Shown: one piece after another, positions 1 to 64,000 of the stretch | Position numbering within the stretch: the stretch's first letter is position 1 | Layout of the letters: each line of letters starts with the position of its first letter | Assembly (NCBI RefSeq): GCF_964355755.1 | Contig: NC_092678.1 | Coordinates: 2,255,922 to 2,319,921, forward strand | Length of the DNA stretch: 64,000 bases | Reading direction: 5' to 3' | DNA from: Antedon mediterranea | Lineage: Eukaryota; Echinodermata; Crinoidea; Comatulida; Antedonidae | The notes under the pieces: generated by a model | What the model saw: the letters and a program-made list of their open reading frames with translations, nothing else | Told to the model about the DNA's origin: nothing | Database searches by the model: none | Program-made: the position numbers and the translations under genes

Positions 1-128
1 TACCTGACTAACAACATGCAGGTAGCAACATCTTGAACCATTAATAGATTAGTTATTATTACTCTAATAATATCAAATAGCACCAGTAAAAAGTAGTAAT
101 CTTAAAACCAGGTTTTCATAGATATTTT

Positions 129-1185
129 TTTTTATTTTTTTTTTATTTTATTTCATCTTCACCCTACAGTGACCAAACGTCACCATTAACAGGGTTGAAA
201 GTCGTAAAATATAACATATTATATACAAGCAAAAATCAATAGATAACAAGACAACATTTAAATATTACTGACATTAGACAAAACCTTGTGACGGAAACAA
301 GCAAGGGAATCAAAAAAAATATCAACAGATCCATCAATTTTACATAGTGAGTGGTATAACTTAGGCAAACGATTAACAAAACCATTTTTAGTAATATTTA
401 CCCTCCCTCTTGATATAGAAAATAAAGCAGGATTACGCAATTGATATTGTGGAACAGAAATAGGAAAGTACACTTCAAAATTACCATGGAAAATTGAGTT
501 CACAGCCTTAAAAAGAAAAATTAAATCAAATAACTTACGCCTACCCGCTAAATTAATAAGAACGTCTTTGCTAATAGAACCAAATTTACGCACATAAAAT
601 CGACAAAACTTGTTCTGAACACTTTGTAATCTAGAAGACTGTGCAAGAGAAATAGAGTTAAAAATAACACTGCAGAATTCAAGATTCGACCTAACTAAAG
701 ATTTGTATAAAATAACTAATGCCTTTTTATCGTTAATATGTCTGCAATGTCTCCAAAGAAAACCCAAAAGTCTATTGCATTTAGAGACTATAAAATCAAT
801 ATGTTTACAGAAGGTTAATGAACTATCTAAAAAAATACCAAGGTCTTTGTGAACAGAGACTCTTTCAAGTATAATATTCTTAATATAAAAGTCAAAATAG
901 ATGGGTTTTTTCTTAAGAGTAAAAGACATTGATTTGCATTTAGAGGCATTGACTGACATATTCCAAGTGTCGCACCAGTGAATGAGTCTGTCAACGTCTT
1001 CTTGTAACAACAACATATCATTTAAGGTTTGTATAGACTTAAATAATTTAATATCGTCAGCAAACATAAGAACATTAGAATGACGAGGAACAAAAGAAAA
1101 ATCGTTGATAAACATAATGAAAAAAAGAGGCCCCAAAATAGACCCCTGAGGCACGCCAGATAATAAAATGGTATCGGATGAAAAT
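129..1185 (-). mobile_element. 5'-truncated non-LTR (LINE) retrotransposon, reverse transcriptase C-terminal half
   Basis: An open frame from about 1188 down to the stop at 258 encodes the second half of a LINE reverse transcriptase. The conserved SGVPQGSILGP block (about 1135-1170) is followed by a FADD catalytic motif, then the typical thumb/C-terminal stretch with 'HKDLGIFLD' and 'LYKSLVRSNLEFCS'. No endonuclease, ORF1 or N-terminal RT is present, so the copy is 5' truncated, as is usual for target-primed insertions. After the stop come about 110 bases of 3' UTR, then an A/T tail (poly-T on the plus strand at 127-155) marking the 3' end. The style is Jockey/CR1-group; I cannot name the clade. 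The frame lacks internal stops over 300 codons, so the insertion looks fairly young. The exact right end is uncertain within about 10 bases. Confidence 0.85.
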
Positions 1186-1567
1186 CGTCGTCAAGAATAA
1201 ATCGAATGTAGACTGCATCAGTAAAATAATAGAACAAATATTGCACAAAGTTGTTCATAGAACGCTTTGTATATTCCATTTCAACTTGGCTCCATTTAAC
1301 ATTTGCATACTGACCTGGACATCTGACTACACAGACCCCTTCACACACCGGTAATGCTATTCTTTGAAATTCGCTCTGCCGGCCTAGGTTTATTGTGCTA
1401 AAATTCACGTATTTGAACAAAGATTGGTAAAAATTGTTGTTACAATTGCATCCATAACCATTCCAAAACACTTCGTGATCATCATTAAAGGGATATTGTG
1501 TTGGGGTAAACGAGAAAGTAAATGAAATAAACGAGACACAACAGAGCAAAAATACGGCGGTGTTCAT
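1186..1567 (-). CDS. Unrecognised secreted-protein-like ORF, cut off by the LINE
   Basis: An ATG at 1567 opens a frame of about 127 codons before it runs into the LINE. The first 20 residues form a good signal peptide (MNTAVFLLCC followed by a hydrophobic run ending SFTFSF). The mature part has six cysteines, grouped as CNC and C-x3-C-x3-C, and is rich in Asn, Phe and Tyr. I do not recognise the family. It lies in intron 5 of the SLC35B4-like gene on the same strand, and I found no flanking splice sites or matching SLC35B4 residues, so it is not an exon of that gene. It could be a nested gene or a fragment interrupted by the retrotransposon, or a chance ORF. The C-terminus after about 1186 is LINE sequence read in the wrong frame. 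Confidence 0.3.
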
Positions 1568-1630
1568 TGTATCGAGATACCGTAGTCTGGCTATAATAAT
1601 AAAGTAAATTTTTAATAAAATTTAACTTAC

Positions 1631-3455
1631 AACTGTGTTTGCAGACATAATGGTACACGTACATATACCGGCTGATATCATCAAAACAGCTAAGTACTTT
1701 GAAATAGTATATCTGAAAAAAAAAAACAGGAATATTCCTCTACAGTACCGTGTATATAATTTAACAAAGAAACTGAAAATTGATTAGTGAATTAATTACT
1801 TACCTTTTCTTCAATATTATTATTCCTAATATCATATTTGCTATTAATGAACCCTGTAAAAGACAATATAATTGTTAATGCAAGTGGAGTTGTAACTTGG
1901 TGGTTAACATGCTTGCCTTCCAATCCCAGGATTCAATTCTGACTTAGTGCCAGGGTTCAATCCTTTTTAATATTCTTGTTGGAATAACTTTTTTTCATAG
2001 ATAGATTTAGCATACAGTACTTACATTGCAGAATATCATATGTAGTAACTGCATAGATGTTAAAATTGGAATAACATTTTTTCATAGATAGGTTTAGTAT
2101 ACAGTACTTACATTGTAGAATATCATATGTAGTAACTGCATAGATGTTAAAATTTGAATAACTTTTTTTCATAGATAGGTTTAGTATACAGTACTTACAT
2201 TGTAGAATATCATATGTAGTAACTGCATAGATGTTAAAATTTGAATAACTTTTTTTCATACAGTAGATAGGTTTAGTATACTTACACTGCGGAATATCAT
2301 ATGTAACGGCATAGATATGTTAAAATTTATTGCATAGTTGTTAACTACACTCACAATAAAAAAGAACATTACCATGTACAGATAATTTCTGTTAGAACAT
2401 AAAAGAAAATGTGTAAATTAGTACAAGTTAACAGTATACATAAAAAAATATGAATACACATTCTTAAAATTAAAAATAAATATAAAAAAACAATCATTAA
2501 TTCAGATTTATCATTGTCCTAAATAACAAAATTCAATTAAATATTTTAAATCGATATACAGTATTCTTTATTTGTTATCATTTAATTCTTTTATTTTATT
2601 ACTTATATTATTCAGAAAATGTATTACTTAAAAGGTTGTACAAGCTTTTCTTCTATAAACTAAAAATATCTATTCTTGTGTTGTTTGAAATTTTCTGCGC
2701 AATTTGAACATTGAAATTGCAAATCCTTGCGCAATTTGAAATTGTTGACGTTTGCCATAGTTAACACATACTGTACAGTATATACTTACACTACAGGAAT
2801 AACAGGTTTCTTTGTACCAAACCTAGTGGTAAATATAAAACCTTCTACAGAAATGATAAAAAACTGAGCAAATGTTATTAAATTGCCACATCCCGGATAT
2901 TCACTGTAAAAACAAAAGCATATTTATAATTTATTAAAATCAGACATTTGAAAATCTTTGAAATAAAAGGGTTATGGTACCTGCAATGTACGATAGGCAA
3001 TGTTCAATGTAGGAGGATTGGCCTAGTATCAGTATCAATAGATCCATGAATGTTGTACCTGAAGTAGTAGCCCTCTAATCTATACTATCTATAGGCAGGC
3101 TTATGCCTAGTTGGCCGCCTCGCCTGGCTAGAGCTAGCTAGACAGACACCTGAACCTACTACTCGAGTCGTAGTCCTCTAGCTAGGCCTGGCCGGCCCTG
3201 GGCTAGCTACTAGTAGTACTAGCAGGTACTTAGAGGCTAGGGCTAGGCTAGCTAGGCCCTAGCCTAGAGCTCTAGGCCTAGGCTACTACTAGCTAGTTAG
3301 GCTAGCTAGGCCTAGGTTAGGTAGGCCGAGGGCGGACTTATTTTTAACCGGTGCTAATGTATAATAAACAATACTTACGTTACCAGAAGTTCTAAAAAGA
3401 TTACGTTAGAACAGCATCCTATAAAAACAAACAACACTCCAAGAATAGATTTCAT
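1631..3455 (-). CDS. SLC35B4: SLC35B4-like nucleotide-sugar transporter, first five coding exons (partial)
   Basis: Exons on the minus strand: 3379-3455, 2790-2903, 2286-2388, 1804-1853 and 1631-1712. They give 142 codons in continuous phase. The start is MKSILGVLFVFIGCCSNVIF, matching the SLC35B4 N-terminus. Later blocks include YPGCGNLITFAQFF, VSVVNNYAINFNISMPLHMI, GSLIANMILGIIILKKR and a last segment ending CTIMSANTV. The family comprises about ten-TM Golgi/ER antiporters carrying UDP-xylose and UDP-GlcNAc; the exons here cover roughly the first four helices. The remaining ~190 residues should lie left of the window. All exons have GT donors and AG acceptors. Intron 3 contains tandem copies of the exon 3 end, and intron 1 a CTAG-rich tract. 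Assignment to the B4 member rests on the GSLIANMILG block and the N-terminus. Confidence 0.92.
1885..1960 (+). repeat. tRNA-derived repeat head (partial SINE)
   Basis: The segment has an A-box-like stretch (taacttggtggttaa) and a B-box-like stretch (aggattcaattctgac), followed by a second gttcaatcc. A near copy is at 17582-17670 (tagcttggtggttaatgtgc), which supports a dispersed tRNA-derived family. No complete cloverleaf can be drawn. Confidence 0.45.
1981..2330 (-). repeat. Tandem copies of the SLC35B4 exon 3 end plus its splice donor
   Basis: Three units of about 87 bases (1981-2067, 2068-2154, 2155-2242) lie next to the parental segment 2243-2330, which holds the last ~44 bases of real exon 3, its donor and the start of intron 3. 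Each copy keeps the CATATGATATTC core and a strong GTAAGTAC donor. In the copies CCG has become CAG, giving an acceptor-like ATGCAG just before the core. Potential 24-base microexons are therefore bounded at 2025-2048, 2112-2135 and 2199-2222, each reading LLHMIFCN or LLHMIFYN in frame. The pyrimidine tract is poor, so splicing of these is unproven. Confidence 0.85.
3050..3335. repeat. CTAG / AGGCCT-rich low-complexity tract in SLC35B4 intron 1
   Basis: Over about 280 bases the tetramer CTAG occurs some 25 times, in runs such as gctagctaggcctaggc, far above the surrounding sequence. Similar text recurs at 3790-3890, at 60366-60420 and inside both 848-bp transposons (48425-48460, 50645-50755). 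It has no strict period, so it is not a simple tandem repeat. It is highly self-complementary and could fold. Confidence 0.6.
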
Positions 3456-4371
3456 TATTTACAACCGGTTTCTCCGAATTTTATTTTGTATTAATTGTAT
3501 GTTTTTTTTATGGGCCGGGTGTCACTTATCAAGATCAACCATGCGTGACGTGTCACGTCATTTCTCGCCGCCCGACGCGTGTGGCGTTTATGTAAATTAG
3601 CATTTCTATTGGCACGGTGACCGTGCTTATAATTTGAAGAAGAAAAAAAACAAAACAATACACGGTGACCGCATTTTACCTCAAAAGTACAGTATTCACT
3701 ATTAATTTACTGCAAAAGAAAATATAGTATAGGCTACCTTCTCTAGAGTAGATCTATAATATTTCTTAACATTTATGTTATACATCCATAAGGCTAGCTA
3801 GTCATAGGTAGTCTCTAGAGGACTAACTAGGACGTCTTAGACTTAGGCCTAGCGTAGTAGCTAGTACTAGTAGGCTAGATAGAGGGTAGCTTCCGTGTGA
3901 GAAGGAGGCCTCCATGCGCGCGCGAGAGAGGATTGCGACTAAGCTAGGCCTAGGTAGAAGAGCCAGGCTTGCTAGACCCCACAGACCTACTTTTCCATAA
4001 ATCTTTGTATTTTAATATTATACTTGCATTTATTTGGCCTACTACTATAATTATTAGTATTTTAGTAATATTTTAATAAAAATTAAAGTATTACTAAATA
4101 AAATACTAGGCTAGGCTATGTTTATACTGTGTTTATTCTTTAAATGTTGTCATGTGAACTCAACTTGTAATGTATTTTTTAAAATTATTATATTTATTTG
4201 TTATTTTGATATGGTAAATTCAACAATGTTTACTTTGTTGCAATAAAGAATTGAATTTAAATGTTTATCTTTTGAATATGCACAAAATGTTTTTAACTTT
4301 TACCATTTTTGTTGGTAGGGTACGCCCTAACTAACTAACTAGACGATTACAGGTGTACACTCCTAATCGAT
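3456..4371. promoter_or_regulatory. Head-to-head promoter interval between SLC35B4-like gene and ZNF277
   Basis: The two start codons are 916 bases apart and point away from each other. The SLC35B4 side (3530-3680) is locally GC- and CpG-rich in an otherwise AT-rich window. It holds the palindrome at 3546-3560, a CCAAT box read on the minus strand (3608-3612), and the 11-mer CACGGTGACCG twice (about 3613 and 3661). The ZNF277 side (3980-4360) is AT-rich with no clear core element. Transcription starts cannot be placed from sequence. Confidence 0.6.
3546..3560. promoter_or_regulatory. Palindromic TGACGTG site (UPRE/CRE-like)
   Basis: TGACGTGTCACGTCA is a perfect inverted repeat of the 7-mer TGACGTG around one base, 91 bases upstream of the SLC35B4-like start codon. 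TGACGTG is the core recognised by XBP1/ATF6-type bZIP factors of the unfolded protein response. That would suit an ER/Golgi sugar-nucleotide transporter, but occupancy is inference. Confidence 0.5.
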
Positions 4372-7300
4372 ATGGCAAGTGGTGGTGGAACAAGTCATAA
4401 AGATGACGTCCAGCTGGAAGCCCTAAATCTTCCAGAAAGCACCGATTCTCCGGATCTAGCGACGGAATCTGTTACAACTAATACAGTAACCTGTGTATTT
4501 TGTTCAATGTTGTTTGATGCTAAAGAAGATAAAGATCCATTTCTGAAACATATGATTGATGAGCATAAATTCCTGATAGCAGATGTCAATTTGATTAGTG
4601 ATTTTGTAGGGTAGGTATTGAATAGCAAACATATTCAATGTGCAACTAATTCATGGTAAATAACAAGTTCCTTTCTCTCAACAGAAACAAGACCGAAAGG
4701 TTTTAACGTCCACTGACTTACTCGTAGTGGACACCTTTAGTCAGGATCCAACAGAGATGTTAAAACCTATATGCCCTTGATAGATTTACAGAAAACTGTC
4801 CCCTTAATAAGGTGTGTCCGAAAAGAGGGTTTTACTGTATTTATTTATTTTTTTTTTATTTTCAGCTATATTGGATATTGGAAAATGCGATTTTCTGAAC
4901 AACCAATCACAGACTTCTGTTCGGTTATCAAAACCAATTGCAAACAGGACAATCCAGGTAATTGGCAGCTTCAGTTACTGCCATGATTTTCTGGAACTTT
5001 TGAAAGTTAAAACTGGAATTGTTGATATTTTATGGAATATTTGTCAAGTTTCTAAATTAAAAAAATATTTGGCTTGAAACTAATTCATATTAAAGGATAT
5101 ATTTTTTATCAGGAAAACAAGAAGATTTCTACCTATTGTCCGATGTGCTGCAAGAGGATAAAGGCTTGAGGGAGTTCTTGCAACGCAGACGACTCGACTC
5201 CATCCTCCTCCAGCTTCAGAAAGAGCGTGACGATGTCAACTTTAAACGGCGGTGTCTGTTTTGTTGGGATGTGTTTGAAGGGAACAGAATGGCATTGATA
5301 GACCACTTATCCAAGGATCACAGTTTTGCAATAGGAAGATCCGATAATATTGGTAAGCATTTACTTTATTAATTTACAGCAGTGGAGAAGAGGCAAGGTA
5401 AACAATAGCATATTATCATCCTAGCTGCAGGCTACTGTTTGTACAATCTATCCATTATCATAAGCCTAATCTTAACATAATAACCTTAACATTCAGTATT
5501 ACAGAATGTAGAGATACAAGGTGAACTTGAACACAAAGAGTACTGTAAGCAAAGTGCAGTGGTTCACAAGTACTACCTCCTAGTGGACTCCAAAAGAGTT
5601 TTCTGTTTTTTTCCTTAAACACCATATACACTAAATAAAATTATGATTTTGACAATAATGATTTGATATTTTTTGTTTTGCAGTTTTTGTGAATGAATTT
5701 TTAGACAAATTACAAGAAAAGCTTGATAAGTAAGTTATGTAGCGTAATATTTTAATCATTTATATTAGAAAAAAACATATTTCACAAATGTTTCAACATA
5801 GAATTTATAGCTCTGCCTACACTATCAAATTTTATGTGATTAAAAAATGTGATGTGCCCATATATGGACATGATGATGTCATATCACTACCATATTTAAG
5901 CATATCACTACCATATTTGGGCAATCACTATTTTTATCAAACTAGTTTGATAGTGTAGAACGAGCTTTAGAATTATGATTAATCAAAGAGGCCTTTTTTG
6001 TTTTTTAGATTACAATGTTTATATTGCGAGAAAACTTTTCGAGACAGGCCCACTTTAAAAGATCACATGAGAAAAAAGCAACACAAAAAAGTCAACCCAA
6101 AGAATAAAGAATACGACAAATATTACATTATAAACTATTTAGAAATGGGTAAAAACTGGGAAGATGTGCGGGCAGAAGATGATAGGGATATAGCAGCAGC
6201 ACGGAGTGAATCCCCAGACTCTGAGTAAGTGATTAATAAATGAAAGACATTTTACAATTCTGCAAGAAGAGCTGGTAATAGTGCTGTAGGTTGTTGCATT
6301 GGATTATGTCAGCATGGGTATGAGATACAGACTTCATGTTTTTTTTGTCAACAGTGTACAAGTATGTGTGTTTGCCTAAACTCCCTCCAGTGCTGCTAAG
6401 AAAAATTACCAATAAGATTGATTTAGTAATATTATTTCCTCTGATTATGTTTTTTTCTCTTTTTTTTATGTATGTTGTTAATTGTATTACTACTATTGTT
6501 AGGCCTACATTTATTAATATTACTAATTGACTAACTTTTTTCTTTTCTCCAGAAACTGGGAGGATTGGGATGATGATGCAAGTGCTAATATTGTTTGTTT
6601 GTTTTGCTCTTACAACTCCTCTGAAATGTCAACCATGTTGAGTCACATGACACAAGTTCACAGTTTTGATCTTGGCGTTATTAAAAAAACATTAGGTAAC
6701 ATTGGCTCTCATTTGGTTCAACAATTATAGAACTACAGAACTACATAAGGCAATTAACAATTTCTATTTTTTTTTTGTCAGATTTAAACTTTTATCACCA
6801 AATTAAGTTAATCAACTTTATTCGTCGAGAAATGCACCAGCACAGCTGTTTTGTTTGTCGAGAAAAATACACATCGGACGACGAAATTTACAAGCATATG
6901 ACCGAAGAAAAACACATCTCACAAATACCTGACCGCAATGTGTGGGATCAGCCACAGTAAGTTATCATGCCTTTTAATATATATTTTAAGAAAAGACAAA
7001 AAAAGTTTGATGTGCCCAAATATGGAAGTGATATGCTTAAATATGGTAAAGATATGACATCAAAGTTTTATAATGTAGACAAAGCTTTAAATATTTTAAT
7101 ATTTTCATACTTGGTCAATGATTTTACAAGGGTGTATATTGTAAATGGGACAACCTATGGGGTTTTAAGAAAAACAATAGTAAAATTAAAAATGATGTAA
7201 CCAATTCATAGTTAATTATTTTCCTACTTTTTAAAATGATTTTACAATTCTGTAAATGGGACTTTTAGGAAAAAGAGTGGTAAAATGAAAGTTTGTATAA

Positions 7301-7516
7301 AAGTGCTTTGTTAAAATTGTGCAGTAATTATTAAATGTTACCATGTTTTGATCTTGTAGATATTTCTTTCCTACGTATGAGAATGACACCCTTCTGTGTG
7401 CTTTGGAAGACGATGACAACAACGAGCAGGAAAATACAGTGGTCCTTGCGGAAGATATTGATGAAGAGATGAGGAAACTAGAAGATGGTCTCTTGTTGTT
7501 AAACCTATTATCATAA
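4372..7516 (+). CDS. ZNF277: ZNF277 orthologue, C2H2 zinc-finger protein (complete, 8 exons)
   Basis: Coding exons: 4372-4610, 4866-4957, 5113-5352, 5684-5729, 6009-6224, 6553-6695, 6782-6956 and 7360-7516. The CDS is 1308 bases, 435 aa plus stop, close to human ZNF277 (450 aa). Five C2H2 fingers are visible: C41/C44/H60/H65, C158/C161/H175/H180, C209/C212/H225/H231, C293/C296/H309/H314 and C348/C351/H364/H370. Diagnostic blocks are EHKFLIADVNLISDF, FSEQPITDFCSVIKTN, CLYCEKTFRDRPTLKDHM and YFFPTYENDTLLC. The start is the first ATG of the exon and gives a short Ser/Thr/acidic leader before finger 1. In vertebrates the protein is nuclear, linked to Polycomb (BMI1) at INK4A/ARF and to uS5 (RPS2) binding; those roles are carried over from the family. 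Exon 1 uses a GTAGGT donor. Introns 4 and 7 and the 3' flank carry copies of one fold-back element. Confidence 0.95.
5809..5967. mobile_element. Fold-back MITE, family A, copy 1 (ZNF277 intron 4)
   Basis: The ends are inverted repeats (agctctgcctacactatcaa / ttgatagtgtag...gagct). The inside carries the family hallmarks: gtgatgtgcccatatatgg and repeated catatcactaccatattt. Ten related copies lie in this window. They are about 120-160 bases long and have no coding capacity, consistent with a non-autonomous DNA transposon. Confidence 0.8.
6995..7089. mobile_element. Fold-back MITE, family A, degenerate partial copy (ZNF277 intron 7)
   Basis: It keeps the internal modules tgatgtgcccaaatatgg and aatatggtaaagatatgaca and a decayed right end (ttataatgtagacaaagctt). 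The left inverted repeat is missing. Confidence 0.65.
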
Positions 7517-7565
7517 CAAAGACTTTGCTATGGCTGTAATATATATAATGGAAAGAATACCAGAT

Positions 7566-7571
7566 AATAAA
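7566..7571 (+). terminator. Candidate poly(A) signal of ZNF277
   Basis: AATAAA lies 50 bases after the stop codon. Further AATAAA hexamers occur near 7890, so a longer 3' UTR running through the fold-back element at 7660-7790 is also possible. Confidence 0.45.
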
Positions 7572-7659
7572 AGTAATCTTATATATATAGATATCTTTGT
7601 TTTGTGCTTTATACATAGAGAGTACGGGAAATTCAAATTCAACATGCCCTCACTACTGA

Positions 7660-7790
7660 AGCTCAGTCTACACTATCAAACTAGTTTGACAAAAACAAGT
7701 GTGATATACCTAAATATGGTAGTGATCATCATCATGTCCATATATGGGCACATACCTTTTGTCACATAAATTTGATAGTGTAGACAGAGA
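7660..7790. mobile_element. Fold-back MITE, family A, complete copy (ZNF277 3' flank)
   Basis: Left end gtctacactatcaaactagt and right end aatttgatagtgtagacaga are both intact. It lies 144 bases after the ZNF277 stop, so it may be part of the 3' UTR. Confidence 0.8.
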
Positions 7791-8886
7791 TTAACTCTGT
7801 TTAGAACTCAAAAGGATACACCAGGCATGTCCATCATTGGAGTCTGTCACAATATATTTTCTAATGTAAAATGATTAAAAAAAACAAACAAATAAAACAA
7901 TTTTAAAAGAAAATGTTTACATTTTTTTTATTTACTTTTAGTAAACTACAATTTTAGTCATTAATTTAGGCTAATGAATAAAATTGGCCAAAAATTGTTA
8001 AAAACATTTACACTAAAAAGATAAAAGCAGCAGCTATGCGCTAGATATGTATCGCCCTGTGATACCCTTCCATGACTCGTCTACGGAATCTAAGTACCAT
8101 TATTTGCATAAAATTTGGGTAACAAACAACTGTATCTTTATATCATTAACATAATGGAGACTTATATGGATCACCTTTGACCCTTTAGTACAAGGATAAT
8201 TCCTTCCCCACCCCCTTTTTTCAACAGTGGTCACATTCATCAACATGGTACGTTATTGTACCCCCTTGCTCACATTTCATGGCATACACTACAAAGCAAG
8301 TATTGAACAACTACTGCTGTTGCGTTAGCGCCCACAACACGCAAATGAGAATTTGGGGTTGTTGTGGAAGGTATCACAACATTTAATGTTCTACTGCGTC
8401 ATAGCCTGTGTTGTTCCATGGAGAAATAAGTTGGGATTTCTCCATGATTGTTCTTATTTAACATTTTTGGCACAACCTAGTGATGGTACTGTGGTACAAA
8501 TACCAACGCTTTATTCTGTACCTCCTTGGTAAGTATAATAGGATAGCCTTTGCTTAATTTAAAGAAAATGTAAAAACTGCAATTCTTCCATATACATTCC
8601 AAAACACTGAATGTCCAATACATTCACTCTAAAAACACATTTTAAAAGAAAGAAGAAAATAAATAATTTTTGGTTGTCATAGTAGCAAGTTCTAAGCAAC
8701 AGGCATCTAGTCGTTTTTCATGTCAAATAATCTCATATAATATAAAAATAAACATTAGAAGTTAAGATATATTCACAGTCAATGTCTTAAATTAATTAGT
8801 TGATTGGAAAATTAATTATCATGTAAACTGAATATGAATGTCCAAATATAACAATTTACTACAAAAACCACAACCAACCAACCTAA

Positions 8887-9036
8887 AGCTCTGTCTACAC
8901 TCTAAAAAAATGTGATGTGCCCATATATGGACATGATGTATCATACCACTACCATATTTAGGTGCATCACTACCTTATTTGGGTACTGTACATAACACTT
9001 TTTTTGTCAAAATATTTTGATAGTGTAGACATAGCT
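8887..9036. mobile_element. Fold-back MITE, family A, copy with internal TACTGTA scar
   Basis: Ends are agctctgtctacac and ttttgatagtgtagacatag; the catttaggtgcatcactacc modules are inside. At 8984-8990 it reads gggTACTGTAcataacac where related copies suggest a form without the CTGTA, consistent with a transposon footprint. Confidence 0.8.
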
Positions 9037-9155
9037 TTAGATGCCATAATGGTATGTGGCAATGGGGGTCTGCTAAAGGGGAAGAATTTGCTGTTTTAAA
9101 CGCTTCAGTAACATCACAAATGTTTGAAAATACCCAGTACCCTGCAGAAGATAAA

Positions 9156-9304
9156 GGTTGGTTTCCACTTGGATGCAATGATGCAAGTGAATCACAAGCA
9201 ATTTGATCAATCACAATGCAATATAGAACATCCGAACTGTTGCTTGTGATTGGTCAAGTCACTTACGCTACGTCATTGCATTGCATCCAAGTGAGAACTA
9301 AGCT
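9156..9304. mobile_element. Fold-back MITE, family B
   Basis: A ~45-base arm beginning ttccacttggatgcaatgat and continuing through gaatcacaagcaa is mirrored by ttgcttgtgattgg...cattgcatccaagtg, with a short AT-rich loop. It is unrelated in sequence to family A. A weakly similar fold-back with ccaatta / ccattgg arms lies near 54490-54605. Mobility is inferred from structure only. Confidence 0.6.
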
Positions 9305-11233
9305 TTAATACCACTATTCAATTGTTTCACCTTTCTATTTGTTCCTGTTACGTAAACTTACTTAGTATGTACTTATAATGCCATCTTTTGAAATACTATA
9401 AAGCACTACATTAATTAATGTCCTGAGAATTAATTAATTAGTTAAACATGAATGCTTGCAGATTATGTTTACCTATAAATGTCCTGCAGATACTTAGAAT
9501 ACATACAAAAGTGGTGATTACATTTTTTTTGGTGCAAAATAGTATTAAAAATTGGAAAAAATTAGGGATAAATTCTACTCTTGGTATTTCTCTATTTCAA
9601 GATTCACTTCCAAAACCTATTCATCCATAACCACACAGGTTACAATGGTGAGTTTATGAAACAGGACGGTAGGACAACAACTTTGCGATGATGCGTGACG
9701 CTCGCACTGTTGTTTGGTTTAAAATTTAACATCAATTGTAAAATCTATTTTTTTCTTCAAGTAGTCGATGTCCCCACTGTCTTCTTTTGTAAACTCAGTT
9801 ATTTATTTGGTGAATTTTTCCAAACATAACATGAAAAATGCACGACAGAAAACTAGTATTTGAACCAATTATCTTAGGATTATCAGGATGGAACCAGACC
9901 AAATGACCACCAACTTTTTGATTGACAGCTATGGCTGTCCATCCAACCAAACAGGCAGTGTGTACTATGAAGTATATTATAATTCAATACATTTTTGTGA
10001 CAGGTTTGGACAAATTCACATGATTTTCCCAATGCAAAATTTTATTAAATATTTATAATTATTTTTACTCAGATTAAAATTACACATGATATTGTGTAAT
10101 ATATTGCAATACATAATCATTTATATTTACCAATAAAGGGGATGGGGTGACCATACACTTGCGTAAAATTAAAAATATATTTTATCTTCAAAATGTCTAG
10201 CTAACCAGCATACTCCATCTACAATCTAATTCCAACAATTTTCTCAAATCAAACTTTACAATTGTTATAAATTTACTCATGATGGCAACCCTCATGATGG
10301 CAACCCTCATGATCATTTAAAATTCATACATTAGCATAATACATTATAATATGTAGTCAAAACTACATTTAAAAAAACAAATAAAACTGGACTTCCACAA
10401 AATAATTTAGCACGAACTTTGGCATGTTTTGTTTTCTTATGGCTTTACATTAATAAGTTGATTTGTGCTTACAACGTTATTTCAGTGACTACTCTAGAGG
10501 CTAACATGCAAGATTCCAAAGGTTGAGGGCTGTATATAGATTTTTTTTTGTAGAATAGAAATGTTAGCCATTAGGCAATACAGACAGACAAGTATAAGAA
10601 GGTATTTAAGATGTATTACCATTTGTTACAATGTACCATAGCATTTAATTTACTGACACTAATTAGCTTAGACTTTTATGACTGTCATCAAGCATTCACT
10701 TTAGTTTCCATAAACACATTTTACTAGATATCAAATGTACTGTATATTCTCACATATAGGATGAGATATAAACTTGAAATGTTGGGCATTATCATCGAAG
10801 AGGAACAACACTGACTGATGATGCACAACATAATACAAAATGCATCCCATATTCCAACGGAAAAATATTTTGAAAAATTGTATCGATCCAAATGTACACT
10901 TTATGTTTACACATCAATGCTCTAGTAAAGGAATGAGATTGTTGGGAAGAAAACAAATGTAGACAACATTGTTTTGTCATATTGTCCTAACATGTCATTG
11001 TCGTCTCAAATTTGGGGTTGAATATACTGATAGTATTTTTACATGGAGACATTGGTATGTTAGTAAGCTTGTATATAAATAGACCTTATATGACTGTCAT
11101 TTATTCCAATTGCTTAAACAAATGTACAGAATAAACATGAAGATCTGTGCAAATTTACATTTTTAGATAAAAGGCAATAGAGTAGTAAAAAGAGTTTAAA
11201 AAAAGAGGGAAGATGCAATATAACCACACCTCT

Positions 11234-11353
11234 TAAGTTTTGTTTACACTATCAAACACAACAAATATGGTAGTGATATGACATCATCATGTCCATATAT
11301 GGGCACATTACATTTTTTGTTACACATAAAGTTTGATAGCGTAGACAGAGCTT
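11234..11353. mobile_element. Fold-back MITE, family A, short copy
   Basis: Ends tttacactatcaaac and gtttgatagcgtagacagag, with aaatatggtagtgatatgac and catgtccatatatgggc inside. At 120 bases it lacks one of the two inner tggtagtgatatg modules. Confidence 0.75.
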
Positions 11354-12260
11354 TAGGCTTGTTACCTGCAGGCCTATATGCCTGTTACAGGTCTATGTTC
11401 GATAATAGTAGAATTCAACCCCAATATTCAACTATAACCCCATTTATACAAGGTTAAAAGTATACTTTCTTCCAGTAGCTTTACAAACAATTTATTGGGT
11501 AATTTTCTTATAAAAATTGTAATTGCTCAATGTCATACGATACCTTCTTTCTCGGTAACAAGTTTCATGAAAATACATTATGTATACGCATATCTTTAAA
11601 TAAATAAATTTAATAGCATTTGTGTAGCATTTAATCAGATTGTGGAAAATAAATTAAAGCAAATTTAGTGGAATTTCTAATGAGGAAATTTCATTCCGTA
11701 GATATAGCAAATTTTTAACATTAAATTCATTATGAATGGACACTTGGCATTAGCATATATTTATTACAAATGAGCACATGGCGCGACCGTTACTATACAC
11801 ACTTGATAAGGATTTTTAACATGTATTATAGTTGTCAGTATTTCATGATAAAATGATTAGATTTAGCGTTCAGACTTTATCTTAAGGCAGCTTAATTTTG
11901 GGTATTTCTTAATCACAAAGAATACGATTCATTTAGTAACTCTGTCAATTTAAGAAGTATAACTATCGGATTTTGAAATAGTTTTGTTTTAAGTATCATG
12001 GTTGCAAGAAGAAGGATGCGGCAGATTGAGATCAAGATACACTGATAAATTTGTTGCATAAACTAGAGTCCAACCAGCTGCAGGGCGCCCTCTCTAGGAC
12101 GGGTAACTAGCACAACTAAAAACTATGGATCCAGATCACGGACGTCCATAACAAATCGTGTGCACAATCTGGGACCTGCATACTCTTTGACAATATCAAA
12201 GTTTCAGCATTTTATTTTTTTCTTGTCAAACGATCACTTTTAATGATCACTTTTATTTTA

Positions 12261-12687
12261 TCACACTGACTGCGAGACATGATTTTCAATCACGGACTCC
12301 TGCATATGATCATTTTCTATCACATGACCATTTAATGGTGGGAAGACTGACACGTTTTCTTCTTCATCTCTGACCCCTTGGCTCGCGAACTTTGACACAA
12401 ACCTGACCTGCGTGGGCGGTTCTTCAAAGCTGTCTTCCTCGACAATCTCCTCCTCCATCGGTTCTTCCAACGGTATGTTTTCTGAAGGTTCGTCTAACGT
12501 AGCTTCGTCGCTAAATTTTTGCGTAATAGTGTCAACTTGTGATGTATCTTCTGGTTCTTCTTCACCCGTGAACTTTGACATAATTTTGACCTGGGTTGGA
12601 GGTTCATCAAGGTCATTATCTATTATGACCTCTTCCTGTGCAAAATTGGCATAGGTTCTAGATTGTGTTTGTGGATCGTCTTCAATG
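12261..12687 (-). CDS. FOXP: FOXP last coding exon, acidic tail with an internal duplication
   Basis: The exon encodes about 140 residues rich in Glu/Asp. It contains two versions of one motif, [13 protein letters not shown] and, about 53 residues later, [13 protein letters not shown], so part of the exon appears to have duplicated. The end reads NHVSQSV then TGA. An AATAAA (minus strand, 12252-12257) lies four bases after the stop, too close to be a convincing sole poly(A) signal. Confidence 0.88.
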
Positions 12688-15600
12688 CTATATGAAAAAC
12701 AGGAAATAAATATTAGTCACTTGTAATACTGATACATTACTTATCTCGTTTTCCATGAAATTCTTAAAACAAATTAGACAATGATTTTGTTTGTTGCTTG
12801 TCCAGAAACTAAAAACAAGAAACTTAAATGCAATAATCTATATATTATTTCCAAAGGCAAATTACTGAAAAAATGGGTTGCTGGATCTCTTTATAGGTAA
12901 AATAGGCAAAAAGCTATGAAAATAAAGCAGTCATAAAGAAGTTCCAAGCTTTTGTAAATAAAAAATTAATTTATATATTAATATATTTGTATTATTTTTA
13001 TTTTATTTTCTATATTTAAAGATATCTTTTATGTAATCAAATGAAAAAAAACCCCAATTTTTAAACATAATGACATTAAATATTTATAATTTATGTTATT
13101 CTCGTTTTTTCCCCATAATCAGAACATCATATAAATAGATATTTTAAGTACCAAAAAAATAAATCGGAGGATATAATTTAATAAACATCCTACAATAAAT
13201 ATAACAACACTACTATAATAACAGACAAGGGTTTGTAACAGATGCGACAGATTATCAGAATAAATATGGTTTATTTATATTCATTTTGCATTAGATGTTG
13301 AAGTGTTTATTTTATATATTTGCTATGAACTGCATTGTTTAGACAGGCGTTTCAAGATTTTCTTTTGGAGTTAAAATTACATTAAGAGAGGATGAAACCA
13401 TTAGCAACATAATGAAGAATAATTTTAACAAAAAAGAATCTGTTTTCTTTCAACAGAAGCAAAATGAAATCAAAATTGATTATGAATTTTTTAACATTAC
13501 TTGGGAAAATTCCAAGTATATTTATTACCTGCTTTTGTATGGCTTTTTTTTGTAAATTTCGACAATTTTCCAATTTCTGAATTTCTTTATTTGTAAATAA
13601 GTATACAACAGACATTGCCCGATTAAAAAAAAAATCAATATTTTGATATCAAAAATGCTTAATAAAATCAATATATCAAGACTTATTTTTGTAAAAGCAC
13701 CCTCTATAGTTTGATATTTATATTATTAATTTTATCTCTGGCAATTTGTTCATATATTTTCCTGATATTTCATTTTTTTGAAAATGCAAACATTATTATG
13801 AAAGGGTTTAAAATCTATTATTATGATAATATAATATATAATCCTTTTTTTTTACATTCTTAATTTAGGAATATTGCCAAGGATAACCATAAATGGTTAC
13901 ACGACAATTACAATGTAACATGATGAACGTCTGTTCTCGTATCCCTTCTAGTTGGTCAGATGTTTGCCCTACTCCGCCGTGACTGTACTTACCACTAAGT
14001 ACACTTGAGAATACTCGAAACAAATGGGTGGGGCTCTGACCAATTAACTTAGCTCCCCGACGCAAAGTTACTTCGAAGTAGTTATTAAATTACTATTCTG
14101 TCTAATATTACTAAATTGCAATAGGCTAGCAAATTTTTGATAGACAAGACAATAGTTATATTTGTTAAAAAAACAGACTATACTACCACAAACAGACTTA
14201 CATTTCTCCATTTTCAATGTCTCTTTCTTCAGTTTTATCAATGTATCGTCGTTCTATTTCATCTCTCTCATTATCCATATCCTTTTCCATCATCTCATCT
14301 TCTTTGTTAAAATTTCGTGGTTGCAGATGTAACTCGGGAGACGCGGTTTCTGAAGCGAGCTCGCTACGAACTCTGGCTTCCTCCCCAAGACTTATGATGG
14401 AATTTTCTCTGCCGCTGGGCGATAATAAGGGGCCAGAGGATTTGGATGCAAAGGACGGATACTGGGGACAAGAACTGCCAGTCTGCAAATACAGAAACAA
14501 ATGTGTTGAAATTGAAGAGAAAACAAATGTATTGAAGTCATGTAGGTCTAGTGTGCATATTTAGATATGTTCAATGAATACATTTTGTTGATTCACTATA
14601 AGACGTATTCATTTGGTAAAACATCGTCTTACGTTAACAATTTGAAATTGAACTGTGTAGATTTTAATATTCATCATTATTACTTAAACTTGCTGCGTGT
14701 AGCCGACAGAATATTTATATATCAAATTATCAATTATATATATATATTTTGGTGTCCATACATACATATGTAGTTGACTCAAATTTATCTTTGGTACGAT
14801 TTTATGACAAAGAATGTTGAAAAAAGAAACAAGCTATTGTCATTGTTAGGCTAAAATATTAAAAGCTAGTGATTAATTAATAGCAACTTACCAGTTCATG
14901 TTTAATGTCTTTCATTGGGTACATGTGCAGATCTACCATGTCACTTTTTATGAGTGGAATTGGATTTCTATGAAGTAATGGAGAGGAAGCCGTGGTGGGG
15001 GTAGTGGGAGCACTTAAGCTCCTGAAAAAAAAAACATACGAATAATCATTATTATTAGACGTGTGCTACTCAATTCAGACATGTGCTACTCAATTCAGAC
15101 ATTAGCTCGCAGCTAAGAGGTTCAATTCCTTAAGCCTTGTCTACACTATCAAACTTTATGGGACCAAAAAATGTGATGTACCTATATATGGACATAATGA
15201 TATCATATCACTACCATGTTTGGGCATATCACTATCATAATTACATCACACTTTTTGTGTCAAACTAGTTAGACAGGTCTTTACTCCCTCTAAAAAAGAT
15301 TGAATTATTGTGAAATATATTGTACAGCTTCGTATTACCCTGATATTTGGAGTTTCTGTGGCCTTCTTTTCATAAACTCCAATTCATCTACTGTCCACAC
15401 TGCTCCTTTCACATTTTCAACTCGAACAAAACATTTATGAAGACTAAGATTATGTCGTACTGCATTCTGCAAAACAAAAGAAAAAACTACTTTCTTATGC
15501 ATGTTTTGTATTGTCTGCCGATTTAATGGTAGTTTTTAGGTAAGTTTTCTTTGGCTTTTCACAGGTTATTGAGTTAAAATCTAAATTGTTGTATATAAAT

Positions 15601-18600
15601 AAATTACACAATCAAATTACATACGAATGTTCTATTTTGTAAAGAATTAAGTTTTTCGAACATGTAAGAAATGTTCCATACCATAGCTCAATGTTCCATA
15701 CCATAGCTCAATGTTCCATACCATAGCTCAATCCAAGTTAAATTGCAGTTTATCGGTGTTTTATTATTTAGTTTGTTCTATAAATTCGATATATGGTAAA
15801 ACATCCATATTATTACAGAATTAAAATGTCACATTAATATGACCTTTCTCTTCTAAATGTTACCATAAGAACATTTGTTTGTGCTTTTTCAAACAATCAT
15901 AAGCTCATTTGTAAACAATGTAACATTAAACTGTAAATTTATCAACACTTTCATTTTTAGATCAAAAACAGTTACAATATGAGGCAAGTGAAACTACAAA
16001 AGAACAGTTAAAACACAAATATATTGTAAATATTTAAGAAATGAATGTTTGTTATTTTTCTTAAATTGTAAATATTTAATAAATGAATGTTGTTGTTTTT
16101 CTGTTTTATTTACTTAATTTGCTGAAAAGTCTAAACTAACATCATTGTTTGCTAACAAAATGATAAAATAATAAAATAAATAGATTAAAAATAACACAAG
16201 TTCAAATTTATCTATTGTTGCTCCAACCTGTTTACATTATATATGAATAGTAGAAACGTAAATATTTTGGTTCCCAAGGGTGCAAATGGCAACATTTGCG
16301 TTTACAACAATAATAATGAGTATAATGATTTAAATAAATTCAAAGTGAAGAAACGTAATTTGTAAGCAACATGAATTTGATGTTAACATAGATTCTCACA
16401 GGAGGTGAAGTAATCTAGGTCATCCACAAACAAACACACAGGATAATGTCAACAATACGACAAACAGATTCAGCAGCGGACAAGTGGATTGGCTACACAA
16501 CACCAAAGCAAATACCTCTCATTAATAACAAACACAGGTTAGTGGAGGATGTTGAGCCTACATAATATAAAATCCTCCACTTGTAATTAGCATTTGATTG
16601 CAATGTTTGTATTTAAGAAAGGCAAACTTTAATATGGCCATTAACAAAATTATGATAAATAAGGTGTTTTTTGTCGCTTTCCTTACAGACCCCAGGGCTG
16701 ACAAAGAAGACTACTGGCATTAGAATAATTTTTATGGTACTTTACAAAGTTGGCATGTTCATGTTGTACAATAATTCATCTACAAATATATTGTGCTATA
16801 CTCTGTCTACACTATCAAACTAGTTTGACAAAAAAGTGTGATGTACTCAAATATGGTAGTGATATGACAAAATCATGTCCATGTATGGTCACATTTCATT
16901 ATTTGTTACATAAAGTTTGATAGTGTAGACAGAGCTTTAGGATGCTATCCAATCAAATTTAAACCATAGCACTTCTGCAAGCCCCAATGGTCTATTAGTA
17001 GGATGTCTGTAATCCGGGTTCAATTCTCGGTTGGGGCAACGTTTTCTCATCATGACAAATTTCCTAATCTTTTACATTTACAAATTAATTAATTTCCGGT
17101 ATATTAGTTATTACTGGGCAGAATTTCTGTGAATTTAATAGAGAAATTAAATTTATGCAGAATTATGTTTTTTCTCCACACTTGGGGAATTGGGAAGTAA
17201 AAACCACACACGAATAGAAACAAAGTTTATCTGGATTACCTAATAGTATGTGACCATTTTTGGAATTTCAACTCGGTTGTAAATAAGTTGATTATCTGCA
17301 AACAGCCTCACAGCATCCTGTTCTGAAATGTTTTCCGACAACAAGTAATTTACATAATTAAGACAATAAAGACATCAACCACAAGTCCCACCTCTTACTT
17401 ATATGAAAAATATGACAGGAAAATACAAGCAGGTTTTTAATATTTTAGGGGAAACCTGTTAAAAAATGTGTTCTCTGCACTGTGTATCTGAAGGTAAAAT
17501 ATTTAAGTGTGGTTGACCAAGTACAGGATTATGTTCATATTTTGAATTGTAAATATATAATTGTAAAAATGTATATAAATTTAGTGGAGCTGTAGCTTGG
17601 TGGTTAATGTGCTTGCCTTCAAATCCTAAAGTCAAAGGTTCAATCCTGACCTAGTATCTGAGTTGTAACTCACAGCTCCGTTTCCTAAGCTTTCAAATAC
17701 ACTAAAGAGACTAACAAACTAGTTTGAAAAAGTGTGATGTTCCCAAATATGATGATGATTTGCCCAAATATTGTAGTGATATGACATTTTTTTGTCACAT
17801 AAAGCTTGATAGTGTAGACAGAGACTTAGTTCATTATAGTTTATCCATCTTGTAATTGGCGAGTATGAAAAAAAAGAAAACAACTGTACTCGACTTGCCT
17901 TGAAAAGGCGGCCATAAAGCAACAAGAGGGGCGATATACACTTGCACCGTAATCATCCCCTTTAGATAGCATTGAAACAGACAAACGAAATTACCTACAT
18001 GAATACTCTACCTATTCAAGTTTATGTACATGTTTAACGAGAATTACAATTAGCATTTAGTAGATGTCTCGGTTCAAGTTATCTTTAAATTAACTTAGAT
18101 TCAAAGGCTGAGATTACAAACGTACAGTTAGAATGATTTCGTTTCTCAACATGTATCTTGTAACAGTAGTAATCTTCATAAATTTCACATTTAATACTTC
18201 CTAAATTAGTTTAACATCTAAGGTAACGGTCGTTAACGATCGTCATTAACATACATGTCATTTCGCAATAAAAGGTAGCTTTAATGGCCGATTAGAATAG
18301 AATTCTGTGTTTGATTTTTTTCTTCACTTCTACTAGTGATTTACAATGTACTTTTCTCAACTCAAACTACCCAGTAAGAACTTCACTTGTAGGAGTCTCA
18401 CAAAACTTGTAAGAGAGTAAGTGACTACAGAACTTGTAGGAGTCTCACAGAACTTATAAGAGACTCACAGAACTTGTAGGAGTCGTGACAGAAGTAAGAT
18501 GAGGGGAGCTGGGTCGGTCTTACAAAACATGTGGGAGACTTTTCAGAACTTGTAGAAGAATTACACAAATTATAGGAGACTCACAGAACTGTTGGGAGAC

Positions 18601-21600
18601 TCTCAGAACTTTTAAAAGTCTCACAGAACTAGTGGGAGACTCCTCAGAACTTGTACAATTCTCACAAAACTTGCAATAGAATTACAGAACTTGTGGGAGA
18701 CTCCTCAGAACTTGCGGGTGTCTTGCAAAAACATTCTCACTTGTCTCATTCTACTACACTACAACGATACACACTTTTAGGTGGTGACACTAATGTATAG
18801 TTTTACTCGTTATATGCATTATAGTTTACCACTTTAGTTACCTTCCAAGTAGCCGCATTCCTCCTAAAGTAAGCAAACGTTCTCGTGAACCAATTGTAAA
18901 TTTCATTTAAGGTAAGCTGCCTTCCCGGTGATTCCACAATCGCTTGTCGGATCAGAGCTGCGTATGTAAAAGGTGGGCGCACATCTGCGTTTCGATAGAA
19001 TTCACAATTCTTTTGAATTTCTATATTTGAGAAATGAAAGAAAAACAAACAAAGGGTAAGGCTTTATTTAGATAGAATAGGATGGTTTTCTATCAAAAAT
19101 ATATCCAACCACCTTTGACTCCCAACTATCTAACCATTCTTACTATTATATTATTTTAAGCCTTATAGCATTTCTTTTGTGTAACAACAATACTAGGACT
19201 TGATATCCATAGTAAAACAAATATATAAATATACAGAGTGAGTGAAAATAAACAGAAAGCTCTGCAATATCACATTTTGTTTGCTTCTCTCAAATTAATA
19301 CAGTAATATAATATCTTAAACCAAAATAGATTGGAATAAGCACTGGAGAAATACAAACAAATATACTTCAATATCATTTTATGCAATTTGAAATAACACC
19401 TCTCAAAATAAAACAAAATAAAAAATTATTTTGTAATTTACATTCTCTTTGGGGTTTTGCTATCTTTTTATCCGAATACCTGGTTTTGTGTCATGTTCGT
19501 TCGGTCAACATATGTTGGGTTTTAGTATCTCACAGAAAGGAATGTCTGACCCTCAGAACATTAGTCAATATTTTTCATAAAATAGCGATTATGAGCATTT
19601 ATAAGTATTAATTTTATTATTCATAACATTTAATAGCATTTACAATCTACTGTTGTTTTCAGACACTGTTCATTTTTTCCTTATTTAGATTTCTAAATAA
19701 CTAGATCCTTGAATAAACAAAGTAGCATCTGTCTAGCAAGTAAATCACATTACTCTATCCTTAATTATTTACAAATGAGGTTGCTGTGTTTATACAACGA
19801 ACAAACAACTTATAAAACAGTTTACCGGCGGACAAGAAGAGCTTGACCCTAGCAAAACAAAGGAATAAAAACCAGACAGCCATCGCAAGTATAAACAAAC
19901 ATTCAAACAGAAATACACAATTTAAATTCAGAAATATACAAGATGCCTCTAGGTTTAAATCATTAAAACAAGATGTCGCCTCCACAAATATATATTTTTT
20001 AATACCCAGTGGTATAATGGTAGGATATCTGCATATCAAACAGAAGATTCCAGGTTCGAATCCCTATTTGGGTAGATTTTTCTTTTTTATTACTAATTAG
20101 TTAATTCCACTGTTTAGGAGTTTGAAATTATATTTTTATTGTATTTCATTTCAATTAAACATTATTCATTTTTAATTAAATGTAATTGTGATTTCAAACT
20201 TAAATATTTATTTCAATTAATTTCAAGGAAAATTCTAGGATGATTATAATATTTACAATTGCCAAAGTCAAAACAGTGAAAACTGTGGGTATATTTATAA
20301 AACAAATTTTATGCTTTATTTTATGGGATAGACTTAATAAACATTTCGCTTAGGTTATTTAGAAAACTGACAAAATCATTGACTTGAAACTATGGTTTTT
20401 TTCCAAGCATGATAAATCTGCGCCTTGTCCTAAGCTAGGATTTGAACAAGGACCATAGAATCATATGGCTACACAGATGAAGTGCCACACTACACAAATA
20501 CTAAAAAGAAAGTAAAACCTGATATTTACTTCATCCACTACTAATTATTACTATGTAACCAAACACTCTGTACCCAAAATAATATGGTATGCTATAACAT
20601 AAATAAATACTACACATCTTGTTTTTCTAAATTGCAATTTATCCTTTAAGAAATAACTTAAATACGAAACACATTGTACTGCATTTAGTTTTGTATACTA
20701 CTTTACCTTACCATACATTTCTATAGTGATCTTCTACATTGTTAAAATCAAAAGTTTTATTTCAAATAAATACTAATTATGGGAAGAATGTCACCAAAAC
20801 AACATGCTATATCATTTTTTTCTTAGCATGATTTTTTTGTAATCAAAATTAAGGATTCACCAGGATTTTTGGAAGGAGTGTGTATTGGTAGGTTTGAAGG
20901 ACCTGACATGGCAAAGAAAATAACGGGGTAGGCATGCAATGATTGACCCTCCTCCCATATGTGTAGGGCTAAAAATAACTACTCACGGTGGTGTTCAACT
21001 GGTAGGTTTTGGAGGCCTAGCATCAGGCCTAAAAAGCAAGCAAAAGGCATTGATTTAGAAAAATAAAATAATTTTTATTACTTTGGTTTTAAGCAATAAA
21101 ATAACCGATACCATCATCAAAGATGTAAAATGAAAATTCACTTTCAACCACAGATGGATGAAACTGTAAAAATAATATAGTACTACAAATATGTAGCATA
21201 TGGTAACATTGTTTAATGAAATTGTTAATTTTTAAAGAATAGTGAGGAAATTGATGTTAGTTACAAAGACGCAATACTGATGAAGATGGAAATGGTTACT
21301 GATGTATATTAATTAAGACATGTTCTTAATTAAATTGAATTAAGGCATTTAATACTGTATTTTAAAATAGCAGTGTTTTCTTAATAGTAAAATGAAATGT
21401 AAAAAAAACATTATTCCTTAAATTTATGTTTTTAAAGGATGGAAATAAAAGCCTCATGTCACCCAAATGATCCATTTTAGTGCAAACTGTTTTCAGTCCT
21501 CATGTATATGCCTACCCCAAAAGTGAAAATAATTTTAATGCAAATTTGATCCATTTGAGTGGGTCCAAGGCAAACCACCGTAATTACAGGCTTGGGATTT

Positions 21601-24600
21601 CCCAAACCAGCGTAATTACAGGCTTGGGATTTCCCAATCTATGCTCTATGTAGTGATAAGTAATAGTAATAATAAGTATTTTATTTTGCAGTATAAATAA
21701 ATTGTCATTATTATTTACATATTTATTGCTAGCATAACATAGAACCATACATTATAATACAGAAACACAGAAATTATAACTTGACCAAATCTATAAAATT
21801 AGTAGCAGACGTGAATGATGAAAACATAATTGGATTTCATAATCAATGCGTCTTTATTCGATTCAGTGTCTTAGCATGTTGCATTATGGGTAAAATGTCT
21901 ACAAGCCTAGATTGCAAAATGAAACCGAATGAAACTTAAATCTTGTTGTTGAAATTTTAGCATTTTGTTTGATCAGCACCTTTGTCAACAATTCTTTGTT
22001 TTGTTTTTGAATTCTAAAAGCATTTAGTTAAAATTAACAGTCCATATAAATATTATTTTTACATTCTAAATTCTATAAATATTATTCTACTATTATATTC
22101 CCAGACTCACCAGAATCCAGAGACACTCCGTACTTTTCACTCATCCGTCTGCGAATGGGACCGGAACTAATTGGGGTATGAATGGGGCTAGGAGGTGGGT
22201 GCGGATGAGGGGAAGGGACACTAGGTGTAGATGATATAATTTGTAATGTTTGGGGAGGGGGAATATGTTGAGGGGCTGGAGGAGGTGGAAGATGGGCGGG
22301 GGGTGATTGGACGACAGTTGGTGATTGTACAATGACTGATTTCACAGCTGGTGGACTTGCCTGTTAAAAAATAATAATTTGGTTTGTAATGCTTTATAAT
22401 TAAACAGACTAGAAAAAAGATAAATTCAATAGATCTTAAAATAAATAAAAATGACAATGATCAAAGTTAATACAGCAAAGAAACATGTGTGTGATTAATG
22501 TAGGATAAGTTCAATAAAAATTAGGTAATAACTAATTTGTTAATATTTAAATGCATTATAACACTACAATACAAATATTTGAATTGTTTGATTGATTATT
22601 TTTGGGAGATAATACACTTTTTTTTTTCTTTTATTTATTGCAAAATACATTGAAATGATTAAAGAATGAAAAACGTACTGCGGTTGATACAGGTGTCTTT
22701 GGCTCAGGTGGTTTCATATGCAAATGTGCCATCATAGCCGCGAGTCGCTCACGTTCTTTGGCTAGTTGTATTTCCAATTGGTTGACAACTTGCATTTGAA
22801 CACGGGCTTGGGCCGTGCTCCTGTCGTCCAATGTGTGTTCACTATTAATATGTCTGTATGAAAAACAAACAGAATGTTAGAAAATGACGACATGGTTCAA
22901 CGACATTAGGTTTCTTGACCAAACATTTACCTTTCTCGATTTAGTATGCAAACAATTTTTTTTTATATACAGCATGACCATGAAAAATGAGTTCCCCATC
23001 TGCTCATATGCAATTTCGTCAAGAACAAATAACGACTTAAAACAAATACCCAATTTTAAAAATGAATTAACCAAATACCATCAAACGATCCAAGGAGAGT
23101 TAGTGACACAAGATAAGTATCGACTTTTTGCTCTAACCATACGACTCCCAAGAGGACTTATCCTTTAAATTGTAAATACAGTTAAATACTAAAAAACGCA
23201 TACCCTTGATATAATCTGTTTATTCAAGAGCATTTAATCTCGACTTGACTCGGTTGTTGAGGTAATCGTATACTGGATGTTGATCCGCGTCAACGACAAG
23301 ATAGACAAAATAAGGTGAAAGATGACCCTCTCAATTACTTTATGTCAAAACTCTATCTTATTCTGTCATGCCATATAAATATTAAACAGTAATGACTTGA
23401 AGATGAAGAAACCAATCTACGGTAACTGTATATAACGACTACCATAAAATTGTAAGTTATATTTCAGATAAATAGCGCTGCGTATTTGAGATTAATTTTT
23501 AAATTGTTTCATTACAAAAGTAAGTAGCTCCAAAGTTATCAAGAAACATTTCAATAATTTAAATTATTTTCAAATGTTGATACCCAGAAATTAATTAATT
23601 AATATATATACGTTACATAAATCTACATATTTGAAATGTTTACACTGTTTGATAAACAAAAATAAGTATAGCTGCAATATTTGCCAAATGTATAATAAAC
23701 ATTTTAATGATTATTTGTTTTTCCATTTTTCCCAGAATTTAAACATAATACAATAAAATTGTTTATAATTAACAAAAATTAGTATACTGCAATATTTGCC
23801 AAATTTATTAATGAACATTTAAATGAATATTTGTTGTCTCATTTTTTCCCAGAATTTAAACTACCATAAAATTGTAAATTGTATTTTGGTAAATAGTCCT
23901 ATTTTCACATTGTTTGAATGTTTGTCAAATTATTAAAGTAATATTTCATAATTAGTTATTTTCCCATTTTTTCCCAGAATTTAAACATATAATACGTGTC
24001 GTTAATCATCACCAACCACCTCTGTTTCCGACTCCTACTCATGATGGATAGTTCATAGATTTGACCTTTAACATTAAACATAGCTAAAGCACTGTTTAAT
24101 CTAGGATATCCACTAATAACATACCGCAAACACCATCTTATTAACACCTAAATTAGTAGGTAACCAATTTATAATTTACTTACTTAGGTCAAATGTCAAA
24201 GTTCATTACTAATAATGTTAAAATTTCAAAATATCGATAGATGCACAGATTATGTTTACAGTTAAAACTCCATAAGAGAGAGGTTGATGAAAATCAAATT
24301 AAGATCAATGCTTTTTCAAACAGTTAAAGTGTTCCTTTAACAGAGGTATCCTCTAAGTAGGGGTTGGTTGTAGTGTTATAACAGATAGCACTTTGTTTGT
24401 TTCACAGGAAAGTGTCCCTTTAATAGGTGTGCCTGTTAATAGGCGTGTTCTAAGTGAGGAGTTCTACTCTATCTTTATATATTTTTCCTTGAATGACAAG
24501 AAAACAAATGACATTACAAAAAAAAGTTATATAAACACATACTTAAGGAAGCTTGAAAAATTATCACAACTAGTCTCGCATCCAGGCCATTTACACATCC

Positions 24601-27600
24601 CATGACCGTATAGTGGATGGATTGTTGAGCCTATTGCACTCTCCTCTCCTGGAATTCTGAAATGAAAGAAGTTATAATAATAATTTGATACTAATAGACT
24701 ATTTATATAATGGATTCAAGAAAGAATTTAATTTCATTTTTATTTATTCATTCTTTTATTTCAGAAAATTATGAAACCAATCACTTTCAAATGTCTTTAT
24801 ATAATTCTAAAATGTAAACATCAAAAGTAAAACTGAAAAAAAAAGATTATCAACATAAAATAATCAACAGTATACAGTTTATAATTAAATATATTTCTTA
24901 TTCACAGAAGTATGATTATTTGTAAAGATTCAGCTCCATTGAACACGCTAAAAAGTGTAACTTTGTCAATTCACAGTGAGCAACGGAAATCCCCCGAGTC
25001 ACGCTAAACTCTATAGCTACCCTGGGAGAAATGCGTGTCTAGCTATCACACACGTCAACCACTGCTGATTGTATGCGTACAATGAGTCGTAACCTTCTTT
25101 AGGGGTGAATGACCTGATTCCAAGTATGAATATCATAAATAATAAATACATTTGCTTATTTATTGTATCAAGAGTAGAAAACGTCTTTGTGTTAAAAAGA
25201 TTTAAATATTAGAGCTTTTGACTTATTTTAATTTTACAATTTCATTGGTTATTGACTCAATAATTTTGTTCAACTTGATATTAACAATTTAAAGTGCATT
25301 GCCAGTAAGATATTGAAATGTAAACTAGGATACAATGGACGACTTACAAATGCACAACAGAATCAATAATTACATATCATAAAAACGTGAAAATTTCAAT
25401 GCATTACTGTGATAATATTGTAAGACATTCAAGAGTAAAGTCACTATTTATAGGATATGTGCTATGTTTAATGACGTATTGTCATGGTATCATTATTGAC
25501 TCAAATATAATAGTAGTGTGTTAAGATTTGAACCAATCACCCTGGAATTAGAAGGTAACTGTACAGTACTCTATATATTCAGTCACTATACCTATGTATC
25601 ATTCTATTCAATGCAACTTCTTTTCAATAATGTACCCTCTATTCAATAAATGTACCTTGTATTCAATAAATGTACCTTGTATTCAATAAATGTACCTTGT
25701 ATTCAATAAATGTACCTTCTATTCAATAAATGCACCCTCTATTCAATAAATTTACCCTCTATTCAATAAATGTACCCTCTATTCAATAAATGTACCCTCT
25801 ATTCAATAAATGTACCCTCTATTCAATAAATGTACCTTGTATTCAATAAATGTACCCTCTATTCAATAAATGCACCCTCTATTCAATAAATGTACCCTCT
25901 ATTCAATAAATGTACCCTCTATTCAATAAATGTACCCTCTATTCAATAAATGTACCCTCTATTCAATAAATGTACCCTCTATTCAATAAATGTACCCTCT
26001 ATTCAATAAATGTACCTTGTATTCAATAAATGTACCTTGTATTCAATAAATGCACCCTCGTATTCAATAAATGCACCCTCTATTCAATAAATGTACCCTC
26101 TATTCAATAAATGTACCCTCTATTCAATAAATGTACCCTCTATTCAATAAATGTACCCTCTATTCAATAAATGCACCCTCTATTCAATAAATGTACCCTC
26201 TATTCAATAAATGTACCCTCTATTCAATAAATGTACCCTCTATTCAATAAATGTACCCTCTATTCAATAAATGTACCCTCTATTCAATAAATGCACCCTC
26301 TATTCAACAAATGTACCCTCTATTCAATAAATGCACCTTCTATATTCAATTCTATTTTATTGCTTTAAATATATTCAATAAATGAAGCTTTTATTCTATT
26401 ACAAATTCTTTATATTCTTTTTATCTTATATTACTCTAGTTGTATCTCTATTACACCAATCATTAGATTCACCATTTATGAATACATTTGGGTCAATTTA
26501 ACCTTTGACCTGGAAACATTTCATAAGTAAAGGTCATCGTTTACAGCCTACAAAACACATCATAATGAATTTTAATCTAAACATGTACGCAGCGACAACA
26601 CATATTTATTATCTGCATGCACGCATTAACGCTTGTTTTCACCCTAAACCAATCACGCGAGTGATATACAGTGAAATAATAATGAAGAAAAAAAGTAGAA
26701 AAAACAAGTAGGTTAGAAGGAAACAGAGTTAATTATATCCAGCTTCCTAGCAGTGTATTCAAATTACACTCGCTTCCTTAATGTGTTGACAATATTGCTT
26801 ATGATTTCCATGTTATTTGTCAATGACAGTTACCCAGGGTTCAAATGTCCATGCCCTAAAGGCTATTGTTTATAAATGCCGAGAAGTGCCAATAATTGTC
26901 TATCGCTATTGTATTAAAATTTATTCCATACACAACACATTTTTCAGCACAAAATTGTTTAGTTTCTTTTAACTTTTACATTCAGATTGTTTGCATAAAT
27001 TTAGTATTTCAGGTGTATACATTTATTGACAGAAGACACAACCCTGTCACATACAAAAACCCTGTGAAATTATAAGGTAAAAATATATATAGTAATTTGC
27101 ACTCTCTGTAAACTTTCTCTACTACATAAGCGTCATTTAGTTTCACTTGATAAATGTCGTAATTGTAAACAAAAAAAACATTTAACCTACATCATTCCTT
27201 GCGGATGCATTTGTGGTGGAGCTACCAAAAAACCAGCTGGATGCATGAGAGCGCCCTCTGGAATGGATTTGACAACAGACCGTGACTGCGTGACTACAGA
27301 TGACCCCGATGAACTTGCGCCTGTCGAAACATTGCCGCCTTTCTCGTCGACAACATTTGCAGACACCTCTTTCCAGAGCGCTTGTACTTCTGCGGCACTC
27401 ATAGCTAAAAGGGAAGAAAGTTGATGTTTAAATTTATTAAACTGATTTAAGACTCAAAATCTTAATTACAAAGTAGATGTTTGTGATTTCTCAACTACTT
27501 TAAAATTCAAGTATTATAACTCAATTAGTTATTTAATACTCATACATTTGTCCTTTTTATTGCATTTTAATTTTGATGTTGGTAACAATTTTTCAAAGCA

Positions 27601-30600
27601 TTTTTTGTAATAAATTTTTTTAAATCAGTAAGTTTCTTTTTTTAAACCAAAACAGTACAACAGAATCTGTTGAGTTTTTCAAAAATTCTATAATAAATTT
27701 AACTTTTTTTTTAGATAGATAGTCAGTGATTTAAAAACAAAATTTGAATGATTAATACGAAATAACTGTAATCTTAACTGTATTAAAAATAAAAAATAAA
27801 ATAAAGTCTGAAATAAATAATGTTGATTCAATGGTTTACTGTAAATAATAATATACTGTTTTTATATTATTGGAAGCAATCCTATTCCAGTAATAATAAA
27901 CAGGAAACAATAGATTAGAAACATTTATACCAGAACAAGAAGAATTGTATAAAAACTCTCATGCATGACTATTAAAATGTTAACACCATAAAGGTAGGTT
28001 TTTGTCCACAGGTATGTAGTCAAGAAGTATTTTCACACTTTTAAATGACAAGGCCTCGAATCTGACAATTTCACGAAACGGAAGACAATTTCATATCGCA
28101 AGTTTCGCTAAATTGAGTTTAGTGGGAAAAGGATCTATAAAGATCTATCAACTAAGCTGAAGCTGTAATGAGAATATCGTCAATATTACCATCAAACTTT
28201 AATGTACACTTTAATGTGTCAAAGAAGACAGGCGAACTAAAGAATATTACGGCAAACGTAATCCTTAAACATCTTTATTTCAGTTCTTTCTTTTGACAGC
28301 TATGTCTCATAAAAAATGAAATGTGCCCATACATGTAACAATCACTTTGACTTTTAGCAAAAAGGAAACGCATTTATAGTACGATACATTGCTCACAAGC
28401 TGTCAATTAACAGTAAATATGAATTTGTCAAAATATTCTGAATAATTTTAAACATTAAAAAAAAGAAGAAAAACATTAATTTCTGACACTTTATGATGAG
28501 AGTATTGAGATTTTAATATTTGCTTCATAATCAACGTTTCCTTTTTATTGACATTTATATTTTTAAAATAAAAGATAAATTATTCATAAAAAAAGAGGAA
28601 GAATTCCATCATTTCGTATATTCACTTTCTATTTAATTTTTTACAATAATTAAATAGTGCTAAATATTGATCAAAAAACAAACTTATTTGATCATTGTCA
28701 TCAGTGTAGGTCTCTTTAAAATCATTTAAAATATAATTTGAAATTTTAACAAGCTTTTAATCTTTCAAAAAATTAATAATAAAAATTAGTTCTGAATAAT
28801 TCATGTTTATTAATGAATATTCATAAAGCTAGAGTAGCATTAAGAAGTCAACAACATTGCACTGGAATAAAACCCTTGATTAGGAATTATTACATATCCC
28901 GGAGGAAAATGGAATATTAATAATCTAAATCATAAATTACATGACTCCTTTGTTCAGAAATGATTCTGCAAATTATAAATATGAACAAATTAATAAACTT
29001 GAAGGAAATACTTGCGCCAGGAGGAAGTCATTCCACCACACATTTTCTTTACTTCAGTATAAATATTAAAAAAAACAAAAAAACAACTATTATTTTGAAC
29101 CCATCGCCAAACTTTGTTTCATCCCTGGATAACCTGTTACCACCGACTGGTACCTATAAGTACTATATTTTCCCCTCCTTTGATACATTTATTATATACT
29201 ATAAATGTATTCATATTAATATTATGTATTGTAAATAAACTTATAATTAAGAATAATATGTTTCTACAAATGCAGGTATAATAAAGATACAAAGATAATA
29301 AAAATTAAATCAATAAAAACAAATGTTCAATAAACAGAAATAAACATGAGACAAAAAATATGCTGTACTAAATATGCTGTACTAAATGTACTTTTAAATC
29401 GACTATGAACTAATTATAATATATGCGAATAAATAACAAACATATAAATCTGTATAATTTATAGTCACGCAACTAATTGGTATGAAAATCACATGTTGTT
29501 TACGAATCTGTGTTCGGGGGAATGAATGGTCATCAAACTATTCTATGGAGTATTGCCAAGAGCAACAAAAAGCATTTGATCAATGGTATGCTCATTCACA
29601 CAGATCACCTGGTATGCAAATTATGCAAATAATTTTTACTTTCCTGTGAAATGCAAAAATATGTTATAAAATAAAATACTATACCAATCCTTATTCTTGG
29701 GACACTCCTATCAAGTCGACACTGTCAGTCCTGAAGGTGTCCTCTTAAACTCTGTCTACACTATCAAACTTTATGCGACAAAAAAAATGTGATGGGTCCA
29801 AATATGGTAGTGATATATTTAAATATGGTAGTGATATAACATCATCATGTCCATATATGTGGGCACATCACATTTTTTTTGTCACATAAAGGAGTTCTAT
29901 TTGTCATGAGTTACTAAATATCATTGACTTACCTTGTCCTAAGTGCGATAGATGGATGGCCTGGTTTGACTGCGGTAGAAGGATTTGTCCAGCCTGTGTC
30001 ATCAAATGTTGTTGCATTGCCAGAGCTTGCAGGTGCTGCTGTTGCTGCTGCTGAATCTTGGTGACCTTGACATCTCCAGCTGCTGACTGCATCTGCTGTA
30101 GAATCTGAGCTTGCTTCTGTAACTCCTGCAAAGACACAAAAACGATACACATATTAGAAAGGAAACTGGTATGGTAAAAGAGATTTGGCACAGCAAATTC
30201 TTTGATGGCAAAAAAAATACAAACCAACAGACTGTTCATCTGAGTATGCTCATAAACATATCCGAGTTGTGATAACGTCTATAAACTATGCCAAATTCTG
30301 AAAGTTTGGACACATGCTTGGTGGAAATTTGTTTTGGGTCATGCGCACAAACATCTCTAGTAAATGTTTAGAGTATGGAACTACTTTAATTAAATGTTAT
30401 GGTACTAATCAAACCACTGTACCACAAGTATAATCAAATCCAATAGAAAATATCAAACACATGCCTTATGAAAAATGTGATACATTAACATCCTCCTTCA
30501 AGAAAATGTTTGCAATATTTAAAATTTACTGACAACATTTTACTAAAATACATATAATTGGGACATGACCTTCGACAAAATCTAAACACTGATACTGGCC

Positions 30601-33600
30601 TGCGACAGAGGTGATTGAGGCCCCATTAATTTAGCAGCATAAACATTAGATTTACAATTTAAATCCTAAGGGATGACTAGTATATCCAGGCCCATCCAAA
30701 CCCGAGTCATATTTATAAATGTATATACCTTTACATATAAATATTTATAGCTAAAATATTGTGGCTTAGCCAAAGTAAAACCATCCAAGTAAATAATTCA
30801 GAAACGTTGTGTTAGCTATCAGACCGGAGGACATTCTTAGATGCGGTTAATAAATATGTGTGTTAGAATCCTTATTAACGAGTAAAAAACAAATATGACG
30901 AGCTTTTGAAGTTGAGCCTTTTAAATGAACATTTTTATTTGAGATTACACACATGGTCAGGTTAAGGTCATTACATTTTTTAAAGAAGCTAAGTTCATCA
31001 ATGTAAACAGTTTTTATTTTTTGCGGATATTATGAGGTTAGATGAGAAAATCATATTTACAAAAAATAAATTTATCTTCATCATTATCACAAAAAATGAA
31101 TTATTATTAAATCAAATTTAGATAATAGTTACAAAATATTATTTTTGCAAGGAAAAAAATATTACTCAACCAAAAAAAAAATGTTGCCTTAGATTCAATA
31201 ATACTGTACTCTACATGAATTCTGTCCGTTAAATTCCACCTACTGCAAGATTCGAACATAAAACCTTTCACATTACAGGCAAGTACCTTAACTACAACAC
31301 CACAGGAAATCTTGTTGGAGATAGATGGAACCATCTTCCATGTTACTTAAGGCATGGTTCGTGGACTGTACCATTTATGTACTGTAGTGGTGTGTTTACA
31401 ATGAATTTTCTACTTTTCGAATTATATCTGAGTCTTTGAGTTGAGGAGATATGGCCATTATTGGTCTATCCATGTAAATTCGGCAAAAAATGGACTTAAA
31501 TTAAAGCCTTGATTCACACTGGATTCAATTATAGAAAGATTTTAACTGTAAGTTTTCTGTTCACACTGAAACAATATTCATAAATCAATAGAGGTTTAAC
31601 AAACAGTGTACACATTATACTAAAAAAAATGTTATACAATGACACAGGACTATTTTACGTCAGGATGAGTCTGCTGTTCTTAGTTTGCTAAAACCAATTC
31701 CTGATTGTTCTCCAATGAATTCACTCAATTACCAGACGACAGCTAATTACAAACTGATGTACGGATGTCATGGAAACGTACACAACTTGTGTAGTTTATC
31801 CAAAGATACATTTCAGATGTTTGGTGTAAACTTAATCCACTCATTCCAACAGGAATCGGGAGAAACATGTACGTGCCGTTCACAAAACTTTGATTGATGT
31901 GTTGTTGGTATGGCAAACAAAATTAAAGATAAGTTTATTTCGGTTTCATTAAAATTCTTCTAGTCATTTCCACTACTGTATGTAAGTCTAGGACAGTCTG
32001 ATGTTACCAACAAAAAAAATACAAATTGTATTGTAAATGTAATAAACCCTGATTTAGTTTCATAATTTGGTTAAATACATCACTGTATTAATAAATAATT
32101 GTATCACTATGATCAACCACTTCGCTCTCTGAAGACATTTTAATTAAAGACAAGCTCTAATTAAGGAAATAACTAGCTACATTTTTCTGAATCACTACAA
32201 AATATAGCTGGTCCGTAAATGGAAGTTTTATGGGTTGATAATTTGCTTAGAATAACGAAAAGTTAAATGAAAACAGATTTATGGCAGAATATTGCATTCA
32301 TCCAATGAATATAGGTTCTTGCTTAATACTTAATTTCATCAAGACTAGAAATCATTAAAGCATAGATATTGGCGATATTATTTAGTCAAGATTAACTGAA
32401 AAGTATCAATATTACTCGAGGAGTTTTGCGTAGTGTAGGCAGGTCTACTTACAAGAGAATATAAACGATTTCAACGTGTCATTTCATTTGTTATATTTAG
32501 TATGCATGTGCCTTTACGAGGGTTGTTTGTTCGTTGAATGAGGCATTACACGTAAACCATGATACACAGTCGTAGATAACAGCACAATAAAAACGACATT
32601 TTTGAGAAGAATAACCGGGAGAGACACTTACTTAATATATATGAGTGACAGAACCCAAATTGAGACTTGGCACGGATTCTCAACTCGTTACTAACTACAC
32701 ATTCTAATGGTTTTAGGTGGTGGCAACTTGTTCGTCTTCGGAATTACTCAATTACGTCGTGTTAAATGGGAAGAATCAGCTTGTAAAAGCTTAAGTGATC
32801 AACAATTTTATATAGGTCACTGGAGTGGAACTAATATACGTTCATTTGTGCATCTATTAAATATTATAGAAATGGTATTTTCATTATTTATTAAACATTA
32901 TTTTAACAATGTTGCAATTTTACACTTCGATTTTAATATTCAACATTACATTAAGCTTTGTTATAATTTTTATATTAGATTGTTGTCGTGAAACCAATTA
33001 GCTTTCAAGTGCATCTAATAAATTGTGAAGAAACAGTGATCTGTTGATATTATTAGTTATTAACATAATTCCAACGCTGCATTAGTCGTTTCTTCCTTTT
33101 AATATTTCAAACAATGCGTATTCCTTTGCGAATTTCTTGTTATATTTAATAAATTTCCAATTTAATGAATTTCCAATCTAATATACAAAGGAATACAAGT
33201 AAACGAGTAAAATAAATTCTGATACTGTACTTTAGAAATAACAGTAACTTGCAGGTTAGCCCAATATCTCTTAACATTATCACATATCTTTCTTATAGGT
33301 GGATAGAAAACTTCTTTTGTTGGTGTTACTGTTGCTAAAGATTTATTTATTTATTTATTATTTTATTTACCCTCTTTAGTCAAAGACTGGTCTCCCAGAG
33401 GGCCCAGTTATGATCAGTAGCTGTGAGTGACAGTGGTTGTAGCCCCCTAATCGTTTCGAAAGATGTACTAGGTTCTTTAAAGTGCACATTAGCTAGATGT
33501 GTACAGAAGGCTCATTCTACCACCAGAACCATGGAGCGAGTGAGCCTTAACTGCTTGGCCACCTCCCCATCCAGCTTATCTAAGACTATTTTCTTATCTC

Positions 33601-36600
33601 TTCCTCTGGCCAACATTTTAGTAGGCTTCCTTACATGATCAATTATGACATACCAACAAAAGCAAAGTTGCAGAAAAACTAATCTTCTGCAACTACTTGT
33701 CGCAGCCCCCAAGACATCGCAAGTGAATTACCTGTTGCTGCTGTATGAACGTCTGCTGTTGCAGCTGCAAGAGTTGCTGTAACTGATGTGGTGACATGAC
33801 ACTTGGTTGCTGTAAGAGTTGCTGCATTTGCTGAGCTGTGAGTTGCTGAGGTAAGATGAAAGCCTGGCCCTGGTGAGATATTAGGCTCAGAGGCGACTTC
33901 AAATCGGACTTCTAAAAAATACAAAATTGGGAAATAAATTGTACCATATTTTCTGCTGCCAAATTTTATGAATCAATGATTATATTTTTGAAATACACAT
34001 ATACCATAAATAATAATTACAGTAGAACCTCTCCTTTGGGAAACCTCTACTCAGGGGACATTCCCATAAGGAACACCTTCCTTTGAAATGAATGAGGACC
34101 AATAAACACTATGGAAAACCCCTATTAAGAGGACACTTTGATGAGTCCCGAAGGTTTCCCCTTAATAGTAAGTACAGTTAGTAGTAGTATTAAGTACTGT
34201 AGTATAGTAGAGTAGTTTAGACACTATTTTCCCATGAGCTATTCATATTCGCTGCTAAAGTTTATATACAACATTATAAATTACCGTTAATGTAGTGTCA
34301 TTTAAAAAAAGTCTTAACTTTTGCATAAAAGTTTATTGTCACTTCTGTGAAATTGACATACAATATTATGCTGTTTTGAACATTTTGATTTATGAGATGT
34401 GAAAAGAGATGAGATCAGTATCCTATGTACTGTATCATAGTATCAACACACTGACCACATGGTATGGGATTACTCATAAAAGTTGTGTTTTTACTCAGAT
34501 CAGTTAATTTTAACCCTAAAAAATAGTTCATTTAAATATCAATTGGTTTCATTTAAATTTAAAGAAATCACTGTATATTTCATAAGTTATTTTTATTTTT
34601 GGTGTACTTCACCAAAAATTCAAAATCTGTTTTTTTATGAAATGGATGCTTTAAACAATTTTAACAGGTGATTGTCGGCACAAAACTATAATATCAGTAT
34701 ATTAAGCTATATTTACACGCTCTTTCGGAGTTAGTCATATATCACAGTTGGATTGCAGTTCAGCTTGTTCTGTGTTCACACGCACAAATTACATCCGATA
34801 AGCTGCTGTTAATAATCCAGTGGGCAGGTTATCACTTCTGAAACATCAGAGTTAATTAAAGGTACTTTGGATGTACAGAAAGCATACCTGAACATCTGTA
34901 AAATCATTAGAGGTTATGACACAAAGGTATAAGAAAGTTAACTTTGTTTTGTTCACTCTGGTGTGTGAATACAACTTTAAATAATATGGTGATTGAAAGA
35001 ATAATTGAAAAGACAAGGTATCACTATCTTGTGAATGGGTGTTTAGGATCGAGTAACAGTATGGACTTGATTATTTAAAATGAGGGTGGGTGGTGGCATT
35101 ACTTAACAAGTAATTAGAGATAATTGGTGGGTGTTGGAAGAGCTATAATTAAAGGAAGGCCACAAGCCGTCATCAAAAAGTACTGTACCTCCAATCAGCA
35201 CATACATCCATTTAAAGCATCACAAAAACAAGGCATTTTAAACCAAAAAAACGTTAAGACAGTAGAAAGTCATGTACATTGGGAAGTACATTAAGTTTGT
35301 TTTAAACTATTTAGATAGCCATCCATCATATGCACCTCATCATAACATCACCGCTTGAGTAACAATATCGACACCAAATGGTTTTAAGTACTTTATGTTT
35401 TATGGTGACTAAAACGATGCTTGATCAGCCGAGACAATGTGGAAAAGATAATTCAAAAACGATTTGGTGTTTGAGAGAGATGTATGGACAGTAAATAAAT
35501 AAAGATTAAGAGTATCATCAGATGCTAATACTGTTTTAGGAAAGATTTATAGGCAATGTAGACAGAAAAGATTACAAATCAAGGTTAGATTCAAAGAAAA
35601 AATGTTATATTTTAGATATATTTTCTTGTGTCCTAAGAGTTACGAGTCTCGCATCAATCAAGTGGTCTCGTTTAAATCAAATGGTCGGCTTGGTCTCATG
35701 GTATCATAGAATTTCCAAAATAAACTCGCAGAAGAAAACATAGCGCTGTTTTTTTTTTTAAGTTTTGGCGACAGAGTAACTATTATGAATGAAAAAGTGG
35801 TCTTTTGTTGAAATGAAAATCGTTAAAAAAAAAATTGTTAAAAAATGAAAATAGACGAGGTAGTAACGGAATAAAATGTAATTATTTAAATAATAAAAAT
35901 ATTGGTAAATTTAAAAAAAGAAAAATAAACCAGCAATTTAATGTTTTTGTTTCTATTTTTACAAGGTGTTAAACATAAAACATATTACTGTAATATTGTA
36001 CTAAAGACATGTATTGTACAAAAGGTGTTAACAGAATAAAACATATTACTGTAATATTGTACTATAGACATGTATTGTACAAAAGAGAGACTTTATCAAT
36101 GTTGATGTAGGAAAAAAGTAATGTAATTTTTCGTACATCCCAGACAAGTATGCTGTATGTAATTCTTGATACCAAGTTTAAATAGTTAGCGGCTGTTTTC
36201 TACACATGTCAGGATATCCCAGGGTAGGGTACAGCGAGGTTCATCCAAGTTGGCGTCTAGTCAAACGTTTAACACAAATTTTTCCTATACCATAATTTCA
36301 TACTACTGAATACATAATTACTAAAATTACAAATGTATATTATATGAGAACATATTAACATGAAATAACACAGATTTGAAATTCAGTAGTTTTGCAGGGT
36401 TTTTGTCTAAAATGTAAATGGAGAAGTTGTTTTAATTGTAAACAGAGCGACGCAGGATAATATATTAATAACATTAATAATTCCATTATTGTTGTTTTTA
36501 TCGGTAGTCGGTTATTTATGTTTTCAGCAAGCGCATTAGTGTTGTTATTATCGACCTCTCCATACCCGGTCATCATAATTGTGTTATTGTTATTCTTGCG

Positions 36601-39600
36601 TTGTTGATGTTGTTCTATTGATTATAGTCAATTTAGCTACGAAGCGGCTGTTACATTTAACTCATAACCGTCTCTTGCTATGGACAAATTGTTTTTTCCC
36701 CATTGAAATAAAATCATTTGAAAAAAGGAAAATACCCTTAAAAAACCATGAGGAACTTTAATTTGTATGTAATTTTGACATCTAAACTATAGAGGGCACA
36801 AAACAAATCTAACTATACAAGAAAACACTAAAGGCTGGCAAGGGTTTTAAATATGTGCAGAAAATGGTAAAAATGTAAGCGAGAAAGGGCAAGTAGAGGA
36901 GAGCCAATGAGCATTAGAGGGTCAAAGGTTAAGATGTGCTCAGCAAATGGTAAGAGATGTGAACGAGAAAGAGCAAGTAGAGAAGAAATAATGCGCATGG
37001 GAGGGTCAAGGGTTAAGATGTGCTCAGCAAATGGTAAGAACAAGAAAGGGCAAGAAGAGGAGAGCAAATGCGCATAGGAAGTTTAAGATATGCTCAGCTA
37101 ATGGTACGGATATGAATAAGAAAGGGCAAGTAGGAGAGAAAATAAGCATGGAAGGGTCAAGGGTTAAGATGTGCTCAGCTAATGGTACGGATATGAATAA
37201 GAAAGGGCAAGTAGGAGAGAAAATAAGCATGGGAGGGTCAAGGGTTAAGATGTGCTCAGCTAATAGTAAAAGAATGTGAATGAAAAGTATTGGCATAATA
37301 CAATTTCAAATCTATGTGCTTTTTTACCAGTACAAATAGTTTAGTTTACCTACATATCTTGCTAATTCCACACAACTGACTAAACAACATTATAACTTCT
37401 GATTTCAACGAAATTAACATAAATTCAACTTTGTTATGAATAAAAAATGTTTACTTGCTTTAATGACAATTTTAATAATTCACCACAACATGTTTGAGAT
37501 ACATAATTCATTCACAAAGAAATTAGCATCCATAAGACGTTTACAACATCCATGACGGAATTCGTGGAGATTAACGACTAATATTTATCATTAAAATAAC
37601 TGCATGTTTAGGAAATATTTTATCTTTGTTTTATTCATCTAGGAAACGACTGGTAATTTAAATTTCCAATTATTTTGCTATACTGTGAGATTTGTTGATG
37701 TTCTGTGGTCCAATATCTTTTTTAACTTTTTAATTTAAGATGGACAAGTGAATATAAAATCTGATGACATCATTACTTTTGGAAATTATTGCAACATTTA
37801 TGGATATGCAACCTCTATAGATGGTACTTTATATAACAGAACAGAAATAATTATTTTAATTTTGGTATTACAGCAGTTCCTATAAGATTAAACAATGGAT
37901 CATGTTAGAGTAGATAAGAAAATAAACAGTGGTAGATAAACATACAGGCAGGAAAATAAATTAATATAAATTACTAAATAAACAACTATACCTTGATTGA
38001 CAACTGCACTAGGATGGTGGTATATAAACATTATTATAATAATTACATAAATCTGTTGCATTGAGAATTGTGATGACGAGAGTTCCATTTATGTTACGGA
38101 ACTTCCATTCTACAGTAGTTCAGTTTTATGTTATTAGAGCTCTCCATTCCCCGTAACAAGAATTTCATTTTACAAGACTTCAATTGTATGTTCTGGGAAT
38201 TCCATTGTATGTTACGGGAATTCTGTTCTGTTACGGGAATTCCATTCTGTTAAGGGAATTTAATTTTGTGTTAATTAGAGCTCTCCAATCCATTCCATTA
38301 TACAAGACTTCCATTCTATGTTACAAGGATTCCTTTCTATACGGGAATTCAATTCTGTGTTAATTAGAGCTCTCCAATCCATGGTACAAGAGCTCCATTC
38401 CATGTTACAGGAATTTAATTCTGTGTTAATTAGAGCTCTCCAATCCATGGTACAAGAGTTCCATTCCATGTTACAGGAATTCAATTCTGTGTTATTAGAG
38501 ACAATTATATTATGAGATATCCATTCTAAGCTTTGACATGTTTTAAGAAATGTTGGGCAACACATTATACTGAACTATCTAAAAGAGTCTGGTGGGAAAA
38601 AACCGAAATTTAGTACGTCAACACTACATACTAAAAAAATAATTGTGAAAATAGCTATGGTATGGAGAAATTGTAAAATTAATTAAAATAATGTTTATAA
38701 CAATATAATTACCAATTTATCAATTTCAATAATGGCGAATTTGCTTCAATTGAATTTAAATTAGTCGGGCTTTTTTCATCTTTACATGAATATTCATCGA
38801 CCACCGTTCAAAATGTAGAATTTCTTAAAGCAAGTGTTTGCGGACAATAGGAGGTAATCAAATAAACAGGCTTTACAAGTGTTTGTGCATTTCAAATCAA
38901 TATTATATTGTTAAAAAGAAATCAAAGCTCCCGGTATGCGATATTTTTCAAAAGGGAATTATTAGTCACAAATTCAAATCGTTTGGTGCGTCGTAACTAT
39001 TGTATACCAGTACAATTTAAAATAATGATCTTTATTAGAAATTAGAGATTGGGGAGATAAGTGGGGGGGGGGGGGGGGTTTATTGCTGGTATAATTAAAA
39101 TTTTATTTTTAGAACAAAAATGTTCTTTAATCGGTATATTAATGTATTTCTCTGATTTTAAACTTATAAAATTTGTAGATAATGTTACTAATGTTCATTT
39201 AATTTATAGAATATAGAAACATATATATTGCGCTTAATTTTTAGGTATTCAAATTTGTAGAAAATGTTACTATACTAAATGTGCTCATTTAATTATTTAA
39301 ATATATTACCCTTAACGTTAGATTTGTTACATTTGTAGAAAATGTTAGCAAATGAATGTATAATGTATTAAAGCACATCGAATTTAGAACACCAGTTAAA
39401 AGTTTGTACTTAAGCTCAGACATCGCCGCCACAAGAACTCTTATTGTTTCTGAATATAGAATAGAAAGCTTTTATCCTGGAAATTCTAATGAATGAACTT
39501 TCTTTGTGTTTGTAATTTCCTGTGATTCAAAATGTACAGACATGGCTTTAGTTAGCTTATTGGGTTTTGTGGTAGGAAAACACAAAAGCTATGTAGTATA

Positions 39601-42600
39601 TGGAGTATTCTCTCTATTGGGAATAGTGAATAGTCATACACTATAAATGAACTGTTCCTACATTGTCATGCAAAGTTTTCTATAATAAACCGATGCTGCA
39701 GAGTTTTGTTGAATATTTCTATTAAACAAAGGTTGGATAAAAACAGTTACCGTTGATTCAATATTTTATTTTACATGCTTCTGTGGAAAATACATTATTA
39801 CTTTACACAGGAAAACTTTGTACAATTAATTTCTAACTCTCTCACAATTGGACAACTAGAAAATTAGGTCTCCAACTCATTTCAAAACAAGACTTGTTTA
39901 CCTAAGGATTGGTTGCAAAATAATGTTTGGCCAAAAATTATGAGAAATAATTATGGACAAATCAACAACCAACATCATGAAAAGCCCTGCTTCTGGGTTT
40001 TCCCATTATCTTGAGTGTATACTTTCGTTTTTAAGCAACTACTGTACAAAGCCTAAGGTGTTTGAAAATCATTTTACACAGTAAGAAACATGTGTGCATG
40101 TGGAAAATGTTTAACGTAGCATGTTAAAAACTACTAAAATAATGAGCAAGTTGAGAACAATGTGCCCATGTGGTTAGAAATCGCTCCTCCAAGATACTGG
40201 TTAAAGCGAACTGTTGGTCAATGCAATCCCAGACTATTTATAGAACTCGGGGCTAAAAAATCTCTATTGAACTGTTGAAATATCCCCACTATAAGAATGG
40301 TATGAACCAAAAGGTGAATGGCTGGTTTACTTAAACCTTCAATTCTGTTTACATAATTGATGTTATTAACAATTTTACAATACTTTATCTGTCAAGATTG
40401 TTCACAATAATTTCCTCATTTTTTACAATGCGTTTTATTTTCATCGGTGAAGGTCGATGAAACGGTGATCACGTCTTCTTAGATGTAGTCCGCAGAGCTT
40501 GTTAATAAGAAACGCACCATCTGTTTGCCATTTTTATTTGAAAATTACTATTAAATGGTTATTTATAGACTAAATCTTTTTAATGAATTTATCTTTTATT
40601 ACTTTTTTTATTCAGTTTTTTGGTATTAAATATATCTGATGTAGATAGGTTTCATGAAATCCAAACTAATTGTACATTTTTAAAATAAAGTAACTATATG
40701 CCCCATATTAAAAAAAAAAAAACTGTATACTGTACAAGGAGGAGGGCATTATAGCTCAAATAACATAACTAATTACTACAGTAGGTCAAAAATTGATTGA
40801 CAATTTTCAACTAAATTGCCCAGTATGGTTATCTTAATTTTGTAAGCATAATCAGTATTATTATGCATCATCATACTAAGCACTGTAATTATTAAGCATG
40901 AGAATTCGCAGTCATTTACACAGAATTATAATATATTACAGTTTCTAAATTATTAAACAGTAACTTATAGTAGTTGTATGCGACAGGAATAAATACAAAT
41001 TTTGATAACTGGAAAAAAAAATAGGTGGCCAGAGCGTACTTGATCACTTAATTTACCCTCGAGTAACGCAATTTATAACCTACGCGCCTGGAATAAAATT
41101 CAGCGAAGAAGATTAATTTAACCTTTCCGCTGAATTAACAAGTATACGAGTTAAATGCTAATGGTGTTGTATTTCTCATTTATTGGTATTTTGTATAATA
41201 TCCCCAATGACTAACATATGAAATAGATTATTTTGTCTAGAAAAGGTTTTGTTTCCTGTCGTCTTTATTATGTACTGTACAAATGATAATGAATAGTTAT
41301 ACATAAAAGGTGGACAAGATGGAGAAAATGTAATAATCCAAGGTGATAAAAATCCAGGGTGATTAATGGAGGCAGGGATGACCCAGCCTAAATTTCTACC
41401 ACCCAACATATGTTACCTTTCACCCATATTAATAGTATCTATCTTGTCACACCCTAAGCTTTCTATTATCTATCAATGGGTGTGTAAGTTACATTCCATA
41501 TCCAGTGAATACAAGCATTTGTCTTTGTAAGCAACAATTATCTTTAATTTTGTGTGTAAATATAAGAGCAACAGATTTGAGGCAGTAGAAAAGGTAGTGA
41601 ACTTGGCTATTATGTTAAATGGATAAATGATAACAAACAATATTATTTGAAGTATATACACTGAAACAATATAATGTTCTCGATTACTGTATGGCAATAA
41701 AACAATATTAATAAATAATATCTCATAGATAGAACTGCAAAAAGTATTACATGAACAGTGTGGTATACTGTATGTTTTGTTTAGCTGCAAAGCAGTTTAA
41801 GTTCCTTCTTAATTTTTTTTTTTTTTTTTTTTTTTTGTAATATATTCTTAAACATTTATTTTCTTGGCTTGGAGACACAACAAGGCTTATTGATATTGCA
41901 ATGGTAATTGTTTAACTACTGCAAAGTAGCTTTGTGCAAAAGTATTGTCAATTTTCTTAGTACACAGTACAATTACGTCAGAGTAGAACATCTGACCAAT
42001 TGACTATAATACAAAACCACAGTTAAATATCTGACGCTACACGATATGAGGTATATCCTGGATGTGGTCACAACAGTTAGGATGTTCTGACAACTTTCAG
42101 TTGCTAGGTGGTGATGTTCTGACAACTTTCAGTTACCGGATGGTGATGTTCTGACAACTTTCAGTTGCTAGGTGGTGATGTTCTGACAACTTTCAGTTGC
42201 TAGGTGGTGATGTTCTGACAACTTTCAGTTACCGGATGGTGATGTTCTGACAACTTTCAGATATTGGATGGTGATGTTCTGACAACTTTCAGTTACTGGT
42301 TGGTGATATTCTGACAACTTTCAGTTGCTAGGTGGTGATATTCTGACAACTTTCAGTTGCTACAGTAGGTGGTGATATTCTGACAACTTTCAGTTGCTAG
42401 GTGGTGATATTCTGACAACTTTCAGTTGCTACAGTAGGTGGTGATATTCTGACAACTTTCAGTTGCTAGGTGGTGATATTCTGACAACTTTCAGTTGCTA
42501 CAGTAGGTGGTGATATTCTGACAACTTTCAGTTATTGGATGACAACTTTCAGTTACCGGATGGTGATGTTCTGACAACTTTCAGTTATTGGATGACAACT

Positions 42601-45111
42601 TTCAGTTACCGGATGGTGATGTTCTGACAACTTTCAGTTATTTGATGGTGATGTTCTGACAACTTTCAGTTACCGGATGGTGATGTTCTGACAACTTTCA
42701 GTTACCGGATGGTGATGTTCTGACAACTTTCAGTTACCGGATGGTGATGTTCTGACAACTTTCAGTTACCAGATGGTGATGTTCTGACAACTTTCAGTTA
42801 CTGGATGGTGATGTTCTGACAACTTTCAGTTACCGGATGGTGATATTCTGACAACTTTCAATTACTGGGTGGTGATATTCTGACAACTTTCAGTTGCTAG
42901 GTGGTGATATTCTGACAACTTTCAGTTGCTACAGTAGGTGGTGATATTCTGACAACTTTCAGTTGCTAGGTGGTGATATTCTGACAACTTTCAGTTGCTA
43001 CAGTAGGTGGTGATATTCTGACAACTTTCAGTTATTGGATGACAACTTTCAGTTACCGGATGGTGATGTTCTGACAACTTTCAGTTATTGGATGGTGATG
43101 TTCTGACAACTTTCAGTTACCGGATGGTGATGTTCTGACAACTTTCAGTTACCGGATGGTGATGTTCTGACAACTTTCAGTTACCGGATGGTGATGTTCT
43201 GACAACTTTCAGTTACCAGATGGTGATGTTCTGACAACTTTCAGTTACTGGATGGTGATGTTCTGACAACTTTCAGTTACCGGATGGTGATATTCTGACA
43301 ACTTTCAATTACTGGGTGGTGATGTTCTCACAACATTCAGTCGATAGGTGGTGATGTTTTCTTGTCGATGACCAAATGATTTAAACATTTTTTTTGGGAA
43401 CAGAAATGCATTCAGCATAGTAGACTTTAATTTTGCATCTATTATAATAAACATTTACTAAACATCATGCAGACAGATCTATAGTCACTTGTTGGGTTTT
43501 GCCTTTGTTCTCTATCACTTGATGTAACTTATTTATCAAGTAGAAGACATCCTTATTGTCCATCCAGCAGATTAAACATACAGTATCTCTGCTTAAAATC
43601 TATCATTTCCTATCATTTGACAAATCACTTAATTAAAATTGATAAGTTATCAAAAGAATTCTCATATTTGTTTTAAAATGATGTGAATAAAAAAGACATG
43701 ATGTTGATTGATTGAAAGGTCGTGACCTTTTGATTGAATGTGACGGACACGTTTGGGTTAGTCACTGTAATAAACTCTGCCAGGTACATAATTTTATTTT
43801 AAAAATAGATTTAAATTAAAACCTTATACAGAAACAAAAATTTCAATTTTGTACATTTAATCTTTTTTCAATATTTAGACAGGCCAATGAGGTCCAATCA
43901 GGGTAACTTGCAGTCGTGCTTTCGTTTTGGGAAAATGACGTATTGATGTGTGATCAGTTGTCATCTCGGCCTAAAAGCTGTGTTGAGGAATTCCCAACTT
44001 TCCTTGCAATGCTCACAATGAATTAACGTGACTTATCTTGTTCCTAGGTTGTGGATTGTCGCAAATTGTATTCGTGATGAGACTTGTCATGGTTCAACGC
44101 ACAATGGTACTGTAGCCATCAGTTGAAGTTACTTACTATAAAGTATATCATACTGTACATGTAACATACAATTTATTTTTATCGTAAAATATTAATTAAT
44201 TAATAAATTTATGGAAAGATAAATTTTTAATATAGTAAGGACTGGAATCAATATTTTACAGTAGTACTAACCATATGCCTTTTTTAAAATCATATATTTT
44301 ATAGCATTTTTAGGTAAATTTGTCTGTACTACAGTACATTATACACCCTGTACAGTTTGGAATTGTGTGTACTTTTATTGACAGTGTTTAGCACTAAAAG
44401 AAGTACTTTCCCCAGGCTAAATCAACTTTGTTTTCGTAACACATTATGATTTTATTAGTTTGTTATTGTGCTGCAAACATGACCTTTCTGGGGTAGACAC
44501 ACACAACAAAACATTGCTATTGAATTGTTCCACAAAATTACATGGATCTTTTGTAATCTCACTATTCTAAAATACAGTAGGTGAACCTAGCTATTATGCA
44601 TCTATCAGATTGAAAAGTAGTTGAAAGATACATGAAAGTAGATAAAATGGCATTAGCTGTGCAAACACACTTGAGTTATGCGTGCACACCACAAATCATA
44701 ATCATTTGTAGTTAATCAATGGTTAACTCTGTTATACCTTCGCATGCAATAAAACTCTGATGTAACTCCAATATGACCAAAAGGTTTCAGTGTTATATTG
44801 TATCTGGTGTCTAGATCACACACGTTTAACGCAAAACAATGCGTAAATATAGCTTTTTTTGCACATAATACAAGAAGCACGGGTATACTAGAAGTACTCT
44901 CAATGGATCCAAAAGGAGCAATAATTCTGAGAGACACACCTAATGGTTGTCACCTGGTGTGTCGATCATGCACTCTTACTAATTTAGCTCTTAGCTTTCT
45001 GCTTCTTACCTGGTAATGGACTACATCCTTGGAGGTTCCATTTTCTGACTTGCTTCGGTAGATAGTAGAGGTAGTCCTTGGCCTCTCCTGATCCCTAGAG
45101 TGTTGGCTCAT
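12261..45111 (-). CDS. FOXP: FOXP-subfamily forkhead transcription factor (complete, 12 coding exons)
   Basis: Exons, 5' to 3' on the minus strand: 45010-45111 (coding part), 33732-33911, 29933-30125, 27191-27404, 24543-24656, 22679-22853, 22111-22360, 18842-19020, 15339-15466, 14892-15021, 14202-14482, 12261-12687. The CDS is 2373 bases, 790 aa, all phases closing. Domains: Gln-rich region (about 45-140, longest run six Q), LWKEV block of exon 4, C2H2 finger (C251/C256/H269/H274), leucine zipper (about 286-314), RRR-x-SEKY linker, forkhead (about 423-505), sumoylation-type IKHE (551-554), acidic tail. FOXP proteins dimerise through the zipper and bind DNA as repressors or activators in the nucleus. 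The long vertebrate FOXP2 polyQ and the PLNLV CtBP-binding motif after the zipper are both absent. The start ATG has an in-frame TGA nine bases upstream. There is one gene here; vertebrates have four paralogues, so 1/2/3/4 cannot be assigned. Confidence 0.95.
12688..14201. other. FOXP intron (between last two coding exons)
   Basis: Very AT-rich, especially 12950-13860. A slightly GC-richer patch at 13900-14070 contains a 66-codon minus-strand ORF without splice support. I see nothing else. Confidence 0.6.
15132..15282. mobile_element. Fold-back MITE, family A (FOXP intron)
   Basis: Left end ccttgtctacactatcaaac is intact and the inner tgatgtacctatatatgg and atcactaccatgtttgg modules are present; the right end is decayed (actagttagacaggtcttta). 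Confidence 0.7.
15339..15466 (-). CDS. FOXP: FOXP exon: second half of the forkhead (recognition helix)
   Basis: This exon begins at [20 protein letters not shown], the recognition helix and following strand of FOXP forkheads, and continues [18 protein letters not shown]. The split between ...RNAATWK and NAVRH is the intron position seen in vertebrate FOXP genes. It pairs with exon 18842-19020 across a 3.4-kb intron. Confidence 0.97.
15671..15730 (+). repeat. Three perfect 20-bp tandem copies
   Basis: The unit atgttccataccatagctca is repeated exactly three times in the FOXP intron between the two forkhead exons. Confidence 0.95.
16799..16936. mobile_element. Fold-back MITE, family A, complete copy (FOXP intron)
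   Basis: Ends ctctgtctacactatcaaac and gtttgatagtgtagacagag are well preserved; caaatatggtagtgatatga lies inside. Confidence 0.8.
16981..17037 (+). repeat. tRNA-like sequence lacking an anticodon arm
   Basis: GCCCCAA at the 5' end pairs perfectly with TTGGGGC at the 3' end. A D-arm-like tggtctattagtaggat and a good T arm (CCGGG-TTCAATT-CTCGG) are present. Only about ten bases lie between the D and T arms, so the anticodon stem-loop is missing and the total is 57 instead of about 72 bases. It is best read as a tRNA pseudogene or tRNA-derived element. Confidence 0.55.
17582..17670 (+). repeat. tRNA-derived repeat head, second copy
   Basis: The text ggagctgtagcttggtggtt and caaaggttcaatcctgac resembles Pol III A and B boxes and matches the copy at 1885-1960. 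Confidence 0.45.
17700..17828. mobile_element. Fold-back MITE, family A, left end decayed
   Basis: Inner aactagtttgaaaaagtgtg and the right end cttgatagtgtagacagaga are recognisable. The left terminal repeat is mutated. Confidence 0.65.
18370..18735 (-). repeat. Degenerate ~20-bp minisatellite (FOXP intron)
   Basis: About 15 irregular units on the theme cacagaacttgtaggagtct, with variation in both length and sequence. It ends about 100 bases from the forkhead exon donor at 18841. Confidence 0.75.
18842..19020 (-). CDS. FOXP: FOXP exon: first half of the forkhead
   Basis: The exon reads [20 protein letters not shown] and onward through [20 protein letters not shown] to AATWK, nearly identical to vertebrate FOXP forkheads. 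[16 protein letters not shown] is typical of the FOXP subclass. The acceptor (tttcatttctcaaatatag) joins in phase with the exon ending [10 protein letters not shown]. Confidence 0.97.
19021..22110. other. FOXP intron before the first forkhead exon
   Basis: AT-rich. It holds the tRNA-like sequence at 20003-20074 and a 33-bp doublet at about 21577-21640 (ccgtaattacaggcttggga). No exon is evident. Confidence 0.55.
20003..20074 (+). repeat. 72-nt tRNA-like sequence (pseudogene or SINE head)
   Basis: TACCCA and TGGGTA pair at the ends. An aatggtagg D loop, a tctgc...acaga anticodon stem and a canonical TTCGAAT T loop are visible over 72 bases. The T stem is poorly paired and the anticodon loop is unclear, so a functional tRNA is unlikely. 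Confidence 0.45.
22679..22853 (-). CDS. FOXP: FOXP exon: end of zinc finger and leucine zipper
   Basis: It starts at [20 protein letters not shown], giving the two finger histidines, then the zipper heptads [20 protein letters not shown]. The Leu/Val/Met spacing supports dimerisation. After the zipper the text is [12 protein letters not shown]; the vertebrate PLNLV motif is not present. Confidence 0.95.
23640..23990. repeat. Three degenerate ~118-bp tandem copies (FOXP intron)
   Basis: Each copy has tgcaatatttgccaaat or a variant of it, then ttttcccagaatttaaac. Copies have diverged substantially and one lacks the first half. Confidence 0.6.
24260..24480 (+). repeat. Dispersed 'cctttaatagg' repeat fragment
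   Basis: Phrases such as gtccctttaataggtgtg and cctctaagtaggggttgg recur with variation at about 4790-4830 and 34030-34170. They look like scattered remnants of one interspersed family; ends are not definable. Confidence 0.4.
24543..24656 (-). CDS. FOXP: FOXP exon: C2H2 zinc-finger knuckle
   Basis: The exon encodes [18 protein letters not shown] and then DNFSSFLK, the cysteine half of the FOXP finger (C-x4-C). The histidines are supplied by the next exon at 22679-22853, so the intron splits the finger. Confidence 0.95.
25621..26346 (+). repeat. 20-bp minisatellite, about 36 copies
   Basis: The unit is attcaataaatgtaccctct. Variant positions are c/t in tgcacc and ct/tg in the last bases. It is very homogeneous, so it was probably expanded recently. 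Every unit carries AATAAA on the plus strand, antisense to FOXP. Confidence 0.97.
26347..27190. other. FOXP intron remainder
   Basis: AT-rich sequence between the 25.6-kb minisatellite and the LWKEV exon. I see no gene or repeat of note. Confidence 0.5.
29748..29890. mobile_element. Fold-back MITE, family A, right end truncated
   Basis: Left end tctgtctacactatcaaact and inner aaatatggtagtgatat (twice) are clear. The right inverted repeat is cut off at gtcacataaa, 43 bases from a FOXP exon donor (29932). Confidence 0.75.
30126..33344. other. FOXP intron 2
   Basis: It contains a minus-strand tRNA-derived head (about 31225-31320, with tatgttcgaatcttgc as B box). Elsewhere it is AT-rich non-coding sequence without recognisable genes. 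Short ORFs at 31685 and 32707 lack any support. Confidence 0.5.
33345..33510 (+). repeat. Dispersed repeat, uninterrupted copy
   Basis: It runs tttagtcaaagactgg...gagggcccagttatgatcag...aaagtgcacattagctagat. A second copy at about 49905-50935 is split by the 848-bp transposon; this one shows the empty site (around 33448-33460). Confidence 0.75.
35967..36084 (+). repeat. ~60-bp tandem doublet
   Basis: Two copies of aaaacatattactgtaatat followed by tgtactaaagacatgtattg, differing at few bases. Each carries one TACTGTA. Confidence 0.85.
36855..37275 (+). repeat. ~65-85-bp tandem repeat (FOXP intron)
   Basis: Five to six units of the form gggtcaagggttaagatgtg followed by ctcagctaatggtacggata and gaaagggcaagtaggagaga. 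The last two units are near identical. Both strands stay open over several units, so the ORFs here are repeat by-products. Confidence 0.85.
38090..38500 (+). repeat. Degenerate array with a 66-bp higher-order unit
   Basis: Simple phrases (ttccattctatgttac, gggaattc) are followed at 38270-38490 by a better-kept unit: gtgttaattagagctctcca ... ccatggtacaagag ... ccatgttacaggaatt. Confidence 0.75.
39063..39078 (+). repeat. Run of 16 G
   Basis: An uninterrupted G16 tract in very AT-rich surroundings. It could form a G-quadruplex; length may also be unstable or mis-called in assembly. Confidence 0.9.
42080..43356 (+). repeat. ~32-bp minisatellite with higher-order structure
   Basis: About 38 units of ggtgatgttctgacaacttt + cagtta/gccggat. 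Sub-types differ at gatgtt/gatatt and at the last 7 bases. A block of roughly 550 bases (from about 42290) is repeated in similar order from about 42860, showing segmental duplication within the array. Five units contain CTACAGTAG in place of CTAG. Confidence 0.95.
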
Positions 45112-45165
45112 GGGGACTCATAGAAGACTGCTCTTTTGCTACAAAGTTTGCTCTTTGGTTCCAAT
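45010..45165 (-). CDS. FOXP: FOXP 5' exon with start codon and an overlapping short uORF
   Basis: An acceptor (gtgtttttcag) precedes 45165 and a GTAAGA donor follows 45010. Main translation starts at 45111 ([16 protein letters not shown]...), preceded nine bases upstream by an in-frame TGA. Another ATG at 45121 opens an eight-codon frame (MSPHEPTL, stop at 45095) that overlaps the main start in another frame. The 34 encoded residues are Ser/Thr/Arg-rich, as at FOXP N-termini, and end in phase 0 for joining to [10 protein letters not shown] at 33911. An unseen small exon between them cannot be excluded. Confidence 0.75.
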
Positions 45166-46944
45166 CTGAAAAACACAAAACAAAATATCCTCATTAGAAT
45201 AATGGAATAATAGAAGGACAGATGATTTTACCATACAGATAACTTGCAGGAAATGTTCGTATGTTTTGTTTATCACCCTAGAGGATTTCTGCAATATTAT
45301 TCAACTACAAACAATGATGCTTCAGTTTGCACTGTCAAATAATAATCTTCAGCCTAGCTTTGAGGGCTGTTTAGTGTTAAAGACATTTTACAATATGCAT
45401 ATTCTGAGAATTTTGAACTAAAAGTGTCTAATACAGCTCAGCAATGCAGTGAACCCATTATATTTGCAGAAGTTGCCAAAGAAATAGAAACTATCATAAT
45501 AAACAATGAATAAAAAGAAAAGATTAATTTTAAACAACAAATAAAAATAGATTGTTATTCACCACAATAAATACAGTTTTGACTCATAGGACTACTAGTG
45601 TGTTACTTTACAAGATGATAATAATTTTTCTTCAGCCTTTCTTTCCTAATAGATATTTATTTTTTGAAACTCTAGGAAAAGCTTGCCCGTGGCAATCTGG
45701 AAACACAGAGGAGAAATCACCAAATAAAGAACTTTCTTTTAACCTTTCATGACCCTCAAAAGGCAGTGCTCACAGAATCAGTTGCCCGAGGTCCCATGGC
45801 AACCAACAAAAAATTACACTGGGCAGCTAAATTTAAAATGGTCTATCCTGAAGGGCAACCTAATAAAATCCCAAAAGAAAAATGTTCTGACCTTTTGAGT
45901 AAAAAAAACTAGTTTAAGTTGAAGACATTTGTATGTAGAAAAAATATGATGCAAATAAAAATGGGGACGGTAAATGAATTGTAAAACTTTGAGTAAAACC
46001 AATTTTGTTTTGTTTCTGCGAGCACTGAGATAGTACATTAAAACAGTTTGATTATAGTGTGATAAAAGTTAATTCTAGCTTCAATAAATTTACAGCTACA
46101 AATGTTTCAAGTGTAAATGTTACATAATAAATATCATTTGTTTTATTCTCTCGGTATTTAAAAAAAAAATGTCTACAAATATCATAACAATTAATAAGAA
46201 TGATACAAACAATAATTAGGACATTGTAAAGTGTCTGAAATCTTAGCGATTACACTTTACAAGTTATCAGAAGCAAACTACTTCCTCGATAGACAAAGCG
46301 AAGATGCAACTTGTGGCTTGTTTGCATGTTTACAATGATGCATGCGGAGCTCAGGAAACACACTTCCATATGGTTAAGTAAACAACAAGCCTAGTACCAC
46401 CTCTGAATGGGGTCAAGCCAAAACAATACAATGAGACCTACAACTGAACTCCGCTCTATTATAAATGTACTCTACTGCAGGCAGCATATTATACTATTGT
46501 GTATTTTTGGTCAATCTTTTAACAATGTACTCTTGAAAATACAGAGTTAGACAAAAGCTTGATGCTTTAGCTTCTTAAAAGTTTGTTAACTTTTTAAATC
46601 ACAGACAAAAGGTATTTATTGTTTGGTTTAAAAGGGAAATAAAGTCAACAAATACACTTTGTAAAAATTGTAGTTTCAGACAAAAAGCAAAGTATTTCAA
46701 ATTTCAAAAGTTTATTTGTTGCTCAGTTTTAGAAAAGAAAGCAAGTCAACAAATGTATTTGGATTTAGAATAAAAAGCAAACAATTTAGATGTTTAATCA
46801 TTGAACTGAAACCTTTTAGAGATATAAGTTTGATTTGAAATTGCTCCAAAAGCTTAACAAACAGAGCTACAGTCTGGAAATCTTTAGCATGGTCCACACT
46901 TAAAAATCAATCCAATTAATCAGAAACCTGGTACTGTATATTAT

Positions 46945-47182
46945 CACGGCTCTATTTAATACTAGTCCAGCTCTATTTAATACTAGTCCAGCTCTATTTA
47001 ATACTAGTCCAGCTCTATTTAATACTAGTCCAGCTCTATTTAATATGTGCCTAGCTCTATTTAATACTAGCCCAGCTCTATTCTATGTACTAGCCCTACT
47101 CTAGTAAATCCTACAGTAGCCCAGCTCTATTTAGTACTAGCCCAGCTCTATTTAGTACTAGCCTGGCTCTATTTAGTTTAAA
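46945..47182 (+). repeat. 21-bp minisatellite, about 11 copies
   Basis: The unit is agctctatttaatactagtcc, with variants tactagccc and one ctacagtagccc at 47111-47120. Confidence 0.9.
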
Positions 47183-47730
47183 TAAATTATTTTTAGTCAA
47201 CTTTATCATCTTTCAAGCCTGGTTAATTTAAATTAAAAATTGTCTGACCACATGTTATGCTATCTAAACTCTAGTTGGTAAAAGATTTATGGTCATTCCT
47301 GATCTTCTAATCTGCTGTAGAGGGCTCTGTTTTCTGCATCTGATATTGGTATTTTTTCCTCAATTAATACTGTAGGGGAATCCCCAGATTGTACATGATT
47401 TCCTGTAGAATTGTTCTTTTTAAAAGTGTTTCCCCAAACTATTATAAAGTATAAACTTAAAAGAAAGTTTAAAAGAAAAAAAAATACAGCAATTGTTTAA
47501 TAAAACTACTAAAATAATACAGTATGCCCCATTTCTATAACAATGCTCTTTATCACTGATATCACTACAATTTCGATCTCGCTTCCTGGAAATCTTGTTT
47601 TCACGCAAGTAGAAGGCCAGAAAAAAGTTCTTGATATTTGGAGACTAATATTTTAGAATGTACAAGATGAATAAATTATGTTTGAGAAAAGCTTTCTTTT
47701 GTTGTTTGCTATATGACACACTTTTATTTA

Positions 47731-48578
47731 CCGTATATTTCGGTGTATAAGTCGCACCTGTGTATAAGACGCACCCACTAACTGAGAGTAAAATATCGGT
47801 ATTTTTTATATCGTCGATGTATAAGACGCACTTTATATTTCATCAAAACAATATTTTTTTAAATTGTAATCAATATTATTGTAATAATATATTTTGTTAT
47901 ATCTACAACGCTCTCCTTTATTTAGCTTTTTTCTTACCTAGGCTCGGCCGCGCCCAGCCTCAACAAGTTATTTCTAACTTGTTATTCGTGAGTTTCGTAC
48001 CCGCAACATCGAGTGCATGACCGTGTGTGTAACACGCACGCGTGTGTGCTAGCCTCGCTCGATCATTTCGAGAGGGCGCACGTTTTCACGGACAATCGTA
48101 TTCGATTAGTATCTATGTATCCGAGAAGTGTGTACGCTAGGTCCATGCTATAATCACCTGGAGAATATACTAGTCGAATACCGTACACCATGTGGCTGCC
48201 AAGAAGGGCTTGCGCTGGGGGTACGGCGGTCGGCGATCGTGCGTATAACTATAAATAAATACTAACCTATTCCAATCGTAAACGTTTACAAATGAAATTT
48301 TATCGGAGCGCCTAAAACAGCTCCATAATGAACAAATCTTTTCATCATATTTAGTATAACATCATGCTAAAATGCCTTGAAAACTAGGCAGAAGCAGGTT
48401 GCCGTTACGTTAGTACACTGTAGCTGGGCTAGCCTAGTAGCCTACTCAGGCCTAGCCAACGAGGTGACGATATGTACAATCTGTGTGGTGAGGCATATGT
48501 TCGGTGTATAAGACGCACCCTTAATTTAGAGGTCAAATTTGCGTGTCAAAAGTGCGACTTATACACCAAAATATACGG
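47731..48578. mobile_element. 848-bp TA-flanked non-autonomous DNA transposon, copy 1
   Basis: The ends are inverted repeats starting CCGTATATTTCGGTGTATAA (right end reads CCGTATATTTTGGTGTATAA on the other strand) and are flanked by TA on both sides. The sub-terminal motif tgtataagacgcacc recurs inside both ends. The interior is GC-richer than its surroundings (cgtgtgtgtaacacgcacgc) and encodes nothing convincing. TA target sites suggest Tc1/mariner-type mobilisation, though I cannot name the family. Confidence 0.9.
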
Positions 48579-49052
48579 TAGCTTTTCTGTTGTTGTTTTT
48601 TGTACCTTATTCAACCACTGTTACCCATAACAATCTTCTTCGAATTTAGATCAAAATGTATTACAGTATAAATGAAAGTACAAATCAAATTCTGTGTATT
48701 TTTCACCCGAATCAAACATTAATCTTTAATAGCTTTCAAATACTGAGTCCATTCAAACATTAAAATCTTTCTTTTAGTATAGCTTTTGTCAACATAGGAA
48801 ACATAATTATTCCATGCTTTCTTTATTCTTACTGTGTACGTTACGATTCCACTCATTCACACCTGCGGCCGTTAAGTCTACTACAATTGGAATTGATTAA
48901 CGAAAGTGTCAAGATTTAATTTACTAATATTTTGTAGACTGTTGGGAAAACTGTTTTAATAATTTTTAATTTTTCAACTTTATTTGGGCCATACAGTAAT
49001 ATAAACTACAGTTATTTTTCTAATAACAGAAATGATTATTAAACAAAACAAA

Positions 49053-49320
49053 GGGCGTGTGGCACAGTGTGTTGGACGTTGGATTACTGATCGCCATATC
49101 GCGAGTTCAGATCCAACTCTCACCGTATTGCTTGTATCCTTAAACAAGACACTTTACTTGCGTTTGCCTCTTTTTACCCAGTTAGGTCAGGACACAACTT
49201 TGCGCTGTTTGCTAGCTGCATTATGGTAGTATGTTTGGTTAAAAAAAAATGAACGAGTAACAATGTGAAGCGCTTAGAAGCATTGTGCAATAAGTGCTAT
49301 ATAATCTAATGAATAATATT
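49053..49320 (+). mobile_element. tRNA-derived SINE
   Basis: The head (gcgtgtggcacagtgtgttg, gcgagttcagatccaactct) matches Pol III A and B boxes. The body includes aaacaagacactttacttgc, and the tail reads gaagcgcttagaagcattgtgc...aagtgctatataa before an att-rich end, as in many marine-invertebrate SINEs. Confidence 0.75.
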
Positions 49321-50010
49321 ATTCTTTAATCATTATTAAAATATTTATTATCAAAAGTGTTAATAGAGCTACAATTTAGTATAGTCAATCAGACAGGGTC
49401 CATCTGTATTTTGTAAATTTCTTAATACAGTACTACAGTTCAGTTGTGTTTTTTAAATCTTTACAATTACTATAAATACGGTATGAATTATGACTTACAA
49501 CAATCTTAGCGCCATTGTTACCTACACAATACAAATTATGGAGCTCAGAACGCTAGGTCGTCTGCTGCACGAGAGAGGTTAAAGCAGGTCATACTGAAAT
49601 CAAACCAACCCACTCAAGCCATTATGATTGTCAGTTGATTAGCAGACTAAATAAAACGCAGTAATATAAATATCTTTGTCGACATTCAATATCCAAATTT
49701 TATAGTAATTTTTATGATGATATTATTGACAAGATTTGTGTTCCAATGATATTTAAATTATCTAAATGCCTGCATAATTTAAATAGAAATAATTGCAAAT
49801 AATTGCTATAAAAAATTACCAGTTACTGTGCATGAGCAATAAATTATTATCATATTGTTGGATGTTCAGACCAGGAAAGTAGTCAATAACAATTATTATT
49901 TCTTTATACTGGATAGCCTCTTCAGTCAAAGACTGTTCTACCAGAGGGCCCAGTTATGATCAGTGGCTGTGTGTATTACTGTAGTACATGTACACCGGTG
50001 TAACCTCCTA

Positions 50011-50858
50011 CCGTATATTTCGGTGTATAAGTCGCACCTGTGTATAAGACGCACCCCCAACTGAAAGTAAAATATCGGTATTTTTTATATCGTCGATGTA
50101 TAAGACGCACCTTATATTTCATCAAAACAATGTTTTTTCAAATTGTAATCAATATTATTGTGATAATATATTTTGTTATATCTACAACGGCGTCCTTTAT
50201 TTAGGTTTTTTCTTACCTAGGCTCTGCCGCGCCCAGCCTCAACAAGTTCTTTCTTTCTTTCTTTCTTTCGCCGCAACATCGAGTGCATGACCGTGTGTGT
50301 AACACGCACGTGTGTGGGCTAGCCTCGCTCGATCATTTCGAGAGGGCGCACGTTTTCACGGACAATCGTATTCGATTAGTATCTATGTATCCGAGAAGTG
50401 TGTACGCTAGGTCCATGCTATAATCACCTGGAGAATATACTAGTCGAATACCGTACACCATGTGGCCACCAAAAGAAGGGCTTGCGCTTGGGGTACGGCG
50501 ATCGTGCGTATAACTACTGTATAAATAAATACTATTCCAATCGTACGACGTAAACGTTTACAAATGAAATTTTATCGGAGCGCCATAATGAACAAATCTT
50601 TTCATCATATTTAGTATAACATCATGCTAAAATGACTTGAAAACTAGTCCTAGGCTAGGCAGAAGCAGGTTGCCGTTACGTTAGTTAGTTACTGTAGCTA
50701 GGCCTAGCCTACTCAGGCCTAGGAAACGAGGTGACGATAGCCTAGGCCTAGGCACAATCTGTGTGGTGAGGCATTTATGTTCGGTGTATAAGACGCACCC
50801 TTAATTTGGAGGTCAAATTTGCGTGTCAAAAGTGCGACTTATACACCGAAATATACGG
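50011..50858. mobile_element. 848-bp TA-flanked DNA transposon, copy 2, nested in an older repeat
   Basis: It has the same ends, length and interior as copy 1, in the same orientation, again with TA on both sides. Differences include a (tttc)n expansion at about 50247-50270, a CTGTA insertion at 50517 and altered ctaggcc-rich text near 50690-50755. It splits a dispersed repeat whose halves are about 49905-50010 and 50859-50935; the intact version is at 33345-33510. Confidence 0.9.
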
Positions 50859-51206
50859 TACTCATTTCAAAAGATATATTAGGTTTTTAAAGTGCACATG
50901 AGCTAGATGTGTACACTGGACTTACAATACAGTACTTTTCAAATTGGAAGCATAATAACATACAGTCAATGTTAAATATCATCCTATAAGCCTGGGTGTA
51001 CAGCTGTATAGTAGACTTGACCTTGGTAATTAATAACGAACGAATCTATAGGGTTAGCAGTCCTACCACAGGAAGAGGTATACTACGGTACCTTCAGTAA
51101 TAGATATGAAAATTAGCCAATGAATGGCCTTGTTAGACAAGCAACAGGCTAACCCGCTCTGAATGAACTTGCCCGGTGGTGTACAGTAGTAACTAAAATT
51201 TAAATC

Positions 51207-52200
51207 ATCAAGCCCTGGACACGCGTATCAAGCCCTAGACACAAGTGTATATCAAGCCCTGGACACTCGTATCAAGCCCTAGACACAAGTGTATATCAAG
51301 CCCTAGACACAAGTGTATATCAAGCCCTGGACACGCGTATCAAGCCCTAGACACAAGTCTATATCAAGCCCTGGACACTCGTATCAAGCCCTAGACACAA
51401 GTGTATATCAAGCCCTAGACACAAGTGTATATCAAGCCCTGGACACGCGTATCAAGCCCTAGACACAAGTGTATATCAAGCCCTGGACACTCGTATCAAG
51501 CCCTAAACACAAGTGTATATCAAGCCCTAGACACAAGTGTATATCAAGCCCTGGACACAAGTGTATATCAAGCCCTGGACACGCGTATCAAGCCCTGGAC
51601 ACAAGTGTATATCAAGCCCTGGACACGCGTATCAAGCCCTAGACACAAGTGTATATCAAGCTCTGGACACTCGTATAAAGCCCTAGACACAAGTGTATAT
51701 CAAGCCCTGGACACAACTGTATATCAAGCCCTGGACACGCGTATCAAGCCCTAGACACAAGTGTATATCAAGCCCTGGACACAAGTGTATATCAAGCCCT
51801 GGACACGCGTATCAAGCCCTGGACACAAGTGTATATCAAGCCCTGGACACGCGTATCAAGCCCTAGACACAAGTGTATATCAAGCTCTGGACACTCGTAT
51901 AAAGCCCTAGACACAAGTGTATATCAAGCCCTGGACACAACTGTATATCAAGCCCTGGACACGCGTATCAAGCCCTAGACACAAGTGTATATCAAGCCCT
52001 AGACACAAGTGTATATTAAGCCCTGGACACGCGTATCAAGCCCTGGACACAAGTGTATATCAAGCCCTGGACACGCGTATCAAGCCCTGGACACAAGTGT
52101 ATCAAGCCCTGGACACGCGTATCAAGCCCTGGACACAAGTGTATATCAAGCCCAGGACACAAGTGTATATCAAGCCCTGGACACGCATCTCAAACCCTGC
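51207..52200 (+). repeat. Two-length minisatellite (20-bp and 24-bp units interleaved)
   Basis: Units atcaagccctggacacgcgt (or actcgt) and atcaagccctagacacaagtgtat alternate irregularly, about 45 in total. Larger blocks (e.g. around 51630-51760 and 51850-51990) are near-exact duplicates. Long repeat ORFs cross it in several frames and are not genes. Confidence 0.95.
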
Positions 52201-55200
52201 ACCATGGACCCACTACTGTGTGAATCACAACCGTAAATTAGAATATCATCAGTTAAAAAACGTTCAAGTTTAAAGCCAATGGCTTATGTTTAAATTAGAC
52301 AATATCTTGCTCTATAATCAGTCCCTTGATGCAAATCACAATTTCTATTTAAAGAAAACTATAAAAAGTTGTTTACAGGTTTTAAAAGTAAACTGTTTTA
52401 TAGTTGACCAGGTATTCTACACAACAAAACAGTAATCTCAGGGGCTTGTTTACTGGAGAGTAATGTAGTGTCTGGTGTATTGATGAGAGTTGATTGATGG
52501 ATGAGATGCAGAGATAGTAGATACTAGGTCCCTGGTGAGGTGACATTGATCAGTAAACAAAGTAGTACTTCCACTTCTAATCTCTAGACTCAACAACAAA
52601 CAAGACATGTTTTATATAATGGGAAATTTACTTTGCTTGATAGCTTCATTTAAAATGCGACTTGTAGCCAAGTTGGTCGCCTTTAAATGCAGGACACCTG
52701 GTCCTGTTAAACAGACATTCTGCGCATGTAATTCTATGAATGTGTGCAGAATGACTTTCTGACTTGACAGACCAACATGAATTGTGTTTAGACACATGAA
52801 TTGTGTTTTTTCGTAATGTGTAGGTCTTGATATATCCATAATTATTGTTTTACTGTACCAGGGGTTTCCCATAATTTTAGGACGCCAAATAATAACTCCG
52901 ACATAATCCAAGTAATGCGAAAGATAGGACACCAGCTCAGCCCTTCATTCCACAATTTTTAGGCCCTTGGTGCGCCCACGCCCCACCCCACCTATTTCAA
53001 AATCCTGGATCCGCCACTGTATGTACGTGTACATTGTAAAAAGGACTAGCATGTGTAGACTTTTAAAAACATGTCAACAAGTTTCAGGTAGTAGGGCTTC
53101 TACCCTAAGAAATATTGTGATATTGTCTTGCACATTTTCTAAAAATAAAATAATATAAATAAACCTATAAACTGGTATCTAGTAACCCAAACATTCCTCC
53201 TCATTCTAATAATATAAACAGCAATATTTTGCACATGAAATTTGTATTCAGGATTTAACCAGTAAACACTGTATAAACAAAGCCCAAGGGTAGTAGTTAT
53301 TAAAACAGGGAATAAGGTAAACATGTATAATAAACACCAATAAATAATAGGCTAGTAGAAAAATAAACAATGTGAAAGCTATTAAACATTGCTGCATTCA
53401 AACCATTGTAAAACATAAGAAATTTCAATAGATATATTTTTTGTTAATACAGTACTACTGCAACTTCAGTTTAAAATACATGGACAATTTTTACTTTTCA
53501 ATTTTTTAAAAAATACCATAAAAATTGTGCATGCATTTTAAACTGCAATGTATTAACAGATTTTCTTATTTTGATTTTTATATGAATTAGACCAATAAAA
53601 GATGAATTGAATTAATACTATATGTAATCAATATCTACATTAGTTTGACAGGCCCCCTCTACAGTAGGTTGTAGAAAACAATAAACGTGATTATCAATTG
53701 AATTTCCGTTGTTGGCTACTTTTAAGTCAAGCTCAGACAACTTTAACAATACAGCATTTTATAGTGAAAACATTTTCCTCTGGTTTTGATTAGTATATTA
53801 CAGTAGTTTATTGATGTCTTAAAACGTAAATTAAATTTATACTGGTTTACAATTATATTATTTTGATGCATAGTTATCTAAACAAGAGTTAAACAACAGC
53901 AGTCCATCACATCGTTGATCTAATTAAGTCTCATTCTCAATAATGTTCTCACTTTGAGTAGCAAACAATTTATGTTACCATGGTGATGATGATGGGTGAA
54001 GCAGATGTTTACAGGGGCCAACAAACAACACAGTGTCGCTTTATTGATTTCTAGCCAAGCAAATAAACAAAGACTGTAAATTGCTGATAGCTAGAGGATT
54101 CAATGATAACAATTTAGTAGCAAATATAAACAACGCAAAAAGCAGAGCCATTTTAATTCTGTCACTGCCTCCTGATTGTGTTACCAAATGCGGCGGCTGA
54201 CACACTTTCCAAAAAATATAACAAACTTTTAGTACAGTGTATTGTATTTGCTATACAAAACAAAAAACTATAGTCGGTAGATAACATACAGTGCTATAGG
54301 CTCAGAAATATAAAGTATTCAAGCTGATCTACATTACTGTTTAAATACTACTGTAAATAAAAACGAAATTGGTGCATTCAAGATTTTGACGTACTGTAGG
54401 GCGCTGTGGCCTTAAAATTTAAAAAATCATTAAAAATTAAGTGAATACAAGTTTTAAAAGCTTCTATCCAACCTTGTACAGTAATGGCCACTAGGGCACA
54501 ATGCAAAAACGCAATAAGTTGACCAATTACAAGTGGATTATACTTGTTGCCATTGGCTTGTATTGCGCTTATGTTCTTGCGTTGCAAACTAGTAAGAACC
54601 AAGCTTAACGCTTATTTTAAGGTCTTACATGGCAGGAACTCAAGAAACCTCTGGTACTTTTGCTACTACTGTACATCCCTGCAACTACAGTAGTGATGAT
54701 GAAAAACTAATTTATAAATCATAATGCTAGGTTTTTTCAACACTGCAGATAGATATTATACAACTTACTTTAATAATGCCACATGCAGTACTGTAACCTG
54801 TACAAAGATGTTTATAGTTGCGTCATATACCCACAACTTACAATATTTTTTTGGCAATAATAATACAATACAGAAGCCAACAGCCAATAATCTTTAATTA
54901 CTGAAACATTATAAATCTTAACCGTTTTCTTTGCTATGCAATTTGAACATACAATTTCGTTAAACATCCCGTTCTGATTGAACTGGATGTGCAAAACAAC
55001 AACAGGATCTCGTTTTGCCGTTACAGTCCTTCGAGGCGTATCGTTCACAAACCCCAATCCAATTTCCACCCAAGGCCCACTAGGCGAACTTGCTATTTAC
55101 TTCATGGAAATAAACACATCCAGGCAAAAAAATCAACTTAAAAAAAACCCTTTCTCTCAAAGGAGTACTTTGAATTTTAATGGCTCAAAAATGAACCATT

Positions 55201-58200
55201 TAAAATTAGCAAACTGGGCAAAACTCACATAAACAGCATCATTAACGGAAAAATGCACAACATTAAGTAATGTGATCCTATTTGATAAAATGTTTGAAGA
55301 GAATGACATTGCTGATTATGTGAAAATTAAAAGTCATGTGCAAGATGTAACTTAATCTGGGGCTTAACACTTTGAAGGGTAGTGTGTGACCCTTTGGTGA
55401 ACCTACTGTGCAGGGAATATTAAAACCATTTAACAAATTAAATGAATGTTCTATAATTTTTAAATAGATTCATGGCGGTCTACAGTGAATTTACTGTGTA
55501 TGTCATAGCAATTTCATTATTATATTTTAAATCTAATATGAATATGATATGAATGCTACTGTAGGCCCTAGATCAGTTTTGCCTTGCTTAGTGTATTATA
55601 AATATTATCTAATATTACACTTATTTCTAATAAGCGCAAAATAGATGCACAGTTGTCTATTGTAAGTTCATATTACTTAATAAATGAATGATCTAAGATG
55701 CGATATTTATTGCTAGGCCCTTCACAAATAGGATGACAGCTGTGTAGTCATGCCTTTGTTGTGGAAGCTGGGCATATCAATGAGAAACTCAGCAGTCCAT
55801 CTCACTGGGTAAACACCGTCGACTCACACAACAAACCTTAGGTAAACAAATACTCTTATGTTGCTTTCAATTTTCTACTGCGGATCAATTTCATGCATTA
55901 ATTTCATTTTATCTGCGCTAAATTCAATTGTACACACCTTAGCAGTATGGTCTCATCCACACTTAGTACTTTGAAATATAAATGACAAGAAAACGTCATC
56001 GACATACATATTGTTTAGATGAGATGTTCCCTGTCTATTTGGGTCAAACAAAAAAAAACCTATTTTAGAAAACAAGATTTTTAAAATGGGAGAATACATG
56101 GGTCTATGGTACCAATTACAGTACATTTATAATACCATTTCTGTTAAAATGAATTATTTTAGTAAACAGAAATACTTACTGTGTACGGTAATGTTCTACC
56201 ATACATATACTTACTATAGTTTTATACAAATACTAAGGACCGATTTTAGTACAACACAATACTATTTAACTGGACTGGTTTTATAGAGTACTACTGTAAC
56301 TGCAGTGTACAGTACTGTAGGTGTTGAGAAAGTTTCCGGTTTCGGGAGAGTTGACTGTAGTTGATTATCGATAAATTATGACAATTTGTGTATGCAGAGA
56401 GCAAAGCAGAGAAATGCAATCAATATATGTGTATCCTTTAATTCAATTACTCATCATAACATACTGTACAAGCTAGGTGGTCTATACACTGCAATATTCT
56501 TAAGCAAGAAACTACTGTACACATATCATTCAAGTTATATACAGTACAGTATTACCTGGCAAAATACTGGCCAATTGTTAACATTTAATATTAATATTTT
56601 TATAATGTAATTTATTTTTAAAAACCCTTACTGTACTACAGTTGACTACTGTACTGTAATGGGACTGGCATAAAAAGTTACGCTAATTTTGAATTACGGA
56701 TTTGTAAAAAAAATGCTAGTTCTGTTATTATTTTTATGAATTTCTATTTTAAAATTGAAATAACTAATATTTATAATAATATTTATAGATAGCACTGTTA
56801 TACAAATATCCAAAACAAACTAATGTATAAATAACAATATCAATTGTGAGACAATAATATTTTTAAAACAATTCTAATTTGGTACAAATGACTTTTCTCT
56901 GGGTCTGAGAAAATGACACATGACATTTATAAATACTTCTATAGTCTGTCTATCATAATTTTAGGTTTGATAATAATTATCAACAAATTCAAATACTGTT
57001 GAAGATATAAATAGAAATGAAAATAAGCAATTAAACTTTTGACTAAAACACATCATGTGAATGCAATGCAACCAGGGGCAATACTGTACAATTTTAAATT
57101 AATAATTTCAAATGATATTAAAAATAATATTATTTGCTAATGCATAAAATATGTGCACTATAAATACACAGGCAATAAAACTGCCATATTGGTTTTACTA
57201 CTTAAAATATTAATTATGTAAAAATTGAATATGAAGGCATTGTTAATATTAAAATATTAAATTCTCTGATAAGGGAATGATCCATTGGCAGAAAATGAAA
57301 TAAAATCTCAAAGATGAGATTGTTTATTTTGTTATCATCATCATTCCTTGCTACCTGCTAATCCTGGCAAATGAACCATAAACAAATAAAAAGGAATGCG
57401 CTGAACAAAATATTAATCAATAATAATCAAATAAATTAAACAATAATAATTAGTAAGAGGAAAAAATCTTAGCTACAATTAGTCAACTGTTGTAATAATG
57501 ATATTGATACACACGTTTCTTATACTGGCAGACGGTACATTTAGTATCATTTCTGGCAAACTATGTATTTACTATTAATGTAAAAACTGGTTGGTTGGTT
57601 GGTCGCCTCTTACTACTCACGGTGGCCTCTTTGTAGTTTATAATTAAACATTTATTCCAGAACTGATTGTTCTGTATTTGCATTAAATAAAATTACTGTA
57701 AAATAATTGTACCTGTTATATACATGATTTAAGCAAGATCAACTGATAAAAGAAAGAATCCTTCACAAAGTCTAGGCCTAGGCCATCGTGTTATTAATTG
57801 AGTAATCGCGGCCCACATGTAAAACAGTGGCGGACATAAGCACGGTGCACGCCGGTGTGTTTGATAACTTCAGGACGAATCATTTACTGTAATTAGTGGT
57901 TCCTTTATTATAAATCAACGTGCGATATTTTTTTTACAGGAAAGCAGATCATTTATATCTACTCCCCAACCAAGTACTTGGACTGATTAACATCGAAGAT
58001 CCAAAGTGACATATCTTTACAATCGTGCGACCATGCATGCATGTGATATACGTACGTACGTGCATCCACAATAGCAAGGTCCGCATTTATTTCCTATGCA
58101 AATTATTTATTCGGGGCTCTGCGAAAGCCATTGCGGGCCACAAATAACAACAACTACACAAAAATAAAAATCATCAATCGTGTGCACCGGACAGCGTGAA

Positions 58201-58239
58201 AAACAGTTAAATTCGGAATATCGTTATAATATTACTTAC

Positions 58240-58400
58240 CTTATATTTCTACTCAAAGAGATGAGATTGAAAGAGTATTTTCGGGTGAATTTCAGTACAA
58301 TCGCTTGTTATCAGCAGCTCCAGGCTTTGTGTACAGGCCACAACTGGATGTTTCACAATTATAAACAAACTTGAATATCATTCCGCAACGGTATCATGAT
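58240..58400 (-). other. Candidate FOXP 5' non-coding exon
   Basis: A good minus-strand donor (GTAAGTAAT, 58239 downward) follows ctactcaaagag-complement text, and the sequence just upstream is the only plausible promoter-like zone before tafazzin. The right boundary is arbitrary. No protein evidence can test it. Confidence 0.25.
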
Positions 58401-58586
58401 CACAATCTTTTTAAAACGTCTTATGCATTTATTGTTGGTACAGTTTGATAAAATATAAACAATGTAAATTTATATTATCAAATTCTAATTCAAAAAACAT
58501 AGAGAGATTAAAATTAATTAGAAGAAGAAATTGAAGTAGTTCCAACCGAACACATTGTTGTTAAAGGAAGCGCATCGGTCTGATAT

Positions 58587-58594
58587 TGACGTCA
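58587..58594. promoter_or_regulatory. Consensus CRE (TGACGTCA)
   Basis: A perfect palindromic CREB/ATF site about 350 bases upstream of the candidate FOXP leader exon donor, in a locally less AT-rich patch (58555-58645). A TGTAAACAAAC forkhead-type site follows at about 58614. Both are sequence matches only. Confidence 0.35.
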
Positions 58595-58645
58595 CACAGT
58601 TTATACACCTGCTGTGTAAACAAACCACCCCAACCGCTTCTGAGC

Positions 58646-60527
58646 GAATTAACCAACTATTTATTATACTTATGCTAAAAATGTTTTATACACTGAATCT
58701 CAAGCTTAAGTAGCAGTTCAAATAGCAGTAACTGCACTAATGTTACTTGGAATAAAATAAAGTTAAACCATATTAAAACAAATAATTTTTTTTGCTTTTA
58801 AAAAAAAAATAATGAAATTGTTATTATATTTTATGCCGTTATTACATACATTTTATTTGTTTTTATTGTACAAATACAAGATTTGTTTGTATTTATTTAT
58901 TAAACCTAATAGGCCTGATTTATGTTTTGAATTATTTTAATTAAGGTTTAAAACTTTATCGTTAAATATAGTATATTTACTAATGGTATTATACCTCTGA
59001 AAGTACCGAAAAGAATATTTTTTGGACAATAACTTTAAATATTATGCAATGTGTCGAAGTATGTATTTTTTTAATACTATAGTAGGCCTACAAATGCAAC
59101 TCTCAGAATTACTATTTAACTTATATATTTTGCAATAAATTAATCCAATAATAAAATATTTGTTTCATAAGATAAGAGTGCACTGTTTCTTTTTCTTTAG
59201 CTGCCGTAGGCCCACATCTAGTAGGCCTATACTAACTTTCGCGCGCAAACATTTAAGGTTTTTGATGAAGATACATTTCAGTCGTTAGATGGCGCTATAC
59301 AAGAAATTTAAATAAAGTTTCCATTTTATTGGAAACAGGAGAAAGATTTACTGTTAGACATTGCGCCCCTTAAAAAAAAAATCACTTTTCTTTGGAAATA
59401 AGACTCTAAAATTACACTTAACTTAACCACGAAGTCAAAACTTCAAAACTATTTTTGATTGATTGATAATCAGACTATTAGTTAATTAACACTTGTTTAA
59501 ATATAAGGGAATTCCCCATTACATAAGGGTATTCCCCTGATCACCAGCAGGTCCCTGGATTAATTCGCGCGCGCGTTTCCGTTTCTAATCAATGGCGCAT
59601 CTCTCTTGACGACGAAAGCGGATGATACATAACACGTCGTGTGTACGGGACGTGACGGAACGACTACTGAACCTTTTTGTCATTTTATTTATCATTTTTA
59701 GTTCCTAATGTAAGTATGAAACGAAAGAAATTGTCAAGCTTAAACTTATCAATCTGTATTTTAAGTGTTTTGTATTTATCTTGTTTTCCCTGCATATGCT
59801 TGGTTCTCCAAGTAAGCTGTCTGTGACCGAGATGTTTGTTACATTCTTGTTGTTTTTATTTGAAATAAAGTATGATTTTATACAATGGGATAAAGTCATT
59901 TAATTATAATCTAGTATTTTAATTAATATAGTATTTTAATTAATAAAAGTATACATTTCCAAATTAATTTAGGAATAGATTTAATCTGAGTGATATAATA
60001 AAACTGCACTGTAGTTGTCGGTTTTCATGTTGACATGTGGTCCGAAAAAGCTCAAATACGCTGTTCATTGGTCGTTTGTCAACAATACGCTAATGATGAG
60101 GATGACGTGCCACATACAACAGACAGCATGCAGCAGCAGGGAGGGGGAGAGAGAGAAATCGACTTTCTTTTTTATCAATCACTGTTTTTTATTCATACGT
60201 TCGCCAAAGAGGGCGGCAAACACAAATTTAATTCCATCAGAGAGTGGGATTTTTAAAAATTACGGTAAAGTACCTTTTTATTTTTTGTACACGCGCGCAC
60301 CACCACCACCAACCAAGAGAGGTCGCTAAACACAAATTATATTTCATCAGGGGCCGGTGAATTGCACTAGGCCTAGGCTAGGCCTACAGACTATTTTATC
60401 AGTGTAGGCCTAGGCCTATTGGAATCTTCTTTTTTGTAAAGAATTAAACATTATTTAAAATATTATGATACTAGGGAGTGTGTCTGGCATTAGTAATAGC
60501 TAGCAATTGCTTAAAAGTAGGGATATT
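58646..60527. other. Intergenic region and probable tafazzin promoter
   Basis: 58650-59500 is AT-rich with no feature. 59560-59660 is CpG-rich (aattcgcgcgcgcgtttccg; acacgtcgtgtgtacgggac) and is the best promoter candidate for tafazzin. 60366-60420 is a ctaggcctaggc tract like those near the SLC35B4/ZNF277 promoter. ORFs at 60015-60329 are unsupported. Confidence 0.45.
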
Positions 60528-63500
60528 ATGCCTTTGAAGCCAGGCCAGTGGAGATATCCATCCAAACCTGGATTTGTTTGGAAGTTCGGCACGGCGGCGA
60601 CTCATTTTGGAGTTGCTACCCTTTGCAAAGTCTGGTTAAGTACGTAGCCTAGGCTCCTAGCCTAGAGTATTTATTTGCCTTATTTGGGAAGTAATATTAC
60701 ACTGCCTTCACTTAGGCCTATCTAGGCTTAATATCATATGCATTGTTTTTAAATGTTAATAATTAATTATGAATTTATAATAAACTTTTAATTCAAAACA
60801 TTTTTTTTTAAATTTCAGATTGGTTGAACACATTAAAAACTGTAAATCTGACTGCTCTCAATAAAGCGATCAAACATCGGCCACATGACATTCCGCTGAT
60901 TACAGTTTCCAATCACACCTCGTGCCTAGATGATCCTCTTCTATGGGGTAAATATATCGCTTTTATTTCATAACATTTATTTACAAATTCTGACAAAAAA
61001 AAGGATAAGAAAATACAATGCAAGAAGTTAATGATAAAATGTCATGATGAAGAAATACATCTTGTGATGGGCGAACATTAAAAAAGAAAAAAATATGGTT
61101 CCACCAAACTTTTTTTGTGTGTGTTACTTAGGCCTATATCTAATATCTAATTATGTTTAGTTATTGTTTTTTTTTAGGTTGTATGGATTATAAAGATTTG
61201 AGGAACCGAAAGAAGACGAGATGGTATGTGAACAAAAATGTACTACTATAAATACCAACCAAATAGTCAATGATAACTTTAGGGCCAGGGGTCATATAAT
61301 CTATATAAAAATAAATGATTTACATGATATATTTGTTTTGTTTAAAGGGGGCTTCCAGCTAATGAATTGTGCTTTGAGACAACTAGGCACACATATTTCT
61401 TCCACATGGGCAAAGGCCTACCTACAATAAGAGGTAAGTAATTAACATTTAGTTTTGTGGTGTAATATTTAAGTATTCTACCTACTTACTTACTAATTAC
61501 CCTTCATCATTCATATATTTCCATAACACAAGACAACTTACCCCCTCCCCCTGTCTTCACTACACTACCCCTACTGAGTTACCACCTAAACTTTTTATCT
61601 ACCTCTCATATCTACCCCTACCTCTCATATCTACCCCTACCTCATATATTACCCCTATCTCTGATATCTACCCCTACCTCTCATATCTACCCCTACCTCA
61701 TATATTACCCCTATCTCTGATATCTACCCCTACCTCTCATATCTATCCCTACCTCTCATATCTACCCCTACCTCTCATATCTACCCCTACCTCATATATT
61801 ACCCCTATCTCTGATATCTACCCCTACCTCTCATATCTATCCCTACCTCTCATATCTACCCCTACCTCTCATATCTACCCCTACCTCATATATTACCCCT
61901 ATCTCTGATATCTACCCCTACCTCTCATATCTATCCCTACCTCTCATATCTACCCCTACCTCTCATATCTACCCCTACCTCATATATTACCCCTATCTCT
62001 GATATCTACCCCTACCTCTCATATCTATCCCTACCTCTCATATCTACCCCTACCTCTCATATCTACCCCTACCTCATATATTACCCCTATCTCTGATATC
62101 TACCCCTACCTCTCATATCTATCCCTACCTCTCATATCTACCCCTACCTCTCATATCTACCCCTACCTCATATATTACCCCTATCTCTGATATCTACCCC
62201 TACCTCTCATATCTACCCCTACCTCTTATATCTACCCCTACCTCTCATATCTACCCCTACCTCTCATATCCACCCCTACCTCTCATATCTACTCCTACCT
62301 CTCATATCTACCCCTACCTCTCATATCTACTCCTACCTCTCCTATCCACCCCTACCTCTCCTATCCACCCCTACATCTCATATCCACCCCTACCTCTCAT
62401 ATTTACCCCTACCTCTTATATCCACCCCTACCTCTCACATCTACCCCTACCTCTCATATCTACCCCTACTTCATGAGTACACATTTATTTTTACTCAGGT
62501 GATGGGGTGTACCAGAAGGCCCTTGATTTCGGAATAGAAAGGCTCAACTGTGGCGAGTGGCTTCATTTCTTTGCTGAAGGTAATACTAGTGGTAGAATAG
62601 ACATATCAGCTGATTGCATCAGTAGACATTTTCTTTTTATGTAAATTATTTTACTTATGCTCTTCTTGGGCTGGGAGATTTCTTTTCCACTACACGTAAT
62701 CCTTGGCTACAGGCTTGGCTTCCTTACAGGATATCCATGCTAACACTATTCTCACTATAAACCTCTGTTTACACTATCAAACTAGTATGACAAAAAAAGT
62801 GTGATGTGCCTAAATATGGTAGCCATATGCCCAAATATGGTAATGATATGCAACTATACTCTAAGTAATTCTCATGTGGGACTTGAACCTACGACTTCCA
62901 GATCACCTCTAGTTGTTTTTTTCTAATTTTTTTTTTCAGGAAAAGTTAACATGACAAGAGAGTTCATAAGGTTAAAATGGGGTAAGTCTTTATTAAATTT
63001 TTTGCAACATATCAGTCTACAAATATCTTGATTCCTCTAGCCTTGGCTATCAGCTTTCACCAACCCTATCACTGAAATGTTACTCCAGGCTTACGCGAGC
63101 GAGTCAGAAGAGGCTACAAATACTAATTAACATTTCTTTTATAGGAGTTGGTAGGGCTATAATGGAGTGCAATAAAGCACCAATAGTGCTTCCATTTTGG
63201 CATCAGGGAATGGAGAACATATTACCAAACAGAGCACCATATATACCAAGAATCGGGAAAAAGATCACGATAGTTTTTGGTGAGCCAATAGATTTGAAAG
63301 AAATTCTAGAAGGAATGAAGAAACATAATTTAAATCCAGTAAGTAAATTTCATTTTTCATCTTTTTATATATTTCATATATTCATGTTTTATAAGAGCCT
63401 GTATTAAAAGGTGACATGCAATCTGGCCATTGATGACATGCAATCTGGCCATTGATGACATGCAATCTGGCCATTGATGACATGCAATCTGGCCATTGAT

Positions 63501-63852
63501 GACATGCAATCTGGCCATTGATGACATGCAATCTGGCCATTGATGACATGCAATCTGGCCATTGATGACATGCAATCTGGCCATTGGCCACAAGTTGTAA
63601 TGTTGCTATTTTGTTTTTGAATAAAACACTATATAATAATAGTATAAAGTATAAAAAAAAATGTATATAATAAAAAATCATATATGTCCCATATTGGGAA
63701 GTGCTACACTTGTTACCTTTTATACACTTATCATTTCTGTTTTACTATTTTAGGTGGCAATACGAAAAAAATTAACAGATATAATCGAAGAGGAGATGAA
63801 GCCGCTAAAAATACAGGCAGAAGCGTTACATGACAGTTTACTGCTAAAATAA
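60528..63852 (+). CDS. TAZ: Tafazzin, cardiolipin transacylase (complete, 8 exons)
   Basis: Coding exons: 60528-60639, 60819-60947, 61178-61223, 61348-61433, 62499-62579, 62940-62981, 63145-63338 and 63754-63852; 789 bases, 262 aa. That equals the human isoform lacking exon 5. The enzyme is a CoA-independent phospholipid-lysophospholipid transacylase that remodels cardiolipin at mitochondrial membranes. Visible motifs: N69-H70-x4-D75 (NHTSCLDD, the catalytic HX4D box), the RG-D-GVYQKALDF segment, and FAEGKVNM (F149-G152), where the family usually has FPEG. A hydrophobic N-terminal stretch (ATHFGVATLCKVW) fits the membrane anchor. The C-terminus KIQAEALHDSLLLK matches the family's end. The start is the first ATG in frame with the conserved MPLK-like leader. 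It is head to head with FOXP. Introns 4 and 7 carry minisatellites. Confidence 0.95.
61555..62468 (+). repeat. 19-bp minisatellite with ~94-bp higher-order unit (tafazzin intron 4)
   Basis: The unit is ctacccctacctctcatat. About five units with fixed variants (ctatccc, cctcatatattacccctatctctgatat) form a block that repeats roughly six times between 61650 and 62190, then decays into simpler units. It is pyrimidine-rich on the sense strand and ends about 30 bases before the exon 5 acceptor. Confidence 0.95.
62761..62851. mobile_element. Fold-back MITE, family A, left half (tafazzin intron 5)
   Basis: cctctgtttacactatcaaa, gtgtgatgtgcctaaatatgg and aaatatggtaatgatatg are present; the right half is missing. 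A tRNA T-arm-like fragment (minus: taggttcaagtccc) follows at about 62877-62905. Confidence 0.7.
63412..63587 (+). repeat. 22-bp minisatellite, eight near-perfect copies (tafazzin intron 7)
   Basis: The unit is gatgacatgcaatctggcca plus tt. It starts about 70 bases after the exon 7 donor. The minus strand reads open through the array in several frames, which is a repeat artefact. Confidence 0.95.
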
Positions 63853-63896
63853 CATTACGTAATGCTGAATATGCAATCAATATAGCTCATAAAATG

Positions 63897-63902
63897 AATA
63901 AA
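63897..63902 (+). terminator. Candidate poly(A) signal of tafazzin
   Basis: AATAAA lies 45 bases after the stop codon, the first such hexamer downstream. Confidence 0.5.
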
Positions 63903-64000
63903 TTACACCATTTTGATGTCTTGAATTGGTATGGCCCTGTAATGTTAATCCAAATAAGAAGACCAAATAGACTTAGAAAATATAAACGTTACAGTACAGA

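Follow-up and report, generated by a model that had tools for sequence, protein, structure and literature searches.

TACWGTA heptamers of the Antedon mediterranea genome as probable excision footprints of CAG-ended transposable elements

Most TACWGTA heptamers (TACAGTA or TACTGTA) in the genome of Antedon mediterranea are probably heritable excision footprints of CAG-ended transposable elements, with pogo/Tigger-type elements as the likely donors. The genome holds an excess of the heptamer, TA and TA+5 pairs at defined sites, a bias towards the triplets CAG and CTG, scars copied within arrays, and elements suitable as donors. On this view, CAG...CTG-ended elements with one copy of the duplicated TA at each end would have been excised by three-base staggered cuts, and end joining would have kept one terminal triplet between the TAs, converting TA to TA-CAG-TA or TA-CTG-TA. 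The likely donors would be a 2.76-kb pogo/Tigger element, whose terminal repeats match and whose transposase frame is open, together with short non-autonomous derivatives carrying the same ends; their excision would have taken place over a prolonged period in the germ line. The excision-footprint mechanism is already known; the surprise is the scale.

Results

Abundance and distribution of TACWGTA

The window (the whole 64-kb stretch of DNA that was analysed) contains 84 TACWGTA sites, in good agreement with the initial annotation, which had estimated about 80 against about 15 from base composition. Markov models of order 1, 2 and 3 predicted 14.7, 20.4 and 22.5 sites (Poisson P = 3e-23 at an expectation of 22.5), and 78 of the sites had unique flanks once array copies were collapsed. 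The genome-wide count proposed in the annotation placed the excess across the genome, beyond the window: the 354-Mb genome holds 156,369 + 157,679 = 314,048 TACWGTA against 118,829 for a letter-reversed control, the equal strand totals of TACAGTA and TACTGTA being uninformative on orientation because of strand symmetry. Ten 10-kb pieces taken at 5.0 Mb of ten contigs (first sample, the basis of an expectation of 24–26 per 100 kb) contained 65 TACWGTA against 24–26 expected, and eight further pieces (second sample) contained 82 against 33 expected, with unique flanks in only 65 of the 82. From the first-sample expectation the genome surplus is about 220,000 (221,000–228,000), or 195,219 if the letter-reversed control is used instead. 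A sizeable part of the heptamers is expected background, with a share of 17–27% in the window, 28–29% genome-wide and 38–40% in the first sample.

The uneven density described in the initial annotation, high at 1.7–5.6 kb and 31–58 kb and near zero at 11–21 kb, was borne out by counts of 12, 65 and 1, respectively. The variance/mean ratio was 3.77 in 4-kb bins, against a maximum of 2.98 in 5,000 random placements on TA, and copies in the densest cluster overlap and look nested (e.g. TACAGTACAGTA). Such clustering, and the high rank of TACWGTA for over-representation among the 7-mers tested in the first sample, would suit a functional or compositional motif, such as a protein-binding site, better than a scar. 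We consider this very improbable, since neither selection nor composition explains the exact TA versus TACWGTA gaps found in repeats, in which CAG and CTG dominate.

TACWGTA was enriched 2.5–2.7-fold in the first sample and 2.5-fold in the second, and TAGSCTA 2.4–2.9-fold and 3.0-fold. The presumed specificity of TACWGTA among TANNNTA heptamers therefore stands only in part: TACWGTA is enriched, but TAGSCTA is enriched as much, so that the argument from excess is partly unspecific to CAG/CTG. Equal enrichment of unrelated TANNNTA motifs, which the initial annotation had held to count against scars, was seen in part, for TAGSCTA. TAGSCTA is read as a second insertion class, and a related class, TAGGCCTA (128,596 copies), suggests at least one more process of this kind; a literature search on TAGGCCTA found no paper. 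Its source would be expected to end in GGC or GGCC, and Harbinger-type elements, with GG(G/C)CC ends in rice, are one candidate.

TA and TA+5 pairs in paralogous repeats

The comparison of TA with TA+5 proposed in the initial annotation was run on paralogous repeats; such pairs exist and favour the scar reading (Table 1). In an 87-bp tandem repeat, TACAGTA in copies 1–3 corresponds to plain TA in copy 4 (TTTAGTATACTTACAC). In a minisatellite, CTAG stands in other units at the place matching CTACAGTAG, and the units with CTACAGTAG are spaced 69 bp apart (64+5). The scars are thus heritable and part of the inherited genome, because they were duplicated along with tandem-array units. Excision itself we infer, because the comparison is between paralogous repeats within one assembly.

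Table 1. Features of the 64-kb window
Feature	Positions	Strand	Remarks
All 84 TACWGTA sites, span	1741..63996	.	count in window
TACAGTA in copies 1–3 of 87-bp tandem repeat	2013..2193	+	at 2013, 2100, 2187
TACAGTA in copy 4 of 87-bp repeat	2259..2265	+	copies 1–3: plain TA, CATAGATAG
Possible degraded element	4700..4839	-	end TACAGTAAAACCCTC from 4839 leftwards; other boundary guessed
TACTGTA on + (TACAGTA on -)	8984..8990	-	missing from paralogous repeat copy; weaker pair, flank alignment allowed up to 3 mismatches
Degraded short element	34018..34170	+	left end TACAGTAGAACCTC as in 2.76-kb pogo-type element; right boundary estimated
CTACAGTAG in minisatellite	42361..43005	+	at 42361, 42430, 42499, 42930, 42999
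CTACAGTAGCCC in 21-bp array	47112..47118	+	CTAGCCC in other units
848-bp element (852 with both TA)	47729..48580	+	ends TA-CCG...CGG-TA
848-bp element, second copy	50009..50860	+	one TACTGTA at 50515
TACTGTA on + inside second 848-bp element	50515..50521	-	plain TA in family consensus
TACWGTA cluster	54349..54795	.	54349, 54392, 54477, 54667, 54686, 54789
Densest cluster, 10 TACWGTA	56292..56658	.	56292, 56308, 56313, 56462, 56513, 56540, 56545, 56629, 56647, 56652

Paralog gaps were filtered out if they lay close to other gaps or to the end of an alignment, or if their 16 flanking bases held over 3 mismatches. Across 256 kb, 95 five-base insertion sites were counted; 40 had the form TA-X-TA, and CAG or CTG was the inserted triplet in 21 of these 40, a figure that includes array copies (~15 independent events by hand count). 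A separate count of paralog gaps gave TACWGTA at 14 of 25 distinct places (28 sites in six-base bins, reduced to 25 because three array sites were doubled). In an 80-kb hold-out (eight further pieces) TACWGTA accounted for none of 14 five-base insertion sites; in the reverse direction it accounted for one of two, at a place already counted. This small hold-out gives almost no support for TA/TA+5 scar pairs.

Triplet bias at fixed repeat sites

At the repeat site TCTACACTA-NNN-TATCAAACT, all 50 matches were listed, and CTG (14) and CAG (9) made up 23 of them against 1.6 expected if triplets are equal (2 of 64; P = 1e-21), a generous null for all fixed-site P values, and some matches could be one event copied in duplicated DNA. 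One terminal triplet between duplicated TAs is present at this site as well as in the tandem and paralogous repeats. The site AATATGGTA-X-TAGTGATAT has 191 matches; among the 100 matches listed, 23 have a three-base X, of which 12 are CAG (8) or CTG (4). The insertion is derived there, because 18,443 uninterrupted sites exist. Together the two oriented sites yielded 17 CAG and 18 CTG (at the second site, among the matches listed), as expected if the triplet can come from either element end, and both triplets occur in one oriented context as in a Tc1/mariner- or pogo-type excision footprint.

Two other outcomes, CAC in 9 of 50 at the first site and X = G in 16 of the 100 matches listed at the second, resemble short flank duplications. 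Some repeat families, such as that around AATATGGTAGTGATAT, exceed 10,000 copies. The footprint variants TACAGCTGTA, TACACTGTA, TACAGTGTA and TACATGTA showed no clear enrichment in 164 kb.

Candidate donor elements

Searching the assembly for TA-flanked CAG...CTG elements, another step suggested in the initial annotation, recovered such elements. The candidate donor at locus L011 (426–3185) is a 2.76-kb pogo/Tigger element with TA-CAG...CTG-TA ends and an open transposase frame, in which DDE_1 catalytic and HTH_Tnp_Tc5 DNA-binding domains were detected. Its TA-flanked terminal repeats are identical at 24 of 24 compared bases (26 from the tip, TA included), and D179, D294 and D329 were placed by motif, the last two being 34 residues apart (D-D-34-D). 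The end pair lies close together at at least 30 places in the genome, and other places share both ends at ~85–95% identity, an indirect indication from sequence that this type may have been mobile. Exact 14-base ends of this type number 412 in the genome against 1 for the control, and looser ends 1,263 against 52; some of these ends form a tandem array on C1.

The initial annotation saw no element with CAG...CTG ends in the window; an end of this kind, TACAGTAGAACCTC, is visible at 34018. The element there has internal GGGGACA and CCCCTTAATAG motifs and no recognisable right end. Partner terminal repeats for the pieces at 34018 and 4839 reached at best 17 of 30 and 16 of 30 matches, judged to be chance. 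A census of TA-anchored inverted repeats over 164 kb yielded no clear CAG-ended element; palindromic arrays and unrelated repeat families swamped it, so that it was unusable for comparing ends with scar triplets. Clustering of 486 sites in the 164 kb by the sequence downstream of TACAG brought together array copies for the most part, along with weak groups attributable to chance, rather than a common element end, and Pfam analysis of eight window frames returned reverse transcriptase only.

Pogo-type ends start TACAGTAGAACC, so that TACAGTA is their first seven bases, and the pieces at 34018 and 4839 resemble such ends; the heptamers might then mostly be surviving outer ends of decayed elements. 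This is very unlikely: the 84 window sites mostly have unique flanks on both sides and no common downstream sequence, 314,048 heptamers face 1,263 loosely matching ends, and repeat sequence continues immediately after TACWGTA, the matches at TCTACACTA-NNN-TATCAAACT arguing strongly against this reading.

The scars could also stem from another CAG-ended, TA-targeting group (Tc1 or mariner type) of which little survives, the pogo-type elements then being uninvolved. An identical footprint is reported for Sleeping Beauty (PMC3432063), and a few Tc1-type DDE_3 matches (8) remain, but the six of these eight loci that were fetched showed no terminal repeats of CAG type around them. The genome has no exact match to a 25-base Sleeping Beauty-type end (divergent ends would escape), and of 12 transposase loci examined for terminal repeats, the pogo-type L011 alone combines intact CAG ends with an open frame. 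We regard an origin from such a group as unlikely. The Tc1/mariner reading of the initial annotation thus survives as to the scars, supported by the TA/TA+5 pairs and the CAG/CTG bias, but with pogo/Tigger rather than Sleeping Beauty-like elements as candidate donors.

The link between pogo-type donors and scars is indirect, because sites were seen empty and scarred and none both filled and scarred. Against it stands the surplus of ~220,000 sites, which outnumbers the 1,263 loosely matching ends by more than 100:1. A captured or unusually excision-prone pogo-type transposase may continually purge the germ line of CAG-ended elements, with TAGGCCTA marking a second system; such host-driven removal, which we think improbable, would account for the excess of scars over recognisable ends and make excision a regular source of five-base insertions.

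The 848-bp elements and TACSGTA

The 848-bp family, with ends TA-CCG...CGG-TA, served as an internal comparison, as its ends predict TACSGTA scars. The window has 12 TACSGTA, 6 of them within the two 848-bp elements or at their ends, matching the dozen, half at these elements, given in the initial annotation. The TACSGTA class is also enriched in the first sample, and CCG/CGG accounts for 5 of 50 triplets at TCTACACTA-NNN-TATCAAACT. In 41 copies of the element, TACWGTA made up only 2 of 22 five-base insertions, a point against the scar reading; many of the others are of TAGGC- or CTAGG-type.

Discussion

If the heptamers are scars, this genome is an unusually rich record of past transposition. 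Sequence data would then suffice to measure how often excision occurs, which targets are preferred, how the breaks are repaired and how far regions differ, and cut-and-paste excision would rank among the notable ways in which short insertions arise in nature. The published excision footprints we consulted come from assays, single loci or hundreds of polymorphisms, compared with ~220,000 surplus sites in one genome here, and our literature search recognised no genome-wide TACWGTA footprint record.

Sleeping Beauty leaves the same seven bases, TAC(A/T)GTA, in both forms and at a TA target as here, but its footprints are reported from engineered cells (PMC3432063), whereas those described here are natural, heritable and genome-scale. 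A three-base overhang mechanism is reported for Sleeping Beauty and mariner (PMC7827188). The candidate donor shares DDE_1, HTH_Tnp_Tc5, a TA target, short terminal repeats and D-D-34-D with pogo/Tigger elements (PMC7386202, PMC9976928), in the cited accounts of which we met no ratio of scars to recognisable ends such as the >100 found here. Three-base footprints need not be the main outcome, because footprints of the pogo element Passer are reported as 0–4 bp (PMC9976928), against the three-base outcome counted here, and mariner-type excisions in rice as mostly not clean (PMC4423477). Stowaway/mariner elements of Triticeae and rice are likewise TA-flanked and mariner-type, and their past losses were read from 1–4 bp terminal fragments between TAs, at single loci or in 1,821 inspected polymorphisms (PMC1925063, PMC4423477); the rice excisions usually carry deletions or filler (PMC4423477), while the present scars form one clean three-base class at very high copy number. 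In Blepharisma, pogo-derived MITEs combine few autonomous elements, many short derivatives and large-scale removal, as here, but that removal is described as developmental and takes place in the somatic nucleus (PMC9942856), whereas the present scars, duplicated in tandem arrays, belong to the inherited genome.

Overrepresentation of TACWGTA

TACWGTA (TACAGTA or TACTGTA) was counted 84 times in the window, where order-1, order-2 and order-3 Markov models predict 14.7, 20.4 and 22.5 copies, in keeping with the roughly 80 against 15 expected that the initial annotation had estimated. Counting also bore out its uneven density (1 copy at 11-21 kb, 65 at 31-58 kb) and its dozen or so TACSGTA (TACCGTA or TACGGTA), of which half lie at the 848-bp elements. 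The variance-to-mean ratio in 4-kb bins of the window was 3.77 but never exceeded 2.98 when sites were placed at random on TA 5,000 times, and the 5.6-31 kb interval was poor in the motif, with 6 of 78 unique-flank sites.

The excess is genome-wide and extends beyond the window. The assembly to which the window belongs (354 Mb, 18 contigs) contained 314,048 TACWGTA on both strands versus 118,829 for the reversed-letter control. For a first sample, one 10-kb piece was taken at 5.0 Mb from each of ten contigs; together these held 65 copies versus 24-26 expected. An 80-kb hold-out, with one further piece at 15.0 Mb from each of eight contigs, held 82 versus 33; after removal of repeat copies, 63 and 65 were left. 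One piece, L085 (C4:15000001-15010000), contained 24 TACWGTA within 10 kb, only 7 with unique flanks, so at least one such site was amplified in a repeat array.

Among 32 TANNNTA classes compared in both samples, TAGSCTA was enriched to the same degree as TACWGTA. The argument from motif specificity is weakened by this equality; equal enrichment of unrelated TANNNTA motifs is what the initial annotation had held to count against excision footprints. TACSGTA was enriched about twofold, TACCATA 1.6-fold in the first sample and TAGAATA 2.3-fold in the hold-out.

Insertions at TA

The footprint, or scar, would convert TA to TA-CAG-TA or TA-CTG-TA, and the TA versus TA+5 pairs anticipated on that basis were found among paralogous repeats, in arrays as well as in the 164-kb and 256-kb comparisons. 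In an 87-bp tandem repeat of the window, copies 1-3 carry TACAGTA where copy 4 has TA, and at a second place copy 4 carries TACAGTA and the remaining copies TA. A window minisatellite contains CTAG units alongside CTACAGTAG units, with a 69-base spacing equal to 64 + 5, and a 21-bp array has one instance of TA versus TACWGTA among its units. By all-against-all comparison of 164 kb, TACWGTA accounted for 17 of 28 five-base insertion sites (14 of 25 with double-counted array sites merged); among the remaining gap lengths (1-12) it appeared twice at length 3, once at length 8 and otherwise never. With gap placement normalised over 256 kb, 40 of 95 five-base insertion sites had the form TA-X-TA, the triplet being CAG/CTG in 21, GCC/GGC in 12, CCG/CGG in 2 and five others once each; these sites include array copies, and independent CAG/CTG events number about 15 by hand count. 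Such comparisons indicate that TACWGTA sites are insertions at TA. In the 80-kb hold-out, none of 14 five-base insertion sites was TACWGTA when read one way, and 1 of 2 (a place already counted) in reverse. Across 41 copies of the 848-bp element, TACWGTA made up only 2 of 22 insertions of five bases. The hold-out and 848-bp counts are weak results against the fixed-site evidence that follows.

The strongest evidence for scars is the triplet composition at two fixed sites searched genome-wide. Between both TAs of AATATGGTA-X-TAGTGATAT, 191 insertions of 1-12 bases were present; among the 100 of these matches listed, X was three bases long in 23, of which 12 were CAG (8) or CTG (4). Without an insertion the site is present in 18,443 genomic copies, and insertion there is therefore the derived state. 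The complete list of 50 matches to TCTACACTA-NNN-TATCAAACT comprised CTG (14), CAG (9), CAC (9), CCG (4), TAG (4), CGG (1) and six rarer triplets, the CAC triplets looking like flank duplication. In oriented contexts from both sites, CAG and CTG were equal (17 versus 18).

Inheritance, rate and target preference

Scars were duplicated with repeat units, five in one minisatellite array and three in 87-bp copies. Being copied along with tandem units, they are located in the inherited genome, which would argue against purely somatic excision. The 848-bp family contained two TACWGTA insertions per 34,234 aligned bases at 2.1% consensus divergence, giving about 1 scar per 360 substitutions, an order-of-magnitude estimate that draws on just two events, both from the copies that scored best. 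Constant scar birth with 7-mer loss by substitution would yield about 0.4 scars/kb, and the TACWGTA surplus is 0.63-0.64/kb; these figures suggest that slow, long-lasting excision could suffice for the surplus. At 140 unique-flank sites, a set that contains background 7-mers too, the base adjoining the scar was depleted in A (0.175 versus 0.334 at all TA) and raised in C (0.314 versus 0.178), with GTAC, CTAG and ATAC favoured and TTAA and ATAA disfavoured.

Candidate donor elements

TA-flanked CAG...CTG elements, which the initial annotation had proposed to seek in the assembly, were found. The genome's best DDE_1 match lies inside a 2,760-base element (L011, 426-3185), the terminal repeats of which match at 24 of 24 bases (TACAGTAGAACCTCCATTTTACGT), with TA at the start of both ends. 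Its 539-aa open frame contains DDE_1, HTH_Tnp_Tc5 and HTH_23 domains and aspartates 179, 294 and 329. Whole-element searching, with 40 of 295 candidates scored, gave 1 full-length copy, 1 partial relative (C9) and 38 further left-end and 35 right-end matches, the two ends nearly always paired at a spacing of a few hundred bases. Genome counts were 412 for the 14-base end TACAGTAGAACCTC (control, 1) and 1,263 for the looser TACAGTNNAACCYC (control, 52), some of the latter within a tandem array; when 20 such ends were taken with about 850 bases inward, 6 had a partner end (at least 15 of 24 bases matching). From these matches, CAG-ended elements are present, yet rare relative to scars. TACWGTA also occurs within the L011 element at internal positions 420, 425 and 496, possibly as scars within the candidate donor itself.

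The ends of the 848-bp element (760 genome-wide candidates, among which 40 copies that match well were scored) predict TACCGTA/TACGGTA scars. TACSGTA was enriched in both samples (16 versus 8 and 20 versus 10), counts that take in the elements' own ends and an internal site, and CCG/CGG made up 5 of 50 triplets at TCTACACTA-NNN-TATCAAACT; thus two element types each match one scar class. Insertion hotspots in this family are packed with CTAGG/TAGGCCTA-type inserts.

A second insertion class and other window features

The genome has 128,596 copies of TAGGCCTA and 1,587 of its reversed-letter control, a CpG-containing string that serves poorly as a yardstick; the TAGGCCTA excess over a Markov-3 model was 13- to 14-fold in sampled sequence. 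It often forms runs, e.g. TAGGCCTAGGCCTA. Insertion at TA in paralogs was seen at 15 sites (256 kb), mostly in the 848-bp family, at 1 in the hold-out, and in 2 of 100 listed matches at AATATGGTA-X-TAGTGATAT. An inverted-repeat census of 164 kb found no donor element accounting for it. Rice Harbinger elements are described with GG(G/C)CC ends and TAA/TTA targets (PMC4423477), and Harbinger-type ends may be taken as a lead only to its source.

The 16-mer AATATGGTAGTGATAT has 18,443 exact genome copies, often at 21-bp tandem steps. The reverse-transcriptase fragment is probably a LINE-like element. The open frame, whose letters resemble tafazzin, had no family match in Pfam.

Features of the window
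Feature	Position	Strand	Remarks
Reverse-transcriptase fragment	258-1190	-	RVT_1 match
TAGGCCTA	3273-61136		16 copies
Short dispersed repeats, AATATGGTAGTGATAT kind	5842-5920, 7707, 11262, 15165, 16848, 29820		
848-bp non-autonomous element, two copies	47729-48580, 50009-50860		ends TA-CCG...CGG-TA
Open frame	62997-63407	+	just ahead of perfect 22-bp tandem repeat, 63412-63586

Comparison with known systems

It is likely that most TACWGTA are heritable excision footprints of CAG-ended, probably pogo-type elements. Of the Tc1/mariner-type reading in the initial annotation, the excision-scar kind is supported, the candidate donor is corrected to pogo-type and the scale is now genome-wide. No description of a genome-wide footprint record of this kind was recognised among open-licence papers listed by literature searches. 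The typical Sleeping Beauty footprint is given as TAC(A/T)GTA (PMC3432063), the 7-mer class in excess here, and a three-base overhang is described for Sleeping Beauty and mariner transposases (PMC7827188). Pogo elements are reported to target mostly TA, Fot groups excepted (PMC7386202), and footprints of 0-4 bp are reported for Passer, a fish pogo element (PMC9976928). Losses of Triticeae Stowaway elements were inferred from terminal fragments of 1-4 bp between TAs (PMC1925063), and inspection of 1,821 polymorphisms between two rice genomes is reported to have found deletions or filler at most excisions (PMC4423477). In Blepharisma, pogo-derived MITEs are described in thousands, with removal in the somatic nucleus (PMC9942856), whereas the scars described here were copied in tandem units and hence would be inherited.
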